Source: Allomuricauda sp. NBRC 101325
GTDB taxonomy: Bacteria; Bacteroidota; Bacteroidia; Flavobacteriales; Flavobacteriaceae
DNA: 64,000 nt
Reading direction: 5' to 3'
Assembly: GCF_030268205.1 (NCBI RefSeq)
Contig: NZ_BSQF01000001.1
Span: 478,649 to 542,648, forward strand
Shown here: positions 1-64,000 of the stretch, piece by piece
Position numbering within the stretch: the first letter of the stretch is position 1
Layout: the number at the start of each line of letters is the position of its first letter
Position numbers and translations under genes: made by a program
The notes under the pieces: model-generated
Told to the model about the DNA's origin: nothing
The model's database searches: none
What the model saw: only the letters and a program-made list of their open reading frames with translations

Positions 1-979
1 TAGTATTTTGGGTAATGGAACTATCAAAATAATCCACTTCTTTGGTTCCTTCCTTAAAAACGATGTTTTCCAACAAGGCACCTGGGCGAATGGCGCGATA
101 AATGTCCGGCTCCTTTTCCTCGGTAAGGTCAATTACCTTGGCGTAACATCCTCCTTCAAAGTTAAAAATGTTGTTTTCCTTGGTCCAACCGTGTTCATCG
201 TCCCCGATCAATTTACGGTTGGGATCAGCGGAAAGGGTTGTTTTTCCTGTTCCCGAAAGTCCAAAGAAAATGGCGGTATCCCCATCTTCCCCAACATTGG
301 CGGAACAGTGCATGGGCAATACTTCTTTTTCTGTTGGTAAAATAAGGTTCAAGGCAGAGAAAATACCTTTTTTCATTTCACCGGTGTAGGCAGAACCACC
401 TACCAAGGCGACTTTTCTGGTAAAGTTCAAAATGGAAAAGTTCCCACTTAAAATTCCAAAATCCGATGGATTCGTCGCTTCATATCCTGGGGCACAAAGT
501 ACCAACCATTCTTCTTCAAAGTTATCCAACTCGCTTTCATCGAGTCTCAAGAACATATTTTTGATGAAGTAATTGGACCATGGATATTCAGTAACCGTCC
601 TAACATTCATTTTATATTTTGGATCGGCACATACAGCAGCATCCCGCACATACACCTCTTTGCCTGAAAGGTAGTTTGTAACTTCATTATAGAGCTTATC
701 AAAATTTTCTGGAGAGATGGGCTTGTTGATTCTTCCCCACCAAATTTTATCCTTGGTATAGTCATCTTTTACCAAAAAACGGTCTTTGGGCGATCTACCC
801 GTAAACTTGCCCGTATTCACGCAAAGGGTACCATTTTCGGTTTCTACGCCCATGCCTTTTTCCAAGGTAATTTCTTGCAATGTTTCAGCAGAAAGGTTCC
901 AGTGTGCATCTACATCTTTTAATCCGTACTTACTTAGGTCTGTGGTTGTGTTCATATCGATTGTGTTTGTAGTGTCCAT
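1..979 (-). CDS. pckA: Phosphoenolpyruvate carboxykinase (ATP), 3' end cut by window
   Basis: ATP-dependent PEP carboxykinase interconverts oxaloacetate + ATP and PEP + CO2 + ADP in the cytosol. About 326 N-terminal residues of an expected 535-540 are present; the rest lies left of base 1. Seen: the P-loop-like kinase-1 motif GLSGTGKTTLS near residue 240, the kinase-2 motif GDDEHGW just after it, and NTGKFTGRSPKDRF near the N-terminus, all diagnostic of the ATP-type enzyme. I take the start at 979 (MDTTNTIDMNTTTDL); an in-frame ATG at 955 is the alternative. The gene starts 16 bp after the DASS transporter gene, so it is probably the third gene of the operon whose promoter is at 3675-3717. 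That would place it under the Crp/Fnr-like control inferred there and suggests a carboxylating role when oxygen is low (inference). Confidence 0.95.
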   Translation of the reverse strand, partial: MDTTNTIDMNTTTDLSKYGLKDVDAHWNLSAETLQEITLEKGMGVETENGTLCVNTGKFTGRSPKDRFLVKDDYTKDKIWWGRINKPISPENFDKLYNEVTNYLSGKEVYVRDAAVCADPKYKMNVRTVTEYPWSNYFIKNMFLRLDESELDNFEEEWLVLCAPGYEATNPSDFGILSGNFSILNFTRKVALVGGSAYTGEMKKGIFSALNLILPTEKEVLPMHCSANVGEDGDTAIFFGLSGTGKTTLSADPNRKLIGDDEHGWTKENNIFNFEGGCYAKVIDLTEEKEPDIYRAIRPGALLENIVFKEGTKEVDYFDSSITQNT

Positions 980-995
980 ATCAATAGTTTTTATG

Positions 996-2831
996 TTAGA
1001 AGCTCCAAATCATCGGAACCAAAATCAGTGTCGCGATAAAAAACAATAGTAATAAGGGACCACCTACCTTTAGGTAGTCCAAAAATTTATATCCTCCTGC
1101 TGACATCACCATAGCGTTTGTGGTTGTACCCACTGGGGTTAAAAATGCAGTTGAAGCACTAATGGCCACTGCCATCATAAACGGTTTTGGCGAAACGCCC
1201 AACGTCATGGAAGCCATAATGGCAATAGGCGCCATCAACACGGCTGTTGCCGAATTGTTTATGGTCTGGCTCAATGCTGCAGTGAGCAAGAAGACCCCTG
1301 CCAACAAGGCCACAGGGTGAATTGCACCCAATGAATCCACCAAACTTGTTGCAGCCATTTGGGCCACTCCCGTTTTGTCCAGCGCCACACCCATCGGAAT
1401 CATGGCGGCAATCATTACCACACTTGTCCAGCTAATGCCCTTATATGCTTTGCTTATGGGAACGCATCCGGTCAACATCATAATCCCAGCACAAACCAAG
1501 GCGGCTATGGCACCTGGCATCACATTAAATACCAACAATAGGATCATCAAAATCAGCGTACCCAAGGCGATATAACTTCTTGGAGTCAGCTCGTCCACAT
1601 TTTTGGCCAATGCCTCAGGACTACCAGAAATCACCAAGTTCTCGTACACTGATTTCAATGCGATGATATTTTCCCATTGGCCCCGAATCACAAAGGCATC
1701 TCCCGCCTTGATCTGTATTTTTCCTGATAACGGCACATTGTTTCTCGAAACCGCTAAAAGCTGAACCCCTGCTTGTTTTAAGTGATGTCCCAATGGAATT
1801 GTTTTTCCTACAAACACTGAGTTCGGGGTAATCAACATTTCGGCCATTCCGACCTCTTGGTTGATCAATTCTTTTTTGAGGTTATCATTTTCAGGTTTCC
1901 AGGTAATCACACCCAAATGGAATTTGAGGACCAGCTTATCCACATCTTCGGGCTCCCCTTTTACAGTAATGATATCGTGGTAACGCATTTCGGTATCCAA
2001 CCCAGGCATTTCCACAAATTGTGGTACTCTTTTTAAGGTATTGGGATGCCTACGTTTTAGACGCATGATGGAAACCTTATGGTTTTCCTCAAAATTCCAA
2101 TCCCCAATTTTAGTATTGATCAATTGCGACATAGATCGGATACGCAAGCGATACATATTATCGCCAATGCTATAATTCTCCACCCATTTGTGCATTTCCT
2201 GATCAATGGCAATGGGTTTGTTGTCGGTTCTATGGCTTGGCAACAATTTATACCCCACATACCTGAAATAGAGTATGGAAATGATCAATAATGGCAATCC
2301 GATCAATCCAAATTCAAAGAACGAAAAGCCCTCAATCCCATTTTCGACCAATGCATTGCTCACGATTATGTTTGGAGGCGTACCTGTCAGTGTTAACAAT
2401 CCCCCCGTATTGGAACCGAATGCAACGGGAATCAGCAATTTGGAGGGAAATGTTCCTGCACTCCAGGCTGCTGTAACCACTACTGGCAACATAGCTGCCA
2501 CTGTACCTGTATTGCTCACAAATCCCGACAACAAACTTGATCCAGATGACACGATTACCATAAGCCTTGCCACACTTTTATGGGCCCATTTCACGAACAT
2601 TTGTCCTGCCATGGCCGTCCAACCTGTTCTCGAAAGCCCTTCTCCAATAATAAACAGGGCGGCAATCATGATCACCGTTGGATTACTAAAACCAGATAGG
2701 GTTTCGGTAAGGTTCAACACTCCAGTGAGAAAAAGTGCCAGCATGGCCATTAGGGCTACCACATCGGGCGGGAATTTTCCCCATACAAACAATACAATAG
2801 TGATTCCTAAAATAATCAGGAGTGCCGTCAT
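996..2831 (-). CDS. SLC13/DASS-family anion permease with central RCK_C (TrkA-C) domains
   Basis: A 611-residue inner-membrane transporter of the divalent anion:Na+ symporter family, which carries dicarboxylates, citrate or sulfate. Layout: a hydrophobic N-terminal half (about 1-195), a soluble centre (about 205-400) with two RCK_C-like domains, and a second hydrophobic half (425-611). The paired DASS signatures are visible: SNTG followed by TGTPPNIIVSNAL in the first half, and INNSATAVLMAP with TPVGTTTNAM in the second. The substrate cannot be read from sequence. It lies 17 bp after the usp gene and 16 bp before pckA on the same strand. Pairing with PEP carboxykinase makes a C4-dicarboxylate or citrate substrate more likely than sulfate (inference). 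Confidence 0.9.
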   Translation of the reverse strand: MTALLIILGITIVLFVWGKFPPDVVALMAMLALFLTGVLNLTETLSGFSNPTVIMIAALFIIGEGLSRTGWTAMAGQMFVKWAHKSVARLMVIVSSGSSLLSGFVSNTGTVAAMLPVVVTAAWSAGTFPSKLLIPVAFGSNTGGLLTLTGTPPNIIVSNALVENGIEGFSFFEFGLIGLPLLIISILYFRYVGYKLLPSHRTDNKPIAIDQEMHKWVENYSIGDNMYRLRIRSMSQLINTKIGDWNFEENHKVSIMRLKRRHPNTLKRVPQFVEMPGLDTEMRYHDIITVKGEPEDVDKLVLKFHLGVITWKPENDNLKKELINQEVGMAEMLITPNSVFVGKTIPLGHHLKQAGVQLLAVSRNNVPLSGKIQIKAGDAFVIRGQWENIIALKSVYENLVISGSPEALAKNVDELTPRSYIALGTLILMILLLVFNVMPGAIAALVCAGIMMLTGCVPISKAYKGISWTSVVMIAAMIPMGVALDKTGVAQMAATSLVDSLGAIHPVALLAGVFLLTAALSQTINNSATAVLMAPIAIMASMTLGVSPKPFMMAVAISASTAFLTPVGTTTNAMVMSAGGYKFLDYLKVGGPLLLLFFIATLILVPMIWSF

Positions 2832-2848
2832 TATATGTGATTATGGTA

Positions 2849-3640
2849 TTAATCCAAGGCCAAAACAGGAACCTCGGAGTGCAGGGTCAACAACATGGTC
2901 AATCTGCCCTCGGATGGGGTACTCATTTCTGCATGGTTTCTTGGCAATATGGTTAAAAGGTCGATTTCCTTTTCTTTGATGTAGGTTAAAATTCCTTCCT
3001 CTACATCGTCGCTTTTTTTGAAAATATGATCTGCATAAAAATGCTCCAGGTAATACTCCAACAAATTCTCGTTGGATTCCTTTATGGCATTTTCATCATA
3101 AATGGATTCTTTATAAATGGTAAGCACATGCACCTTTGCATTAAAGGTTCTGCTCAACACCAAAAGCATTTCGAGTGTATGTTTGTCCTCAATTTTCTCA
3201 CCTCCCAATACCAAGGCGATACGCTCTGGGGTCTTTACCTCTGTTCCATATGGTATTGAAATTACAGGACAATTGGCTTCAATGACCAATTTTGAGGTAT
3301 TGGTAATGGCCTCATCAGTGATTTTGTCACCCATGGTGCCCATCATGATCATATCTGCCCCAGTTTCTGCTTGAGCTGCCAATATGGTCGGGATTACCTT
3401 GCCAACTTTAATACTAAATACAGGTGCCACTTTCAATCGAGCACCCCATGCATCAACAATTTTGGCGAAATCTTTTTTCAAGCCCTCTTCATCGGGTTCG
3501 CTCAAGGGCATAGTGCTTGCATAAAGGGCCAAAATTTCCATGGAACTTTCGGTCCCAACAAAATTGACCACATACTCCAGTGCGTTTACCGAAGATTCAG
3601 AAAAATCAAATGGGATTAATATTTTATTTAAACTGCTCAT
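2849..3640 (-). CDS. Universal stress protein, tandem UspA domains
   Basis: A 263-residue cytosolic protein made of two UspA folds: the first starts KILIPFDFSESSVNALEY, the second near residue 145 (ERIALVLGGEKI). The ATP-binding signature GxxGx9G[ST] is only partly kept in domain 1 (GTMGDKITDEAITNTS) and absent from domain 2, so nucleotide binding is doubtful. It is the first gene of the usp-DASS-pckA run and starts 66 bp downstream of a Crp/Fnr-type dyad at 3706-3717. Two further tandem Usp genes in the window (11100 and 22904) have the same kind of promoter context. Confidence 0.92.
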   Translation of the reverse strand: MSSLNKILIPFDFSESSVNALEYVVNFVGTESSMEILALYASTMPLSEPDEEGLKKDFAKIVDAWGARLKVAPVFSIKVGKVIPTILAAQAETGADMIMMGTMGDKITDEAITNTSKLVIEANCPVISIPYGTEVKTPERIALVLGGEKIEDKHTLEMLLVLSRTFNAKVHVLTIYKESIYDENAIKESNENLLEYYLEHFYADHIFKKSDDVEEGILTYIKEKEIDLLTILPRNHAEMSTPSEGRLTMLLTLHSEVPVLALD

Positions 3641-3674
3641 ACCTAAAACTTTTAATTGTTTGCTTTTTCACTAT

Positions 3675-3717
3675 CAAAATTATAAGCACCGTGCCTTCTA
3701 AAACATGATAGACGTCA
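3675..3717 (-). promoter_or_regulatory. Crp/Fnr-type site and -7 box before usp-DASS-pckA
   Basis: Dyad TGATAGACGTCA at 3706-3717. Read on the minus strand, a perfect Bacteroidota -7 box TAATTTTG (3682-3675) begins 35 nt after the first base of the dyad, putting the dyad centre near -41.5 of the expected start point. The site points to the usp operon; I see no matching -7 box at that spacing towards the ROK gene on the plus strand. Confidence 0.7.
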
Positions 3718-3835
3718 GGTTTATAACTTTACCTTGATATTAGCAAAAATTCAAGCCTTAGAAAAGCTTCCTAAGTTATTTTTTTGAAACCATTATGGTT
3801 ATATTTAAAAACCCTAAAATAACAGTAGATTTTAT

Positions 3836-4798
3836 ATGGATTTAGTAATTGGAGTAGATATTGGTGGCACCAAAACCAAAATAGGATTAGTAGACAAAAC
3901 AGGACATTGCCACGAAAAAACATTTTTTAGAACACGGGAATACCCTAATCTGAATGAATATCTAGACAAAATTAAATCCACGGCCGACGAACTCATTGAA
4001 CAATTGGGGCAAGAGGTCAACATTATTGGATGTGGCATCGGAGCCCCGAATGCATCCAGTAAAAATGGCACAATCGAAAGAGCCAGCAATCTGGTTTGGA
4101 AGGGAACCGTGCCCTTGGTGGAAAAATTAAAGGAACGGATGGATATGCCCATCCGCATTATGAACGATGCCAGTGCCGCCGCATTGGGAGAAATGTTGTT
4201 CGGTGCAGCTAAAAATATGACCGATTTTATCGTAATCACCCTAGGCACCGGATTTGGAGCTGGAATCGTGGCCAATGGAAGGTTGATTGATGGCTATGAT
4301 GGTTTTGCAGGTGAATTGGGACATGTAGACATGACCATTGGCGACGGACGACTAACCGGTTTAGGGGTTCGCGGTGGCTTGGAAGCCTATGTTTCGGCCA
4401 CAGGATTGAAACGTACCATCTTGTTTATGCAAAGTAAATATTTGGTGGAAAGCAGGTTCAGGGATATCGCTTATAATGATCTTCATGGGGAGGATATTAC
4501 CCAAGCTGCTGAAGAAGGCGATGAAATCGCTTTAAAAGCTTTCGACTATACGGCACGAATCATGGCATTGGCCTTGGCCAATTTTACCGCATTTACCCAA
4601 CCCGAAGCTTTTATTCTTATGGGTGGACTTACGAATAGTGGCAAATGGATCATGGATCCGTTGGAAAAGTATTTTAATGGTTTTCTGCTGGATGTTTACA
4701 AAGGAAAAGTAAAAATAATCCATTCGGGAATGCACGGTAAGGATGCCGCTATTTGTGGCGCTGCTGCACTCATTTGGGAACATCAGAAAAAAGTGTAA
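3836..4798 (+). CDS. ROK-family sugar kinase (glucokinase-like) lacking the zinc cysteines
   Basis: A 320-residue cytosolic kinase, probably phosphorylating glucose or a related hexose. The phosphate-1 motif DIGGTKTKIGLVD is at the N-terminus, the catalytic-base region IMNDASAAALGE is near residue 105, and LGTGFGAGIV is the phosphate-2 loop. The ROK signature that normally reads CxCGxxGCLE is TGLGVRGGLE here, so all three zinc-binding cysteines are missing although the rest of the helix (LEAYVSATG) is kept. The upstream GHVDM keeps the motif histidine. Monocistronic, divergent from the usp operon. Substrate assignment is by family only. Confidence 0.88.
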   Translation: MDLVIGVDIGGTKTKIGLVDKTGHCHEKTFFRTREYPNLNEYLDKIKSTADELIEQLGQEVNIIGCGIGAPNASSKNGTIERASNLVWKGTVPLVEKLKERMDMPIRIMNDASAAALGEMLFGAAKNMTDFIVITLGTGFGAGIVANGRLIDGYDGFAGELGHVDMTIGDGRLTGLGVRGGLEAYVSATGLKRTILFMQSKYLVESRFRDIAYNDLHGEDITQAAEEGDEIALKAFDYTARIMALALANFTAFTQPEAFILMGGLTNSGKWIMDPLEKYFNGFLLDVYKGKVKIIHSGMHGKDAAICGAAALIWEHQKKV

Positions 4799-4820
4799 AA
4801 CAGTACTTTTTCAAGGTCTA

Positions 4821-4864
4821 TGACAACCGTCATACTATACGGTTGATTTTATAAGAAAACTTTG
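4821..4864 (+). promoter_or_regulatory. Crp/Fnr-type site and -7 box before the DUF2490 gene
   Basis: Dyad TGACAACCGTCA at 4821-4832, followed by AAACTTTG (4857-4864, one mismatch to TAnnTTTG) 36 nt from the dyad start. The start codon is at 4893. Confidence 0.6.
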
Positions 4865-4892
4865 TACTCCAGCAATCCCAAAATAGTAGATT

Positions 4893-5606
4893 ATGGAGTT
4901 TGCAAAGTATGGCCCTAGATTACTTTGTTGCCTGTTTCTCACAATTTCCTCCCTCACTCCCCTTCATGCCCAAAATTCAACAGAAAACGAATATGGCTCT
5001 TGGTGGATGTTCTGTGGCACTACCAAAATTCATGAAGCATGGGGTATTCCTACAGTGGGCATTCTTCGCTATCACGATTTAATGGACAAATATGCCTTCG
5101 GTTTTGTGAGCACCGGGGTTTCTTATAAAGTTAGTTCGGCCAGTTCCGTTGAGGGCGGGGTTGCTTTTTTAAACTCGACCACTTACTCTGACTTATACGA
5201 TTCAAAGAATTCAACCCAATTTTGGTTATATGGTTCCTATACTTTAAAATCCAATTTTAAAAAGGACCTCATCCTTCAACGTTTTAGATTGGAAAATCGA
5301 AGGTTGATCACTCATGAAGACCCAAAGACAAACAATAGGTTCCGCTACCGCTTGCAATATTCGACACCCATATCCGAAAACCTTTATTTTAAGACCTATA
5401 ACGAACTATTCCTCAATTTGAATGGGGATGTTTTTAACCAAAACCGATTGTTTGTTGGAATAGGTCAAAAGCTCAACGACCACTTAAAAGTTGAATCAGG
5501 ATACTTTAACCGAAAATTCTCTGACAGACAGGAGCATATGATCTTATTTGGAATGGTTTTTGACATAATTACTTATAGAGAAGATTTAGCACTTCTATCA
5601 AATTGA
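4893..5606 (+). CDS. DUF2490-type outer-membrane beta-barrel protein
   Basis: A 237-residue protein with a clear signal peptide (positive start, LLCCLFLTISSLTPLHA, cleavage after HAQ). The mature part has alternating aromatic beta strands and family features such as RFRYRLQYSTP and an N-terminal GSWWMF, matching DUF2490, a family of predicted outer-membrane barrels of unknown role. It starts 61 bp after a Crp/Fnr-type dyad, so it is probably expressed with the oxygen-limitation genes around it. No catalytic residues are recognisable. Confidence 0.8.
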   Translation: MEFAKYGPRLLCCLFLTISSLTPLHAQNSTENEYGSWWMFCGTTKIHEAWGIPTVGILRYHDLMDKYAFGFVSTGVSYKVSSASSVEGGVAFLNSTTYSDLYDSKNSTQFWLYGSYTLKSNFKKDLILQRFRLENRRLITHEDPKTNNRFRYRLQYSTPISENLYFKTYNELFLNLNGDVFNQNRLFVGIGQKLNDHLKVESGYFNRKFSDRQEHMILFGMVFDIITYREDLALLSN

Positions 5607-5651
5607 CGTATTTATTTTATGAATTTGATAATTCAATGGGTAATTCAAACC

Positions 5652-5694
5652 TGATTTTTATCATATTTTTTAAAATTGTTGACATCTACCTTTA
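5652..5694 (+). promoter_or_regulatory. Crp/Fnr-type site and -7 box before the TonB gene
   Basis: Dyad TGATTTTTATCA at 5652-5663 with TACCTTTA at 5687-5694, exactly 35 nt from dyad start to -7 box. The start codon is at 5717. Confidence 0.65.
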
Positions 5695-5716
5695 TCATAT
5701 ATAAATACAAGAAGTC

Positions 5717-6457
5717 ATGAAACCTAAAAAGAACCCAAACGCCGAAATAGGACGCAATAGCAGTTTGTATTTCATGATAGGCCTTACTTCCGTATTGTTT
5801 GTTACATGGCAATCCTTGGAAGTAAAGTTCTATGAGAAGGATACCAAAGTTTCAGAAGTTGTACAATTGACCGATGATCTTAAGGAAGAAGTTCCCATCA
5901 CTGAAATGTTAAGAACTCCTCCACCTCCACCTCCACCATCTGCCCCAGAGGTAATTGAAATTGTGGAAGATGTGGAAGAAGTGGAAGAAACCATCATCCA
6001 AAGTACAGAGAGTAGCCAAGAAACCTTTATTGAGGATGCCATTGTTTCCATTGATGATGTGGTAGTTGAAGAGGTTGAGGAAAACATCGTGGTGCCATTT
6101 GCAGTTATCGAAAATGTACCCGTTTTCCCAGGTTGTGAATCCTTGACAAGTCAAGCAGAACGCAAGGATTGCTTTAACCAAAAAGTGCAAGAGCATATTA
6201 AAAACAACTTTAAGTATCCCCCAACTGCTTTGGAAATGCACATTACCGGTCGGGTTTATGTCCAATTTGTGATCGATAACCAAGGACGGGTAACTGGAAT
6301 TCAAAAAAGAGGCCCCGACAAACTTTTGGAAACTGAAGCCGAACGCATCATTGCTTCCTTACCTAAAGTAAAACCTGGGGAACAAAGAGGTAAAACCGTA
6401 AGTGTAAAATACAGCATCCCCATTAACTTTATAATGGACAACAATAAAGATGATTGA
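5717..6457 (+). CDS. TonB-family energy transducer
   Basis: A 246-residue periplasm-spanning protein. One N-terminal membrane segment (about 17-35), a run of seven prolines (PPPPPPP) near 75, an acidic linker (VEDVEEVEET), and a TonB C-terminal domain (about 130-240) with NVPVFPGCE, HITGRVYVQFVIDNQG and a final YSIPINF strand. It would transmit proton-motive-force energy from ExbB/ExbD to outer-membrane receptors; no exbB or exbD lies next to it. The C-terminal domain, including the conserved Cys pair (PGCE and KDCF), closely resembles the two copies in the M56 protein at 45703-47661. It has its own Crp/Fnr-type promoter and a terminator at 6480. Confidence 0.92.
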   Translation: MKPKKNPNAEIGRNSSLYFMIGLTSVLFVTWQSLEVKFYEKDTKVSEVVQLTDDLKEEVPITEMLRTPPPPPPPSAPEVIEIVEDVEEVEETIIQSTESSQETFIEDAIVSIDDVVVEEVEENIVVPFAVIENVPVFPGCESLTSQAERKDCFNQKVQEHIKNNFKYPPTALEMHITGRVYVQFVIDNQGRVTGIQKRGPDKLLETEAERIIASLPKVKPGEQRGKTVSVKYSIPINFIMDNNKDD

Positions 6458-6479
6458 TTTTAGATTTTAAATAGCATGG

Positions 6480-6506
6480 GCCCAAGTGAAAGCTTGGGCT
6501 TTTTTT
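6480..6506 (+). terminator. Rho-independent terminator after the TonB gene
   Basis: GCCCAAG (6480-6486), six-base loop, CTTGGGC (6493-6499), then seven T. It lies between convergent genes, 23 bp after the TonB stop codon. Confidence 0.85.
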
Positions 6507-6510
6507 ATGG

Positions 6511-7701
6511 TTAAAACCAAGATGCTCCCATATAATCTTTGGATTTAGAAGCTCGTTCTCTACTTTTTATGCGTAAGTGGGTCTTGTCAGATTGTCTTGC
6601 CCTATACCCCAACAAGTGGAAGAGTTTTTTGGCAAAAAATCGGGCAATCCTTAAATCTACCACCAAGGTGTCCTTGGCCTTGGAATCCCATTTTATCCCC
6701 GGCAGAATAGCCAACAAATAATCCACTTTAAACTGCCGTAGTTGTTTGGACAACCATAACAAAAACCTCGGAACAGGCCGCACAAAATAAAACCCTTCGT
6801 TTCCTTGTTTTTGATATAAGGGCATAAAAATCTGACGTTGGTGTTTGGTCTTCAAAATAGTTTTGTTCTCCAATGCCAACTCCGTTCCTTTGGGTACTAT
6901 TTGAAAATTGACAAAGCCCGGTTTCATCTCAAAACAATAACCAGGAGCTATTAAATGCTGATGGTATATTTCATAAAATCTATGGGAGGTGGAACTTGCT
7001 CTAAAAATGGCTTCATAATGTAGTTTTTTTGCTTTTTCATCCACTGGAATGGATGCTGTGATCATCAGGGAATACCAAATAAAATCGATGCAGGTTTCCA
7101 CTGCTTTTGCATCTTCGTGTTGCCCGCTTTCAAAACCCAAGGATACATAACCCAATTCATTGATATAACTCAAAAGGGCACCGTGCAAATATTCTTCAAT
7201 CCCTAAAATAATGGGCAATGGGTAATTGGAGGCGTACTTTCGATTCAAAAGACTATCATTCAACACCATAAATGGAGTAGTGTCACTCGAAGTGGTATGC
7301 AGATCTAGAAAATAAAACGGAGGCGTACCTTTTTCCAAAATCTCACTGATCATTTGAAACAGCCCTTTGAGCTCCTGCTCTTCGGGATGCTCCAAAACAT
7401 CTTCCTTTAATATCTTTTGAATTCTGTCGGGAAACCAAATACGATTAAAGTCTTCTTGCTGGAACCGCATTTTATGCTCCAATGCACCAAGATTTCCGGA
7501 AAGCGCATAAATGTTTCCAAAAATGGGTATTTTCTTTTCTCTTATTTCTTCAAAAACTTGCTCAGATGCCAAAACACCCGCTGGTTCGTTCCCATGAATG
7601 CCACCAAAAAATACCACGGTGGGCCCATTTTTTTCACCTTGTAAATGATCAATGACCCTCCTAACCTTCATTCCTTCCACATTCGCTACTTGTTGCATCA
7701 T
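6511..7701 (-). CDS. Succinylglutamate desuccinylase/aspartoacylase-family zinc hydrolase
   Basis: A protein of about 396 residues of the AstE/AspA branch of M14-like zinc enzymes, which hydrolyse N-acyl amino acids. The first zinc motif is seen in FGGIHGNEPAG (H and E ligands, near residue 37) and the second ligand in YFLDLHTTSSDTTPF. The C-terminal 100 residues go beyond the usual catalytic core and are basic. Start: ATG at 7701; a GTG at 7707 directly abuts the upstream stop codon and is the alternative. The stop of the ligase-like gene (7708) and this start are 6 bp apart, so the two are co-transcribed and probably act on the same small molecule, one forming and one cleaving an amide bond (inference). 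Confidence 0.88.
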   Translation of the reverse strand: MMQQVANVEGMKVRRVIDHLQGEKNGPTVVFFGGIHGNEPAGVLASEQVFEEIREKKIPIFGNIYALSGNLGALEHKMRFQQEDFNRIWFPDRIQKILKEDVLEHPEEQELKGLFQMISEILEKGTPPFYFLDLHTTSSDTTPFMVLNDSLLNRKYASNYPLPIILGIEEYLHGALLSYINELGYVSLGFESGQHEDAKAVETCIDFIWYSLMITASIPVDEKAKKLHYEAIFRASSTSHRFYEIYHQHLIAPGYCFEMKPGFVNFQIVPKGTELALENKTILKTKHQRQIFMPLYQKQGNEGFYFVRPVPRFLLWLSKQLRQFKVDYLLAILPGIKWDSKAKDTLVVDLRIARFFAKKLFHLLGYRARQSDKTHLRIKSRERASKSKDYMGASWF

Positions 7702-7707
7702 CGACAC

Positions 7708-9552
7708 TTATAAATCCACTTTGCTCACGATGCCTACCACATGGGCATCTACCAATACAGGCAAACATCCAATTTGATGTTCCTGCATTATTTTTTTCGC
7801 AGTTTTAATCTCCGTTTTGGGTTCAACGGTAAATACATCCTTGATCATAATATCCGAAACTCTTGCTCCATTTTGGCTCATGGAACCCAATCGTTCAATA
7901 TGTGTCCAAGTTAAAAGCCCAACCAATTCTCCATCTCCATTTTCAACGGGTAAATGATGGATGTTGTTCCATTTCATAATGGCAATGGCGAGATTGGCAT
8001 AGTCGTCCTCGTAAAGTTTCATGAGTTTGGTGGACATAATCTGGCCCACCCATTTGAATCTCTCGGTTGTTTCGGCCATATTTCCGACCGCTTTCCATTG
8101 GTGCACTGGTTGATCTGTTTCTTGGTTTTTGCTCATGGCCTTGGTGAGTTGCACAATAGCGCTGTCCAACTTCATTTGCTTGCGGAGACTCCTAAAGTTT
8201 TTGATTTGCCATTCTGCCCCTGTTCCTTTTTTGGTGCGCTTTGCAATTATGCCAAGTAAACGTTCGATGTCCTGCTCGTCCACCCCATATTTTCTTAACC
8301 CATCAAAGGCAATGGGCAAAAGTTCTTCCAGCACCATTTTCTTGGCCGTAATGACTTTATCTTTCCAAGTGAACATGGCGTTCCTTCCATTTGTAGCTGC
8401 CCTTAAAAAGTTCAATTTGGCTTCTTTAAAGTCCATTTGAGAGGGCATATCATCAAATCTTTCAGGTCTGCCGGCCATTAACCCAACCCAAAATGCAAAA
8501 TTGGCCATCTCATCAATCACTGTTGGACCCGAAGGAATGTATCTATTTTCAATTCGAAGATGCGGTTTGCCATTCCCAACACCATAGCAAGGTCGATTCC
8601 AACGGTACACAGTACTATTGAATAAACTTAAGGCTTCCAACTTAGGTACTTCGCCCCGATCTAATAATTCCAGGGCATTTTGCTCAATGGGTTTGGTCAA
8701 TAAAATTCTGTGGGTAGAAATATCTTGTTTGAATATTTCCGCAACCGAATGTTTTTGCCAGCGCTCCCCAAAACCAACCCGGGCCACCTGTTCTTTGACT
8801 GCTTTGGTCCATTTGCGGGTATCCAAACTTTGTTGAAAAAGGGCGATTCGGGTTTCGCTCCATAATTCCCTTCCCAAAAGTAGGGGTGAATTGGTGCAGA
8901 TACTCAAAACAGGACCTGATATGGCCTGTGCCCAATTGTAACTTTTAATAAAGTCGTTTGGATGAATTTGTAAATGCAATTGAAAACTGGTGTTACAAGC
9001 CTCGAACAAAACCGAATCGTGGTGTAGTGAAAGTTCATCCACTCCTTTGATCCTGACGGAAAAATCATCTCCCCTCCATTTTCTCAACACATCGTTAATA
9101 CGGTAATACCTTGGGATAGGGGTCATAAAATCCATCCCCAATTCATCTTTGCTGATGGAAGGCAATATGCCTGTTAAAATAATTTTGGCATCAAATGCTT
9201 TGGAGGAGTGCTGCACTTTTTTCAATAATCCCCTTAATTGTTCCTCCATCCCCGTAAAGCAAGCCGACTCCAAGGTCATGGGGTCTAGATTGGCCTCCAC
9301 ATTGTATTTGGCAAATTCTGTAGTAAAATGATAATCATCCAACGCCTTCAATACATCCATGGAAATTGGTGCGGGCCTATAATCGGAATTGACCAAGCAC
9401 ATTTCTTGTTCGGCACCGATTCGGATAATATCATCTTCAATCATCCCACATTGAATCATTCGCTCCAAGGCTCGAATATCATCAATAAGATGTTGCACAA
9501 AAGCTTTTCGCTCCTGCTCATCAAATGCACTGGAAGCTATATGTTCTCCCAT
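7708..9552 (-). CDS. Glutamate-cysteine ligase-like (GCS2/YbdK-type) protein with C-terminal CBS pair
   Basis: A 614-residue cytosolic protein. Residues about 20-480 match the carboxylate-amine ligase fold of the GCS2 family: RIGAEQEMCLVN near the N-terminus is the ATP/Glu-binding GAE motif, and LRIENRYIPSGPT lies near residue 330. Residues about 495-614 form two CBS motifs (HHLPVENGDGELVGLLTW and IGCLPVLVDAHVVGIVSK), which sense adenylates in many enzymes. Usual YbdK proteins have about 370 residues, so this is a long regulated form. It is first in a two-gene operon with the AspA-like hydrolase and starts 64 bp after a Crp/Fnr-type dyad. The product is unknown; classical gamma-glutamylcysteine synthesis cannot be claimed. 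Confidence 0.85.
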   Translation of the reverse strand: MGEHIASSAFDEQERKAFVQHLIDDIRALERMIQCGMIEDDIIRIGAEQEMCLVNSDYRPAPISMDVLKALDDYHFTTEFAKYNVEANLDPMTLESACFTGMEEQLRGLLKKVQHSSKAFDAKIILTGILPSISKDELGMDFMTPIPRYYRINDVLRKWRGDDFSVRIKGVDELSLHHDSVLFEACNTSFQLHLQIHPNDFIKSYNWAQAISGPVLSICTNSPLLLGRELWSETRIALFQQSLDTRKWTKAVKEQVARVGFGERWQKHSVAEIFKQDISTHRILLTKPIEQNALELLDRGEVPKLEALSLFNSTVYRWNRPCYGVGNGKPHLRIENRYIPSGPTVIDEMANFAFWVGLMAGRPERFDDMPSQMDFKEAKLNFLRAATNGRNAMFTWKDKVITAKKMVLEELLPIAFDGLRKYGVDEQDIERLLGIIAKRTKKGTGAEWQIKNFRSLRKQMKLDSAIVQLTKAMSKNQETDQPVHQWKAVGNMAETTERFKWVGQIMSTKLMKLYEDDYANLAIAIMKWNNIHHLPVENGDGELVGLLTWTHIERLGSMSQNGARVSDIMIKDVFTVEPKTEIKTAKKIMQEHQIGCLPVLVDAHVVGIVSKVDL

Positions 9553-9584
9553 GGGATATTGATTTAATCCGTTATATCAACTCT

Positions 9585-9627
9585 TAAATGTACAATGAAC
9601 CTAGGGCCGAAAAAATGACGATTATCA
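9585..9627 (-). promoter_or_regulatory. Crp/Fnr-type site and -7 box before the ligase/hydrolase operon
   Basis: Dyad TGACGATTATCA at 9616-9627. On the minus strand TACATTTA (9592-9585) begins exactly 35 nt from the dyad start. It lies 40 bp from the hemN site, so each divergent operon has its own box. Confidence 0.65.
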
Positions 9628-9655
9628 TTTATCAAACCCAACTAGGGGTCAATCC

Positions 9656-9698
9656 TGACAATTGTCATATTTTTTGAGAACATGCAAAAGTACCTTTG
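9656..9698 (+). promoter_or_regulatory. Crp/Fnr-type site and -7 box before hemN-usp
   Basis: A perfect palindrome TGACAATTGTCA at 9656-9667 followed by a perfect -7 box TACCTTTG at 9691-9698, 35 nt from the dyad start. The best-formed copy in the window. The hemN start is at 9724. Confidence 0.75.
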
Positions 9699-9723
9699 AC
9701 CTATAATGTAATGGTATGCAGCT

Positions 9724-11082
9724 ATGTGTGATTTAACCCAAAAATACAATGTCCCAGGTCCCCGCTATACGAGCTACCCTACTGTACCGTATTGGGAATT
9801 GGATAGTTTCTCTGGAAAACAATGGAAATCCAGTGTGCTGAAAACTTTTCAGGAAGACCCGAAGGAAGGAATCAGTATATACATCCACCTACCTTTTTGC
9901 GAAAATATGTGCACCTTTTGCGGTTGCCATAAACGTATCACTAAAAGACATGAGGTGGAAAGACCTTATATCAATGCCGTGTTGAAAGAATGGGAGCTGT
10001 ATTGCAACCTTTTGGACACTAGACCCTTGATCAAAGAACTTCATTTGGGAGGTGGAACCCCTACTTTCTTTTCTCCTGAAAATTTAAAAATTCTTATTGA
10101 AGGTATTCTTAGATCGGGAAAGGTGGCCGAAACCCATGATTTTAGTTTTGAAGGACATCCGAACAATACCACCAAAGCCCATTTACAAACGTTGTTCGAT
10201 GTTGGTTTTAGAAAAGTTTCCTTCGGAGTTCAAGACTACAACTTAACTGTGCAACGGGCCATCAACAGAATTCAGCCTTTTGAAAATGTGAAGAATGTGA
10301 CCGAATGGGCCCGAGAAATTGGGTACACTTCGGTAGGACACGATATAATTTATGGCTTGCCATTTCAAGATTGTGCCAATGTTGAAGAGACCTTGATCAA
10401 AACCAAAGCCATTCAACCTGACCGTATTGCCTTTTACAGCTACGCTCATGTGCCTTGGCTGAAAGGGAACGGACAACGTGGGTACAAGGATTCCGACCTT
10501 CCATCTTCTGTGGTTAAAAAGGCCCAGTATGAAATGGGAAAAAGAATGCTCACCGAGTTTGGCTATAAAGATGTAGGTATGGACCATTTTGCCTTGCCTA
10601 CGGACAATTTGTACAAAGCACTTGTACAAGGAACTTTGCACAGGAATTTTATGGGCTACACACCTTATAAAACCAACCTGATGATAGGTTTGGGAGCATC
10701 CAGCATCAGTGATAGCTGGTATGGATTTGCCCAAAACGTTAAAAATGTGGAAGAGTATGAAAATTTGGTTTCCCAAGGGGTTATTCCTATTTTTAGGGGA
10801 CATATTCTCAACTTGGAAGATCAAATCGTAAGAAAGCATATCCTCGACATCATGTGTCAATTTGAAACCACATGGACCAGCGAGGAAGAGCAAGAAGTTG
10901 ACTTTTCCAGCATATTGGACAACCTCTCTGAACTGGAAGCGGATGGATTGGTGGAAACCACCTCAAATTCCATAAAAGTGACCGAGAAAGGAAGACCTTT
11001 TGTTAGAAACATCAGCATGGCCTTTGATCTTAAATTACATCGTAAAAAACCAGATACCCGAATTTTTTCCATGACCGTTTAA
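9724..11082 (+). CDS. hemN: Oxygen-independent coproporphyrinogen III oxidase
   Basis: A 452-residue radical-SAM enzyme that decarboxylates coproporphyrinogen III to protoporphyrinogen IX without O2, supplying heme in low oxygen. The N-terminal HemN signature PGPRYTSYPTVPYW is present. The FeS/SAM motif CENMCTFCGC has the CxxxCxxCxC spacing that separates true HemN from HemW, and GGGTPTFFSPENL follows. Length is normal. It is followed after 17 bp by a usp gene and has the strongest Crp/Fnr-type promoter of the window, fitting its role in supplying heme to the cbb3 oxidase encoded nearby. Confidence 0.96.
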   Translation: MCDLTQKYNVPGPRYTSYPTVPYWELDSFSGKQWKSSVLKTFQEDPKEGISIYIHLPFCENMCTFCGCHKRITKRHEVERPYINAVLKEWELYCNLLDTRPLIKELHLGGGTPTFFSPENLKILIEGILRSGKVAETHDFSFEGHPNNTTKAHLQTLFDVGFRKVSFGVQDYNLTVQRAINRIQPFENVKNVTEWAREIGYTSVGHDIIYGLPFQDCANVEETLIKTKAIQPDRIAFYSYAHVPWLKGNGQRGYKDSDLPSSVVKKAQYEMGKRMLTEFGYKDVGMDHFALPTDNLYKALVQGTLHRNFMGYTPYKTNLMIGLGASSISDSWYGFAQNVKNVEEYENLVSQGVIPIFRGHILNLEDQIVRKHILDIMCQFETTWTSEEEQEVDFSSILDNLSELEADGLVETTSNSIKVTEKGRPFVRNISMAFDLKLHRKKPDTRIFSMTV

Positions 11083-11099
11083 CCTAAAAAACAAAAACA

Positions 11100-11921
11100 A
11101 TGAAAAGTATAATCGTACCCGTTGATTTTTCAAATCAATCTGAAAAAGCACTCAAGGTAGCTGCCTCCTTGGCCAAAAAAAATGGCGCAGACCTTATGGT
11201 TCTCCATATGTTGGAACTTTCTCCAGCCATTATGGGCGAATCTGGCTATATATCCCAAGAACAAGTGGTTCATCTTATTAAACTGGGCGAACAAAGATTC
11301 AGCGATTTCTTGAACAAACCTTATTTGGAAGGTGTTAATGTAGTGCCAGTAATCAAACATTACAAAGTGTTCAGTGAAGTGAACGAGGTAGCAGAGAAAC
11401 ACAATGCCGATCTAATTGTAATGGGCTCCAATGGCGCCGATGGCCTTCAAGAAATCTTTATCGGTTCCAACACAGAACGAGTTGTAAGAACTTCTGAAGT
11501 TCCAGTATTGGTAATCAAGGGGGATAGTGCAGATTTTAACCCGGAACAATTTGTGTTCGCCTGTGATTTTGAGGAAGAAAGTGTTCCAGCGCTTAAAAAA
11601 GCAAAAGAAATGTCCGATCTATTGGGTTCCAAACTTCATTTGGTGTACATCAATACTCCAGGAGATGAATTTTTGAGCACTGAAGATGCTTATGCAAAAA
11701 TCTCCAAATTCCTAAGTGCTGCCAAAGTAGGTATGGAGGTGGAAATTTATAACGATTACACTGTGGAGAAAGGTGTTTTGAACTTCAGTGAAAAAATCGC
11801 TGCAGACTTGATAGGAATCCCAACACACGGAAGAAGAGGTTTGTCACACTTCTTTATGGGAAGTATTGGCGAAGACATTGCCAACCATTCCCAAGCACCT
11901 GTTATTACGTTTAAAATTTAA
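11100..11921 (+). CDS. Universal stress protein, tandem UspA domains
   Basis: A 273-residue two-domain Usp. Domain 1 starts KSIIVPVDFSNQSEKALK and keeps the full ATP-binding signature GSNGADGLQEIFIGS (GxxGx9GS). Domain 2 starts near residue 145 and ends with HGRRGLSHFFMGS, also close to the nucleotide-binding pattern. It is the second gene after hemN, with a strong bidirectional terminator behind it. Confidence 0.93.
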   Translation: MKSIIVPVDFSNQSEKALKVAASLAKKNGADLMVLHMLELSPAIMGESGYISQEQVVHLIKLGEQRFSDFLNKPYLEGVNVVPVIKHYKVFSEVNEVAEKHNADLIVMGSNGADGLQEIFIGSNTERVVRTSEVPVLVIKGDSADFNPEQFVFACDFEEESVPALKKAKEMSDLLGSKLHLVYINTPGDEFLSTEDAYAKISKFLSAAKVGMEVEIYNDYTVEKGVLNFSEKIAADLIGIPTHGRRGLSHFFMGSIGEDIANHSQAPVITFKI

Positions 11922-11956
11922 TTTGGATTACATTTTTAATTGGTTTCATGTGATTC

Positions 11957-11992
11957 AAAAAAGGGAGCAAATTAATTTTGCTCCCTTTTTTT
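11957..11992. terminator. Bidirectional terminator between usp and the CoA-transferase gene
   Basis: AAGGGAGCAAA, short AT loop, TTTGCTCCCTT, with A-tracts before and T-tracts after, so it can end transcription from both convergent operons. Confidence 0.9.
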
Positions 11993-12011
11993 ATTGGTTA
12001 GATTCTGGTTG

Positions 12012-13280
12012 TTAACCGTGAAACCTTTCGTATGCTGCTTTTTCCAAGGCCTCCCTGTGATCTGGGTGTGCAATGGAAATCAAAGCTTTTGCTCGTTGTT
12101 GTAAATTTTTACCAAAAAGGTTTACCACCCCAAATTCTGTGGCCACATAATGCATATGGGCCCGTGTGGTGGTTACCCCTGCTCCCTGTTTTAGAAAGGG
12201 AGTTATTTTGGACTCTCCTCGTTTGGTGGTCGATGACATCGCTATAATCGGTTTGCCTCCTTTGGATAGCGATGCACCTCTCATAAAGTCCATTTGTCCA
12301 CCTACTCCAGAAAACTGATAGCCTCCAATGGTATCGGCACAAACTTGACCAGTTAAATCTATTTCAATTGCACTGTTGATGGCCGTTGCTTTCGGGTTTC
12401 TTCTAATTCTGGCTGTATCGTTGGTGTACCCTGAATCCCTAAAATCACAAATAGGGTTATCATCAATAAAGTCATAGAGCTTACGAGAACCTACTGCAAA
12501 GCAGCTCACAATTTTACCTCTTTTAACGGCTTTTTCTTGACCATTGATCACACCGCTTTCCAATAAGGGCAATACCCCATCGGAAAACATTTCAGTATGG
12601 ATGCCCAAATTTTTATGGTTGCCCAAGTTGGACAATACAGCATTTGGAATGTTTCCGATTCCCATTTGAAGCGTAGCCCCATCCTCAATCAAAGAGGCTA
12701 CGTGCCTACCAATTTCATGCTCAACGTCGGAAATTTCAGTGGGATTATGCTCATGGATGTGTCTATCCACTTCAATGGCATAGGTTATTTCATCAATGTG
12801 CACGATACCTGTACCATGTGTTCTAGGTACTTGAGGGTTGATCTGCGCCACAATTTTTTTGGCCGTTCTTACCGCTGGCAAAGCCACATCCACAGAAACG
12901 CCCAAAGAACAATACCCATGTTTATCTGGCGGAGAAACTTGCACAAAGGCCACATCCAACGGAAGGTATTCGTCTGCAAACAACCAAGGTATCTCACTTA
13001 AAAATACAGGGATATAATCTCCCATATAGGTGTTTACAAAGGGTCTAACGTTGCCACCCACAAAACAAGCGTTCAGGGTAAAGGCTTCGCAATAGGGTTG
13101 GCGGGTATATTTGGCATCTCCTTCGGTATGGATGGAGATGATTTCTACATTTTTTAGTTCGTTGTGTCGCTCGCAAAGCCCATCGATCAATTCGTTAGGG
13201 GTCATGGCTGCTCCTTGAAAAAACACTCTATCTCCAGAATTAACAATTCCTACGGCTTCTTCAATTGTAGTTATTTTCAC
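12012..13280 (-). CDS. Acetyl-CoA hydrolase/transferase family protein
   Basis: A 422-residue cytosolic enzyme of the acetyl-CoA hydrolase/4-hydroxybutyrate CoA-transferase family, moving CoA between short acyl groups and acetate. Family features: FFQGAAMTPNELIDGL at the N-terminus, GIGNIPNAV near residue 205, EMFSDGVLPL, and IGGYQFSGVGGQMDF at the end. The start codon is GTG at 13280 with no better ATG nearby. It begins 12 bp after the SafE-like gene and so is probably the last gene of the cbb3 operon, which would couple acetate/CoA turnover to oxygen limitation (inference). The exact acyl substrate is unknown. Confidence 0.88.
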   Translation of the reverse strand: MKITTIEEAVGIVNSGDRVFFQGAAMTPNELIDGLCERHNELKNVEIISIHTEGDAKYTRQPYCEAFTLNACFVGGNVRPFVNTYMGDYIPVFLSEIPWLFADEYLPLDVAFVQVSPPDKHGYCSLGVSVDVALPAVRTAKKIVAQINPQVPRTHGTGIVHIDEITYAIEVDRHIHEHNPTEISDVEHEIGRHVASLIEDGATLQMGIGNIPNAVLSNLGNHKNLGIHTEMFSDGVLPLLESGVINGQEKAVKRGKIVSCFAVGSRKLYDFIDDNPICDFRDSGYTNDTARIRRNPKATAINSAIEIDLTGQVCADTIGGYQFSGVGGQMDFMRGASLSKGGKPIIAMSSTTKRGESKITPFLKQGAGVTTTRAHMHYVATEFGVVNLFGKNLQQRAKALISIAHPDHREALEKAAYERFHG

Positions 13281-13292
13281 TTTATCTAAGTT

Positions 13293-14003
13293 TTAAGGTT
13301 GATGGCATTCAATGGTGGCCGTTACCGAGTCGGTGGCCATGGGTTTGGGAGACACATACGGAATTCCCAATCCAAGACCCCTTACAATAAACAAAGCACC
13401 AATGATTACCACAAATACGGGAATTAATTTTCTAAACTTGTTTTTTATGGAGTTGCCCAATATTCCTTTGGAATACACTACCAAAGACATTAAAGGTACT
13501 GTTCCCAATCCGAACAACATCATATATAATCCACCTTGTAATGGGTTGCCCATGGCAATGGCGCCCAAAAGAGCCATATACACCAATCCACAGGGCAAAA
13601 ACCCATTTAAGAATCCAATGGTCAAAAAAGCATCGGGTGTTTTTTTCTTTAGTTCCCCACCAAGTTTGGATTTTACTTTTCCCAAAATGGAATAAACAGG
13701 GGTCAAAAATTTATGACCATTCAAGTATTTCGTTGGAATCAGCACCAATAGAATCATAATTACACCAATTCCGATGGAAAGCTTTTGCTGGATTCCGAAA
13801 AGGGCCAAACCCTTGCCTAAAAATCCGAACAACATTCCAATAATTCCATAGGCCAACAATCTACCAAAATGATAAATGGACAGTTGCATGGTCTTTTTGG
13901 TCATATTGCTTTGGTCCAAGGGCAACATAAAGGCAATGGGGCCGCACATGCCCAAGCAGTGCAAGCTTCCCAAAAGTCCCAAAACCAAAGCTGACGTGAT
14001 CAT
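13293..14003 (-). CDS. SafE/TauE-like membrane protein, probable oxidase or copper assembly factor
   Basis: A 236-residue membrane protein with about six hydrophobic segments. The N-terminal LGSLHCLGMCGPIAF is the HCxGMCGP motif found in a subgroup of the SafE family near cbb3 and copper genes; a second FLNGFLPCGLVYMAL segment carries another Cys. This points to metal or thiol handling in oxidase assembly rather than sulfite export. It lies 2 bp after ccoH in the cbb3 operon. The role is inferred from context. Confidence 0.82.
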   Translation of the reverse strand: MITSALVLGLLGSLHCLGMCGPIAFMLPLDQSNMTKKTMQLSIYHFGRLLAYGIIGMLFGFLGKGLALFGIQQKLSIGIGVIMILLVLIPTKYLNGHKFLTPVYSILGKVKSKLGGELKKKTPDAFLTIGFLNGFLPCGLVYMALLGAIAMGNPLQGGLYMMLFGLGTVPLMSLVVYSKGILGNSIKNKFRKLIPVFVVIIGALFIVRGLGLGIPYVSPKPMATDSVTATIECHQP

Positions 14004-14005
14004 GA

Positions 14006-14452
14006 TCAGTACACTAATTTTTGTTTATGTAAAAATGGCTTACCTTCATACTCCCAATTTATGGAAATATCCCAGCGACCGTCTACCAAGCGATTGTCAG
14101 GTATGAGCAAATGTGTTTTGGACAAACTTATAGGAAAGTTAGAATCCAAGTGCTTGTTAGACGGTCTATAAAGGGACACTGTTCCGGTAATCTTTTTTGG
14201 GTCGAATTGCTCAGGAAACTCAATGACCAAACCCTCATCCGTTTTTTCTACTTTGAGTTCTGCACCTGCTTCCGAAGCAGATTTTGAGGCATCCAATTCC
14301 TGTTGATAGGACAATTCTTTTTTATAATATTCTTCAGTCACCAAGTCGTGATTGGCTCTGTCGTCTGTGCTCATTCGTACCACAAAGTATAGGATAAATA
14401 CTATGAAGCCTATAAATGCCAATACGATCCCTGTTCCCCAATTTATCTTCAT
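14006..14452 (-). CDS. ccoH: FixH/CcoH-like cbb3 oxidase assembly protein
   Basis: A 148-residue protein with one N-terminal membrane helix (GIVLAFIGFIVFILYFVVRM) and a periplasmic domain of FixH type. Family cues are NHDLVTEEYYKKELSYQQ after the helix and the beta-rich end RWDISINWEYEGKPF. FixH/CcoH proteins help assemble the cbb3 oxidase. Located between ccoG (10 bp gap) and the SafE-like gene (2 bp gap). Confidence 0.88.
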   Translation of the reverse strand: MKINWGTGIVLAFIGFIVFILYFVVRMSTDDRANHDLVTEEYYKKELSYQQELDASKSASEAGAELKVEKTDEGLVIEFPEQFDPKKITGTVSLYRPSNKHLDSNFPISLSKTHLLIPDNRLVDGRWDISINWEYEGKPFLHKQKLVY

Positions 14453-14462
14453 TTCTTTTTCT

Positions 14463-15872
14463 TTAATTATAGCTTCTGGGTGCCAAAAACTGTGTTATGG
14501 TGGTTTCTATGAGTTTATCCCCACTATACACCCCTATTTTTAATTTATCCTTGTCTCCATTAAGTGCCGAAGCATTGATTTCGATGAACAGGGTTCCTTC
14601 TGCCAATTGCTCTGCTGGGATAGTGAATTTTTCCAAAGACACCATTTTTATTTCCCCAGGATGCGACATCAACTTAAAGGAAACGTTTTCTATATCTGCA
14701 GTGGTCTTGTTCAACAATTTATAAGTGAACACATTACTGATGATGTTGTTATCCTTACGCTCGTACAATTGTCCCGGTAAGCGAAGTACATTGGCCTCCA
14801 CTTCGTTTCGCATAAATAGCATTCCGATCAAAATTCCAGTCAAAACCACAAGAACTGCGGTGTATCCTTTCATACGAGCCGTGAACTTGAACTTAGTTTT
14901 ATGGTTTATCTCGTCCTCGCTTGCGTATCTGATCAAACCTTTAGGTTTGTCGATACTCTCCATAATGTGGTCGCACTCATCGATACAAGCTGTACAGTTT
15001 ACACACTCCAACTGGGTTCCATTTCGAATATCAATTCCAGTTGGGCACACATTCACACATTGGAAACAATCGATACAATCACCATGTCCCAAAATGTCAC
15101 GGTCTTCATTTTTTCTGAACTTTTTACGACCGTTTTCCCCTTCCCCACGTTTATGGTCATAGGCCACAACTATGGATTTATTATCGAGCAACACACCCTG
15201 CAATCTTCCGTAAGGACAAGCGATAATACACACCTGCTCCCTGAACCATGCAAAGATGAAATAGAACACTGCGGTAAAAATCAACAGCGGAACCATAGTA
15301 CTTACATGAGCCATCGGTCCATCTGTGATATAGGCCAACAACTGGTCACTTCCAATTAAATAAGCCAAAAACACATTGGCAATAAAGAACGAAATGAGAA
15401 AAAAGATACTCCACTTCAACAATCGTTTCCAAATCTTTTTTCGAGTCCAAGGCGCTTTGTCCAAACGCATTTGTGCACCTCTATCGCCATCAATCCAAAA
15501 TTCAATCCTACGGAAAACCATTTCCAAAAAGATGGTCTGTGGACACATCCACCCGCAAAAGATTCGACCATACGCCACCGTGAACAGTGCGATGAAGATC
15601 ACTCCAATGATCATGGAGATCACGACCAAATGGAAATCTTGTGGCCAAAACGGGAATCCGAATATATTGAAACGCCGTTCAAGCACATTGAACATTAGAA
15701 ATTGGTGCCCCTTAATTTTGATAAAGGGGGATGCTATCAAAAAAAGCAGTAGAAAGTAACTTACGTACTTGCGGTAATCATAGAACCGTCCACTGGGTTT
15801 TTTTGGAAAAATCCAATTTCTTTTTCCTTCTTCTGTGATTGTGCCTATGGAATCTCTAAAATTCTCTTCCAT
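14463..15872 (-). CDS. ccoG: Cytochrome c oxidase accessory protein CcoG (FixG/RdxA)
   Basis: A 469-residue membrane iron-sulfur protein needed for cbb3 maturation and copper reduction. Layout: N-terminal membrane helices with the conserved GRIFCGWMCPQTIF and CIIACPYGRLQ segments, then a double 4Fe-4S ferredoxin domain (CIDCFQCVNVCPTGID and CVNCTACIDECD, about 245-290), then one helix and a C-terminal Ig-like periplasmic domain. Length and order are normal for the family. A strong hairpin (15946-15989) separates it from ccoP. Confidence 0.95.
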   Translation of the reverse strand: MEENFRDSIGTITEEGKRNWIFPKKPSGRFYDYRKYVSYFLLLFLIASPFIKIKGHQFLMFNVLERRFNIFGFPFWPQDFHLVVISMIIGVIFIALFTVAYGRIFCGWMCPQTIFLEMVFRRIEFWIDGDRGAQMRLDKAPWTRKKIWKRLLKWSIFFLISFFIANVFLAYLIGSDQLLAYITDGPMAHVSTMVPLLIFTAVFYFIFAWFREQVCIIACPYGRLQGVLLDNKSIVVAYDHKRGEGENGRKKFRKNEDRDILGHGDCIDCFQCVNVCPTGIDIRNGTQLECVNCTACIDECDHIMESIDKPKGLIRYASEDEINHKTKFKFTARMKGYTAVLVVLTGILIGMLFMRNEVEANVLRLPGQLYERKDNNIISNVFTYKLLNKTTADIENVSFKLMSHPGEIKMVSLEKFTIPAEQLAEGTLFIEINASALNGDKDKLKIGVYSGDKLIETTITQFLAPRSYN

Positions 15873-15945
15873 CGCATTTGTGGTTTATGGATAAATGTCT
15901 GTTGTCTGGCGCTTAAAAAAGACTTAATCCATGGCAACTTTTGTT

Positions 15946-15989
15946 GAAGCTAAGGCTTACTCCTATTAACAGACATAAGCCTTAGCTTC
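15946..15989 (-). promoter_or_regulatory. Intercistronic hairpin between ccoP and ccoG
   Basis: Perfect 14-bp arms, GAAGCTAAGGCTTA (15946-15959) and TAAGCCTTAGCTTC (15976-15989), with a 16-nt loop, 12 bp past the ccoP stop codon. There is no T-tract, so an RNA-processing or stabilising hairpin is more likely than a full terminator. Confidence 0.65.
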
Positions 15990-16000
15990 TATTAGTTTGT

Positions 16001-16885
16001 TTATTGTGCATCGGGATCTTCCCAAAGATCGCCTTCAGCTTCTTTTGGATTTGCTGGGGTTGTACCTCCCAAAGTGATTACATAGCTGGCCACCTGTGCT
16101 ATTTCTGCCGGCTTTAAGCTTTGCTTCCATGCGATCATACCCTTACCTGCTCTACCTCCTTCGGAAATGGTATTAAACACATTTTTTATTCCTCCTCCCA
16201 AAATCCAATGATCATCCGTTAGGTTTGGTCCTATTCCACCTCCACCGTCTGCCATGTGACAGGCTACACAATTGGTCTGGAAAATGGTTTCACCCGCACT
16301 TAAATCAGAGGCTTCTGTAAGCAATTCTACCGTATTTACATCGACCAAATCTTTTGCGGTTCTTTTGTACTCTTCAATCTCAATTTTGGCCGCCGCAACT
16401 TCTTGTTCGTATTCCGATGCTTGGTCATATTCGTTGATCACATGGAATCGAATTAAATAGATGACACCAAAAACAATGGTTACGTAGAACAAGTATACCC
16501 ACCATGGAGGCAACACGTTGTCCAGCTCGCGAATTCCATCGTAATTGTGGTCGAGAATAATCTCTTCCTCTTTTTCTATGGCTTTGGTACGGGTCAACTT
16601 TTTCATCAAGTTTTGCAACCATGTCCATTCGTACTTTTTGGTTTTTGCTTCCAAATAGCGCTCCTTACCTTCTTCCGTAAGGGTTTGGAACATGATATTT
16701 TCGATGGAAGCCAATATTAGCTCAATGGCTATTAAGATCATCAACACCAACAACAAGAAAAACTGTGTAATGGGATATTCTATGATTGCGGGTTTATCTC
16801 CAGAGTCAATAAAAAATTCCATCAATCCGAAGATCAAGAAGAATAAAACGGGGACACGAATCCACCAAGGTGTTTTAGTACTCAT
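16001..16885 (-). CDS. ccoP: cbb3 oxidase subunit III, CcoP, single c-type heme
   Basis: A 294-residue membrane cytochrome c. Two extra N-terminal hydrophobic segments (about 8-60) precede the canonical CcoP_N region (HNYDGIRELDNVLPPWW, about residue 120, and one helix). The C-terminal cytochrome domain has one heme site, TNCVACH, with GIGPNLTDDHW and a distal methionine in GKGMIAWK. Proteobacterial CcoP carries two hemes, so this is the shorter monoheme form. Start ATG at 16885 (MSTKTPWW), 4 bp after the ccoQ stop; reading further upstream would run into ccoQ. Confidence 0.93.
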   Translation of the reverse strand: MSTKTPWWIRVPVLFFLIFGLMEFFIDSGDKPAIIEYPITQFFLLLVLMILIAIELILASIENIMFQTLTEEGKERYLEAKTKKYEWTWLQNLMKKLTRTKAIEKEEEIILDHNYDGIRELDNVLPPWWVYLFYVTIVFGVIYLIRFHVINEYDQASEYEQEVAAAKIEIEEYKRTAKDLVDVNTVELLTEASDLSAGETIFQTNCVACHMADGGGGIGPNLTDDHWILGGGIKNVFNTISEGGRAGKGMIAWKQSLKPAEIAQVASYVITLGGTTPANPKEAEGDLWEDPDAQ

Positions 16886-16889
16886 AATG

Positions 16890-17078
16890 TTATAGTTTGT
16901 TTTGTTGATCGTTGTTATCCAAAGGCAGTTCGCCCATTTCTTTGATGTGCTCCTTGGTAGCCGTGAACACCCACCAGAAAAGCAATACAAAGAACACAAA
17001 GAATATCATGAGGGAAATCATCGGATAGTTGGCTATCCCGTCGATGCTTTCCATATGGTTTTTTACAAATTTCAACAT
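16890..17078 (-). CDS. ccoQ: CcoQ-like small cbb3 oxidase subunit
   Basis: A 62-residue single-helix protein (YPMISLMIFFVFFVLLFWW) with a polar tail typical of CcoQ/FixQ, which stabilises the oxidase. It sits between ccoNO and ccoP. Its position and size make the call firm even though such short proteins vary. Confidence 0.88.
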   Translation of the reverse strand: MLKFVKNHMESIDGIANYPMISLMIFFVFFVLLFWWVFTATKEHIKEMGELPLDNNDQQNKL

Positions 17079-17102
17079 GGTTGTATTAGATTTTAGATTT
17101 AA

Positions 17103-17157
17103 GAGGCAAGAACCAAGACTTTAAAGTCTCACTTAATTGTGTCCTGGTTCTTGGCTC
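17103..17157 (-). promoter_or_regulatory. Intercistronic hairpin between ccoNO and ccoQ
   Basis: Imperfect 15-nt arms (GAGGCAAGAACCAAG at 17103-17117, CCTGGTTCTTGGCTC at 17143-17157; 13 of 15 positions pair) enclose a perfect 12-bp palindrome GACTTTAAAGTC (17117-17128). It could tune the ratio of the large subunit to ccoQ/ccoP by RNA processing or partial termination. Confidence 0.55.
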
Positions 17158-17180
17158 ATTTATCATGATTCCTGTTTTCT

Positions 17181-19364
17181 TTAGTCTTCAGCTTGAACAA
17201 TTTTGATATCGGTACCCAATCGCTGTAAGTAAGCAATCAAGGAAACAATTTCTCTGTCGCGCATTTCCACAAAGTTTTGGCCGTTTTCTGCGGCGAACTT
17301 TTTATCTGCTTCGTAGGTTCTTTCGAACTCGGGGTCGGAATACAAATTCTTCTCGATTTGCTCGGCCTGTGCCGCCATGGACGCTGGTGCATTGGCTATG
17401 TCTTCTTCGGTATAAGGAACTCCCAATTTTACCATGGCCTCCATTTTCGCCTGCACATCACTTCTATCGTGCTCACTGGTCACCAACCACTCATAGGATG
17501 GCATAATGGAACCTGCGGATGTACTTTGTGGATCGTACATGTGGTTCAAGTGCCAGTTGTCGGAATATTTGCCTCCCACACGTAAAAGGTCTGGCCCAGT
17601 ACGTTTACTACCCCATAAGAATGGGTGGTCGTAAACAAACTCCCCTGCTTTGGCATATTCGCCATAGCGTTCCACCTCACTACGGAATGGACGTATCATT
17701 TGGGAGTGACAACTCACACAACCTTCTCGAATGTACAGATCACGACCTTCCAATTCCAATGGTGTATATGGTTTTACACTGGTAATGGTAGGTATGTTGG
17801 ATTTCACCAAAATAGTAGGAACAATCTGGATAACACCTCCAATTAGAATCGCGATGGTGGCCAAAATGGTCAACTGAACTGGTTTTCTTTCCAACCAGTT
17901 GTGGAAGGTTTCGCCAGCCACTCTTCTTTTGGATACCCTGGCCAATGCGGGTGCTTCGGCCAATTCGTCTTCAACTTTGCTACCGGATTTGATGGTTTTT
18001 ACAATGTTGTACAGTAATACGAACATACCCAAGATGTACAAGCTACCTCCAATGGCTCTCATCCAGTACATCGGGATGATTTGGGATACAGTTTCCAAGA
18101 AGTTACCGTACACCAAAGTTCCATCTGGGTTAAATTCTTTCCACATCAACGCTTGGGTAAACCCGGCCACGTACATCGGCAATGCATAAAGTACAATACC
18201 CAATGTACCTATCCAGAAGTGGAAGTTGGCCAATCCTTTGGAATACAATTCGGTTTTGAACATTCTTGGCACCAACCAATAGATCATACCAAACGTCATG
18301 AACCCGTTCCAAGCCAAAGCTCCTACGTGAACGTGGGCTATGATCCAGTCACTAAAGTGCGCAATGGCATTTACGTTTTTCAAGGAAAGCATTGGACCTT
18401 CAAAAGTGGCCATACCGTAACCTGTGATGGCTACCACCATAAATTTAAGTGTGGCATCGCTACGCACCTTGTCCCAAACACCACGAAGGGTCAACAAACC
18501 ATTGATCATACCACCCCAAGATGGCGCAATCAACATAATGGAGAAAACCACTCCCAGGTTCTGTGCCCAGTCTGGCAATGCAGAATACAACAAATGGTGA
18601 GGTCCTGCCCAGATATAGATGAAAATCAACGACCAGAAATGGACAATGGACAATCTATAGGAATAAATTGGACGGTTGGCCGCTTTTGGCACAAAGTAGT
18701 ACATCAACCCCAAGAACGGAGTGGTCAAGAAGAATGCCACCGCATTGTGACCGTACCACCATTGCACCAAGGCATCTTGCACCCCTGCGTACACAGAATA
18801 ACTTTTTAGCGCGGTAACTGGAAGCTCCAAGCTGTTAAAAATGTGCAGTACCGCAACGGTCACAAATGTTGCCAAATAGAACCAAATGGCCACATAGAGG
18901 TGTCGTTGTCTTCTTTTTAAAATGGTACCGATCATGTTCCAACCAAAAACGACCCAAACGGCTGCAATGGCCAAATCGATAGGCCATTCCAATTCGGCAT
19001 ATTCTTTAGATGTTGTGTATCCCAACGGCAAGGTCAACGCTGCGGCCACAATGATCAATTGCCAACCCCAGAAGTTGATGTTGCTCAGGACATCACTGAA
19101 CATTCTCGCTTTTAACAAGCGTTGCAGCGAGTAATACACCCCTGCAAAAATGGCGTTACCCACAAAGGCAAAGATCACGGCATTGGTATGCAACGGACGC
19201 AAACGCCCAAAACTCAACCATGAAATACCCTCGGTTAAATTGGGAAACAGAAACATAAAGGCCAACAATAGCCCTACTGCCATACCCACTACGCCCCAAA
19301 GTATGGTGGCGTATAAGAACTTTTGCACGATTTTGTTATCGTAGCGAAACTGTTGTATTTCCAT
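17181..19364 (-). CDS. ccoNO: cbb3 oxidase fused subunits I and II (CcoN-CcoO)
   Basis: A 727-residue fusion. Residues about 1-480 are the CcoN heme-copper subunit with twelve or so helices and the heme/CuB histidines (RPLHTNAV, WWYGHNAVAFF, GPHHLLYS, AHVHVGALAWNG). Residues about 505-727 are CcoO: one anchor helix, then the c-heme motif EGCVSCHSQMIRPF and GPDLLRVGGKYSDNWH. The fusion is common in Bacteroidota, whereas proteobacteria encode the parts separately. It reduces O2 to water with high affinity while pumping protons. It starts 2 bp after ccoS. Confidence 0.97.
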   Translation of the reverse strand: MEIQQFRYDNKIVQKFLYATILWGVVGMAVGLLLAFMFLFPNLTEGISWLSFGRLRPLHTNAVIFAFVGNAIFAGVYYSLQRLLKARMFSDVLSNINFWGWQLIIVAAALTLPLGYTTSKEYAELEWPIDLAIAAVWVVFGWNMIGTILKRRQRHLYVAIWFYLATFVTVAVLHIFNSLELPVTALKSYSVYAGVQDALVQWWYGHNAVAFFLTTPFLGLMYYFVPKAANRPIYSYRLSIVHFWSLIFIYIWAGPHHLLYSALPDWAQNLGVVFSIMLIAPSWGGMINGLLTLRGVWDKVRSDATLKFMVVAITGYGMATFEGPMLSLKNVNAIAHFSDWIIAHVHVGALAWNGFMTFGMIYWLVPRMFKTELYSKGLANFHFWIGTLGIVLYALPMYVAGFTQALMWKEFNPDGTLVYGNFLETVSQIIPMYWMRAIGGSLYILGMFVLLYNIVKTIKSGSKVEDELAEAPALARVSKRRVAGETFHNWLERKPVQLTILATIAILIGGVIQIVPTILVKSNIPTITSVKPYTPLELEGRDLYIREGCVSCHSQMIRPFRSEVERYGEYAKAGEFVYDHPFLWGSKRTGPDLLRVGGKYSDNWHLNHMYDPQSTSAGSIMPSYEWLVTSEHDRSDVQAKMEAMVKLGVPYTEEDIANAPASMAAQAEQIEKNLYSDPEFERTYEADKKFAAENGQNFVEMRDREIVSLIAYLQRLGTDIKIVQAED

Positions 19365-19366
19365 AT

Positions 19367-19576
19367 TTATTGGTTTGTACTTTTAGTTTGTTTGATTTTA
19401 TCTGTATTTGAATTAGATACATTTTTGTCGGTTACCACCTCATCTTCAAATAGCATTCGAACCGATGGTGTATAGGTATCATCGTACTGTCCGCTTTTTA
19501 CCGAAAAAACAAAGGCTAAAAAAAAGACGATAGCCACAGTTATGCTTATGGCCAGCAACACATAAATTACACTCAT
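19367..19576 (-). CDS. ccoS: cbb3 oxidase assembly protein CcoS
   Basis: A 69-residue protein with an N-terminal helix (VIYVLLAISITVAIVFFLAF) followed by SVKSGQYDDTYTPSVRML, the typical CcoS sequence around the DD motif. It is needed for cofactor insertion into the oxidase. It is the first gene of the operon, 51 bp after a Crp/Fnr-type dyad. Confidence 0.93.
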   Translation of the reverse strand: MSVIYVLLAISITVAIVFFLAFVFSVKSGQYDDTYTPSVRMLFEDEVVTDKNVSNSNTDKIKQTKSTNQ

Positions 19577-19595
19577 ACCTTTTGTAATTTGGGGT

Positions 19596-19638
19596 TAAAA
19601 CTACTGTGATGATATCCTTCAAAAAATGACATATATCA
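19596..19638 (-). promoter_or_regulatory. Crp/Fnr-type site and -7 box before the cbb3 operon
   Basis: Dyad TGACATATATCA at 19627-19638. On the minus strand TAGTTTTA (19603-19596) begins exactly 35 nt from the dyad start. It lies between the ccoI stop and the ccoS start. Confidence 0.7.
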
Positions 19639-19645
19639 GCTTTAT

Positions 19646-22021
19646 TTAATTTTTTAATCCCTTTCCAATATAATTGGTGGCCAGTGTGGCAAACACCACG
19701 ATGCTAATGGAACTCAAGGGCATTAAAATGGCCGCAATTACGGGTTGCAATTGTCCAGTAACCGCAAAATAGAGTCCCACAATATTGTAACATAGGGATA
19801 GGATAAAACTCAATTTTATGATTGAAATACTTTTTCTGCTCAGTTGGATAAACTTGGGGAGGAACTGCATTTTGGAAGCATCCAAAATTCCATCACAAGC
19901 GGGTGAAAAAACATTGATGTTTTCCGATACCGCCAAGCCCACATCACTTTGTGCCAGGGCTCCTGCATCGTTCAATCCATCGCCCACCATTAAAACACTA
20001 TGATCTTGCTGTAAGTTTTTGATGTATTCCAGCTTGTCCTCTGGTTTTTGGTTGAAAAGCATCTGGGTATTTTCGGGAAGAATTTGTTCCAACTGACTAC
20101 GCTCCCCGTCATTATCTCCGGATAAAATGCCAAGTTTCAAATGCTCTTTTAATGCTTCAAAAATTTGGCCAATGCCGTTTCGATAGGTGTTCTTGAAAAC
20201 AAAACGACCCTTTACATCTTCATCGGAACTTATATACACTGCCGTGTTAGTTGTACTTGTTGATTTTTCACTTCCCACATAGGAAGCAGAACCTACTTTA
20301 ATGGAATGTTCGTTGGCTTTGCCCACAATTCCTTTCCCTGTATGCTCTTCAAACTCATCGAGGGTCATGATGGCATTGGATTGCAAAATATTATAAAGGG
20401 AACGACTCAAGGGGTGATTTGATGCCCTTAATGTGGTTTTCAACAGTGCCTTTTCATCATCACTTAGCGCAATACCTTCGTAATAAATGGTATCTTTTTG
20501 ACTTGTGGTCAAGGTTCCTGTCTTATCGAAAATGGCCGTATCAATTTTGGACAACCTTTCGATGACATTGGTATTTTTCAAATAGAATTTATGTTTGCCG
20601 AAAATCCGCAGCATATTTCCCAAAGTAAATGGAGCTGCCAAGGCGATTGCACATGGACAGGCAATGATCAATACAGAAGTAAACACATTCAAGGCCATGT
20701 TCGGCTCAGCAATCAACCAATAGATCGTTGCCAAGGAAGCAATGGTCAATACCGCCATAGTAAACCGTCGTCCAATACTATCCGTCAAGGTTTGAAAGTG
20801 ACTGGCTTTATCTTTCGTAAATACTGAATTTCCCCATAATTGGGTAAGATAGCTTTGGGAAACGGTCTTGAGCACCTCAACCTCCAATACACCTGATAAT
20901 TGTTTGCCTCCTGCAAATAATTTATCTCCTGAATTTTTAAACACAGCTTCCGACTCCCCTGTCACAAAACTGTAATCGATTTCGGCCGTGCCCTTGATGA
21001 GCACACAATCCACTGGGATAATTTCGTGGCTGCGCACCAAAATCCTATCCCCTACATTAATATTGTATATCTGTACATTCTCTTCTTTCCCGTCTTTTTC
21101 CAGACGGGTAACTGCAATAGGAAAATAGGATTTATAATCTCGTTCAAATGAGAGATAGGCATAGGTTTTTTGTTGAAAGAATTTCCCGAGCAACAAGAAA
21201 AACACCAAACCCGTTAGGCTGTCGAAGAAACCAGAACCCAAATCAAAAATGATGTCCGCTGTGCTTCGTAGAAAAAGGGCCAAAATTCCCAATGCAATGG
21301 GCACATCGATATTCAACATTTTGGAGCGAATGCCCTTGAAAGCCGATTTGTAATAATCCCTGCCTGCGTAAAATACCACAGGAATGGAAAAGGCGAACAT
21401 CAACCAGCGAAAAACATGCTTGTATTGATCGAGCCAAAATTCCTCTACTTCAAAATATTCCGGGAACGACAACAACATCACATTACCAAAGGCAAAACCT
21501 GCAACCCCTAATTTATAGATCAAGGAACGGTCCACCTTGTTTTGCTCCCTTTCAAACTCTTTCAATGAAATGTATGGCTCATAACCGATGCTACCTAAAA
21601 GCAGTACCAAGGCTTTTAGTGAAAAATCGCTGGTTTTATACGTTACCCGAATGGTCTTTTTGGGAAAGTTTACCCGTGAAACTGTTATGGCAGGGTGCAA
21701 ACGGTTCAAATTCTCCAACACCCAAATACATGAGCTACAGTGGATTGAAGGAATACTCAACTCGACCACCTGTACCCCTTCTTCATCAAACTCCACCAAT
21801 TGCTTTACAATTTCTTGGTTTTCCAAAAAATCGTATTTCTTACGGATCTCGTTAGGTGTGGTTCCTGCCTTAGCCTCTATTTCATAATAGGCGGAAAGAC
21901 CATTGGATGAAAATATCTCATAAACGGTCTTGCAACCGTGACAACAGAAACTTTTATCATCGAAACTTACCCCATCTTCGCCGCAATCATCGCCGCAGTG
22001 GTAACAGGTTGTGTTTGCCAT
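19646..22021 (-). CDS. ccoI: Copper-translocating P1B-type ATPase CcoI
   Basis: A 791-residue membrane ATPase that supplies copper to the cbb3 oxidase. N-terminus: a Cys-rich segment (CYHCGDDCGEDG, FCCHGC), then a heavy-metal-associated domain with IHCSSCIW. Next come the transmembrane region, the A-domain TGES, the metal-binding CPC in IIACPCAIALAAP, the phosphorylation site FDKTGTLTTS, and the hinge GDGLNDAGAL. This domain order is that of the CcoI/FixI subgroup. It has its own promoter, which shares a regulator box with the divergent Crp/Fnr gene. Confidence 0.96.
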   Translation of the reverse strand: MANTTCYHCGDDCGEDGVSFDDKSFCCHGCKTVYEIFSSNGLSAYYEIEAKAGTTPNEIRKKYDFLENQEIVKQLVEFDEEGVQVVELSIPSIHCSSCIWVLENLNRLHPAITVSRVNFPKKTIRVTYKTSDFSLKALVLLLGSIGYEPYISLKEFEREQNKVDRSLIYKLGVAGFAFGNVMLLSFPEYFEVEEFWLDQYKHVFRWLMFAFSIPVVFYAGRDYYKSAFKGIRSKMLNIDVPIALGILALFLRSTADIIFDLGSGFFDSLTGLVFFLLLGKFFQQKTYAYLSFERDYKSYFPIAVTRLEKDGKEENVQIYNINVGDRILVRSHEIIPVDCVLIKGTAEIDYSFVTGESEAVFKNSGDKLFAGGKQLSGVLEVEVLKTVSQSYLTQLWGNSVFTKDKASHFQTLTDSIGRRFTMAVLTIASLATIYWLIAEPNMALNVFTSVLIIACPCAIALAAPFTLGNMLRIFGKHKFYLKNTNVIERLSKIDTAIFDKTGTLTTSQKDTIYYEGIALSDDEKALLKTTLRASNHPLSRSLYNILQSNAIMTLDEFEEHTGKGIVGKANEHSIKVGSASYVGSEKSTSTTNTAVYISSDEDVKGRFVFKNTYRNGIGQIFEALKEHLKLGILSGDNDGERSQLEQILPENTQMLFNQKPEDKLEYIKNLQQDHSVLMVGDGLNDAGALAQSDVGLAVSENINVFSPACDGILDASKMQFLPKFIQLSRKSISIIKLSFILSLCYNIVGLYFAVTGQLQPVIAAILMPLSSISIVVFATLATNYIGKGLKN

Positions 22022-22042
22022 TTACATTTGCTTTACCTGACG

Positions 22043-22116
22043 CAAAATTGTAATAGTCTTACCCTTAAAAATATGATATTTATCAGTAAATTGTAGTCCG
22101 TTAAACATTAATTTTG
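22043..22116. promoter_or_regulatory. Shared Crp/Fnr-type site for divergent ccoI and the regulator gene
   Basis: One dyad, TGATATTTATCA (22074-22085), has a -7 box at 35 nt in both directions: TAATTTTG (22109-22116) on the plus strand towards the regulator, and CAATTTTG (22050-22043) on the minus strand towards ccoI. The plus-strand start point would be near 22121, downstream of an ATG at 22114, which decides that the regulator starts at 22141. Suggests autoregulation. Confidence 0.7.
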
Positions 22117-22140
22117 TTTAATCAGGTAAACACTACAGTT

Positions 22141-22830
22141 ATGGAAAGCAGATGTGAAAATTGTATCATCAGACAATTTAATTCGCTCCGCGCGATGAGC
22201 AAGGAGGAATTGAAACAAGTTTCTGACTCCAAGACTGTCAAGACCATTAAAAAAGGAGAGCCTCTTTTTCAGGAAGGCGACAAGCTAAATGGGGTTTACT
22301 GTGTTCGAAACGGTGTTTCCAAACTTTCCAAACTAAGCTCCAACGGTAAGGACCAGATTGTAAAATTGGCCAGTAAAGGCGAGGTTTTGGGGCAACGCTC
22401 CGTAATTTCTGAGGAATGCACCAATCTTTCCGCCATCGCTGTTGACGATATGGAGGTTTGTTTTATTCCCAAGGAAAGCATCAACAATACACTACAAAAG
22501 AATCCCAACTTTACCATGGAGGTGCTCCGTCACATGGCACACGACCTTAAAGAGGCCGATGATGTTATCGTGAACATTTCCCAGAAAACGGTAAAACAAC
22601 GTATGGCCGAAGCCTTCCTATACCTTAAAAACAATTTTGGTGAGGACGAAGATGGGTATTTGGCACTTACACTTTCACGCGAAGACATTTCCAATGTAGT
22701 TGGAACCGCTACTGAATCCGCCATCCGAATTATTTCCGAATTCAAGAAAAAAGGCCTCATAGTGGCCTCTGGGAAAAAGATTGGGATTAAGGATGAACGC
22801 AAACTTCTGGAGTTGGTAGAAGGGTTTTAA
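22141..22830 (+). CDS. Crp/Fnr-family transcriptional regulator
   Basis: A 229-residue DNA-binding protein: a cyclic-nucleotide-type beta-roll domain (about 20-125), a long dimer helix (about 125-155) and a winged helix-turn-helix (about 165-225). The recognition helix GTATESAIRIISEF aligns with the Fnr helix and keeps the Glu and Arg that read TGA/TCA half sites, matching the dyads around it. Cysteines at 5, 8, 54, 93 and 107 include an N-terminal CENC pair, but this is not the classical Fnr spacing, so an FeS sensor is possible and not proven. Start 22141 was chosen because 22114 lies upstream of the predicted transcript start. The best candidate for the regulator of the nine dyads. Confidence 0.93.
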   Translation: MESRCENCIIRQFNSLRAMSKEELKQVSDSKTVKTIKKGEPLFQEGDKLNGVYCVRNGVSKLSKLSSNGKDQIVKLASKGEVLGQRSVISEECTNLSAIAVDDMEVCFIPKESINNTLQKNPNFTMEVLRHMAHDLKEADDVIVNISQKTVKQRMAEAFLYLKNNFGEDEDGYLALTLSREDISNVVGTATESAIRIISEFKKKGLIVASGKKIGIKDERKLLELVEGF

Positions 22831-22839
22831 TCCCTAAAC

Positions 22840-22882
22840 TGACATTTGTCATAGTATTCCCTGTTTTACACCTTTAATTTTA
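22840..22882 (+). promoter_or_regulatory. Crp/Fnr-type site and -7 box before usp (22904)
   Basis: Dyad TGACATTTGTCA at 22840-22851, ten bases after the regulator stop codon, with TAATTTTA at 22875-22882, exactly 35 nt from the dyad start. Confidence 0.7.
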
Positions 22883-22903
22883 TCGCATCTTAACCTTAAT
22901 AAG

Positions 22904-23815
22904 ATGCAGAAGATATTAATACCCACGGATTTTTCGGAAAACGCATGGAACGCGATTGACTACGCTATGCAGTTGTTCCGCAACAAACGTTGTACTTTTT
23001 ATCTACTCAATACCTACACCCCTGTTATTCCCAGTAGTCGCTTTATGGCTAAAATGATAGATGGAGTAAGTATTGTTGATGCGGTAAGGGAAACATCGGA
23101 AAGAGGTTTGCAAAAGACCGTACAAAGGATAAAAGTAAAATACGGCAATCCCAACCATCGCTTTGAAACGATTTCTTCCTTTAACCTTTTGGTTGAAGAA
23201 GTGAAAGATGTGGTGGAAACCTTTGGGATAAATATGGTAATAACGGGAACCAAAGGTGCATCTGGTGTGGATGAGGTCTTTATGGGCAGCAATACCGTGC
23301 GCATTATCAAAACTACCAAAAAGTGTCCAATTTTGGCGATTCCCTATCATTTTGAATATGTAACTCCCACTGAAATAGCTTTTGCTACTGATTTTAATAG
23401 ATTTTATACCACTTCGGAACTTGAGCCATTGTTGCAAATGGCAAAAATGTTCAATGCTACCGTTCGCATAGTTCATGTGCAATACGGAATCAAGGCCCTA
23501 ACGGAACTGCAGCAATTCAACCTTAATATGTTGCGCAGGTATCTCGGAGATGTGGAACACTATGTTCATACCGTTTCAGAATTGAGTTCTGTTTCGCATA
23601 CCCTGGAGACCTTTTCCAAAGAATTGGGCATCCATTTATTGGCCATGTTGAACTATCAGCATAGCTATATGGAAAAAATGACCCGTGAGCCCATTATCAA
23701 ACGGACGGCTTTTCATACCCAAATACCTTTATTGGTGATACCTGAATTGGGCATGGAGGGGGTAGCCGCTACCGAAAAGGAAGAGGAACCTAGTAGTATT
23801 GAGGCACACAATTAA
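22904..23815 (+). CDS. Universal stress protein, tandem UspA domains
   Basis: A 303-residue Usp with two domains. Domain 1 starts KILIPTDFSENAWNAIDY and keeps the ATP-binding signature GTKGASGVDEVFMGS. Domain 2 begins near residue 155 (EIAFATDFNRFY) and lacks that signature. A short acidic tail follows. Third Usp of the window, again behind a Crp/Fnr-type box. Confidence 0.92.
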   Translation: MQKILIPTDFSENAWNAIDYAMQLFRNKRCTFYLLNTYTPVIPSSRFMAKMIDGVSIVDAVRETSERGLQKTVQRIKVKYGNPNHRFETISSFNLLVEEVKDVVETFGINMVITGTKGASGVDEVFMGSNTVRIIKTTKKCPILAIPYHFEYVTPTEIAFATDFNRFYTTSELEPLLQMAKMFNATVRIVHVQYGIKALTELQQFNLNMLRRYLGDVEHYVHTVSELSSVSHTLETFSKELGIHLLAMLNYQHSYMEKMTREPIIKRTAFHTQIPLLVIPELGMEGVAATEKEEEPSSIEAHN

Positions 23816-23829
23816 AGTTCTGTGGTTAT

Positions 23830-23875
23830 CTTTATGCGGGGTTTTTACCCTACCAACTAACAACCCCGCATAAAG
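23830..23875 (+). promoter_or_regulatory. Strong stem-loop just before the threonine dehydratase start codon
   Basis: Perfect 14-bp arms, CTTTATGCGGGGTT (23830-23843) and AACCCCGCATAAAG (23862-23875), with an 18-nt loop, ending 6 nt before the ATG at 23882. No T-tract follows, so it may act in the 5' leader of the next gene or protect the 3' end of usp mRNA. Confidence 0.6.
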
Positions 23876-23881
23876 TTATCT

Positions 23882-24817
23882 ATGGACAAACAACTTCTTA
23901 TCGATTGCCACGAACGAATCAAACCCTTTGTTCACAATACACCTGTTCTAACTTCAAGCCAAATCAACACAATTGTTGGGGCTGAATTGTATTTTAAATG
24001 CGAGAATTTTCAAAAAATGGGCGCTTTTAAAATGCGTGGTGCCGCCAATGCCATTTTACAACTTTCCCAAGCACAAAAAGAAAATGGGGTGGTTACGCAT
24101 TCTTCTGGGAATTTTGCCCAAGCATTATCGTTAGCAGCCAAAAACCTGGGAGTCAAGGCATATATTGTAATGCCCAATTCCGCACCTCAAGTAAAAAAAG
24201 ATGCGGTAAGGGGTTATGGTGGTATTGTTTTGGAATGCGAACCCACCTTAGAAGCCCGTGAACGAGAATCGAAACGTATTCAAGATGAATATGGTGCCAC
24301 CTTTATCCATCCCTCCAACGATGATCAAGTTATTATAGGTCAAGGAACTGCCTGTATGGAATTCTTGAAATCACATCCAGACTTAAATTATGTGACAACA
24401 CCGGTTGGTGGAGGCGGATTGATTGCCGGAACTGCCTTGGCAGCCCATTATTTTGGAAAAGATTGTAAGGTTATTGGGGGCGAACCATTGGAAGTGGATG
24501 ATGCCTACCGCTCCATGATTAGTGGAAAAATTGAGACCAACTCTTCCATTAATACCATCGCCGATGGATTAAAGACGCAGTTGGGTGACCGAAATTTTCC
24601 AATCATATTAAAATATGTGGATGAAATTATTCGCGTTTCCGAAGAAGAAATTGTTGCTGCAATGCGACTGATTTGGGAGCGATTGAAAATTGTTTGCGAA
24701 CCTTCCAGTGCCGTGGCCTTGGCTGCCATTATCCGAGATAAAGAAAAATTCAAGGATAAAAAAGTGGGGGTTATTATTTCGGGAGGCAATGTGGACTTAT
24801 CCAACTTGCCCTTTTAA
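23882..24817 (+). CDS. PLP-dependent threonine/serine dehydratase-like enzyme
   Basis: A 311-residue fold-type II PLP enzyme, deaminating threonine or serine to 2-oxo acids or acting as a serine racemase. The PLP lysine is K50 in GAFKMRGAAN. The substrate-binding loop SSGNFAQAL and the phosphate-binding loop PVGGGGLIAG are intact. There is no C-terminal ACT domain, so it is the short catabolic-type form without isoleucine feedback control. The stop codon overlaps the terminator at 24808 and the convergent kinase gene. Confidence 0.9.
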   Translation: MDKQLLIDCHERIKPFVHNTPVLTSSQINTIVGAELYFKCENFQKMGAFKMRGAANAILQLSQAQKENGVVTHSSGNFAQALSLAAKNLGVKAYIVMPNSAPQVKKDAVRGYGGIVLECEPTLEARERESKRIQDEYGATFIHPSNDDQVIIGQGTACMEFLKSHPDLNYVTTPVGGGGLIAGTALAAHYFGKDCKVIGGEPLEVDDAYRSMISGKIETNSSINTIADGLKTQLGDRNFPIILKYVDEIIRVSEEEIVAAMRLIWERLKIVCEPSSAVALAAIIRDKEKFKDKKVGVIISGGNVDLSNLPF

Positions 24818-24829
24818 AGGGCTTTTTTT
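24808..24829 (+). terminator. Terminator overlapping the dehydratase stop codon
   Basis: GCCCTTTTAAAGGGC followed by seven T. The hairpin spans the TAA of the dehydratase (24815-24817) and the stop codon of the convergent histidine kinase gene. Confidence 0.8.
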
Positions 24830-26274
24830 GTGAAATACACGCTAAAAGTGGTTCCAATCCCAAATTCGCTATTCACTTCAATTTTCCCGTTCATGGCCTC
24901 AATCTGGTTTTTTACCAAATAGAGCCCCAGTCCTTTACCTTCTGTATTGCCGCTGAGCCTACCATACATATCGAATATTTTACGTTGACGCTCAGGGGTC
25001 AACTCTATTCCAATTCCGTTGTCCGAAACCTTGAGCACAACATACTCGAGGGTATCTTCAGTAATTATTTCAATATTTAGCTTCTCCTCCTCTTTTCGAT
25101 ACTTAATGGCATTCTGTACCAAATTGTACAAAATATTGGAAACATAACTCTTGGCCCCAAAAATGGTTTCAGCAGCAGAAAAATTAGTTCGAACAGTAGT
25201 TTTGGTCTTATTAATTTCCTCAGCCAACAACGTATCCACCTCCTTCATTACCTCATTTAAGTCCACATCTCTAAAACGATCCTTATCCCCAGATTTTAGG
25301 GAAAGGGACAGGTTTAAATCTTTTATGGTCTGATCGAGGGCCTCAGTAGTTTGTTCAATCTTCTGTACAATGTCATCGTTCATCTCATTATGCCCCCAAT
25401 CATAAATTTTGGAAAGCATTAAAAGATTGGCAATGGGCCCCCTTAGATTGTGGGAGATAATTCGAACAAAATTCTGAAGCTCATGGTTCTGTTCGATTAT
25501 TTTATGATTGTAGGCAATATCTTTGGTAACGTCCTGAGTTGTCCCGGACATTTGGTAAGGTTTCCCATTTTCATCATAAAAAACACTTCCCTTTTGATGC
25601 ACATATCTTGTCTCTCCATCATTTACGATAATTCGGTGTACAATATCGTGCAATGCATTGTTGGCGATACTATTTTCCACATCCTCTTTAAACGCTTCCC
25701 TATCTTCAGGATGAAGAATTGCCATTAAACTTTCGAAGGTAGCTTCGAACTTTCCTGGAATCTGACCAAAAATTCGATACAGTTGATCGGACCAAGTAAT
25801 TTCGTTTTTTACCATATCCCAGTTCCAGTGACCCACATTGGCCACTTTTTGGGCCTCACGATACTTGGTTTCGCTATCCTTTATTCTTTTAATATTGTAG
25901 ACTTCCTCGGTAATGTCCTTTTGCCAAATACAACAACCGATAACAATTCCCGATTCATCCATGTAGGGTTGAAATGAGAATTCATGGACCAAGGTTTCAC
26001 CATTTTGTTCCAATGTATGGTTTGAAGTGGTTGCATACCTATTTAATGCGCGTTCACACCCATTTTTACATGAGCTAAAAAACACCCCCTTTTCATAGAT
26101 AGGCCTAAGGTCCATTCCCTTTTCGGGAATACCCAAATTCTCATTTTGAAACTTTTGTTCAAAGGATTGATTGAAAGCTGTGAGACGGTAATTGACATCC
26201 ATGGCCCAAACTACGTCGTCCCGGTTTTCTACAACCTCTACTTTATTATGAATAAGTATTTGATTTTTCTTCAC
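24814..26274 (-). CDS. PAS-domain sensor histidine kinase
   Basis: A 486-residue kinase without transmembrane helices. Two PAS regions lie at about 15-125 and 140-245. The phospho-acceptor is in IISHNLRGPIANLL (near residue 280), the N-box in NLVQNAIKYR, and the G-boxes in VSDNGIGIE and GKGLGLYLVK. Being cytosolic, it probably senses an internal signal. It follows the response regulator gene after 71 bp on the same strand and may share its Crp/Fnr-type promoter. Confidence 0.93.
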   Translation of the reverse strand: MKKNQILIHNKVEVVENRDDVVWAMDVNYRLTAFNQSFEQKFQNENLGIPEKGMDLRPIYEKGVFFSSCKNGCERALNRYATTSNHTLEQNGETLVHEFSFQPYMDESGIVIGCCIWQKDITEEVYNIKRIKDSETKYREAQKVANVGHWNWDMVKNEITWSDQLYRIFGQIPGKFEATFESLMAILHPEDREAFKEDVENSIANNALHDIVHRIIVNDGETRYVHQKGSVFYDENGKPYQMSGTTQDVTKDIAYNHKIIEQNHELQNFVRIISHNLRGPIANLLMLSKIYDWGHNEMNDDIVQKIEQTTEALDQTIKDLNLSLSLKSGDKDRFRDVDLNEVMKEVDTLLAEEINKTKTTVRTNFSAAETIFGAKSYVSNILYNLVQNAIKYRKEEEKLNIEIITEDTLEYVVLKVSDNGIGIELTPERQRKIFDMYGRLSGNTEGKGLGLYLVKNQIEAMNGKIEVNSEFGIGTTFSVYFTKKAL

Positions 26275-26345
26275 TTATAAAGTTTTGAGGCAAAGTAAAG
26301 CACCATCAACTAAAATCCCCGTATTTACAAAAGATGAAAACAGGG

Positions 26346-26732
26346 TCAAATGGTTTTTTGCAAGTAGTCTTCCAAATGCTCTATGCGCAATGGCTTGGTA
26401 ATAAATTCCTTTACGTATTTACTGTATTTCTCTGCTTCTTCCTTATCCGCATCAGATTCTGAGGAAGTTACCAATAACACTTCATTGGTTTCGGGAAAAT
26501 CTTCCAGCATCATAAATTCCAAAAATTCAAATCCACTCATTTCTGGCATATTGATATCTAGAAGAATTAAAGTCTTTTGATTTGGATTGTCCCTATAACG
26601 TAGGTCATCCAAGGCCAATTCGGGGTTTGTAAAGGTCTTAACCCTATCTTCCATACCCATTCGTCTAAAATGGATAACGTTTATGGTGTTTACAAGGTCT
26701 TCGTCATCTACCAAATAAATTTCCTTATACAT
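26346..26732 (-). CDS. Single-domain response regulator (CheY-like)
   Basis: A 128-residue receiver domain without an output domain: acidic pair DD at 9-10, phospho-acceptor D59 in LLDINMPEMSG, Thr in LLVTSSES, Lys in FITKPL. Such stand-alone receivers act by protein contact or in phosphorelays. It is upstream of the PAS kinase gene on the same strand and 46 bp after a Crp/Fnr-type dyad. Confidence 0.94.
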   Translation of the reverse strand: MYKEIYLVDDEDLVNTINVIHFRRMGMEDRVKTFTNPELALDDLRYRDNPNQKTLILLDINMPEMSGFEFLEFMMLEDFPETNEVLLVTSSESDADKEEAEKYSKYVKEFITKPLRIEHLEDYLQKTI

Positions 26733-26745
26733 AAATTCTGGCTAT

Positions 26746-26789
26746 AAAAAATAGTTAGTCTTGGTTATTTAAAATATTGACAAATATCA
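26746..26789 (-). promoter_or_regulatory. Crp/Fnr-type site and -7 box before the response regulator/kinase pair
   Basis: Extended dyad TTGACAAATATCAA (core TGACAAATATCA at 26778-26789). On the minus strand TATTTTTT (26753-26746) lies 36 nt from the dyad start; the final G of the -7 box is not kept. Confidence 0.55.
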
Positions 26790-27022
26790 ATATTTCTTTG
26801 TTTTAAAAACTCTAATTAATTTTTTTTATTGCTAATAAACAAGGTAAAAACCACTTTTTTAATCTGTTTTGATTCATATTAATCGTAAAAACTTAAACGA
26901 TCTTTAAACATGGCTAATTTAAAAACAGTGTTTTTATTACAATTCATGCGAAAGAATATCCAATCACAGTCCAAAAACTAAATGGTAATTTTGGTAAAAA
27001 CGAATTTTTTCGAAGGTGGAAA

Positions 27023-28015
27023 TCAAAGTAATTTTTTTAGCCTCTCCGGAGCATTTAAACGATAACCTAAATATAAAAGTCCATGCCATAAATTGTTGGT
27101 AATGGTATTATCTTCCTCACTTTTATAGGAATAGCCATTATAACTTCCCCTTATTCCCATATAAAGTTTATCAGTATTGTAACCTATTTGGAATCCTGCT
27201 CCATAATCCAAAACAAAATAGCTGTTTTTTTCAACTATCCCATCCAAGGTATACTTGGAGAATTTAGGACCAATTCCTGTTCTCACATAAGGAGCAATAT
27301 TAATAGTTGTGGTTACTACCCAATTGTAATAATAACCCAAATCCGCCCTTATATCTACCTGGTTTTCCTTTCCATACCGACCATCATCAAAAGGATTTGT
27401 CATCTTGGTAAAATCATAACGAAGGGCAGGCACAAAACTTCCGCTGCTCACCATTTGCCATTCTTGTCGACTCAGCAAAGAGCGCAATGAAAATTTCTTA
27501 TTGAGGACATAGCCCGTATATCCACCCCACTCAATACTTTTTAAATCTGTAAATTGAAAATAGGGATCGGTACCCTCCTGCCATAACGGAAAAAAATCCT
27601 CCGTGTTTTCCACATAAAAGCCCTTCATTCGTCTGTAGAACAGATTTTGTACGAACTGTTTTGGAAACAAATTCACACTATATTCTGTGAAAGAACTTTC
27701 GCCCTTTAATTCATCGTCATCATTTCCAGGTAAAAACCCTGGGGCAAACCCAAAGCTAACGTCCAAAAACTTATAGCTCGCTCGCATGGTCATTTTCACA
27801 TCGTTATTGGACACCAAATGAAAATTTAAATCATTGTTATGAAGCATGTATTCGGAAACATCGGTACTAAAATCTAAACCAAACGCCAATTGATCCACAT
27901 AAGATTTAATGCTACCATCATCTTCTTGGGCAAAAATCTGCCCTGCAAAAACTAAAGAAAGAAGTAAATAAGAGAATTTTACATAGAAAGCTGTACCGAG
28001 GTTGGATGATTTCAT
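27023..28015 (-). CDS. DUF4421-type outer-membrane protein
   Basis: A 330-residue protein with a signal peptide (SYLLLSLVFAGQIFAQE). The mature part is a predicted beta barrel with many alternating aromatic strands, ending in a typical barrel region LWHGLLYLGYRLNAPE. Features such as VSFGFAPGFLPGN and the repeated YGxGxQIGYN-like strands fit DUF4421, a Bacteroidota family of unknown function. Monocistronic, with about 290 bp without other recognised genes upstream of the next locus. Confidence 0.78.
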   Translation of the reverse strand: MKSSNLGTAFYVKFSYLLLSLVFAGQIFAQEDDGSIKSYVDQLAFGLDFSTDVSEYMLHNNDLNFHLVSNNDVKMTMRASYKFLDVSFGFAPGFLPGNDDDELKGESSFTEYSVNLFPKQFVQNLFYRRMKGFYVENTEDFFPLWQEGTDPYFQFTDLKSIEWGGYTGYVLNKKFSLRSLLSRQEWQMVSSGSFVPALRYDFTKMTNPFDDGRYGKENQVDIRADLGYYYNWVVTTTINIAPYVRTGIGPKFSKYTLDGIVEKNSYFVLDYGAGFQIGYNTDKLYMGIRGSYNGYSYKSEEDNTITNNLWHGLLYLGYRLNAPERLKKLL

Positions 28016-28694
28016 GTGTTATGAAATTAGTGTATTGAACTTAATTTAATGCTCTTTAATACACCAATCCTTACTTGAATACATAATTTGAATAAGAAAC
28101 CACATAAAAATGAACCAGATAACCTCCGATCAAATAAACTTAACCGCAAACAATTATTCCTAATAAAAAGCGCCATAAAAGAAATGTTCTAGTCAATGGT
28201 TTCACTATTGGTTGATGGATGGTGTTTAGACCCTTAAATTACAAAATATTTACTTTCGTAATATATTGTCATTCAGAATTTTAATACAAAATAAAAATTC
28301 AAGGATAGTAGCTCAGTTAGGATTGTAGCCACCCATTTTATCCAAAAGGAAGATTTTGGACAAAAGCCATTTCAATACCTATTTTCTTAGGGAAAAATTT
28401 AAATCACTTCTGACGTAACCAAAATATAGGATACAATCAAAGCAGTAATAATTAGAAGGCCAAACGAAGCCAGCAATTGCTGTTTAACATTTTTCATTTT
28501 CTTTAGTCTAGTTGGTTCAAATACAAGATAGTGTAAGAATATTCAACAGTAAAATAAGGAAGGGGTTTATTGTCGTTACTAAATGAATTATTATCAATTT
28601 AATAATTAAAGTATGCATTTTTTAAATTTATCTTAAGGATGAAAAACCAAAAGCAACTAGTAATAGGAAGTAAAAGCACTTAAAGTAAGTGACA
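28016..28694. other. AT-rich intergenic region with one small ORF
   Basis: About 680 bp between the DUF4421 gene and the tRNA terminator. Apart from the 32-codon ORF at 28399-28497 I see no gene or strong structure. A short stretch near 28311-28330 resembles a tRNA D-arm but has no matching anticodon or T arm. Confidence 0.6.
28399..28497 (-). CDS. Possible 32-residue single-helix membrane peptide
   Basis: ATG at 28497, TAA at 28399. The product starts MKNVKQQLLASFGLLI and continues with a hydrophobic stretch to a polar tail ending TSEVI. One predicted membrane helix with a basic N-terminus gives it a protein-like character, yet length and isolation leave it unproven. No family recognised. 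Confidence 0.35.
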   Translation of the reverse strand: MKNVKQQLLASFGLLIITALIVSYILVTSEVI

Positions 28695-28729
28695 AAAAAA
28701 AGGCCCGAACTAAAGTTCGGGCCTTTTTT
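28695..28729. terminator. Strong bidirectional terminator next to tRNA-Leu
   Basis: AAAAAGGCCCGAAC, loop TAAA, GTTCGGGCCTTTTTT. It ends four bases from the tRNA 3' end and so terminates the minus-strand tRNA transcript. Confidence 0.9.
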
Positions 28730-28732
28730 AAG

Positions 28733-28814
28733 TGCGGGTGAAGGGAGTCGAACCCCCACGCCTTGCGGCACTAGATCCTAAGTCTAGCGTGTCTACCAAT
28801 TCCACCACACCCGC
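28733..28814 (-). tRNA. tRNA-Leu (anticodon UAG)
   Basis: 82 nt. Acceptor arms GCGGGTG and CACCCGC pair; the anticodon stem CTAGA/TCTAG holds the loop CTTAGGA, giving anticodon TAG. A long variable arm (GTGCCGCAAGGCGT) and the T-loop GGTTCGACTCC mark a class II leucine tRNA. The CCA end is not encoded. A perfect -7 box TATATTTG lies at 28833-28826, 12 bp before the 5' end. Confidence 0.96.
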
Positions 28815-28911
28815 GGAAAGGAGTGCAAATATAGATCAATTTTCCGATTTGCAAATGCACACACTTTAAAAACTTGTTTTTTGTACTTTTAGTGTCCTTT
28901 TTAAAACATAT

Positions 28912-30300
28912 ATGAAAGATTTAAATAATTATATCGAGTCCAATAAAGACCGATTCCTGAATGAACTTACAGCATTGCTAAAACTTCCCTCTATAAGTGC
29001 CGATCCGGCCTATTCCCAAGATGTTTTGCTCACTGCCGAAGCCGTAAAAAAATCGTTGACCGATGCAGGTTGTGACAATGCTGAAATCTGCGAAACCAAA
29101 GGATATCCCGTGGTGTATGCAGATAAAATAATAGACCCCAACCTTCCCACTGTGTTGGTTTATGGTCATTACGATGTGCAACCACCTGACCCCATCAACC
29201 TTTGGGATTCCCCACCTTTTGAACCTGTGATCAAACCCACAAAATTACATCCTGACGGTGCCATTTTTGCACGCGGTGCCTGCGACGATAAGGGGCAATT
29301 TTTTATGCACGTTAAGGCCGTTGAATACATGATCCAAAACAACACCTTGCCCTGCAACGTAAAATTCATGATCGAAGGTGAAGAAGAAGTAGGAAGTGAT
29401 AGCTTGGCTGGCTTTTTGGATGACAACAAAGAAAAACTCAAAAACGATATCATTTTAATATCCGATACGGGGATGATTTCCATGGAAAATCCATCCATAA
29501 CCACTGGTCTTAGAGGATTAAGCTATGTTGAAGTTGAAGTAACAGGAGCCAATCGCGACCTACATTCAGGAATTTACGGTGGTGCAGCCCCCAATCCTAT
29601 CAATGTTTTGGCCAAAATGATTGCCTCGATGCACGATGAAAACAACCATATTACCATCCCAGGATTTTATGATAAGGTAGAAGTCATTTCAGATGAGGAA
29701 CGTGCCGAAATGGCCAAAGCGCCTTTTGATCTGGAAGAATACAAAGCCTCTTTGGACATCGATGATGTGCATGGTGAAAAAGGATACTCTACCTCAGAAC
29801 GTTTCGGTATTCGCCCTACCTTGGATGTAAACGGAATTTGGGGTGGCTATATGGGTGAAGGTGCAAAAACGGTAATTGCCAGTAAGGCCTACGCTAAAAT
29901 TTCCATGCGTTTGGTACCCAACCAAGATTGGCACGAAATCACAGATCTGTTTACCAAACATTTCATGGCAATAGCGCCTAAAAGCGTAAAAGTAAAAGTA
30001 TCTCCACACCATGGAGGACAAGCTTACGTGACACCGATCGACAGTATTGGTTACCAAGCTGCAGCTAAAGCTATAGAGCAAACCTTCGGTAAAAGTCCAG
30101 TACCCCAACGTACAGGTGGCAGTATTCCAATCGTGGCACTTTTTGAAAAAGTATTGGAAAGCAAAACCATTCTATTGGGATTTGGATTGGACAGTGATGC
30201 CATCCACTCCCCCAACGAACATTTTGGCGTGCTCAACTTCCTTAAAGGGATTGAGACCATCCCTTACTTCTACAAATATTTTGCGGAGTTGAACGGTTAA
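28912..30300 (+). CDS. M20-family dipeptidase
   Basis: A 462-residue cytosolic zinc peptidase of the carnosinase/M20 type, cleaving dipeptides. The metal and catalytic motifs are complete: VLVYGHYDVQP (His, Asp), RGACDDKGQFFMH (bridging Asp) and IEGEEEVGS (Glu pair), followed by the dimerisation domain (about 190-350) with LRGLSYVEVEV. Length is normal. Possible -7 box TACTTTTA at 28884-28891. The stop codon overlaps the convergent phnA gene by four bases. Confidence 0.93.
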   Translation: MKDLNNYIESNKDRFLNELTALLKLPSISADPAYSQDVLLTAEAVKKSLTDAGCDNAEICETKGYPVVYADKIIDPNLPTVLVYGHYDVQPPDPINLWDSPPFEPVIKPTKLHPDGAIFARGACDDKGQFFMHVKAVEYMIQNNTLPCNVKFMIEGEEEVGSDSLAGFLDDNKEKLKNDIILISDTGMISMENPSITTGLRGLSYVEVEVTGANRDLHSGIYGGAAPNPINVLAKMIASMHDENNHITIPGFYDKVEVISDEERAEMAKAPFDLEEYKASLDIDDVHGEKGYSTSERFGIRPTLDVNGIWGGYMGEGAKTVIASKAYAKISMRLVPNQDWHEITDLFTKHFMAIAPKSVKVKVSPHHGGQAYVTPIDSIGYQAAAKAIEQTFGKSPVPQRTGGSIPIVALFEKVLESKTILLGFGLDSDAIHSPNEHFGVLNFLKGIETIPYFYKYFAELNG

Positions 30301-30875
30301 GTCTTTTTGACATATTTGGTAAGGATAACAATGTGTTGACCGTCGACCTTACCTTCAATATATTCAGCATTTTCGTGATCCAGGGAAATCCGTCTAACGG
30401 CGGTTCCCTGTTTTGCGACCATGCTAGATCCTTTCACTTTTAAATCTTTTACGAGAACCACATTATCACCATTCTCCAAAACCACCCCATTGATATCTCT
30501 GTGGATGATTTTTTCACCTTCTTCCTGACCCTCACCCGTAGCTTTGGCCCAAGCAAGCAGCTCATGTTCCAAATACATCATGTCCAACAAGTCCTGTGGC
30601 CATCCTTCCGACTTTAAACGGTTCAGCATTCTCCAAGCCACCACTTTTACAGCATCATGCTCACTCCACATGCTATCATTCAAACAACGCCAGTGGTTGG
30701 CATCTGTGGTATCCGGGTTTTCTATCTGTCCAATACATGTGGAACACCCTAACAGGCTTCCGTCCATTCCGCCAACAGAAACCGGTGGCACTTCGTACAC
30801 TTGTAAATTTTCAGTTGACCCACACAATTCGCAGGCATTTCCACTTCGTTCTTTCAATTCATCCAAAAGACCCAT
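30297..30875 (-). CDS. PhnA-domain protein
   Basis: A 192-residue protein. The N-terminal zinc ribbon has CELCGSTENL and LLGCSTCIGQI, and the C-terminal PhnA domain (about 120-190) contains LENGDNVVLVKDLKVKGS. PhnA proteins are widespread and of uncertain function; some relatives hydrolyse phosphonoacetate, which cannot be inferred here. Monocistronic, convergent with the dipeptidase. Confidence 0.9.
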   Translation of the reverse strand: MGLLDELKERSGNACELCGSTENLQVYEVPPVSVGGMDGSLLGCSTCIGQIENPDTTDANHWRCLNDSMWSEHDAVKVVAWRMLNRLKSEGWPQDLLDMMYLEHELLAWAKATGEGQEEGEKIIHRDINGVVLENGDNVVLVKDLKVKGSSMVAKQGTAVRRISLDHENAEYIEGKVDGQHIVILTKYVKKT

Positions 30876-30985
30876 AAGGCAAGTATTTTAACGGTTGCAA
30901 ACTTAGACTTTTTCGACCAAAAGCCTCCAAAAGAAAAAATCCAATCAATAAATTGAATGGATTTTCACAAAAACTTCGATTGACA

Positions 30986-32188
30986 CTACGGTAATTGGGA
31001 ATACCCGTTTCTTGTTTTCCAAAGGAAATATTTTTCAAAAAGCACTTTGTTGAAATCATAGAACACATTCGGAATCATGATCGCAAAGTTTCTTGGTTTG
31101 AACAAGTGGTCGCTCAAAATAATGACTTCTTTTTTACCGGCATCCATTACACAGATTCCAGGAATTTTGCCCCATGCTTTCTTTTTCAATTGGTCTTTGC
31201 CTTTTACTACCCTTACAATGTTTTCGGCAACAATTTTACCGGTTTCATCGGATGGATATCCTGTTTTTGGACCAGAAAATGGCACTTTACCTGCTTCGAA
31301 AGGCAATTTCACGTCCACAGCGATACCTGCAGACCAAACATTGGGGTATTTATAGTGCCTGTAATCTTCTCCAACAGGTAAATAACCGGCTGCTGTGGCT
31401 TCCAATTTTGGAGAATTTACCACAAAATCCACTCCCACAAACGGAGGCATCAACATGGTAAACTTACTTGGCAGTACCTCATCTGAAGTCAAAGTAACGC
31501 TATCCGCAGTCACTTCTTTCACCCCTACTTCGGTTCGATAATGAATATTGAACATTTTCATAAAGGACTTGAGCATGGTCTCACCTCCAGTGATTCCGTC
31601 AATCCCGAAATGGCCCAAGAAAGTTTCTGGGGTAATCCAGTAGAGGTCCACTTTTTTTCTGATGTTTTGCTCTCTCAACCATTTTTCGGTATTGAACAAG
31701 AACTCATAAGCAGCTCCCATACATCCTGCACTTTGTGTAGCACCGATAACAATGGGGCCAGGGTTCTTCTTGAATTCTTCCAATGCCTTTCTAGTTTTCA
31801 TGGCGCCATTGGGTGTTCCAATATAATGTGCATGTTCTGCCACACCAGGAGCTACATCATATTTTACTTTAGGTCCAGTAGCCACCACCAAATGATCATA
31901 GGTGAAATCACCTTTTGTGGTATGCACAACTTGACTTTCCGGATCTACGGACAATGCTTCAGCTTGAATAAAATCCACACCTTTTTTCTCAAGTACAGTA
32001 TCTTTTCGGAAAGAAATATCCTTAACCTCCCTACGTCCAAAGGGTACCCAAATCAATGAGGGAACAAACAAGAACAATGGGGATTTATCAATAACCAATA
32101 CCTTATGTTCCTTTTTCCCTTTTCTCTTAATTTCCAAGGCGGCTGTCATTCCTGCAAAGTTTCCGCCAATTACTACCGTTGTTGTCAT
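30986..32188 (-). CDS. SQR-like FAD-dependent oxidoreductase
   Basis: A 400-residue flavoprotein of the sulfide:quinone oxidoreductase/NADH-dehydrogenase-2 superfamily. The N-terminal dinucleotide fold VVIGGNFAGMTAALEI, then DHLVVATGPK and the second FAD segment NVWSAGIAVDV. A Cys in QSAGCMGAAYEF and another in GICVMDAG match two of the three redox cysteines of classical SQR; the third is not obvious, so sulfide use is uncertain. The C-terminus is amphipathic, fitting membrane attachment. A -7 box TACCTTTA is at 32216-32209. Confidence 0.85.
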   Translation of the reverse strand: MTTTVVIGGNFAGMTAALEIKRKGKKEHKVLVIDKSPLFLFVPSLIWVPFGRREVKDISFRKDTVLEKKGVDFIQAEALSVDPESQVVHTTKGDFTYDHLVVATGPKVKYDVAPGVAEHAHYIGTPNGAMKTRKALEEFKKNPGPIVIGATQSAGCMGAAYEFLFNTEKWLREQNIRKKVDLYWITPETFLGHFGIDGITGGETMLKSFMKMFNIHYRTEVGVKEVTADSVTLTSDEVLPSKFTMLMPPFVGVDFVVNSPKLEATAAGYLPVGEDYRHYKYPNVWSAGIAVDVKLPFEAGKVPFSGPKTGYPSDETGKIVAENIVRVVKGKDQLKKKAWGKIPGICVMDAGKKEVIILSDHLFKPRNFAIMIPNVFYDFNKVLFEKYFLWKTRNGYSQLP

Positions 32189-32225
32189 GATTGCGAAATT
32201 TTATACTATAAAGGTACCATCCCAA

Positions 32226-32242
32226 TTACTGCCCGTCAGTAA
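32226..32242 (-). promoter_or_regulatory. Inverted repeat upstream of the SQR-like gene
   Basis: TTACTG, five bases, CAGTAA, located 10-26 bp upstream of the -7 box of the oxidoreductase gene. Possible operator; the regulator is unknown. Confidence 0.35.
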
Positions 32243-32294
32243 CTTAGGGCACATAACCTTAATTATTTTAACAAAATTTTCTGTCTAATTTAAA

Positions 32295-32338
32295 TTCTAC
32301 GTTTGTAGAATTAAAAATATTGTTCTATGTTTGTAGAG
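32295..32338 (+). promoter_or_regulatory. Two BlaI-type operators overlapping -7 boxes
   Basis: TTCTACGTTTGTAGAA (32295-32310) and TTCTATGTTTGTAGAG (32323-32338), 28 bp apart. Each palindrome contains a perfect -7 box, TACGTTTG and TATGTTTG, so a bound repressor would cover the promoter. The arms resemble the CTACA/TGTAG half sites known for BlaI/MecI. Confidence 0.65.
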
Positions 32339-32342
32339 CATA

Positions 32343-32726
32343 ATGATAAAAGCCGAAAAAATGCAACTATCAAAATCCGAAGAAGAGTTAATGAACATCG
32401 TCTGGAAACTAAAAAAGGCCGTAATGAAAGATCTTTTGGATGCCTATCCGGAACCTAAACCTGCGACTACTACCGTTGCCACACTTTTAAAGCGAATGAC
32501 GGACAAGGGTTTTGTTGCCTATAACAGCATTGGCAGAAGCAGGGAATACTATCCGTTGGTGAAGAAGAAAGATTATTTTTCCAAACACGTGAACGGACTC
32601 ATCAAAAACTTTTTTAATGACAGTGCCACGCAGTTTGCCTCTTTCTTTACCCAAGAAACCAATTTGAGCAAAGACGAATTGGAGGATTTGAAAAAATTAA
32701 TCGACAACGAAATTAAAAAGAAGTAA
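32343..32726 (+). CDS. BlaI/MecI-family repressor
   Basis: A 127-residue winged-helix repressor: SEEELMNIVWKLKKA at the N-terminus, then a DNA-binding region (TTTVATLLKRMTDKGFV) and a C-terminal dimerisation part. In characterised systems such repressors are cleaved after the paired M56 membrane protein senses a signal. I keep the ATG at 32343; the ATG at 32361 (MQLSKSEEEL) is equally possible, as two promoters overlap the operators. It lies 2 bp before its M56 partner. Confidence 0.93.
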   Translation: MIKAEKMQLSKSEEELMNIVWKLKKAVMKDLLDAYPEPKPATTTVATLLKRMTDKGFVAYNSIGRSREYYPLVKKKDYFSKHVNGLIKNFFNDSATQFASFFTQETNLSKDELEDLKKLIDNEIKKK

Positions 32727-32728
32727 TT

Positions 32729-34432
32729 ATGCTCCCTTTTATTCTAAAATCAACGGCATGTTTGGCCATTTTCCTTGCCTTTTACAAATTGGTGCTGGAA
32801 AATGAAAGCATGCACCACTTTAAACGGTTTTATCTTATTGGAGCTTTGTTGGCCGCACTCATTATCCCCAATATTGTTTTTGTGGAATATGTGGAGGTTG
32901 CCCAAAGTACTACCATTCTAAATCCGGTTACTGACATAAATGACGCTACTCAACCTTTGGTTGAGACAGCTGATACAGAATGGAGCGAAATTCTTTGGGG
33001 AATCTATGCCCTTGGTGTAGTTGTTTTTGCCATCCGTTTTTTCAAAAATCTGGGTCAAATTGGGTATCGCATCCGTAAAAACCCGAAGTTGAAGCAACAA
33101 ACGACCACCCGCGTTTTAATTGGACAGCCTATTCCACCGCACACCTTTTTCAGCTATATCTTTTTGAACAAAAGGCAATATGAGGACGACAATATTCCGG
33201 AAGAAGTACTGCTTCACGAAGAAACCCATGCCAAACAAAAACACAGCTTGGATATTCTGTTGATAGAATTGGCGCAAGTTCTCTTTTGGTTCAACCCGCT
33301 CATCTATTTTTTAAAATCCAGTATCAAATTAAATCACGAGTTCTTAGCCGACCAAGCCGTCGTTAATCGAAGTCAAGATCGTGCACAATACCAAAACACA
33401 TTATTATCGTACTTATCACACGATAGTTTTGAAACACATCAGTCGATTGGCATTGCCAATGCCATTAATTATTCATCAATCAAAAAACGTTTTACAGTCA
33501 TGAAAACAAACACATCAAAAACATCATTTGTATTGCGAAGCTTTTTGCTTCTGCCACTAACGGCACTACTTTTATTTGGATTTAGCTCCTCCATCGAAAT
33601 TCCAATCAATTCGAACATTGAAAATGATCCAGCACCCATTGAAATTCTAGCTGAAGATTCAGGTTCTGAGGGAATTTTCAACATGAACAACACCCAAACC
33701 ATCAACCCCATCGAAATCCAAATTGATAAAAACGGGAAGTTATGGTTGCAATCCAAAGAGGTTTCTATAACTGATTTAAGTGACGAACTTGCTAAAATAA
33801 ATGGACACCTAACTTTTGATGAACGCAAAAACATCATTCGTTCCATTGTTCAAGTGGAGGCCAATACTCCTAAAAATGTCATCAGCAAAGTTGACAAAGC
33901 TTTGGCGGAATATGGTTCTGCAACCATCAATATTTTAGGGCCAAAAGAAACATCTCAACAAAGTGCTTCACGCGAGGAAATGAAAGAGTACAATGGCTTG
34001 GCCAAAAAGTACAACGCCATGGACCGCAACAATATGACCATTCAAAAGAAAGAGGTAATGCGCCTAAAGGAGATCTATGGGAAAATGTCCAAAAAACAAC
34101 GTGAAGATGCAGAACCCTTTCCAGATTTTCCGCCACCACCTCCAGCACCTGGTTCTCCCAAAGCACCAAAACCCACTAAAGAAGTGATCGAGGTAAACCC
34201 TAACAACCCTCCTGTGCCCCCTGCCCCTCCAGCGCCTCCAAAGCCCATTGAGCATGTAAAAGAAATGGCTCAAAAAGGAGCATCGTTCACTTACAATGGC
34301 AAAGCCATATCCGCAAAAGAGGCTATCGAAGTGGTTCAAAAGAACCAACACATCAATATTGACGCTCGAGAAGCCAAAGGAGCTAATCCTGTGGTTAAGA
34401 TTTCTACAGATCCCATTGTGATAAAAAACTAA
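32729..34432 (+). CDS. BlaR1-like M56 membrane metallopeptidase with ExbD/TolR-like domain
   Basis: A 567-residue sensor protease. N-terminal membrane helices and an M56 domain with the zinc motif LLHEETHAKQ (HExxH) and the downstream NHEFLADQA. A helix near 265-285 follows. Residues about 320-400 look like the periplasmic domain of ExbD/TolR: IEIQIDKNGKLWLQSKEVS, then IVQVEANTPKNVISKV and a closing beta strand. A proline-rich tail (PPPPPAPGSP, PPVPPAPPAPP) and a short C-terminal domain end the protein. There is no penicillin-binding domain, so the signal is not a beta-lactam by the known mechanism. Confidence 0.87.
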   Translation: MLPFILKSTACLAIFLAFYKLVLENESMHHFKRFYLIGALLAALIIPNIVFVEYVEVAQSTTILNPVTDINDATQPLVETADTEWSEILWGIYALGVVVFAIRFFKNLGQIGYRIRKNPKLKQQTTTRVLIGQPIPPHTFFSYIFLNKRQYEDDNIPEEVLLHEETHAKQKHSLDILLIELAQVLFWFNPLIYFLKSSIKLNHEFLADQAVVNRSQDRAQYQNTLLSYLSHDSFETHQSIGIANAINYSSIKKRFTVMKTNTSKTSFVLRSFLLLPLTALLLFGFSSSIEIPINSNIENDPAPIEILAEDSGSEGIFNMNNTQTINPIEIQIDKNGKLWLQSKEVSITDLSDELAKINGHLTFDERKNIIRSIVQVEANTPKNVISKVDKALAEYGSATINILGPKETSQQSASREEMKEYNGLAKKYNAMDRNNMTIQKKEVMRLKEIYGKMSKKQREDAEPFPDFPPPPPAPGSPKAPKPTKEVIEVNPNNPPVPPAPPAPPKPIEHVKEMAQKGASFTYNGKAISAKEAIEVVQKNQHINIDAREAKGANPVVKISTDPIVIKN

Positions 34433-34458
34433 ACTATCATCCCAATACAAATAATGTT

Positions 34459-34483
34459 AAAAGCCCCAATTCTGGGGCTTTTT
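34459..34483 (+). terminator. Terminator after the M56 gene
   Basis: AAAAGCCCCA, loop ATTC, TGGGGCTTTT followed by T. Confidence 0.85.
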
Positions 34484-34543
34484 ATGTAACAAATCATCCA
34501 AAATTGCGTTCTAATACTCTATCAATCAAATCAGAACACTATA

Positions 34544-35644
34544 ATGCTACAACGTTTTTTTATTTTCTGCTCGGGAGCCGACACCAACATTCTTGAAACC
34601 TGCTCCAACGGCGAGCGCAATAAGTATGCTGGCATTGGCGCCACCGTTTTCTTTACCGCCGTAATGGCTTTTATTGCCAGTGGTTATGCCCTTTACACGG
34701 TTTTCGACAATATCTACACTTCCATTTTCTTCGGATTTATCTGGGGATTGCTCATTTTTAATCTGGACCGTTACATTGTTTCCACCATTAAAAAGCGGGA
34801 CAATTTTAAAGGCGAATTGCTGCAAGCTGCTCCTCGAATTGTGCTAGCCTTGATCATAGCCGTGGTTATTTCCAAACCTTTGGAAATGAAGATTTTTGAA
34901 AAGGAAATCAACCAAGTGTTGTTGGAAGAAAAGAACGCCATGACCTTGAACAACAAGGAACAATTGGCCTTGCAATTCATTCCGAAGATTGAAAGCCTCA
35001 ACCAAGATATTGCCAATTTGAAAGGTGAGGTTGCTGCCAAAGAAGCAGAGACCAATGCGCTTTACGATACTTATATTTCAGAAGCTGAGGGAACGGCAGG
35101 AACTGGTTTATTGGGAAAAGGCCCTGTTTACCAAGAAAAACGCGATAAGCACGATGCCGCTTTAGCCGAATTGAACAACTTGAAAGAAACCAATGCTTCC
35201 AAAATTGAAAATATCGAGGCCCAAATCGCGGCTTTGGAAACCGAATACGCTACCGCCGTGACCAATTCACAGCCCATTATTGATGGTTTTGATGGATTGA
35301 TGGCCCGCATCAATGCCTTGGGCAAATTACCTTGGTTTCCCTCCTTTTTCATTTTTTTATTGTTCTTGGCGATTGAAACCGCTCCGATCATTGCCAAATT
35401 ACTGGCTCCAAAAGGAGAGTACGATTACAAATTTGAGGAACAAGAAAGTGTAGTCGCTACTTGGGTGACCCAAAAGGTGGAACAGCGCAAATTGTTGTTA
35501 TCCACTGATGGGGAAATCAATCAGCAGATTTATGCCGACATTAAAAATGAAGAGGAACTGTACCGCTACAAAAAGCAAAAAGCAGAGGAGTTGCTTCGCT
35601 TACAGGCCGATTCATTTCATAAGGTACAGGTAAAAGGACTTTAG
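34544..35644 (+). CDS. DUF4407 membrane protein
   Basis: A 366-residue membrane protein of the DUF4407 family. Three helices in the first 120 residues (ATVFFTAVMAFIASGYALY, FFGFIWGLLIF, IVLALIIAVVIS), a long coiled-coil region (about 125-240, rich in Glu, Lys and Ala), a fourth helix (FFIFLLFLAIETAPIIAKL) and a charged cytosolic tail. The conserved LIFNLDRYIVST is present. Function unknown. The stop overlaps the convergent MutS-like gene by four bases. Confidence 0.86.
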   Translation: MLQRFFIFCSGADTNILETCSNGERNKYAGIGATVFFTAVMAFIASGYALYTVFDNIYTSIFFGFIWGLLIFNLDRYIVSTIKKRDNFKGELLQAAPRIVLALIIAVVISKPLEMKIFEKEINQVLLEEKNAMTLNNKEQLALQFIPKIESLNQDIANLKGEVAAKEAETNALYDTYISEAEGTAGTGLLGKGPVYQEKRDKHDAALAELNNLKETNASKIENIEAQIAALETEYATAVTNSQPIIDGFDGLMARINALGKLPWFPSFFIFLLFLAIETAPIIAKLLAPKGEYDYKFEEQESVVATWVTQKVEQRKLLLSTDGEINQQIYADIKNEEELYRYKKQKAEELLRLQADSFHKVQVKGL

Positions 35645-37413
35645 TCCACAATCCCCATATTTTTGAGCAAGAACGAGGCATTCATATTTTGGCAGATGCC
35701 CTCTTTAAATTGGTAGTCGAAATAGAGTTCGCCATTAACAATCTGGGCGTCAAAATATTTGTTTTCCACTTGCGAAAGTTGGTCGGACAAGGTGCACAAG
35801 CTTAAATCGTGGGTGGCCACCAAACCTGTCGCACCAATGCGCACCAATCGTTCCACAAACTTTTTGGAGCCCTCCGCTTTGTCCACACTGTTGGTGCCTT
35901 TCAAAATTTCATCGAGCACCACAAAGCAGTCGCCTTTCTCCAATTCTTCCACAATAAATTTTAAGCGCTTGAGCTCTGCATAAAAATAAGAGGTCTCATC
36001 CGCCAACGAATCTGAAGATCGCATACTCGTCAACAGCCGAACGGGAGCGTATTTTACATCTTTTCCTTTTACGGGTAATCCCAAGTTCGCCATAACCACT
36101 TGCAAAGCAACGGCACGTAAAAAAGTACTCTTTCCAGCCATATTGGCACCCGTGACAATGCAAAAACGACCTTTTCCAATTTCGAAATCGTTAAGTACAT
36201 TCTTTTGAGGATCAACCAATGGATGTCCAACAGCCTTGGCTTTCAGCACCGTTTCCCCATTTTCCACCAATTCAGGAAAGGTATGATCTGGGTGGTTAAA
36301 GGCATAATTCCCTAAACTGATATAGGCATCAAATTGCGCAATGGCCGAAAACCACTCTTCCACATCTTTGCCATAGGTTGCCACCCAAGATTCAACTTTA
36401 TGGGCAAAAAACAAACTCCACAAACCGAGCCCTTGTCCAAAAATGGAAATGATCAAATTGTATTGCTGCTCCAACATGTTCATATTGTGGGCAAATCCTT
36501 TTAAAACTTTGGAGGTTTTGCCACCCTCAACGTTGAGTTTATGTTGCAGCTCTTTCAAAAGTTCGGATTCAAATTGCTGGTCTTCCAGTTCAGAGATCAA
36601 ACGTTGGTGCTGTTGAATGGTTTCCTGAGCCTCGGTCACCCTAACAGAAAAGGAAAGTATGGACTTGGCATAACGCCCTACCAATCCGATACCTAAAAAG
36701 TACCAGACCAACACCAAACTTTCGGGCACTTTTCCCATAACAGCCAAAGTGATCCATAAAATGGAAAGCACTACAAAAATAGGGGTCACTACGCCCACCC
36801 ATTTTGGAGTTACTGTTTTATGGTTTTTCATCCAATCTGCGACCACTTTTGGGGCTACTTTGGGTAGGGTCTCCCCTGCCAAAGCCAAAAAATGCTGTCG
36901 CCATTCAGGTAACTGGGACAATTCCTTGATTGCTTCCTGTTTTTTGATGATATCCTTTGGATATCCATCCAACAACAAGCTTGAAAAAACCTCTCGCCCC
37001 TGCTGCAAAGTGGTTCTATTGGCATATTGATAAAAGGAACCACGACCAAAAATGTCCAGATCTTGCGCATAGGGATGCTTGGGTTGCAAAAACTCCTTTC
37101 CATCGGGCAGGTGATGGAACTTGCGGTCCAACACCTCCAATTCGGTTTGGTTGATGGCCACCAAGCACTCCAAATAGGCTTTTTCCTTTTTTAGATTGAC
37201 GAATCGGGCCACGAGATATAAGAACAGGGCCATGCCCACCACAAAAATTCCAACTACAAAAGAGGCACCCCAAAAGAAATAAATGCCTGCCACAAGGGCC
37301 AGAAAAACGGCAAGTCGAACCGTGGCCAAAAGGCCCAATCGCTTTTTTACTTCTTGCAGGTGGATAGTATGCTTTTCCCGTTGCTGGGTATAGAACTGCT
37401 TTATATCCTTCAT
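35641..37413 (-). CDS. MutS-like ATPase with membrane helices
   Basis: A 590-residue protein with the MutS C-terminal ATPase: Walker A GANMAGKSTFLR near residue 430, Walker B CFVVLDEILKGTNS near 510, and the ATHDLSL switch region. The mismatch-recognition domains are missing. The N-terminal 250 residues carry two pairs of hydrophobic helices instead (VRLAVFLALVAGIYFFWG, VVGIFVVGMALFLYLV, then two near 200-245). It is thus a membrane relative of MutS with unknown substrate, not a mismatch-repair MutS. Confidence 0.88.
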   Translation of the reverse strand: MKDIKQFYTQQREKHTIHLQEVKKRLGLLATVRLAVFLALVAGIYFFWGASFVVGIFVVGMALFLYLVARFVNLKKEKAYLECLVAINQTELEVLDRKFHHLPDGKEFLQPKHPYAQDLDIFGRGSFYQYANRTTLQQGREVFSSLLLDGYPKDIIKKQEAIKELSQLPEWRQHFLALAGETLPKVAPKVVADWMKNHKTVTPKWVGVVTPIFVVLSILWITLAVMGKVPESLVLVWYFLGIGLVGRYAKSILSFSVRVTEAQETIQQHQRLISELEDQQFESELLKELQHKLNVEGGKTSKVLKGFAHNMNMLEQQYNLIISIFGQGLGLWSLFFAHKVESWVATYGKDVEEWFSAIAQFDAYISLGNYAFNHPDHTFPELVENGETVLKAKAVGHPLVDPQKNVLNDFEIGKGRFCIVTGANMAGKSTFLRAVALQVVMANLGLPVKGKDVKYAPVRLLTSMRSSDSLADETSYFYAELKRLKFIVEELEKGDCFVVLDEILKGTNSVDKAEGSKKFVERLVRIGATGLVATHDLSLCTLSDQLSQVENKYFDAQIVNGELYFDYQFKEGICQNMNASFLLKNMGIVD

Positions 37414-37420
37414 TCAAAAA

Positions 37421-37780
37421 TCAATCTAAATCCTTTAACTCCTGTTGCAGTTTTTTGGTGAGACTGCCCACCACCAAATCGTAGGAGTGGTCTACTAATT
37501 CTATGATCAATTGTGTGGGAAGTTGCTCCAAAAACAAAGTGTTCCAATGCTTTTTGCTCATGTGATAGCCTGGAGTGATAACGCCATCATAATCAGCTCG
37601 AAGCTCTTCCGACCGTTCGGGATCGCACTTTAAATTGCATTGAGAGGGCAACCGTTCCAAAGGAACGAGCGCGAACATTTTTCCCATTACCTTGAACACC
37701 AGAGTGTAGGCATCAAAAGGAAACTCCTCCGTAACGCCTTTTTTGGACAGGCACAGCTCGCGGAGCTCCTCTACATTCAT
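37421..37780 (-). CDS. MmcQ/YjbR-family protein
   Basis: A 119-residue small protein of the MmcQ/YjbR (CyaY-like fold) family, with VTEEFPFDAYTLVFKVMGKMFAL cut here to its key residues FPFD and FKVMGKMFAL, and HMSKKHWNTL in the second half. DNA binding is proposed for the family without a defined role. The start at 37780 overlaps the upstream stop codon as ATGA, so translation is probably coupled to the Dabb gene. Confidence 0.88.
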   Translation of the reverse strand: MNVEELRELCLSKKGVTEEFPFDAYTLVFKVMGKMFALVPLERLPSQCNLKCDPERSEELRADYDGVITPGYHMSKKHWNTLFLEQLPTQLIIELVDHSYDLVVGSLTKKLQQELKDLD

Positions 37781-38181
37781 TCTGTGATACCCTGAGAGTC
37801 GTACACGATCACTTTCTCCCACATTTGTTGGCATTCCTCGATAAACACCAAATGAGGCGGTTCAGTCTGGTAGGCCGCTTGATCTTCGGCAGATTCAAAG
37901 GTCAAAATCAAGGAGTAGGTAAACGAATCGTCCACCACATCGCGAATGGCCTTTGGCGGTTTCCCGATAAACTTGGTTTTTGCGTATTGCGAATTCTCCA
38001 AAAATTTGGTCAACGAAGCCTCAAAAGTGGCCCTGTCGGCTGCGCTATCTGGATCTTTGAACCAGAAATATACCACGTGGGCAAAAGTGTGGTCGAAATT
38101 TTTATTCATATCGTTTTTGATTTGTACACAACTGGAGGCAACTACGCCCACCAAAAGCAAGGTTAGGATTTTTGTTTTCAT
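37777..38181 (-). CDS. Dabb (A/B-barrel) domain lipoprotein
   Basis: A 134-residue protein with a lipoprotein signal (LLLVGVVASSC, lipobox ASSC) followed by a stress-responsive dimeric A/B-barrel (Dabb) domain: HVVYFWFKDP and FTYSLILTFES are its core strands. It would sit on a membrane facing the periplasm. Its substrate is unknown. It overlaps both neighbours by four bases, forming a tight minus-strand run. Confidence 0.87.
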   Translation of the reverse strand: MKTKILTLLLVGVVASSCVQIKNDMNKNFDHTFAHVVYFWFKDPDSAADRATFEASLTKFLENSQYAKTKFIGKPPKAIRDVVDDSFTYSLILTFESAEDQAAYQTEPPHLVFIEECQQMWEKVIVYDSQGITE

Positions 38182-38807
38182 ACGGATTCTTCTATAGTTT
38201 GTTTTTCTTGGTTAGATATTTCCAATGCGGAATAGTCCAGCTTCCACCCGATGGTCTCCACGATTTTCTCCACCACCAAAACGGCTTGCAAGGCTTCTTT
38301 TCGGGCTGTTTCCATCAATCCACTTTCGGGTATTTTCTGTTTGATGTGCTCTTTTGCCTCCTGGTTCAAGTTGGTCAAATCGGTAGGTGAAAAGCTATTG
38401 AAAATCCCATTTTTAATGTCGTAAAACTGTAATTCGGGTTCAATGGAAAGCACTTCAGGTTCGGGAAAATGACTCAAAATGATACGTTTCCCATCATTGT
38501 CTGCCTTTAAATTGAGCTTGTTCAAATCATACCCGATATGTGCTTTGGCTTTAATCACAATCAATGCTTTCTTTTTGCTCTTAAAAAGGCTCATGAACCT
38601 GTCCTTGGTGTTTTCGTAATGGTAGATTTCGGCAAAATCCCCCTCCACGGATACCAATTTGCACACACTTCGGATTTTGTTCAGAATTACGGTGGATTGC
38701 TGCTCGGTAATTTCCCTGTTCCGCTTTTTTCGAAACAAAGAAAAGAACCAATACATGAGTATGGCTCCCAAAATCAATCCTAAAATCATGTCGACGACGT
38801 CCCCCAT
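38178..38807 (-). CDS. DUF4230 protein
   Basis: A 209-residue protein with one N-terminal helix (ILGLILGAILMYWFFSLF) and a soluble domain matching DUF4230: IRSVCKLVSVEGDFAEIY at its start, IVIKAKAHIGYDLNKL in the middle, and a C-terminal amphipathic helix. Function unknown. It overlaps the Dabb gene and abuts the DUF4260 gene. Confidence 0.83.
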   Translation of the reverse strand: MGDVVDMILGLILGAILMYWFFSLFRKKRNREITEQQSTVILNKIRSVCKLVSVEGDFAEIYHYENTKDRFMSLFKSKKKALIVIKAKAHIGYDLNKLNLKADNDGKRIILSHFPEPEVLSIEPELQFYDIKNGIFNSFSPTDLTNLNQEAKEHIKQKIPESGLMETARKEALQAVLVVEKIVETIGWKLDYSALEISNQEKQTIEESV

Positions 38808-39160
38808 TAATTTTTTCCTATTTCCCCCAAATGGGTAAACTTGAATCCTTTTTCGTATTTCAGACCATATCCCATGATGCGGTCAAAAGCGGAGTGGGAA
38901 AATAAAATAATCCCAATCAGTTGACATAAAGGTATTGAAAAGTAGGTTCCCAACAAGTACACCACAATCGCCACTCCTTTATGATGGAAGAGATTGTAAC
39001 CGATGGCTCCCACTCTATTGCCAAAAAGATAGCCCAACATACCAATGTCGGGGGTCAACAGTAATACCAAGAACCACCACCAGGCGTAGTCCAGTTGATT
39101 GAAGAGATAAATGCCCAAAACGAACATCATCAGCTCTTCCAATTTTAAGGTTGTTTTCAC
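38807..39160 (-). CDS. DUF4260 membrane protein
   Basis: A 117-residue protein with three or four hydrophobic segments and the conserved histidines of DUF4260 (YNLFHHKG, FSHSAFDRIMGYGLKY). Function unknown. It shares a base with the start or stop codons of both neighbours, so translational coupling is likely. Confidence 0.86.
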   Translation of the reverse strand: MKTTLKLEELMMFVLGIYLFNQLDYAWWWFLVLLLTPDIGMLGYLFGNRVGAIGYNLFHHKGVAIVVYLLGTYFSIPLCQLIGIILFSHSAFDRIMGYGLKYEKGFKFTHLGEIGKN

Positions 39161-39909
39161 TAGTCTTCGATTTTATATAAAACGGGCCTGCTGGGGCTGG
39201 CATCGTTCTCCATGGGCGCCACCTGAAGATCTAAAAAATACGTGCCGTCCTCCGCGGTGTTGGGCACATAAATAAACTCGGTAATGGTTGCTTTTTCCCT
39301 TGGTTTGCCATTCACGTTCCAAAAAGCTTTGTGCGCCAAAAGGTCTCCGTTGTCCCGTTCCTTGTCCACCGAGGGTAGGTCTATCAACAAATGATCCACG
39401 CCTTTTTTTACCAAATATTGAGCGGCTTCCTCCAACAAATAAGGCGGATTGGTATCCGAATATTGTCGGGTACGCTTATCGCTCAAATTGGGCAGGGTTC
39501 GAATCACTACGGCTTTTCGTTTTTTGTTGCCCAAGGTATATTTTAATTGCTTTTCGGAAATCACAAAATCTCCGTTCATTTGTTCGGGCGCTACGGTGAC
39601 CAATTCTGCCAAAAAGAAAAACTTCTTCAACTTTTGGTTCACGGAATGGAACGCCTCGGTTATATGTCCCAAACATTCCGTATGTGTTACATGCGAATGC
39701 GGATTGAACCAAATATCGTTGAAATTTACGGGGGCACCATCTTCCACGCTCCCGATAAAACCGTCCTGTTTATGGGCGGTAATGGTCGGCGGACCCAAAT
39801 ACCAGGCGTTCACATTGTTTTCTCTGCCCGTTAACGGAATGGAAATATCTATGGGGCTGCCCAAGTCTATTTTATAGATTCTGGAGTTGTGTTTTATAGA
39901 GGCTATCAT
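39160..39909 (-). CDS. Cyclase/kynurenine-formamidase-family protein with variant metal motif
   Basis: A 249-residue protein of the cyclase family, metal-dependent amidohydrolases such as kynurenine formamidase. The usual motif HxGTHxDxPxH appears as SHVTHTECLGH, with Asp replaced by Glu and Pro by Leu; the two later His are kept. Other cues: DHLLIDLPSVDKE and NPPYLLEEAAQYL. Substrate unknown. It is the first gene of the minus-strand run to MutS, or the continuation of a run from hemW interrupted by the insert at 39910-41905. Confidence 0.84.
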   Translation of the reverse strand: MIASIKHNSRIYKIDLGSPIDISIPLTGRENNVNAWYLGPPTITAHKQDGFIGSVEDGAPVNFNDIWFNPHSHVTHTECLGHITEAFHSVNQKLKKFFFLAELVTVAPEQMNGDFVISEKQLKYTLGNKKRKAVVIRTLPNLSDKRTRQYSDTNPPYLLEEAAQYLVKKGVDHLLIDLPSVDKERDNGDLLAHKAFWNVNGKPREKATITEFIYVPNTAEDGTYFLDLQVAPMENDASPSRPVLYKIED

Positions 39910-40133
39910 GTAGGCTGACTTGTTTATGGTAATTAAATCAATTCCGAGGATAAATCCAATTTAATTGTGTTTTTGATAGGGAAAGTTGGGGAGTGAAAAA
40001 TTTATATCAATTGAGAATGGGGTTTTGTCAATTGAGAAATGGCCTCTATCCATTTCAATCAAATCTTAAGAATAGAAAATCCTAGCTTCATGTATCGGTC
40101 GATATAATTAATTAAAAACGAATCCTATCTATA

Positions 40134-40143
40134 AACGTTGTGG
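40134..40143 (+). repeat. Cassette-like right-end core before the desaturase
   Basis: AACGTTGTGG lies 20 bp before the desaturase start. Its complement resembles CTACAACAAT (40961-40970), which begins the repeat behind the gene, as expected when a gene is framed by two copies of one recombination element. Confidence 0.35.
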
Positions 40144-40163
40144 TTAATTAAAAAACTCAAAAT

Positions 40164-40946
40164 ATGACACATCAAGAAATTTTGAGAAAGGTTGAATGGA
40201 AAGATTTAAAGAATTTAACAATTAGAGAAATGCTCATTGAGAATAATTTGACTATTCCATGGGCTCTTTCTTCTTGGATACTCGCTTATTTTGAATATTA
40301 TTGGTTAGCCCTTCCTTGTTCTGCATTTTTCTTCTTGACTGGACTTAGACAAGTGCATAATGGATTTCACAATTCACTAGGGACAAATAAATTCTTGACT
40401 TGGCTTTCGCTTTACTTGAATAGCATCCTAATGATTGTCTCAATTCATGCAGTCAAATTCAATCATCTAAGACATCATAAATATTGTTTATCTGAAGAAG
40501 ACCAAGAAGGAAAGTCAGCTCATATGACTTGGTATGGAGCTATATTATACGGACCAATCCATATGTTCAAGATTCATCAAATAACATGGAAACTCGGAAA
40601 TAAGAAGTATAGGAAAAATATGATTTTAGAACTTGTTTCTATTACCTTGTTTATTTCAATTGTAGTCTATTTCAATATTCATTGGCTCATCTATCACATC
40701 ATAGTCATGATAATAGGAGAATTTCTGATGGCATTTTTTGCAGTTTGGACCGTACATCACGATACTCATGAAGCCCCTGAAATTGCCAGAACTCAAAGAA
40801 GTGGATGGAAAAACAAGCTTACATTCAGTATGTTTTATCACCTTGAACACCACTTGTTTCCAGCAGTTCCTACAATTAAGCTTCCTGAGTTAGCAAGAAG
40901 AATTGATGATTCAATCCCTGAAATTGAAAAGAAACAAACATTTTAA
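40164..40946 (+). CDS. Fatty-acid desaturase-family membrane protein
   Basis: A 260-residue integral-membrane diiron enzyme of the fatty-acid desaturase superfamily. The three histidine boxes are complete: HNGFHNS with NHLRHHKY (near residue 95), HHDTHE (near 195) and YHLEHHLFP (near 230). The substrate may be a lipid, a carotenoid or another small molecule. Base composition is clearly more AT-rich than the neighbours, it is on the opposite strand to the run around it, and cassette-like repeats flank it, all signs of transfer. Confidence 0.87.
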   Translation: MTHQEILRKVEWKDLKNLTIREMLIENNLTIPWALSSWILAYFEYYWLALPCSAFFFLTGLRQVHNGFHNSLGTNKFLTWLSLYLNSILMIVSIHAVKFNHLRHHKYCLSEEDQEGKSAHMTWYGAILYGPIHMFKIHQITWKLGNKKYRKNMILELVSITLFISIVVYFNIHWLIYHIIVMIIGEFLMAFFAVWTVHHDTHEAPEIARTQRSGWKNKLTFSMFYHLEHHLFPAVPTIKLPELARRIDDSIPEIEKKQTF

Positions 40947-40960
40947 AAATAAAAAACTAA

Positions 40961-41078
40961 CTACAACAATGGGTATAAAACATAGGGCGGGCATTGGTTT
41001 CTGCAAGTTTTCGGCACTTAGCAAACTTTGTCTCGGTGGACAAGTACACAGCTCCGAATTGCCCTACGTTTCATACCC
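40961..41078. repeat. Large imperfect inverted repeat behind the desaturase
   Basis: Arms GGGTATAAAACATAGGGC (40971-40988) and GCCCTACGTTTCATACCC (41061-41078) pair at 16 of 18 positions, enclosing a 72-nt loop. The two A-C mismatches become G-U pairs in the minus-strand RNA. Resembles cassette- or attC-like structured repeats, with the expected right-end core missing. Confidence 0.5.
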
Positions 41079-41201
41079 GAGCCGATAAGTGCAACCCACC
41101 TAATGGAGACTAAACTGGACACTGTTAATCCACAAAAAACAAATCATACCTTAGAACATTGAAAATTCTTTTTAACACCAACCCACCTCAACCTCGAAAA
41201 T

Positions 41202-41903
41202 ATGAACACTACCCAAAAAATGAATTCCTTACTATCGGCACTCCTACTAACTTTGCTCGGAACAACCTTTGTAAATGCCCAACAACCTGACAACATAATG
41301 GAAAAGAAGATTGAAGTTGCTTTTATCATGTTCGATGATTATGAAACCTTGGATGTTTTTGGGCCAGCAGAAATTTTTGGTCGTTTGGTGGATCAATATG
41401 CACTTAAATTTTATTCTCTCGAGGGTGGCGTGGTCTCTAACAGGCACAAAGTTCCCATCATGACCGAAAAATTTGAGACCATGGGCAACGGACCCAAAAT
41501 TATTTTGATCCCTGGGGGCATGGGCACAAGAAAGGAAGTGAACAATGCCCAACTTTTAGATAAAATCGAAGAGCTTTCCCAAACGAGTCAGTATGTGTTA
41601 TCCGTTTGTACGGGTAGTGCGCTGCTAGCCAAATCTGGACTTTTGGAGGGCAAACAAGCGACTTCCAACAAGCGGGCCTTTTCATGGGTGGTTTCCCAAG
41701 ACACCAAGGTAGATTGGGACAAAAAAGCCAGATGGAAAGTCGATGGTAAATACTATACCTCTTCGGGCGTAAGTGCGGGAATGGATATGGCTCTGGGCTT
41801 TTTAGCCGATAGGCACGGCATTGATTTCGCCAGAAAAGTGGCCAAGGAAATCGAATACAACTGGACCGAGGATAAGGACAACGATAACTTCGTAGCTGAA
41901 TAA
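41202..41903 (+). CDS. Exported DJ-1/PfpI-family protein
   Basis: A 233-residue protein with a signal peptide (LLSALLLTLLGTTFVNAQQ) and a DJ-1/PfpI domain. The conserved Glu is in VFGPAEIFG, the nucleophile Cys in VLSVCTGSALLAKSG, followed by the histidine-free ATSNKRAF segment typical of the isonitrile-hydratase/AraC-like subgroup. The enzymatic role is not known. It is on the opposite strand to hemW and downstream of the cassette-like repeat, so it may be part of the same insertion. Confidence 0.86.
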   Translation: MNTTQKMNSLLSALLLTLLGTTFVNAQQPDNIMEKKIEVAFIMFDDYETLDVFGPAEIFGRLVDQYALKFYSLEGGVVSNRHKVPIMTEKFETMGNGPKIILIPGGMGTRKEVNNAQLLDKIEELSQTSQYVLSVCTGSALLAKSGLLEGKQATSNKRAFSWVVSQDTKVDWDKKARWKVDGKYYTSSGVSAGMDMALGFLADRHGIDFARKVAKEIEYNWTEDKDNDNFVAE

Positions 41904-41909
41904 GCTGCT

Positions 41910-43052
41910 TTACTCCACAAAAAACAAATCGCTGGCAATACCATCCGCCAAAAACTTACCTTTTTTGGTGGTGAGCAGTTTGCCATCCACAAATTGAAGT
42001 AAATCCTGTTTCACATATTTTTGGGCTTGTAGGTTTAGGTAGTCCAAGTAGTTAGACCCGAACTCGCTTTCGATTTTTTCCAAATCCACACCCCAAATGG
42101 TGCGTAGACCTGTCATCACAGCCTCGTTGTACCTATCGGATTGGGTAAGGGCCTCAATTTCCATCGGCAAGACACCCTCGTCTATCTTTTTAATGTAGGT
42201 TGGGTTGTTTCGAATGTTCCAACTGCGGTTTTTGCCATCAAACGAATGTGCGGAGGGGCCAACGCCTATATATTTTTTACCCAACCAATAGGCCGTGTTG
42301 TTTTTGGAGAAGTAATCGGGTTTCCCAAAATTGGAGATTTCGTAGTTCACAAATCCATGGGCTTCTAAGGTATCCACCAAAATGTAAAATTGCTCTTGGG
42401 CCTGTTCGTCGTCCACATCAGGCACTGTTCCTTTTTCAATAAATTTTTGGAGTGCTGTTCGTGGCTCCACGGTCAAAGCATAGCTTGAAATATGGGGCAA
42501 ACCAAAATTCAAGGTTTTTTGAATATTGGCTTTCCATCGATTGTTGTCCATGCCTGGGATGCCGTAAATGAGGTCGATTGTGATATTATCGAAATATTCG
42601 GTGGCCTGTTGAATGCATTTTTCAGCTTCTGAGGCATTGTGGGCACGGTTCATCAGTTTCAAATCCTCATCAAAAAAAGATTGGATGCCGATGCTGAGGC
42701 GGTTTATGCCAGACTTTTTATATGCCGAGAAGAGATCTCTCGACTGCGCTCGAGATGACACTAGATCATCAGGATTTGCTTCCAAAGTGATTTCGGGCTG
42801 GTCAATTACTTTGTAATTGTCATAAACCGTTTGGATCAAAAACTCTATTTCCTGATTAGAAAGTACCGACGGGGTTCCTCCTCCAAAATAAATGGTCTCA
42901 ACTTCATCCTCCACTTCCGAATTACGCAATTGAATCTCCTTGGCAATAGCCTGCACCATTGCTTCCTTTTTTCCCAATTGAGTTGAAAAATGGAAATCAC
43001 AGTAATGGCATGCTTGCTTGCAAAATGGAATGTGAATATATAACCCAGACAT
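41910..43052 (-). CDS. hemW: Heme chaperone HemW with in-frame repeat insertion
   Basis: A 380-residue radical-SAM protein that binds and delivers heme. The N-terminal motif CKQACHYCDF has CxxxCxxC without the fourth Cys of HemN, and IYFGGGTPSVL follows, both as in HemW. Between NPDD and INRLSIGIQSF the usual spacer of about 13 residues is extended to 19 (DLVSSRAQSRDLFSAYKKSG in part). The extra part, SSRAQSRDLF, is encoded by a palindromic interspersed repeat at 42733-42759. The frame is open, so the protein may still work. It lies near ruvC, separated by a four-helix-bundle gene. Confidence 0.93.
   Translation of the reverse strand: MSGLYIHIPFCKQACHYCDFHFSTQLGKKEAMVQAIAKEIQLRNSEVEDEVETIYFGGGTPSVLSNQEIEFLIQTVYDNYKVIDQPEITLEANPDDLVSSRAQSRDLFSAYKKSGINRLSIGIQSFFDEDLKLMNRAHNASEAEKCIQQATEYFDNITIDLIYGIPGMDNNRWKANIQKTLNFGLPHISSYALTVEPRTALQKFIEKGTVPDVDDEQAQEQFYILVDTLEAHGFVNYEISNFGKPDYFSKNNTAYWLGKKYIGVGPSAHSFDGKNRSWNIRNNPTYIKKIDEGVLPMEIEALTQSDRYNEAVMTGLRTIWGVDLEKIESEFGSNYLDYLNLQAQKYVKQDLLQFVDGKLLTTKKGKFLADGIASDLFFVE
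42733..42759. repeat. Interspersed palindromic repeat inside hemW
   Basis: Core TCTCGA, loop CTGCGC, TCGAGA (42738-42755), with the flanks AGA and TGAC. Related in sequence to the intergenic repeats at 55916-56021 and 59025-59185. Confidence 0.65.
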
Positions 43053-43086
43053 CAGTTATCAGTAATCAATAAACAATTTACAATAA
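43053..43086. repeat. AT-rich repeat before hemW
   Basis: Runs of the type GTTATCAGTAATCAATAAAC fill the gap between the four-helix-bundle gene and hemW. A similar repeat is on the other side of the gene (43463-43492) and a third near 60668-60700. Confidence 0.4.
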
Positions 43087-43443
43087 TCATTTAGCTCTCT
43101 TTGTAGTTTTTAGGATGGAGAACATGATTCTCGAAAGTTCATCGGCCTGTGAAATCAATTTATTGGCGATATCTTTTGTTACATAATCCGAATCTTTTAA
43201 AAGCGACAACCAATATTTTACTTCCAAGCTTTCTTTATAGGCTATTGAAATCTTCGCTGAAAAATCAGCGGTGGAAATTGCACCATTGGCCTCACTGATG
43301 TTAGCTCCAATTGATGTTCCTGAACGCAACATTTGTTTGGACAGCACAAACTCTTTTTTTGATGACACTATGCGCTTGTACAAACTGACCGTTTGCAAGG
43401 CAAAATCATAAGATTTTTCCAATAAGGGATTTTGGTTTTTCAT
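43087..43443 (-). CDS. Four-helix-bundle protein (23S rRNA intervening-sequence type)
   Basis: A 118-residue, almost fully helical protein of the IVP/S23 family, related to Avd of diversity-generating retroelements. Typical parts: SYDFALQTVSLYKRI, LSKQMLRSGTSIGANI and SEANGA, then ESLEVKYWLSLLKDSDY. Solitary copies of this family are scattered in Bacteroidota genomes and their function is unknown. It splits ruvC from hemW and AT-rich repeats border it, which suggests insertion of the gene with its flanks. Confidence 0.9.
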   Translation of the reverse strand: MKNQNPLLEKSYDFALQTVSLYKRIVSSKKEFVLSKQMLRSGTSIGANISEANGAISTADFSAKISIAYKESLEVKYWLSLLKDSDYVTKDIANKLISQADELSRIMFSILKTTKRAK

Positions 43444-43494
43444 AAAGTAGGTTCATTTGGGTATTGTTTATTGTTAATTGGTCATTGTGGATTG

Positions 43495-44046
43495 TTACTT
43501 GATCTTATCTGGATTTTGTTTGATGAATGCCTCCCAGCCCGTGTAACTTTTCCCGACTTCTACTCTACCCTCATTATAGAAATGACAAACAGCCGCGGCC
43601 AAACCATCGGTACTGTCCAAGTTTTTTGGGAGTGATTTCAACTTTAGGACGCTCTGGAGCATTTTCGCTACCTGTTCCTTGCTTGCATTTCCGTTGCCCG
43701 TAATTGCCATTTTAATCTTTTTGGGCATATACTCGGTAATCGGAATCTGTCTAGAGAGTCCAGCCGCCATGGCCACGCCTTGCGCACGTCCCAATTTGAG
43801 CATGGATTGCACATTTTTGCCATAAAAAGGTGCTTCAATGGCAATTTCATCGGGATGATAGGTGTCGATGAGTTCTATGGTGCGTTCAAAAATAAGCTTG
43901 AGTTTGGTGTAGGGATCATCGTATTTTTTGAGCATCAACTCGTTCATCTGCACAAAATGCATCTGCTTGTTGATGACCTTTATAATCCCAAAACCCATAA
44001 TGGTGGTTCCTGGGTCGATTCCCAATATAATTTTTTCTGTTGCCAA
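43495..44046 (-). CDS. ruvC: Crossover junction endodeoxyribonuclease RuvC
   Basis: A 183-residue Holliday-junction resolvase. The first catalytic Asp is D11 in GIDPGTTIMGFG, the Glu in IAIEAPFYGKN, and the last acidic residues are near STDGLAAAVCHF. Length is typical of the family. It works with RuvAB in recombination repair. It follows the small lipoprotein gene after 3 bp. Confidence 0.96.
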   Translation of the reverse strand: MATEKIILGIDPGTTIMGFGIIKVINKQMHFVQMNELMLKKYDDPYTKLKLIFERTIELIDTYHPDEIAIEAPFYGKNVQSMLKLGRAQGVAMAAGLSRQIPITEYMPKKIKMAITGNGNASKEQVAKMLQSVLKLKSLPKNLDSTDGLAAAVCHFYNEGRVEVGKSYTGWEAFIKQNPDKIK

Positions 44047-44049
44047 ATT

Positions 44050-44529
44050 TTAGTTGGTGTTAAGTACGAGGGGCAATCGAAATCTTAGTCCGACGGGATT
44101 CCCTCGTTTTAGTGCTGGGGCCACTGTGGTCAAATCGTTCAATCGAGCAGAAATCTTAGTATTGAAATCGGAAATTTCATTGAGTACCGATGTTTTTTCC
44201 TCCACGTTCAACACGGAGATAAATCCATGTTCGTCAATCAAAAAATCAATGTAGACCGTGTCGTGTAAATCGTTCCGCACCTGAAATTCCAACCCTGCCA
44301 AGGCTTCGGCAAAGTATTCCGACATCACATTCTGAAAACATTCCCGTTGTGCCTCCTTTTCGGCTGTTTCATCACAATCTTCAAAAAGAGGGTATTGGTC
44401 CACATCGTTCCAATCGATGGCCAAAAGTTCTTCGTTTACCAATTTTTGGGTCTTGACTTCCTTGGACTCAAAAAGCTCGCATGACACGAGCAGCCCTAAA
44501 AAAAAGGTTATCGACCAAAACTTCCGCAT
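44050..44529 (-). CDS. Lipoprotein with TonB C-terminal-like domain
   Basis: A 159-residue protein with a lipoprotein signal (SITFFLGLLVSC, lipobox LVSC). The part from about residue 40 resembles a TonB C-terminal domain: DQYPLFEDCDE and ECFQNVMSEY match the PGCE...CFQ region of the TonB protein at 5717, and VYIDFLIDEHG matches its central strand. It has no proline-rich span, so it is probably not an energy transducer. Function unknown. Confidence 0.7.
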   Translation of the reverse strand: MRKFWSITFFLGLLVSCELFESKEVKTQKLVNEELLAIDWNDVDQYPLFEDCDETAEKEAQRECFQNVMSEYFAEALAGLEFQVRNDLHDTVYIDFLIDEHGFISVLNVEEKTSVLNEISDFNTKISARLNDLTTVAPALKRGNPVGLRFRLPLVLNTN

Positions 44530-44573
44530 AACAGCCCCTAGAATTTGGCTGAAATTACAATAATTTGAAGAAA

Positions 44574-45722
44574 TTAATTGCTCGCCATGTGTATTTCCTC
44601 CTTTATTTCGGAAATGCGCTTTTTAACCCGTTCGGCAATGAACGGGGCTGCGTCGGGATATAGTTGCAACAATCTTTCGTAATAGGCCAACCTTGTTTCG
44701 GGATCTTTAAAATATTCATCGGCCAAAATACAGACCTGATAATAGTTGTAGTAATTATCCTTGTTTTCTTCCCAAGCTTTGGTGTAGAGGTCCATGGATT
44801 GCTTGGTTTTCCCTTGAATTCGGGCAATACGGCCCAAATCGGCATATTCTTGATCAAAAATTTCGGTGCGTTCCTCGATGGACTTTTCAATATAATATTG
44901 CGCACTGTCCAATTGCTTGTCTTGAAAATAAACATCGCCCAAACCCGAATAGGCATCGGCCACCGACCAAGGGTCCATCGCCAGCATGTGATAGGTTTTT
45001 ATGGCCTCCTCGTTTTTGTAGGCTCGGAAATAACAAAAGGCCATCCGTTTTAACACAAAGGGTTGGGTTTCCCCCAGTTCCATCAACCGTTCAAAATGGG
45101 GAATGGCAAGTTTATACTGCCCATTATTATAATAGGCCTGCGCCTTTAAGTTGATCATGGCCGCATCGTTCTCATAAAAACGAAGTCCTTGGTCGATGTA
45201 CACCAAGGCAGAATCACGAATTTCTTGGCCCACAAAATATTTACCGAGGGCATAAAGACTTCGTAAATGAGTGCTGTCCAATTGAACCGCTTTTCGAAAC
45301 GCGTTGTTGGCTTTTTCCTGGTTTTGTTGGGTTTCCAAGGTACGCCCGAGGTAATAATAATACTCTGGATTTTCCTGTTTTTGGTTGATCAAAGCGTTGA
45401 AAGCTTCCAAAGCTGCTTCGGTCTTTTTGGTTTTGAGCAGAAGTTTGCCAAGTTCAAACTGGGCAATGCTTAATTCAGGATGGGATTGCAAAGTAGCCTG
45501 ATATTGCGCAATGGCCTTTTCATAATTTCCTATGGCATTGTACGAGCGAGCAATCTGAATGCTGGACATTGGGGAATCCACCTTTGCATATTGATTGATG
45601 GCCGCCGTATAGTTGCCCAAAGTATACAAACTATCCGCAACGGCCAAAGCCGATGTTTGTGCACCGGCTTTGAACGAGAACAAAATCAACAGGAAAAGAA
45701 AGCTAGCTTTTGTTTTCTGCAT
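44574..45722 (-). CDS. Exported tetratricopeptide-repeat protein
   Basis: A 382-residue protein with a signal peptide (FLFLLILFSFKAGAQT) and about eight to nine TPR units, for example YNAIGNYEKAIAQYQATL and YYYLGRTLETQQNQEKA. It probably acts as a periplasmic or outer-membrane scaffold. Its start overlaps the end of the M56 gene by 20 bases, so it is in the same operon and may belong to that sensing system. Confidence 0.88.
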   Translation of the reverse strand: MQKTKASFLFLLILFSFKAGAQTSALAVADSLYTLGNYTAAINQYAKVDSPMSSIQIARSYNAIGNYEKAIAQYQATLQSHPELSIAQFELGKLLLKTKKTEAALEAFNALINQKQENPEYYYYLGRTLETQQNQEKANNAFRKAVQLDSTHLRSLYALGKYFVGQEIRDSALVYIDQGLRFYENDAAMINLKAQAYYNNGQYKLAIPHFERLMELGETQPFVLKRMAFCYFRAYKNEEAIKTYHMLAMDPWSVADAYSGLGDVYFQDKQLDSAQYYIEKSIEERTEIFDQEYADLGRIARIQGKTKQSMDLYTKAWEENKDNYYNYYQVCILADEYFKDPETRLAYYERLLQLYPDAAPFIAERVKKRISEIKEEIHMASN

Positions 45723-47661
45723 CTGCTTTTTCCAATAAGTCTATTAAGAATTCCCTTTTAGGCACACGAACCAATTTATTGGGTAATCCTATATATTGAA
45801 ATTTCACAACCTCATTTTCTTCAACTGGAATAGCAAAGTTTCCATCAAAATTGGAGATTACCCCCGATTCCTTTCCAACGAGTGAAATAGTAACTCCAGA
45901 CAATCCCATAGATCCACTATCGGTTACCCTTCCACGATATAAGATCGTACCATTATTATTTATATAATTTCCCGACACCTTTATATAATCGCTTGAATTA
46001 TTGCTTGCAGTTTCATCAGGTTGGGTTTGCAACCTAAATGTAATGGGAATTGAGAAAGGGACTTTTACTACTTGTCCCTGATGTTTACCAGGCTGCATTG
46101 AAGGTAACCTTTCTATGATTCGTACCGCTTCATCTTCTAGCAATTGATCAGGACCACGCTTTTTAATGGATGTTATTTCACCATTTGTGTCGATGGTAAA
46201 CAACAAGGCAACCCTACCCTGAATTCCCTGCTCTTGGGCAGCTTCTGGGTATCTAAAGTGCTTTCGGATATGTTCTACCATCTTTTCTTGAAAACAAGCT
46301 TTTTTATCAACAGCATCCTCACAGCCTGGAAAAACAGGAACTTCATCTATAACAGCAAATGGAACACTTTCTGAATTTTTATCGGCTGACTTATCTACTT
46401 CATCAGAATCAGATAATTTGAAAGTAATAGGGATTGAATAAAGTACTTCTGTTTCCTGTCCTTGATCAATCCCCGGTTGCATTTTCGGCAACTTTTCCAT
46501 TATTCTGCGAGCTTCATCATTAAGTAAAGAATTTGAACCCTTTAATTTTATATCATTGATTAATCCATCCATTCCAATATTAATCAATATGGCAACCCTA
46601 CCCTGAATACCTTGTTCTTGAGCCACTTCTGGGTAATGAAAGTTTTTACGGATATGTGCCTGCATTTTTTCCTGAAAACAAGCCTTTTTATCAGCCGCAT
46701 CTTCACAGCCTGGAAAAATAGGCACCTCATCAACCTCATTAAAAGAAAGTTTTTGTGCTTTTAATGGAACACTTGAATCGATTTCTTGTGAATTATCCTC
46801 CTTCCCGACCTCACAAGAAGTGTACACCAACATTCCCAAAACTAAGGGCAACAACAACACATACTTTAACTGCCAAACGGCTTTGGATTGCTTTTTTTGT
46901 AACATGACTATTCGTTTTTTGATAAGTGATTTATTGAAAAATTGATTGACAAAACTGATGTTCTGGGTATTGAAAGCTTCGGACAAAAGCATTTCAAAAT
47001 GGGCCTGTTTATTATGTTTTACGGCCTTGGCATCGGCAATAAATTCGTGCAATTCGGCCACTCGATTTTGATACACATACACCAAGGGGTTGAACCAAAA
47101 TAGGATGCGGGCCATTTCAAAAAAGAGGAGATCGAGGGAATGTAATTGCTTTACATGCACCAATTCGTGCGCCAAAATGTTAGGTTCTTTGTCCTTTTTG
47201 ATGTTCTCACCCATGAAAATGTTCCGGAAGAACGAAAAGGCCACAGCACTTTTGGGTACGGATATTTTGGTAAAATCGTTGTAATAGGTAACCGAACCTT
47301 TTTTGCGCATTTGGTTCAAACGAAGCAATTTGTAAGCAAACCATAGTAAAGCTAAAAAGCAACCTGCTCCCAGCACCCAATACGGCCATGGAATGCTAGC
47401 CAAAAATCCTGGTTCACTCACTTCTGGACCTAAAACCACCCCGTTCAATTGAGTCAGATACACCGTTGTGGCCCCCAATTCTTGGGGCATAGTGGTTTGT
47501 AAAGCTTCTACCTTAATCCAAGGCAACACCAACGAGAGGGCAAAGGTGCCCAACAAATACACACGGTTCCATTGAAAAAAGGTTTCTTTCTTTAGAAAAA
47601 GGTCGTAGGTCAACAAAAAGACCAATTGAAAAGCTAAAGATTCTAGGATGTACGTGATCAT
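45703..47661 (-). CDS. M56 sensor peptidase with two TonB C-terminal domains and a CarboxypepD_reg-like end
   Basis: A 652-residue membrane protein. Residues about 1-275: BlaR1-type helices and an M56 domain with LAHELVHVKQ (HExxH) and ELHEFIADAK. A helix near 268-285 leads to the periplasm. Then two nearly identical TonB C-terminal modules (about 310-415 and 430-545) both start DEVP[IV]FPGCEDA and share EQGIQGRVA. The last 100 residues resemble the carboxypeptidase-regulatory domain of TonB-dependent receptors (GRVTDSGSMGLSGVTISL). The start overlaps the repressor stop as ATGA. Domain make-up suggests a sensor coupled to outer-membrane transport. Confidence 0.88.
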   Translation of the reverse strand: MITYILESLAFQLVFLLTYDLFLKKETFFQWNRVYLLGTFALSLVLPWIKVEALQTTMPQELGATTVYLTQLNGVVLGPEVSEPGFLASIPWPYWVLGAGCFLALLWFAYKLLRLNQMRKKGSVTYYNDFTKISVPKSAVAFSFFRNIFMGENIKKDKEPNILAHELVHVKQLHSLDLLFFEMARILFWFNPLVYVYQNRVAELHEFIADAKAVKHNKQAHFEMLLSEAFNTQNISFVNQFFNKSLIKKRIVMLQKKQSKAVWQLKYVLLLPLVLGMLVYTSCEVGKEDNSQEIDSSVPLKAQKLSFNEVDEVPIFPGCEDAADKKACFQEKMQAHIRKNFHYPEVAQEQGIQGRVAILINIGMDGLINDIKLKGSNSLLNDEARRIMEKLPKMQPGIDQGQETEVLYSIPITFKLSDSDEVDKSADKNSESVPFAVIDEVPVFPGCEDAVDKKACFQEKMVEHIRKHFRYPEAAQEQGIQGRVALLFTIDTNGEITSIKKRGPDQLLEDEAVRIIERLPSMQPGKHQGQVVKVPFSIPITFRLQTQPDETASNNSSDYIKVSGNYINNNGTILYRGRVTDSGSMGLSGVTISLVGKESGVISNFDGNFAIPVEENEVVKFQYIGLPNKLVRVPKREFLIDLLEKADAENKS

Positions 47662-48020
47662 TTTTCCTCGTCTTTAATGTTCTTCATGATTTCTTCGAGT
47701 TCCTTTAAGCTGATGTCGTTCTTCTTCATAAAAAAGGACACCATGCTGGAAAACGAGCCTTGAAAATAGCCATCGACCAATGTGTTCAAGCGTTGGTTGC
47801 TGTACTCCGATTTTTGAACCAATGGAAAATATACATGCCCCTTGCCTACTTTTTCATGGGAAACAAAACCTTTATCCTCCAAAATCCGAACAATCGTTGA
47901 AACGGTGTTATAAGCTGGTTTTGGTTCGGGCAATTCCTCTAAAATGGCAGCTACATTGGCCTTTTTTAATTGCCATAAAAGCTGCATTACTTCTTCTTCT
48001 GCCTTAGTGAGCTGCTTCAT
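47658..48020 (-). CDS. BlaI/MecI-family repressor
   Basis: A 120-residue winged-helix repressor: KAEEEVMQLLWQLKKA, then NTVSTIVRILEDKGFVSHE as the DNA-reading region, and a C-terminal dimer part. Paired with the M56 gene by an ATGA overlap. Three operator-like repeats lie directly upstream, with a sequence different from those of the first BlaI locus, so the two systems should not cross-talk. Confidence 0.94.
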   Translation of the reverse strand: MKQLTKAEEEVMQLLWQLKKANVAAILEELPEPKPAYNTVSTIVRILEDKGFVSHEKVGKGHVYFPLVQKSEYSNQRLNTLVDGYFQGSFSSMVSFFMKKNDISLKELEEIMKNIKDEEK

Positions 48021-48024
48021 TTTT

Positions 48025-48091
48025 AACTAACTTTTTAGTTCGACATGAAACAAATATAACTAATTTTTTAGTTTAAACTAATATTTTAGTT
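48025..48091 (-). promoter_or_regulatory. Three operator repeats upstream of the second BlaI gene
   Basis: AACTAACTTTTTAGTT (48025-48040), AACTAATTTTTTAGTT (48058-48073) and AACTAATATTTTAGTT (48076-48091). A perfect -7 box TATATTTG (48058-48051) abuts the second copy; the first copy lies between the expected start point and the ATG at 48020. Confidence 0.7.
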
Positions 48092-48101
48092 AAAAAGTGG
48101 A

Positions 48102-48134
48102 TAAAAAATCCGCCAGTGTAGTTTACTGACGGAT
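48102..48134 (-). terminator. Terminator after the TonB-dependent receptor gene
   Basis: On the minus strand ATCCGTCAGT, 7-base loop, ACTGGCGGAT (one G-U pair), then TTTTTT. It separates the receptor gene from the repressor promoter. Confidence 0.85.
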
Positions 48135-48140
48135 AATTAT

Positions 48141-50366
48141 TTAAAAGGTTACAGTGACCTTTCCCCGTAAATAAAAAGGTGTCCCGGGTGTAAAATGAAT
48201 CTCCTCAAATGGGTTTGGCTCATTGAACAATCGGCTTTCGGTTGCGAATTGCGTTTCGTTCCATTCTGTATCGAACAAGTTCTCCACGATCATACCAAAA
48301 GTCCAATTCTTTAGAGTATAATTGAGTGTGGCATCGGTAACAAAATAGCCCTCGGCCACAATGGAATTGTCCTCGTTGGCTGGCCTATCATCAATATAAC
48401 GGTAATTGATACCTCCTGAAAAACCTTGATTTGCTCCTAAGGTAACTCCACCCGCCATGGTAAAATCTGGTGCCAATGGGATGCAATCTTGACCATCAGC
48501 CTCCTCGGTGCTCCTGGCGTGGGTATAATTGGCATCCGTATAAAGATACATCCAATCCAAAGGTTGGTAACGAGCTCCAACTTCAATCCCCATGCGTCTG
48601 GTTTTTCCGCTAGGTTCGACTATGGCCGCATCGCCAACATACACAAACTCCTGATCTAAGAACAATGCCCACAAAGTGGCATTCAACACCAATTTATCCG
48701 CTGGTTTTATAATGGCACCCAAATCCACACCGTATGCAGCGGGAAGAATCTCCTCTCCCCCGTTCGCCACCACCACTCGTGTATCGTTGGAATGAAACCC
48801 AATTCCTGTTTTCAAGAAAATTTGGGTGTTTTCGGTCGGACTATAAATGGTGTTAAACTTTGGACTGAAAGCGACTTTCTCCTCACTTCGGCTATTGTAC
48901 TGTTCGCTCATTTTATCCACATAATCGAATCGAAAATAATCCATTCGAAAAGCGGGTTCAAAAGTGAATTTACCTGACTTGAATTCTGCACCCGCAAATG
49001 CGTAGCCGTTAACCTCATCCACATCGCCGTAGGCCAAACGTTCCAACAACTCCTGACGGTTCAAGGTATGCGATAATTGATTGTCGTCCACATTATCGAA
49101 TCGAAATCCGATTCCTGCGTTGTATTTGAAGCCCATTCCACCCAAATTGGCAGAATTGTCCTGAAATACGGTCTTTGCTCCTGCCAACATCCGGTCTTCA
49201 AACTGTTTGATTTGGTCCCCGTTCACAGGATCATTCAAGAAAAAAGTGAAGTTGGAATAGAGTTCAAAATCATAATGGGACACAAAAGCCATGGTGTTTA
49301 GGGATTTTCCTGTTCCAAGATTCTTGTTATGATTCAAAACGATGTTGGTTCTGCTCGTTTGTCCGCCCTCGGTATCGTCAATGGCACCAAAACGACCAAT
49401 CAATCCTTGATCAACTGCCCGTTGTGGAATTTGACCTGACGCATCCCACTTGCTAGAAAAATGGGAAGCGGTCAACAGCAACTCCTGATCTCCAGGCAAA
49501 GCATAGCGGTATCTTCCCATAATATTGATTCTATTAAAATTCTGGGGCGAATCAAATGGGCCATCTGTCAAATACAATTCAGAGGCCAAATAGACATTGC
49601 TGGTTTGGTTGTCCATCAAATTGAACATCCCGATGAATCTGCGAGTACCAAACTGACCAATTTCTGTAGACAATAAACTTTTATCCAAGCTTTTTCTAAG
49701 CTTCAAATCGACGTAACCTGCGGTGTTGAAATTCCCTTGGTCCGCAAAGTACGGTCCCTTTCCAAAGTTTACATTTTCGATAGTTTCTGGAATCACAAAG
49801 TGAAGATCTGCATATCCCTGTCCGTGGGCATGTGAAACCATATTCACGGGCATCCCGTCCACATTGATGGCCACATCAGTCCCGTGGTCCACATCAAAAC
49901 CCCTTAAAAATATCTGCTCCGCTTTTCCTCCACCAGCATGTTGACCAATGATCAGGCCAGGAACTTTTCTTAAAATTTCTTGTGATGACTTTACGGGATT
50001 CGTTTTCACATCAACATCCACCAATCGGCTCAAAGCATCCACTTGCGAAACCAAAACCACTTGATCTAAAGAAATGGAGGTTTCCTCAAGTACCAAAGTC
50101 AATGGATTCTGAAAATCAGCCTGATTCACCACTCTGTTCAGCGTAGCATATCCTAATTTTGAAAAGTAAATCGTATCGTTAACTGCAGTTCTGTCCAATA
50201 CAAAATGTCCCGTACCATCGGTATGGCTATGTTGCCCACTGGTCTTGTTAAAAATTCCAGCATCCTCTATCGGAGTACCAGCTTCATCCACCAGTTCTCC
50301 TTTAATGTTTTGTGCAGCAATAGTGCCCATGAACAGCATGGACAATACCGTCATAAAATATTTCAT
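48141..50366 (-). CDS. TonB-dependent outer-membrane receptor, probable metal uptake
   Basis: A 741-residue receptor. Signal peptide (MTVLSMLFMGTIAAQN), a carboxypeptidase-regulatory domain (about 20-105, KGELVDEAGTPIEDAGIF), a plug (about 115-225) and a 22-strand-type barrel ending in GKVTVTF with a terminal Phe. The plug has unusual His/Asp-rich stretches (RGFDVDHGTDVAI, VSHAHGQGYADLHF), which suggests binding of a metal or metal complex. A small His-rich protein is encoded directly upstream. The exact metal cannot be told. Confidence 0.9.
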   Translation of the reverse strand: MKYFMTVLSMLFMGTIAAQNIKGELVDEAGTPIEDAGIFNKTSGQHSHTDGTGHFVLDRTAVNDTIYFSKLGYATLNRVVNQADFQNPLTLVLEETSISLDQVVLVSQVDALSRLVDVDVKTNPVKSSQEILRKVPGLIIGQHAGGGKAEQIFLRGFDVDHGTDVAINVDGMPVNMVSHAHGQGYADLHFVIPETIENVNFGKGPYFADQGNFNTAGYVDLKLRKSLDKSLLSTEIGQFGTRRFIGMFNLMDNQTSNVYLASELYLTDGPFDSPQNFNRINIMGRYRYALPGDQELLLTASHFSSKWDASGQIPQRAVDQGLIGRFGAIDDTEGGQTSRTNIVLNHNKNLGTGKSLNTMAFVSHYDFELYSNFTFFLNDPVNGDQIKQFEDRMLAGAKTVFQDNSANLGGMGFKYNAGIGFRFDNVDDNQLSHTLNRQELLERLAYGDVDEVNGYAFAGAEFKSGKFTFEPAFRMDYFRFDYVDKMSEQYNSRSEEKVAFSPKFNTIYSPTENTQIFLKTGIGFHSNDTRVVVANGGEEILPAAYGVDLGAIIKPADKLVLNATLWALFLDQEFVYVGDAAIVEPSGKTRRMGIEVGARYQPLDWMYLYTDANYTHARSTEEADGQDCIPLAPDFTMAGGVTLGANQGFSGGINYRYIDDRPANEDNSIVAEGYFVTDATLNYTLKNWTFGMIVENLFDTEWNETQFATESRLFNEPNPFEEIHFTPGTPFYLRGKVTVTF

Positions 50367-50472
50367 GTCGTTGTCTTTTAATTTGAATTGTGTAAATAAA
50401 TCTGAACAATAACAGCACTAGACCAGTCTCAAAAAGATTGAAACCCGTTCATAAAATTTGGCCTAGCCATTT

Positions 50473-50931
50473 TTAGCTAATTTGGGGAGGAGGGAAATCT
50501 ACACTTAGGCACCAAAATGAAGTCATGTTTTGATATGCCCAATTTCCTTTACGGATTGTTTCAACAACTATTTTAGAATTAACGGAAATTTCTTCCGATA
50601 TGTGCTTGTCCAGCTTTAGGTTGATATCGTCTTGGGATTCTTGTTCATCAGGTTCATTGGCCTGCAACAATTCTTTTATGGCTTCCAAGGCTTCGTGGGA
50701 GTGACCCGCCATGGCTTCCAAAGAAGAATAGTCGATTTCTTCATGGTCAGAGGCAAAACCATGTTGGTGGGTTTTGGAGGACAAAACGTGAGACAGCTCA
50801 TGCAAGGTTTCCAAAACCAAACCATTAAAAAGTCCAAGCAAATAAAAAAGACACATCATCCCACATCCTATTCGAACGAACTTTGATTTTTTATGTGTTT
50901 TAGTTGTTTTCACCTGTATTTGAGCTTCCAT
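50473..50931 (-). CDS. His-rich membrane-anchored protein upstream of the receptor gene
   Basis: A 152-residue protein with one N-terminal hydrophobic segment (CGMMCLFYLLGLFNGLVL) and many histidines after it (LHELSHVLSSKTHQHG, DHEE, GHSHEAL). It ends in FPPPQIS, a tail seen in small proteins next to metal receptors of Bacteroidota. No named family recognised. Probably a metal-binding partner or sensor for the downstream receptor (inference from context and composition). Confidence 0.7.
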   Translation of the reverse strand: MEAQIQVKTTKTHKKSKFVRIGCGMMCLFYLLGLFNGLVLETLHELSHVLSSKTHQHGFASDHEEIDYSSLEAMAGHSHEALEAIKELLQANEPDEQESQDDINLKLDKHISEEISVNSKIVVETIRKGNWAYQNMTSFWCLSVDFPPPQIS

Positions 50932-50999
50932 TTCAAATTTACCTACGAAAAAATTAGGAGGAGGGTTTTATTTTGATTTTGTGTGTAACAATTCTCGGT

Positions 51000-51007
51000 T
51001 ACATTTG
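51000..51007 (+). promoter_or_regulatory. -7 box before the DUF456 gene
   Basis: Perfect TACATTTG, with a TTTTG (50977-50981) about 20 nt upstream acting as the -33 element. Confidence 0.5.
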
Positions 51008-51027
51008 TCTAACAACAAAACACAACC

Positions 51028-51540
51028 ATGGACATTGCCTTGCTTATTTTAGGGTTTCTTTTGATGCTTGTTGGAATTCTGGGCAGTTTTTTACCCGTAT
51101 TACCAGGTCCTCCCATTAGTTGGGTTGGACTGCTGCTCCTTTATTTGACCAAAGCCGTTCCTGACAATTGGTGGGTACTGGGAATCACCTTTGTCCTAGC
51201 CATAACCATTACCATTTTAGATTATGTGATTCCTGCCATGGGCACCAAAAAATTTGGGGGCAGCAAAGCCGGCATGTGGGGAACTATAGTCGGATTGCTG
51301 GTTGCCATTTTTGTTCCTGTTTTTGGACCATTGGGCATTATAATTTGGCCCTTTATTGGTGCTTTGGTCGGGGAATTGCTCAATAAAGCCAATAAAAAAA
51401 CCGCTATGAAAGCGGCTTTTGGTTCATTCTTAGGTTTTTTAACGGGTACTTTCATGAAGTTCGTCCTAACTGTGGCCTACGCAGTTTTCTATGTGTACAT
51501 TACCATTAAGTACGCTGGTGACCTGTTCACTTTTAGTTAG
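51028..51540 (+). CDS. DUF456 membrane protein
   Basis: A 170-residue inner-membrane protein with five or so glycine-rich helices and the family signature FLPVLPGPPISWVGLLLL at the N-terminus, and KFGGSKAGMWGTIVG in the middle. DUF456 has no established function. The stop overlaps the convergent nitroreductase gene by four bases. Confidence 0.92.
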   Translation: MDIALLILGFLLMLVGILGSFLPVLPGPPISWVGLLLLYLTKAVPDNWWVLGITFVLAITITILDYVIPAMGTKKFGGSKAGMWGTIVGLLVAIFVPVFGPLGIIIWPFIGALVGELLNKANKKTAMKAAFGSFLGFLTGTFMKFVLTVAYAVFYVYITIKYAGDLFTFS

Positions 51541-52091
51541 TCCAACCACTCCACTTTGTCGGCAATTGGGGTTCTAGCTGACGGAATTACTTCTCCCTCA
51601 AAATAACCCATATAGAAAAAGCCCAAACATTTTTCGCCTTTATTAAGGTCAAAAAACTCATCCATATATTTTATAAGTCCTGGTGAAGACCAATATGCCC
51701 CAACACCCAATTCGGTACAGCACAGCCACATATTTTGAACGGCCATGGCCACCGCTGCGATTTCCTCCCATTCCGGGAGACTTTCCATTGGATCCCGCTG
51801 CATACAAATGGCAATTACCGCTCCTGAACTGGAAGGGTTGAATTGCAATTTTTTAATGGTTACTTGCTTCGGGTTTGGGTCCACTTCCTCATATTTATTG
51901 GAAAGAAAAACACCCAGCTCCTGTTTTTTGTCACCTGTCAACACTTTAAAGCGCCATGGTTGCGTTTTTTTATGCGTAGGTGCCCAATTGGCCGCTTCCA
52001 AAATCTTTTCCAAAGTTTCCTTTGCAATAGGTTTGTCAATATACTGAGGAGGGAAAATACTTCTTCGTTCCTTGATCAAATCAAAAATCAT
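51537..52091 (-). CDS. Nitroreductase-family protein
   Basis: A 184-residue FMN-dependent oxidoreductase. RRSIFPPQYIDKPI with the FMN-binding Arg-Arg-Ser at the start, ANWAPTHKKTQPWRF, and a C-terminal GYFEGEVIP segment. It resembles the short YdjA-like subgroup, which reduces nitro compounds or quinones with NAD(P)H. It lies downstream of the LysR gene on the same strand (48 bp gap). Confidence 0.91.
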   Translation of the reverse strand: MIFDLIKERRSIFPPQYIDKPIAKETLEKILEAANWAPTHKKTQPWRFKVLTGDKKQELGVFLSNKYEEVDPNPKQVTIKKLQFNPSSSGAVIAICMQRDPMESLPEWEEIAAVAMAVQNMWLCCTELGVGAYWSSPGLIKYMDEFFDLNKGEKCLGFFYMGYFEGEVIPSARTPIADKVEWLD

Positions 52092-52139
52092 AGCTATTAT
52101 TTACGTTGAATCTCAAAGTTACGCCCCAAATCTTTCCCA

Positions 52140-53027
52140 TCATAATTTCTGAAGCAAGTCCATACATTTTTGAAGCGCAGGATTACGATTATCCGTTTTC
52201 CACACCATGCTCAACACCGCCCGCTGTTTTATTTTTTTCATTTCGATGAACTTTACTTTCATCTGAAAACCATGTTGAAGCGTAGTCGGCACTATCGCTA
52301 TTCCCAATTTATTTTCCACCAATTTAAAAATGGTCTGTGCATGTACCGATTTATGGGAAACATTCGGCACAAACCCACTATCCTCACAAATACTCAACAC
52401 CGTATCGTAGTACATGGGGCTATAATCTTGGGAAAAAAGGATAAAATCCTCATCAGCCACCTGATTGATATTCTTAAAATGCTTTGCATCCAAAGGATGG
52501 TCTTCGGGCAGCACCAAAGAAAAAGTATCCTCAAAAACGGGTTTTACATCTAATCCTTTGGGTACACGTGACAAGCGTACAAATCCTAAATCCAAGCGGT
52601 CAGCCAAAATTGCATTGATCTGCGCTCTATTGGAAAGTTCTTCCAAAGTGGTGTGGACAGTAGGAAACTTTTCCTTTAACCCCAACAATAAATTGGGCAC
52701 TACATTTTGCATGGCAGAACCCAAAAAACCGATTCGCACCTCCCCCAATTGTCCGTCTCCGATAAGTTTTACCTGTTTTTTGGTCTGGTCAAGATGATTC
52801 AAAATAAATTCCACTTCTTTTTTTAAAAACTCCCCTGCAGGGGTCAGGCTCACTTTCTTTTTGTCCCGAACAAAAAGTTGGGTGCCCAAAATTTCTTCCA
52901 TCTGTTTGATTTGCGTACTCAAACCTGGTTGGGAAATAAACAACTTTTCAGCCGCCTTTCTATAATGAAGTTCATCGGCCACGGCCAAAAAGTAGACGAA
53001 ATGACGAAGTTCTATTTGATAATTCAT
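52140..53027 (-). CDS. LysR-family transcriptional regulator
   Basis: A 295-residue regulator. The N-terminal helix-turn-helix (ELHYRKAAEKLFISQPGLST) and the dimer helix with LFVRDKKKVSLTPAGE are typical. The effector domain (about 90-295) starts EVRIGFLGSAMQNVVPNLL, similar to the BenM/CatM/AlsR group. It is divergent from hutH and so a likely controller of the hut operon, perhaps responding to urocanate (inference). Confidence 0.93.
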   Translation of the reverse strand: MNYQIELRHFVYFLAVADELHYRKAAEKLFISQPGLSTQIKQMEEILGTQLFVRDKKKVSLTPAGEFLKKEVEFILNHLDQTKKQVKLIGDGQLGEVRIGFLGSAMQNVVPNLLLGLKEKFPTVHTTLEELSNRAQINAILADRLDLGFVRLSRVPKGLDVKPVFEDTFSLVLPEDHPLDAKHFKNINQVADEDFILFSQDYSPMYYDTVLSICEDSGFVPNVSHKSVHAQTIFKLVENKLGIAIVPTTLQHGFQMKVKFIEMKKIKQRAVLSMVWKTDNRNPALQKCMDLLQKL

Positions 53028-53102
53028 GTTTATTGATTATTACAAAAATAAGTATTGGTAATTATTAATCATAACCTTTAATTTTATGGAAAAGAAAAAA
53101 GC
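53028..53102. promoter_or_regulatory. Divergent LysR-hutH control region
   Basis: Inverted repeat ATTAC (53039-53043), 14 bp, GTAAT (53058-53062), a LysR-type arrangement. A -7 box TAATTTTA for hutH is at 53079-53086. Confidence 0.5.
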
Positions 53103-54680
53103 ATGGCAAAAGACCCAACATTTCAATTTGGCGAGGACCATTTAACTGCAAGCATAGCTTTGGGATTGGCCCACGGCACCATAAAAGGTATTTTCTCAGA
53201 AGATTGCCTGCAACATGTAAATGCAAGTTACCAACGGGTGCAGCGTATCGTAGAAAAAGGCAATACAGTGTATGGCATAAACACAGGTTTTGGCCCTTTG
53301 TGCAACACCAAAATATCCAAAGAAGACACCAAAATTCTTCAATCCAATATATTGCAAAGCCATAGTGTGGGTGTGGGAGAACCCATTTCTACCGAATTGG
53401 CAAAAATTATGCTAATTCTTAAAATCCATGCTTTAGCAAAAGGATTTTCAGGAATTGCCGAGACTACTTTGCAGCGTATGCTTTGGCATTTGGATAACGA
53501 TGCCATTCCCGTGGTTCCCTCCCAAGGTTCGGTTGGAGCTTCTGGAGATTTGGCACCACTTTCCCATTTGTTTTTACCATTGATCGGTCTAGGTAAGGTG
53601 GAATATCAAGGAAAAACCATTCCAGCACAAGAACTTTTTAAACAGACGGGATTACAACCGCTTGATTTAGGCCCAAAAGAGGGGCTTGCTTTGATCAATG
53701 GAACCCAATTTATTGCAGCGCATGGTGTGATGGTCGTTCACAAATTGCAACATTGCTTACGGCATGCAGACATTATCGGCGCCATGATGCTTGAAGGGCT
53801 TCAAGGTTCCATGAAGCCATTTTTTGAAGAATTACATCAACTTCGACCTTTTAAAGGCAACCAACATGTGGCAGGAAGAATCCGAACCCTGCTACAAGGC
53901 TCCGAGATTTTGGAAGACCATATCGATTGCGAACGGGTGCAAGATCCCTACTCGCTTCGCTGTATGCCACAAGTACACGGAGCATCGCGTAATGCTTGGT
54001 TACACCTTAAAGAATTGTTGGAAATTGAACTCAACTCGGTTACCGACAACCCTGTCATCATAAATGATGAATTGACCATCAGTGGTGGGAACTTTCACGG
54101 TCAACCTTTGGCGATGGCTTTGGATTATGCTGCTTTGGCCGCTTCGGAAATCGGAAATATCTCCGACCGACGCATCTATTTGGCCCTTGAAGGCAACAGT
54201 CCGGGAGTTCCCAAATTATTGATGCACGATACAGGTATCAATTCAGGTTATATGATTTTGCAGTACACCACTGCGGCATTGGCCAGTGAAAACAAAAGTT
54301 TGTGTTTCCCCGCAAGTGCGGACAGCATTCCTACCTCTTTGGGGCAAGAGGACCATGTGAGCATGGGTTCCATCAGCGGTAGAAAAGCACTCAACATTAT
54401 TAACAACGTGGAGAAAATCCTTGCCATCGAATTGTTGACCGCAGCTCAAGCATTTGAATACAGAAAACCATTGAAATCAGGTGTGGTTTTGGATGAAATC
54501 CATACATTCCTGAGAACCAAGGTCGCTTTTGCCGCCAACGATCGTGTATTTGCCGATGATATTGAAAAAGGAATTGAAATAATTCAAACCCATGAAATTA
54601 TTGATTTGGTGGAATCGGTAATGAAAGAAAAAGAACTGACTTGGGATGCGCCACATCTTGATGAATTTGAAACATACTAG
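53103..54680 (+). CDS. hutH: Histidine ammonia-lyase
   Basis: A 525-residue enzyme that deaminates histidine to urocanate. The MIO cofactor triad Ala-Ser-Gly is at 146-148 within GSVGASGDLAPLSH, and the catalytic Tyr is in NTVYGINTGFGP. Length is typical. It is the first gene of hutHIUG, with hutI starting 1 bp after its stop codon. Confidence 0.97.
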   Translation: MAKDPTFQFGEDHLTASIALGLAHGTIKGIFSEDCLQHVNASYQRVQRIVEKGNTVYGINTGFGPLCNTKISKEDTKILQSNILQSHSVGVGEPISTELAKIMLILKIHALAKGFSGIAETTLQRMLWHLDNDAIPVVPSQGSVGASGDLAPLSHLFLPLIGLGKVEYQGKTIPAQELFKQTGLQPLDLGPKEGLALINGTQFIAAHGVMVVHKLQHCLRHADIIGAMMLEGLQGSMKPFFEELHQLRPFKGNQHVAGRIRTLLQGSEILEDHIDCERVQDPYSLRCMPQVHGASRNAWLHLKELLEIELNSVTDNPVIINDELTISGGNFHGQPLAMALDYAALAASEIGNISDRRIYLALEGNSPGVPKLLMHDTGINSGYMILQYTTAALASENKSLCFPASADSIPTSLGQEDHVSMGSISGRKALNIINNVEKILAIELLTAAQAFEYRKPLKSGVVLDEIHTFLRTKVAFAANDRVFADDIEKGIEIIQTHEIIDLVESVMKEKELTWDAPHLDEFETY

Positions 54681-54681
54681 C

Positions 54682-55911
54682 ATGAACAAACCACTTTTAA
54701 TAGGTCCATTCACCCAATTACTTCCCATGACGGGACTCCCTTTAAAGGGAGCGCTCAAAGATGAGCAATTGCCCATCATTGAAAACGGCGGGATTCTGGT
54801 TGCTGATGGAAAAATTCTCAAAGTTGGAGTTTTTGATGAAATGAAATCCAATGATTTCGACATTCACCATATAGATGGGCAACATGTTTGCCTACCAGGA
54901 TTTGTGGATTCCCACACACATATTTGTTTTGGTGGCACACGTGCCAGAGATTACGCATATAGAAATGCCGGAAAAACCTATTTGGAAATTGCCAAAGCAG
55001 GTGGTGGAATATGGGACACCGTAACCCAAACCAGAAAGGCATCACAGGATGAATTGGTTGACGGTATCATTGTTAGAAGTCAAAAACATTTACAAAACGG
55101 GGTCACCACCATTGAGGTAAAAAGTGGCTACGGTCTTTCGGTTGATGAAGAACTGAAAATGCTACGCGCCATCAAACAGGCCAATGAAACTTCAAATGTG
55201 ACCTTGGTGCCGACCTGTTTGGCGGCCCATATGAAACCCAAAGATTGGAATCAAGACCAAGATTATCTAGAAGTGATTATCAACGAATTGTTTCCTATCA
55301 TCAAAACTGAAAACCTGGCCAATCGAGTGGATGCCTTTGTGGAAGAAAGTGCTTTTTCTCCAGCAGAAATCAAGCCCTACTTTCAAAAAGCAAAAGAAAT
55401 GGGATTCGATATTACGGTACACGCCGACCAATTTACCACAGGCGGGAGTCAAGTTGCCGTAGATTTTGATGCGGTAAGTGCCGACCATTTGGAAGCCAGC
55501 ACAGAAAAAGAGATTCAATTGTTGGCCAAGAGCAATACCATTGCCACAGCTTTGCCAGGAGCATCGCTAGGTTTGGGGTGTGCCTACACCCCTGCTCGAA
55601 AAATTTTGGATGCAGGCGGTGCTTTGTCCATTGCCAGTGATCACAACCCAGGTTCCGCCCCCATGGGCGACCTGTTAACCCAAGCTAGTATTTTGGGAAC
55701 TTTTGAAAAATTGTCCAACAACGAAGTACTTTCTGGAATCACTTTTAGGGCAGCTGCTGCATTACGATTGGAAGACCGTGGAAAACTGAAGACAGAAGCG
55801 AAAGCTGACTTTGTTGTTTTCCCAACCGATAATTACCAAGAAATCACCTACCACCAAGGGCAATTAAAACCAAGTATGGTATGGAAAAATGGAATTAACG
55901 TTTGCAAATAA
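54682..55911 (+). CDS. hutI: Imidazolonepropionase
   Basis: A 409-residue metal-dependent amidohydrolase, third enzyme of histidine degradation, converting imidazolone propionate to formiminoglutamate. The metal motif FVDSHTHICFGG and the later VHADQFT are present, with ASDHNPGSAP near the end. The start ATG at 54682 is 1 bp after the hutH stop. A start at 54646 would overlap hutH by 35 bp and adds residues not seen in the family. Confidence 0.96.
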   Translation: MNKPLLIGPFTQLLPMTGLPLKGALKDEQLPIIENGGILVADGKILKVGVFDEMKSNDFDIHHIDGQHVCLPGFVDSHTHICFGGTRARDYAYRNAGKTYLEIAKAGGGIWDTVTQTRKASQDELVDGIIVRSQKHLQNGVTTIEVKSGYGLSVDEELKMLRAIKQANETSNVTLVPTCLAAHMKPKDWNQDQDYLEVIINELFPIIKTENLANRVDAFVEESAFSPAEIKPYFQKAKEMGFDITVHADQFTTGGSQVAVDFDAVSADHLEASTEKEIQLLAKSNTIATALPGASLGLGCAYTPARKILDAGGALSIASDHNPGSAPMGDLLTQASILGTFEKLSNNEVLSGITFRAAAALRLEDRGKLKTEAKADFVVFPTDNYQEITYHQGQLKPSMVWKNGINVCK

Positions 55912-55915
55912 CTTT

Positions 55916-56021
55916 GTCATTCCGCACGGTTGCTGAGCGCCTGCCTACCGCAGGCAGGTAGTCGAAGCGAGATGCGGAATCCACTATCCAATTTTGGATT
56001 CCTGCTTTCGCAGGAATGACA
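55916..56021. repeat. Interspersed palindromic repeat between hutI and hutU
   Basis: Nested inverted repeats: GTCATTCC/GGAATGAC at the ends, ATTCCGCA/TGCGGAAT inside, CCTGCCT-ACCGC-AGGCAGG at 55940-55958, and ATTCCTGC-TTTC-GCAGGAAT near the right end. Typical of the short GTCATT...AATGAC repeats scattered in Flavobacteriaceae. Confidence 0.75.
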
Positions 56022-56039
56022 AATCATTCTTTATTACTA

Positions 56040-58049
56040 ATGAAAAAAGATCACTTCAAATCACAAATTCTTCAAGGAATCCCTTCGGAATTACCTGCCA
56101 CCAAAGCCTATCCAAAAAATGGGAATCCAGCTCCAAAACGGAAAGACATTCTCTCCAAAGAAGAGAAAAAACTGGCCGTACAAAATGCGCTTCGCTATTT
56201 TCCCGAGGCTTGGCACAAGGAACTCGCATTAGAATTTGCGGAGGAGTTAAAAACCTATGGTCGAATCTACATGCATCGGTTCAAACCCGATTATGAGATG
56301 TATGCTCGGCCTATTTCGGAATATCCTGCAAAAACGCATCAAGCAGCTGCCATCATGTTGATGATTCAGAACAATTTGGATCCTGCAGTGGCACAGCACC
56401 CCGAGGAACTGATCACGTACGGAGGCAATGGAGCAGTTTTCCAAAACTGGGCACAGTACCTGCTCACCATGAAATATTTGGCAGAAATGACCGAAGAGCA
56501 GACCCTGAACATGTATTCAGGTCACCCAATGGGACTGTTTCCATCTTCCAAAGAAGCTCCTAGAGTAGTCGTCACCAACGGAATGATGATTCCGAACTAT
56601 TCCAAACCCGACGATTGGGAACGCTTCAATACACTTGGAGTCACCCAATACGGACAAATGACAGCTGGCTCCTATATGTACATTGGTCCACAAGGCATTG
56701 TCCACGGAACGGCCATCACGGTAATGAACGCTTTCAGAAAAGTATTGGAAAAAAACGAATCTCCTGATGGCAAAATTTTCTTGACTGCTGGTCTTGGTGG
56801 TATGAGTGGCGCTCAACCCAAAGCAGGGAATATTGCAGGTGGAATCACTATTTGTGCTGAAGTCAACCCCGAAGCTGCTAAAAAACGTCACGACCAAGGT
56901 TGGGTAGATGAATTGTTGGTGGATTTGGACCTATTGGTGGTTCGAACCAAAGTTGCGGTAAAAAATAAAGAGGTAGTTTCCTTGGCATACATCGGCAATG
57001 TGGTGGATGTTTGGGAACGCTTTTACGAAGAGGACATTTTTATCCAATTGGGTTCCGACCAAACCTCTTTGCATAATCCATGGGCTGGTGGTTACTATCC
57101 CGTTGGACTATCTTTTGAGGAATCCAATGCCTTGATGGTGGACAATCCTGAAGAGTTCAAAGAAAAAGTTCAAGAATCATTGCGAAGACAAATCAATGCC
57201 ATCAACAAGCACACCGCAAAGGGCACTTACTTTTTTGATTACGGAAATGCCTTTTTATTGGAAGTTTCCCGAGCAGGTGGCGATGTGATGGCCGAAAACA
57301 ATATCGATTTCAGGTATCCTTCCTATGTTCAGGATATTTTGGGTCCCATGTGTTTCGATTACGGTTTTGGCCCCTTCCGATGGGTGTGCACCTCAGGCGA
57401 CCCAAAAGATCTTCAAAAAACGGATGCCATTGCCCTTGAGGTAATGAAAAAGATAAAAGCTGAAGCTCCCGAAGAAATCCAACAGCAGATGCAGGACAAT
57501 ATCAAATGGATTTCTGAAGCCGAACAGAACAAATTGGTCGTTGGCTCTCAAGCGCGAATCCTCTATGCCGATGCCGAGGGACGAAGCAAAATTGCTGATG
57601 CTTTTAACACCGCCATTGCCAAAGGGGAAATCAGTGCACCCGTGGTATTGGGCAGGGACCATCACGATGTAAGTGGAACAGATTCTCCCTTTAGGGAAAC
57701 CAGCAATATTTACGACGGTAGCAAGTTTACCGCCGATATGGCCATCCAAAATGTGATTGGCGATAGTTTTAGGGGAGCCACTTGGGTTTCCATCCACAAC
57801 GGTGGAGGCGTTGGTTGGGGCGAAGTAATCAATGGTGGATTTGGCATGGTGCTCGACGGTTCCGAAGAAGCCTCTATCCGACTAAAGAGAATGTTGTTCT
57901 TTGATGTGAACAATGGGATTTCCCGCAGAAGTTGGGCACGAAACAAGGAGGCACGATTTGCCATTGAACGAGAAATGGAACGCTCTCCCGATCTAAAGGT
58001 AACTTTACCGTATCTTGTAGAATCCGATATTTTGGACGATCTTTTTTAA
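56040..58049 (+). CDS. hutU: Urocanate hydratase, long form
   Basis: A 669-residue NAD+-dependent enzyme converting urocanate to imidazolone propionate. Conserved segments: TYGGNGAVFQNWAQY, MTAGSYMYIGPQGIVHGT, GLGGMSGAQPKA and FGPFRWVCTSGDPKD. Proteobacterial enzymes have about 555 residues; the extra N-terminal 60-70 residues make this the long type that also occurs in eukaryotes. The start is taken at 56040; an ATG at 56016 lies in the repeat and adds eight repeat-encoded residues. Confidence 0.95.
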   Translation: MKKDHFKSQILQGIPSELPATKAYPKNGNPAPKRKDILSKEEKKLAVQNALRYFPEAWHKELALEFAEELKTYGRIYMHRFKPDYEMYARPISEYPAKTHQAAAIMLMIQNNLDPAVAQHPEELITYGGNGAVFQNWAQYLLTMKYLAEMTEEQTLNMYSGHPMGLFPSSKEAPRVVVTNGMMIPNYSKPDDWERFNTLGVTQYGQMTAGSYMYIGPQGIVHGTAITVMNAFRKVLEKNESPDGKIFLTAGLGGMSGAQPKAGNIAGGITICAEVNPEAAKKRHDQGWVDELLVDLDLLVVRTKVAVKNKEVVSLAYIGNVVDVWERFYEEDIFIQLGSDQTSLHNPWAGGYYPVGLSFEESNALMVDNPEEFKEKVQESLRRQINAINKHTAKGTYFFDYGNAFLLEVSRAGGDVMAENNIDFRYPSYVQDILGPMCFDYGFGPFRWVCTSGDPKDLQKTDAIALEVMKKIKAEAPEEIQQQMQDNIKWISEAEQNKLVVGSQARILYADAEGRSKIADAFNTAIAKGEISAPVVLGRDHHDVSGTDSPFRETSNIYDGSKFTADMAIQNVIGDSFRGATWVSIHNGGGVGWGEVINGGFGMVLDGSEEASIRLKRMLFFDVNNGISRRSWARNKEARFAIEREMERSPDLKVTLPYLVESDILDDLF

Positions 58050-58053
58050 TGTG

Positions 58054-59025
58054 ATGAAACACTACGAACCCCCGAAAAAGAACCTTTGGACAGGTAAAAT
58101 TACCAATAAATGGCTGTACCTGCACGAAAAAGTGCATTGCACGCCCTTGGAAGAGCTTCCCGAGGCCCAGAAAAAATCCATTGCGCTTTTGGGCTATGCC
58201 TGCGACGCTGGGGTACACCGCAACCAAGGTCGTGTTGGAGCTGCAGAGGGTCCAGATGCCATTAAAAGCAGCTTTGGAAAAATGCCCAACCACTTGGGGA
58301 GCAATGTACTATTGCACGATATAGGGTCCATTACCTGTTCCAATAGCGATATGGAATCGGCCCAAGAGCAACTTGCCGAAGCAGTTACTATCCTTTTGGA
58401 GAAAAAACAATTTCCAATTGTTTTGGGTGGTGGGCACGATATGGCTTATGGACATTACCAAGGCATCAAAACCTATTTGGATGCCAAAAAAGAGGGGCAG
58501 ACTATTGGTATCATCAATTTTGATGCTCATTTTGATTTGCAGAAAAACGCCGAACAAAGCAATTCTGGCACTCCATTCTTTCAAATTGCCAAGGACTGCG
58601 AAAAAGAGGGCATCAACTTTAATTATCTCTGCTTGGGTATTCGAAAAGATGCCAATGACAGAAACCTTTTCCAAACGGCGAGAGATCTTGATGTCATCTA
58701 CGTGATGAACGATACTTTTCAAATTCCGCTTTTGGCTGAAATTACCACTTGGATCAATGCATTTACCAAAAATGTGGACCACATTTATGTGACCATTGAT
58801 TTGGATGGATTCTCTTCGGCATTTGCACCAGGGGTCAGCGCGCCATCGCCCATGGGTTTTACCCCTCATATGGTTTTGGAATGTTTAAAACCCATTATTG
58901 CATCGGGCAAACTGATCAGCATGGATATTGCCGAAATGAATCCGAAGTACGATATTGATGGACAAACGGCAAAACTGGCCGCTTCTTTGGTACACCACGT
59001 AGCGCATAGCGTTTCTGGAAGTTGA
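58054..59025 (+). CDS. hutG: Formimidoylglutamase (arginase family)
   Basis: A 323-residue manganese hydrolase giving glutamate and formamide, the final step of the pathway. Metal-binding motifs LGGGHDMAYGH, NFDAHFDLQ and TIDLDGFSS are all present. ATG at 58054; a GTG at 58051 directly before it is an alternative. It is four bases after hutU. Presence of HutG means histidine yields glutamate without tetrahydrofolate. Confidence 0.93.
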   Translation: MKHYEPPKKNLWTGKITNKWLYLHEKVHCTPLEELPEAQKKSIALLGYACDAGVHRNQGRVGAAEGPDAIKSSFGKMPNHLGSNVLLHDIGSITCSNSDMESAQEQLAEAVTILLEKKQFPIVLGGGHDMAYGHYQGIKTYLDAKKEGQTIGIINFDAHFDLQKNAEQSNSGTPFFQIAKDCEKEGINFNYLCLGIRKDANDRNLFQTARDLDVIYVMNDTFQIPLLAEITTWINAFTKNVDHIYVTIDLDGFSSAFAPGVSAPSPMGFTPHMVLECLKPIIASGKLISMDIAEMNPKYDIDGQTAKLAASLVHHVAHSVSGS

Positions 59026-59185
59026 GATTTCTCACACTCCCTTTGGTCGGTTCGAAATGACAAAACCAATAAAAAAAGGCTACGTGTCATTTCGAAATGA
59101 GGAGCGCAGCGACGATTGAGAAATCTAATTGTCATTCTGAGCCTTTCGACTTCCTGCCTGCCGCAGGCGGGCGCTCGACCTAACA
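59025..59185. repeat. Palindromic repeat cluster after hutG
   Basis: Two head-to-head copies: AGATTTCTCA (59025-59034) pairs with TGAGAAATCT (59117-59126), and TTCGAAATGACA with TGTCATTTCGAA inside. A further partial copy with CCTGCCTGCCGCAGGCGG lies at about 59133-59185. Confidence 0.75.
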
Positions 59186-59215
59186 ACAATACTTATCTTT
59201 TCACTCCCCACCACA

Positions 59216-59313
59216 AACAAAAAAAGCCTTCCAAAAGGAAAGCCTTTCATTGGCGAGCATCGTTTTGATGCTTCAACCTGATCCCAATCATCGCGACTGG
59301 AATCCAACACAAC
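59216..59313 (-). ncRNA. Candidate structured small RNA
   Basis: On the minus strand a perfect -7 box TATCTTTG (59325-59318) is followed by three hairpins and a terminator. Hairpin 1: GATTCCAGTC (59304-59295), loop GCGAT, GATTGGGATC (59289-59280), 10 bp with two G-U pairs. Hairpin 2: AGCATC, loop AAAAC, GATGCT (59272-59256). Hairpin 3: 11-bp terminator stem (59247-59237 with 59232-59222, two G-U pairs), loop TTTT, then a T-run. Expected length about 95 nt. No known family recognised. An overlapping reading frame does not look like a protein. Confidence 0.5.
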
Positions 59314-59432
59314 GGGACAAAGATATAATGATTTTTCGGAAAAAGGGTAGCGAAAGTTGTTCATATCTATTTTATGGATTATTTCCTTTTTATTGGATTT
59401 ATTCCATAATTTAGCTTTCCCTCAATTAAACA

Positions 59433-60647
59433 ATGGAAAAAACGATCTTGCATCTAGACTTGGATACATTTTATGTATCCGTGGAGCGCATCATCAATAC
59501 AGAGCTTAAAAACAAGCCCTTATTGGTGGGCGGCACCAGTGACCGTGGTGTGGTTGCCGCCTGCAGCTACGAGACCCGTGGATTTGGGGTGCATTCGGGC
59601 ATGCCCATGAAAATGGCCAAGGAACTTTGTCCAGAGGCCGTGGTAATTCGTGGCAATGCGGGCACCTACAGCAAATATTCGGATGTGGTCACCGAAATCA
59701 TCAAGGAACACGTTCCCCTTTTCGAAAAATCGAGCATTGATGAATTCTATGCCGACCTATCGGGCATGGACCGTTTTTTTGGCTGCTACAAATATGCCAC
59801 GGAAATGCGCCAGAAAATCATTCGGGAAACAGGCCTGCCCATTTCATTCGGATTATCCGTGAACAAAGTGGTTTCCAAGGTGGCCACCAACGAGGCCAAG
59901 CCCAACAACCAGCTTAAAATAGATTTTGGTCTTGAAAAGCCCTTTTTGGCTCCACTTTCCATCAAAAAGATTCCGATGGTGGGCGACAAAACCTATCAGA
60001 CCCTTAGAAATTTGGGCATACGACAGGTAAAGACCATTCAGGATATGCCCATGGACATCATGCAACGAGTGTTGGGTGCCAACGGTCAAGTCATTTGGAA
60101 AAGGGCCAATGGCATAGACGACACACCCGTGATTCCATTTCACGATAGAAAATCCATTTCCAACGAAAGAACATTTGATAAGGACACTATCGATGTCATC
60201 AAACTAAGGGGCATTTTGATTGCCATGACCGAAAACTTGGCCTTCCAATTGCGAAGAGGCGATAAGTTAACGGCCTGCATTGCCGTAAAAATTCGGTATT
60301 CCGATTTTAATACCTATTCCAAACAATCTCGTATTCCGTACACAAGTGCCGACCATACCCTTATCCCAAAAATTTTGGAACTGTTCAACTCACTATATAA
60401 CAAACGGATGTTGGTCCGCCTTATCGGGATTCGATTCAGCCATTTGGTCTCTGGCAATTACCAAATCAACCTTTTTGAGGATACCGAGGAGACCCTGAAC
60501 CTTTACCAAGCCATGGACTATGTCCGTAATCGGTTTGGAAGTCGAAGCGTACTGCGCGCCTCTGCCATGGGAGCAAAGACTATTGGAAGCATGCACAACC
60601 CTTTTAACGGGGAGCCACCAGTGGTTTTGGCGCATCGAAAACAGTAA
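59433..60647 (+). CDS. dinB: DNA polymerase IV (Y family)
   Basis: A 404-residue translesion polymerase. Catalytic acidic residues: Asp in HLDLDTFYVSVE at the N-terminus and the SIDEFYADLSG motif (Asp-Glu) near residue 103. Then the helix-hairpin-helix (IPMVGDKTYQTLRNLGI) and little-finger domain. No obvious beta-clamp peptide at the C-terminus. It is followed after 52 bp by a dnaE gene, as in ImuB/DnaE2-like mutagenesis cassettes, though imuA is not seen. Confidence 0.93.
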   Translation: MEKTILHLDLDTFYVSVERIINTELKNKPLLVGGTSDRGVVAACSYETRGFGVHSGMPMKMAKELCPEAVVIRGNAGTYSKYSDVVTEIIKEHVPLFEKSSIDEFYADLSGMDRFFGCYKYATEMRQKIIRETGLPISFGLSVNKVVSKVATNEAKPNNQLKIDFGLEKPFLAPLSIKKIPMVGDKTYQTLRNLGIRQVKTIQDMPMDIMQRVLGANGQVIWKRANGIDDTPVIPFHDRKSISNERTFDKDTIDVIKLRGILIAMTENLAFQLRRGDKLTACIAVKIRYSDFNTYSKQSRIPYTSADHTLIPKILELFNSLYNKRMLVRLIGIRFSHLVSGNYQINLFEDTEETLNLYQAMDYVRNRFGSRSVLRASAMGAKTIGSMHNPFNGEPPVVLAHRKQ

Positions 60648-60667
60648 TTTCTTGTCACCTCGACCTC

Positions 60668-60700
60668 ATAATTGAACATTGATAATTGATAACTGACAAT
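60668..60700. repeat. AT-rich repeat running into the dnaE start codon
   Basis: Tandem TTGATAATTGATAACTGACAATTG-type units (in pieces: ATTGATAATTGATAACTG and ACAATTG). The last TTG is the only plausible start of the downstream gene. Same type of repeat as around 43053-43086. Confidence 0.45.
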
Positions 60701-63699
60701 TGTATTTAAACTGCCACACATATTATAGTTTACGGTTCGGGACGTTCTCGGAAGTGGAGCTATTGCAATTGGCGCAACAGAACCACGTGACCCAATTGGT
60801 GCTCACCGACATCAACAACACTTCGGCAGGATTGAATTTTGTTCGAAAAGCCCCCGAATTTGGCGTAAAACCGATTTTGGGAATTGATTTCAGGAATGGA
60901 ACCGAACCCTGCTTTATCGGTATTGCCCAGAACAACGAGGGGTATCTGGAACTGAACGATTTTTTGTCCCGCCACCTTTATGATAGTTCCAAAATTCCAG
61001 ACCGAGCGCCTACTTTTAAGAATGTGTTCGTGGTCTATCCGTTTGAACAGGTATTGCTCAATGAGCTTGACCATTTTCAGGAACATGAGTTCATCGGAAT
61101 CTCAATCAAAGATTTGCGCAGGCTTCCGTTTTCCAAATTGGCATCGCTGACCAAAAAATTGGTGGTACAACAACCTGTCACCTTTCGAAACAAACAGGAT
61201 TTTAACGCCCACAGATTGCTGAGGGCCATCGACAACAACGTACTGTTGAGTAAACTTCCAAAGGAAGAGGAAGCCAATGAAGAAGAGAAAATGTACCCTA
61301 TCCAAAATCTGGCGGCCGCGTTTTCAGAGTTTCCTTTTATTCTGGAAAACACGGAAAAACTGCTCAACAAGTGTAGTATCCATTTTGATTTTTCCAAAGA
61401 CAGAAAACCACAAAACCTGAAAACCTTTTTGGGAAGCGTGGAAGAAGACGAGCAGCTCTTGGAAAAACTCTGTGAAGAGGGACTCCCCTACCGATATGAA
61501 GAAATAAACGATTCCATTAAAAATCGGTTGAACAAAGAACTTGATCTTATCAAAAAAATGGGGTTTGTCTCCTATTTCTTGATCAATTGGGAAATTGTTT
61601 CCGAAGCAAGGCGAAGAGGATTCTTCTACGTAGGTCGAGGTAGTGGGGCCAACAGTATTGTAGCGTACCTGCTCCGCATCACCGATGTAGACCCCATGGA
61701 ACTCGACCTCTATTTTGAACGGTTCATTAACCTTTACCGAGCCAATCCTCCCGATTTTGACATTGATTTTTCGTGGAGAGATCGCCCTACCATGACCCAA
61801 TATATTTTTGAACGCTTTGAACACGTCGCCCTACTCGGCACCTATGTTACCTTTAAGGAACGGGGCGTAATTCGGGAACTGGGAAAAGTGTTCGGACTCC
61901 CTCCCCAAGACATTGATTTTTTGTTGACAGGAAGATATGTGCTTGACCAATTGGACCATGTTTCCAAACTGGTGCTGAAATACGGCAGCTTGCTCAAGAA
62001 CAAACCCAATTATTTGAGCATTCACGCAGGGGGAATTTTGATCAGCGATAAACCCTTGCATTGGTTTTCGGCCACCCATCTACCCCCAAAAGGGTTTCCG
62101 ACCACGCAATACGATATGGTCATTGCCGAAGATGTGGGGCTCTACAAATTTGACATTCTAGGGCAACGCGGCTTGGGCAAGATCAAGGAAGCCTTGGAAA
62201 TTGTGGCCTACAATCAACCTGAAAAACTTTCGGACATTGACATTCACGACATAAAGGGATTCAAAAAAGACCCTGTGATCAATAACCTGATCAAAACCGC
62301 ACAATGCATGGGCTGCTTTTATGTAGAGTCACCCGCTATGCGAATGCTGCTCAAAAAACTTCAGGTCGATACTTATTTGGGCTTGGTGGCTGCCAGTTCC
62401 ATTATTCGCCCTGGAGTGGCTAAAAGTGGTATGATGCGGGAATATATTCTGCGTCATCGCAACAAGGGCAGAACCGAGGAAAAAGCGCATCCGATCATGC
62501 TGGAAATTATGCCCGACACCTACGGGGTCATGGTCTACCAAGAAGATGTGATCAAAGTGGCCCACCATTTTGCAGGGCTGGATTTGGGCGAAGCAGACGT
62601 GCTCCGCAGGGGCATGAGTGGCAAATTCCGTTCGCGGGCCGAGTTCCAAAAAGTGCAGGACAAGTTTATTTCCAATTGCAGAAAAAAGGGTTATGCGGAA
62701 TCCTTGATCTCGGAAATCTGGAACCAAGTTGCCAGTTTTGCGGGCTACGCTTTTGCCAAGGGACACTCTGCTTCCTATGCCGTGGAAAGTTATCAAAGCT
62801 TGTTTTTGAGAACCTATTTTCCTTTGGAATATATGGTGGCCGTGCTCAACAACGGTGGCGGGTTTTACCGTTCGGAATTTTATGTGCACGATGCCCGCAT
62901 GCTAGGTGCGACCATTCATCCGCCCTGTGTGAACAAAAGCATGGCCGTAAACCGCATTTATGGAACTCATATTTATTTGGGGATGATGTATCTGCGTGAT
63001 TTGGAAAACAGGGTCATGGAGCGCATCCTGAAAGAACGCATGCTCCACGGAAATTTTACTTCTTTGGAAGATTTCTTGGATCGGGTGTTCATCCGCATGG
63101 AGCAACTTTCCATTTTGATTCGCATTGATGCATTTCGTTTTACAGGAATCAACAAGCACGAACTGCTCTGGAAAGCCCATTTGATGCTCTCCAAAAACGA
63201 CCGATTGGAACACCCGAAGCTCTTTCCACCAAGGCATCAAAAATTCCAGATGCCCCAACTGAACACCACGGCTTTGGAAACCGCTTTTGAACAATTGGAA
63301 CTCTTGGGCTTCTGTCTCTGCAGTCCTTTTGAATTGTTGGAAGAGACCCCAAAAAACACGAACGGACAAAAAGATTTGGAGGCTTTCCTCAACAAACACA
63401 TCGACATTTATGGTTATCTAGTGACAGTGAAAAACACTTCGACCCATGATGGAAAACGCATGTATTTTGCCACTTTCGTAGATCAATTTGGCGAAGTGTT
63501 CGACACGGTGCTCTTCCCTCCCGTGGCGGCCAAGTATTATTTCAGGGGAAAGGGTATTTACCGTTCCTATGGCAAGGTGGTGGAAGAATTTGGTTTCTTG
63601 AGCATTGAGGTGATCAAAATGAAAAAGGAAAACTACATCCAAGATCCTCGCTATGCCGATATGCGAACGAGCAAAAAATTACTGGGCCAAAAGAAGTGA
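60700..63699 (+). CDS. Short DNA polymerase III alpha subunit (DnaE2/error-prone type)
   Basis: A 999-residue C-family polymerase, shorter than the replicative DnaE of this group (about 1450). It starts with a PHP domain at residue 2 (YLNCHTYYSLRFGTFS); the second PHP motif reads LTDINN, not LTDHGN, so proofreading metal binding is doubtful. Polymerase core: VGRGSGANSIVAY, PPDFDIDFSW (two catalytic Asp) and KGHSASYAVESYQ, then an OB domain near the end. The start codon is TTG at 60700, inside a repeat; no ATG fits. Pairing with dinB suggests damage-induced mutagenic synthesis. Confidence 0.91.
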   Translation: MYLNCHTYYSLRFGTFSEVELLQLAQQNHVTQLVLTDINNTSAGLNFVRKAPEFGVKPILGIDFRNGTEPCFIGIAQNNEGYLELNDFLSRHLYDSSKIPDRAPTFKNVFVVYPFEQVLLNELDHFQEHEFIGISIKDLRRLPFSKLASLTKKLVVQQPVTFRNKQDFNAHRLLRAIDNNVLLSKLPKEEEANEEEKMYPIQNLAAAFSEFPFILENTEKLLNKCSIHFDFSKDRKPQNLKTFLGSVEEDEQLLEKLCEEGLPYRYEEINDSIKNRLNKELDLIKKMGFVSYFLINWEIVSEARRRGFFYVGRGSGANSIVAYLLRITDVDPMELDLYFERFINLYRANPPDFDIDFSWRDRPTMTQYIFERFEHVALLGTYVTFKERGVIRELGKVFGLPPQDIDFLLTGRYVLDQLDHVSKLVLKYGSLLKNKPNYLSIHAGGILISDKPLHWFSATHLPPKGFPTTQYDMVIAEDVGLYKFDILGQRGLGKIKEALEIVAYNQPEKLSDIDIHDIKGFKKDPVINNLIKTAQCMGCFYVESPAMRMLLKKLQVDTYLGLVAASSIIRPGVAKSGMMREYILRHRNKGRTEEKAHPIMLEIMPDTYGVMVYQEDVIKVAHHFAGLDLGEADVLRRGMSGKFRSRAEFQKVQDKFISNCRKKGYAESLISEIWNQVASFAGYAFAKGHSASYAVESYQSLFLRTYFPLEYMVAVLNNGGGFYRSEFYVHDARMLGATIHPPCVNKSMAVNRIYGTHIYLGMMYLRDLENRVMERILKERMLHGNFTSLEDFLDRVFIRMEQLSILIRIDAFRFTGINKHELLWKAHLMLSKNDRLEHPKLFPPRHQKFQMPQLNTTALETAFEQLELLGFCLCSPFELLEETPKNTNGQKDLEAFLNKHIDIYGYLVTVKNTSTHDGKRMYFATFVDQFGEVFDTVLFPPVAAKYYFRGKGIYRSYGKVVEEFGFLSIEVIKMKKENYIQDPRYADMRTSKKLLGQKK

Positions 63700-63748
63700 G
63701 CGGAATACCGTAACTTAGGATTAGAATTAAAACAAATCCTCAAGGTCC

Positions 63749-64000
63749 ATGAAAGAAGAATTCACCAGAAACGTTTCACTCACAGGAGAAATCAAATTTA
63801 CTGGACTGCGACTAAAGGAACCCATGCACCATTCTGCAGGTTTGCTTGGTGTAAAAGAAGCTTTGCGACACACTTTTAAAGAAATGGGAATTGCCAAGTC
63901 CATGAAAACCCTTGCCGAAATGAACCAAGAGAATGGCTTTCGATGCCCCAGTTGTGCTTGGCCCGTTCCAGAGAACCCCTCCAACATAGCAGAATATTGT
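63749..64000 (+). CDS. FdhF/YdeP-family molybdopterin oxidoreductase, 5' part only
   Basis: 84 N-terminal residues before the window ends. GLRLKEPMHHSAG and NGFRCPSCAWPVPE with the end AEYC match the start of YdeP-type formate-dehydrogenase-like proteins, which bind bis-MGD and a 4Fe-4S cluster through these cysteines. Full proteins have about 750 residues. Starts 49 bp after dnaE. Confidence 0.85.
   Translation, partial: MKEEFTRNVSLTGEIKFTGLRLKEPMHHSAGLLGVKEALRHTFKEMGIAKSMKTLAEMNQENGFRCPSCAWPVPENPSNIAEYC

Follow-up and report, generated by a model that had tools for sequence, protein, structure and literature searches.

Dyads phased with -7 boxes around an FNR-like regulator gene of Allomuricauda sp. 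NBRC 101325 as likely operators of a class II activator

The window analysed here, a stretch of 64,000 nucleotides from Allomuricauda sp. NBRC 101325 (Flavobacteriaceae), holds the gene of an FNR-like Crp/Fnr regulator (fnr), together with dyads related to TGAYANNTRTCA that lie upstream of respiratory, universal-stress (usp) and other genes and are accompanied by boxes resembling the -7 element of Bacteroidota promoters. These features are the following:

22141..22830, plus strand: FNR-like Crp/Fnr regulator gene, 229 aa
3706..3717, minus strand: dyad TGACGTCTATCA, promoter of the usp-DASS-pckA-pfk gene run; one mismatch to TGAYANNTRTCA
3675..3682, minus strand: -7 box TAATTTTG, +35 from the 3706 dyad
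4821..4832, plus strand: dyad TGACAACCGTCA, 5' of the DUF2490 gene; one mismatch to TGAYANNTRTCA
4857-4864, plus strand: AAACTTTG, nearest box to the 4821 dyad, at +36; deviates in position and sequence
5652..5663, plus strand: dyad TGATTTTTATCA, 5' of a tonB-like gene; one mismatch to TGAYANNTRTCA
5687..5694, plus strand: -7 box TACCTTTA, +35 from the 5652 dyad
9616..9627, minus strand: dyad TGATAATCGTCA, 5' of a CBS-domain protein / AstE-like hydrolase pair; one mismatch to TGAYANNTRTCA
9585..9592, minus strand: -7 box TACATTTA, +35 from the 9616 dyad
9656..9667, plus strand: dyad TGACAATTGTCA, 5' of hemN-usp; exact TGAYANNTRTCA
9691..9698, plus strand: -7 box TACCTTTG, +35 from the 9656 dyad
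19627..19638, minus strand: dyad TGATATATGTCA, 5' of the ccoS-ccoNO (cbb3 oxidase) genes; exact TGAYANNTRTCA
19596..19603, minus strand: -7 box TAGTTTTA, +35 from the 19627 dyad
22074..22085, both strands: dyad TGATATTTATCA, common to the divergent fnr (plus) and ccoI (minus) promoters; exact TGAYANNTRTCA
22109..22116, plus strand: -7 box of fnr, TAATTTTG, +35 from the 22074 dyad
22043..22050, minus strand: -7 box of ccoI, CAATTTTG, +35 from the other face of the 22074 dyad; one base off
22840..22851, plus strand: dyad TGACATTTGTCA, 5' of usp; exact TGAYANNTRTCA
22875..22882, plus strand: -7 box TAATTTTA, +35 from the 22840 dyad
26778..26789, minus strand: dyad TGATATTTGTCA, 5' of a response regulator / histidine kinase pair; exact TGAYANNTRTCA
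26746-26753, minus strand: TATTTTTT, nearest box to the 26778 dyad, at +36; deviates in position and sequence

The nine dyads reported in the first-pass annotation are all present at the coordinates listed (five exact, four with one mismatch), and they make ten promoters, since the dyad at 22074 serves both fnr and ccoI. In seven of the ten (3706 minus, 5652 plus, 9616 minus, 9656 plus, 19627 minus, 22074 plus and 22840 plus) a box TAnnTTT[AG] begins exactly at +35, as had been claimed. The three exceptions had been described as one base off, which is right for ccoI only, the DUF2490 and response regulator boxes being off in both position and sequence. The gap between dyad and start codon is 45-65 nt in nine promoters and 50 nt (counted by eye) in that of ccoS, a gene name that we presume from position and from the known character of the protein's sequence. 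When one mismatch is allowed, the window contains 12 dyads against 7.8 expected, a number reached in 11 of 100 shuffles, and the dyad number by itself, barely over chance in the window, was therefore dropped as evidence: the significance comes from the register and the promoter position, not from the number of dyads. For the other one-mismatch dyads (43856, 51929 and 60687), neither strand shows a box between offsets 20 and 59. Between 3000 and 28000, no structured RNA was matched in Rfam at gathering score.

The sequence TGAN6TCA occurs 60 times in the window (both strands), with a box at +35 in seven cases, and 200 simulated first-order Markov windows gave a mean of 0.055 such pairs and a maximum of one. 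Genome-wide, 35 dyad-box pairs have a spacer of 8-38 nt, and 18 of these 35 have a spacer of exactly 23 nt (the box at +35), against 0.57 for each of the other spacings. The phased motif might have proved no commoner than background; the spacer-23 pair is instead 32 times commoner than the other spacings across the genome. Two sites with a spacer of 24 nt, at an OEP efflux gene and at the cytidylate kinase gene, are possibly due to chance, and of the 18 sites that fit TGAYANNTRTCA without mismatch, nine lie outside any spacer-23 or -24 pair. The regulon had also been called local. Its sites are indeed clustered, with 8/18 phased sites within 25 kb (binomial P 1.8e-13), but the other 10/18 lie elsewhere in the genome, which rules out a regulon confined to the locus; among its further targets are PPDK, OmpW, a cytochrome c, a ribosome-hibernation factor and Usps.

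For the sigma-A promoters of Flavobacterium psychrophilum, a TAnnTTTG box at -12 to -5 is described in the available part of PMC9723704. If the boxes of Allomuricauda take this same position, the dyads would span -47 to -36 and be centred at -41.5, that is, where a class II activator sits, with an overlap of the upstream promoter element. In 223 distinct sequences of conserved sites, C stands at -1 with a frequency of 0.57 and A at +1 with a frequency of 0.54. The idea that the dyad stands in for the -33 element agrees with this geometry, but T is found at about -32 in 13/18 sites and at about -30 in 16/18, and such T-rich positions may represent a residual upstream element. The core of the first-pass proposal, a Crp/Fnr activator that binds at the class II distance from the -7 promoter of Bacteroidota, is supported by the excess of the one spacer and by the kept register.

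The register is as sharp in 12 genomes of the same genus as in the own genome (spacer 23 in 276/505 pairs), becomes weaker in 15 genomes of the same family (250/800 pairs), and across family and class is weaker than in the genus. In 80 loci around fnr orthologues, all of which have phased sites, 237 boxes lie at +35, one at +34 and none at +36, and four control dyads showed no box at +35 in the same 80 loci. At individual promoters, the fnr dyad is found in 74/80 relatives' loci (exact box at +35 in 71/74) and the usp dyad in 75/80 (+35 box in 74/75), with no dyad before usp in five of the 80; the ccoS stretch holds a phased dyad in 69/71 loci (+35 box in 69/69), the phased one having been chosen where a stretch held several, as is the case for ccoS in 46/71 loci with 2-3 dyads. 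On the ccoI side,.AnnTTTG stands at +35 in all 75 sequences with the dyad (the window and 74 loci), and -12 is never T. Where the register is kept, the identity of the spacer is only 0.36-0.44, and the persistence of the register in relatives despite this divergence of the spacer supports the reading of a class II activator. That the sites before fnr, usp, ccoS and ccoI are conserved speaks for their being functional, the relatives in this footprint comparison being close, so that their sites are not independent. In 6/80 relatives' loci TGAN6TCA is absent within 160 nt 5' of fnr; the predicted autoregulation of fnr is not universal among relatives.

Is the register the property of a single protein? 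Three genomes of the same family without a close orthologue also have phased sites (eight in G072, 16 in G107 and 10 in G149), with best E values of 7.5e-23, 1.9e-38 and 5.6e-19, respectively, and in sister genomes a second Crp protein, fused to a response regulator, is encoded near phased sites of its own. A given phased site need not, on this evidence, be an FNR site, and the presence of the register in genomes without a close orthologue indicates that it is probably a trait of several Crp-type activators working with this RNA polymerase.

The 22141 product carries the cNMP_binding (PF00027, 1.5e-19) and HTH_Crp_2 (PF13545, 3.7e-14) domains, that is, the beta-roll and Crp-type HTH of the Crp/Fnr superfamily, and is the stronger of two hits to HTH_Crp_2 detected genome-wide. 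Its structure is predicted with a pLDDT of 92, and all 50 Foldseek matches listed belong to the Crp/Fnr family by title. The best NCBIfam model is Fnr (NF008365), with 113.4 bits against a cut-off of 228, thus below the threshold for FNR proper. A Flavobacteriales homologue has been put in a MalR-like group, according to the part of PMC8510549 that is available. The gene content, the autoregulatory position, the recognition helix and the conserved cysteines are the grounds on which we infer both the binder and the oxygen signal, and the 22141 product is likely the protein that binds the dyads.

In comparison with FNR of E. coli and A. fischeri, the protein shares the Crp/Fnr fold (TM 0.82 to 9qmc), the equivalents of the CxxC motif and C122, and E192 and R196, which match E209 and R213 of FNR in 99/99 relatives; the TGA-N6-TCA core and the predicted centre at -41.5 are also common to both. 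Unlike FNR, whose recognition helix reads E--SR, it has E--IR in 99/99 relatives, Ser212 being replaced by Ile. The half-site of E. coli FNR is TTGAT, and the sites here depart from TTGAT-N4-ATCAA in the outer base, which before TGA is T in 0/18 phased sites, T following TCA in 16/18. The -7 box is TAnnTTTG, not TATAAT. The E. coli FNR targets include ompW and respiratory genes, as in the regulon predicted here. In Proteobacteria, Crp/Fnr regulators of the FixK/FnrN/ANR type control the cbb3 cco genes and hemN, and these are likewise among the predicted targets, although in another phylum, with another promoter and with one dyad facing both fnr and ccoI. The top solved fold in Foldseek is the Crp homologue 2gau of Porphyromonas gingivalis (TM 0.87), from the same phylum, whose alignment starts at query residue 30 and offers no counterpart of the N-terminal CxxC; the available part of PMC12937710 describes it as effector-independent. 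The F. psychrophilum sigma-A promoters share the TAnnTTTG box, and cbb3 and haem synthesis go up in that species under oxygen limitation; in the accessible text of the same article (PMC9723704) "crp" and "fnr" have no match and no activator-site analysis was found. Among the literature matches listed, where subscription journals are thinly covered and absence is weak evidence, there was no Bacteroidota FNR regulon, no TAnnTTTG box with class II activators and no FNR with the cysteine set considered below.

Four cysteines are invariant in 99/99 relatives, and three of them align with FNR ligands (C20, C23 and C122). The equivalent of C29 is found in 0/99, its position being occupied by N in 80/80 close relatives and by S, N or T in 19/19 distant ones, so that the cysteine set of FNR proper, in which an oxygen-labile [4Fe-4S] cluster governs dimerisation, is incomplete here; the fourth, C54, at the position of FNR A70, is invariant in 80/80 close and 19/19 distant relatives. 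The loss of C29 together with the invariance of C54 makes a swapped iron-sulphur ligand possible in the 22141 product. Among 106 rows with CxxC and C107, which include the query and A. fischeri FNR and are mutually related, C54 is present in 37/38 without a third N-terminal cysteine and in 53/68 with it (Fisher P 0.009), or in 37/38 and 50/65 (P 0.005) after removing repeats (L199 and L209 are the same three proteins). A strict either/or between C54 and the third cysteine is ruled out, as 53/68 rows hold both. One row without either (L230) has an extra cysteine further upstream, and another (L221) has C54 and no CxxC at these columns. A 2026 review (PMC12937710, in its available part) distinguishes two types of cluster holding in FNR, a loop with three cysteines at the N-terminus in Gram-negatives and, in Gram-positives, a site at the C-terminus. 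More tentatively, and with somewhat less than an even chance in our view, a third, Bacteroidota mode (C5, C8, C107 on strand 104-110 and, completing the set, C54 on strand 51-57, by which the cluster would be fixed directly onto the face of the beta-roll) might be combined with sites whose outer base is altered and, in the majority of relatives, with one dyad facing back-to-back fnr and ccoI class II promoters unable to hold polymerase together, which would make a conserved either/or switch.

Other explanations have to be weighed against a class II activator encoded at 22141. A product of chance or of a repeat in an A+T-rich genome would fit the dyads alone, barely over expectation in the window, and is practically negligible in view of the seven phased sites against 0.055 simulated and of the lack of a peak at this position for other spacings or control dyads. 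Promoter-overlapping repression is known in the Crp/Fnr family, and the dyads could be mainly repressor operators or activate from elsewhere, the register then reflecting overlap with a strong promoter; a spacing that many promoters keep to the very base, and that fits -41.5 exactly, leaves this very improbable.

Might the dyads be bound by the second Crp/Fnr protein, a 216-aa open frame at C1:695729 with cNMP_binding and HTH_Crp_2 domains and a spacer-24 dyad about 5 kb away, the 22141 product being just one target? We consider it very unlikely, as that protein (row L120) has no glutamate in its recognition helix where the 22141 product has E192 and is without the cysteines at the N-terminus, the cluster of 8/18 phased sites is at fnr and not at C1:695729, and fnr orthologues are accompanied by phased sites in 80/80 loci. 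There is a minor, though appreciable, chance that the regulator is right and that it performs no cluster-based oxygen sensing, its cysteines binding zinc, forming a redox disulphide or sensing nitric oxide or the general redox state. The replacement of C29 in 99/99 relatives goes in this direction, as does the example of FixK2, which senses oxygen without a cluster (PMC12937710, available part); the four cysteines invariant in 99/99, three matching FNR ligands, and target genes resembling a low-oxygen set argue against it.

The reading that we regard as highly probable is that an FNR-like class II activator, encoded at 22141 and probably acting at low oxygen, uses the dyads as its operators; the sites, register, conservation, gene content and cysteine pattern come from sequence, and binding, activation and the oxygen signal are deduced from them. 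As a dimer, the 22141 product would occupy [AC]TGAY-N4-RTCAT sites centred at -41.5, adjoining the -7 box of sigma-A, TAnnTTT[AG], whose first T stands at -12, and would recruit RNA polymerase in the class II manner, in which an activator touches sigma region 4 and the alpha subunit. It would activate fnr itself from one face of the 22074 dyad and ccoI from the opposite face, and would drive the genes of the cbb3 oxidase, hemN, Usp proteins and PEP/pyruvate enzymes (pckA, PPDK), as well as OmpW, a cytochrome c and a ribosome-hibernation factor, its activity being probably displayed when oxygen is low and the N-terminal iron-sulphur cluster intact.

To our knowledge, little of the promoter control in Bacteroidota has been mapped, and how activators fit the unusual -33/-7 promoters of this phylum is a largely open question that the register addresses. 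A one-base register over many promoters and genera provides a rule for predicting regulons from sequence, the cysteine pattern predicts a new site for the cluster in a kind of oxygen sensor that is among the best studied, and the spacing, which related species mostly preserve, hints at the way such gene switches operate in a large group of bacteria that has received little study.

In the 3.69-Mb genome that holds the window, the pattern TGAYN4RTCA-N{8,38}-TAnnTTTR, i.e., a Crp/Fnr-type dyad (TGA-N6-TCA) followed by the sigma-A -7 box, has 35 matches, of which 18 have a spacer of 23 nt and so a box starting 35 nt from the dyad start (+35; a phased site). The remaining 17 are distributed over 30 spacings (0.57 each), which makes spacer 23 commoner than control spacings by 32-fold (binomial P 4e-18), spacer counts being approximate because the scan sometimes gives the shortest spacer per start. 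Read backwards, the pattern gives 8 matches over all spacings of this genome and none at spacer 23. Eight of the 18 phased sites surround the regulator in a 25-kb stretch of contig 1 (binomial P 1.8e-13): seven belong to the window and the eighth precedes it by 2 kb; the others lie outside the window, and the regulon, which the first-pass annotation had called local, is genome-wide.

All nine dyads claimed for the window were located at their coordinates, and, read in promoter orientation, seven of the ten promoters have TAnnTTT[AG] exactly at +35, as had been claimed. The other three had been described as one base off, which is right for ccoI (CAATTTTG at +35) but not for the DUF2490 and response regulator genes, with weak boxes at +36. 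Start codons follow 45-65 nt from the dyad, with predicted leaders of 10-30 nt (nine promoters). The number of dyads alone is unexceptional (12 matches with one mismatch versus 7.8 expected); a box at +35 accompanies 7 of the 60 TGAN6TCA positions of the window (both strands), and 200 simulated Markov windows contained a mean of 0.055 phased sites and a maximum of 1.

Predicted regulon: genes in the window with a dyad
usp-DASS-pckA-pfk; phased dyad, pckA and 6-phosphofructokinase beyond the window edge
DUF2490 gene
tonB-like gene
6511-9552; CBS-domain protein and AstE-like hydrolase
hemN-usp
ccoS-ccoNO
ccoI (-)
22141-22830 (+); fnr, FNR-like regulator, dyad at its own promoter
usp, then a PALP enzyme
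response regulator and PAS kinase
Predicted regulon: genes with phased sites outside the window
FadL-type porin
S30AE ribosome-hibernation factor
thioredoxin
Usps, in two places
biotin carboxyl carrier/carboxylase pair
OmpW
GH3 enzyme
cytochrome c
PPDK
DoxX/GFO-IDH pair

Judging by gene content, this putative regulon looks like a low-oxygen, low-energy programme, in which GH3 and GFO-IDH have no obvious place. We infer that oxygen is its signal; in F. psychrophilum under oxygen limitation, the cbb3 oxidase and haem synthesis are strongly induced (PMC9723704). At 6511-9552, where a ligase/hydrolase pair had been annotated, the ligase found no confirmation: Pfam gives only CBS domains for the 614-aa protein, which is paired with an AstE/AspA-like hydrolase and has a phased dyad upstream. 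A single 727-aa protein combines CcoN and CcoO as a fusion (17181-19364; COX1 11-441, FixO 488-720), and a usp gene lies 3' of fnr (22141-23815), as uspE does in E. coli.

Regarding promoter geometry, the sigma-A box TAnnTTTG of F. psychrophilum occupies -12 to -5 with respect to mapped starts (PMC9723704). Aligning the T of the box with -12 puts the centre of the dyad at -41.5 and the predicted start at dyad index 47. Conserved sites prefer C at index 46 (0.57) and A at index 47 (0.54; 223 distinct sequences), which would be as expected for a start site. In E. coli, -41.5 is the class II position of CRP and FNR, and the interpretation of a Crp/Fnr activator placed in this way relative to the Bacteroidota -7 promoter is supported. 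The dyad spans -47 to -36 and so covers the upstream region of the promoter; downstream of it, T-rich positions appear at about -32 (T in 13/18 own sites) and -30 (16/18).

The register was followed in the best 80 of 109 fnr-orthologue loci found (1.5 Mb in all), where 237 boxes start at +35, one at +34 and none at +36; the next-highest offsets are +12 (40) and +29 (14), and four control dyads had no box at +35. A dyad is present within 160 nt upstream of fnr in 74/80 loci (exact +35 box in 71 of these 74), before usp in 75/80 (box in 74) and before ccoS in 69 of the 71 loci reaching it (box in 69; 46/71 stretches have two or three dyads, of which the phased one was chosen). Between dyad and box (positions 18-34), pairwise identity is only 36-44% at constant length; the identity of 1.00 in the dyad halves and the box is built into the selection of the set and is not evidence. 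Six loci (L035, L064, L071, L072, L075, L076) have no TGAN6TCA within 160 nt upstream of fnr, so the proposed control of the regulator by itself is not universal; in those relatives the common fnr/ccoI dyad has been lost or moved, or escaped recognition. That dyad (22074-22085) lies between the divergent fnr (+) and ccoI (-), and ccoI uses its opposite face, with.AnnTTTG at +35 in all 75 dyad-bearing sequences (window included) and never T at -12 (C 67, G 5, A 3). Its one-base deviation is thus a conserved feature, which perhaps keeps the ccoI promoter activator-dependent. Just 3' of the predicted starts, TCAGGTAAA occurs for both fnr (22122-22130, +) and ccoI (22032-22040, -); CAGG[TC]A is found in 67/75 fnr, 29/75 ccoI, 41/69 ccoS and 0/70 usp leaders.

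Two HTH_Crp_2 proteins were found in the genome, and the regulator (229 aa) is one of them. Its top NCBIfam model is Fnr (113 bits, below the cut-off of 228), and by this protein the closest named relative of the genome is Allomuricauda zhangzhouensis (98% identity), both organisms being Flavobacteriaceae. The nearest solved folds to its AlphaFold model (pLDDT 92) are led by P. gingivalis Crp (2gau), with holo-FNR of A. fischeri at rank 5. Compared with E. coli FNR (whose numbering follows), all 99 relatives (80 close, 19 distant) keep C20, C23, C122, E209 and R213, but C29 is replaced, Ser212 is Ile and A70 is Cys (C54 of the regulator). Unlike E. coli sites, own sites have T before TGA in 0/18 and T after TCA in 16/18. 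Ser212 of E. coli FNR contacts the site, and the altered outer base may be linked to its loss.

In the model, C54 and C107 are on strands 51-57 and 104-110, which we take to be neighbours in the beta-roll. Among 139 Crp/Fnr rows, C54 is present in 37/38 with CxxC and C107 and no further N-terminal cysteine, and in 1/33 without CxxC at these columns; it therefore goes with the N-terminal cysteines and is hardly ever absent when the third is missing. It is not a strict alternative to that third cysteine, since 53/68 rows with CxxC, C107 and a further N-terminal cysteine have C54 too. To the reading of C54 as a swapped ligand in a candidate new cluster site we lend slightly less than even credence. 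Other Bacteroidota Crp/Fnr proteins (L150-L153, L160 and L149, L155, L157, L162) have N-terminal C-x4-CxxC or CxxC-x4-C spacing, with the C107 equivalent and without C54. FNR clusters fall into two types in a structural review of 2026 that also covers P. gingivalis Crp and whose searchable text has no word starting 'bacteroid' (PMC12937710).

Spacer 23 versus all spacings 8-38, by taxonomic group (P values ignore kinship)
Same genus, 12 genomes: 276/505, 36-fold
Same family, 15 genomes: 250/800, 14-fold
Same order, 2 genomes of the phylum sample: 22/112, 7-fold
Same order, 7 further genomes of the relatives sample: 32/202, 5.6-fold (none in G017, G020)
Same class, 21 other genomes: 106/505, 8-fold
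Same phylum, 119 other genomes: 72/1398, 1.6-fold

In one family (f28; 19 genomes of the phylum set) spacer 23 is at 0.6-fold, and the rarity of the reversed pattern has exceptions (7 real versus 4 reversed at spacer 23 in G040). Phased sites are also present in three genomes without a close regulator orthologue (G072, G107, G149). In two sister genomes, a response regulator is fused to Crp-type domains (L176:7969-9111 in G005; L177:7015-8145 in G011), adjoining a PAS histidine kinase and Usps, with a P-type ATPase and a ribonucleotide reductase as further neighbours in L176; phased dyads close to these fusions have another core, e.g., TGACCTAAGTCA. No such fusion was found in the own genome. 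Given the sites without a close orthologue and the fusions near phased sites, the register is probably a property of several Crp-type activators working with the Bacteroidota sigma-A, and part of the 18 own sites could answer to more than one factor.

Our analysis confirms the observation and extends it. The interpretation is supported with three reservations: the regulon spans the genome, the regulator does not control itself in every relative, and we infer the oxygen signal. This kind of system is already known; it is set apart as a new variant by its fit to the promoter, by one dyad common to fnr and ccoI, and by changes in both the site and the cysteine set.
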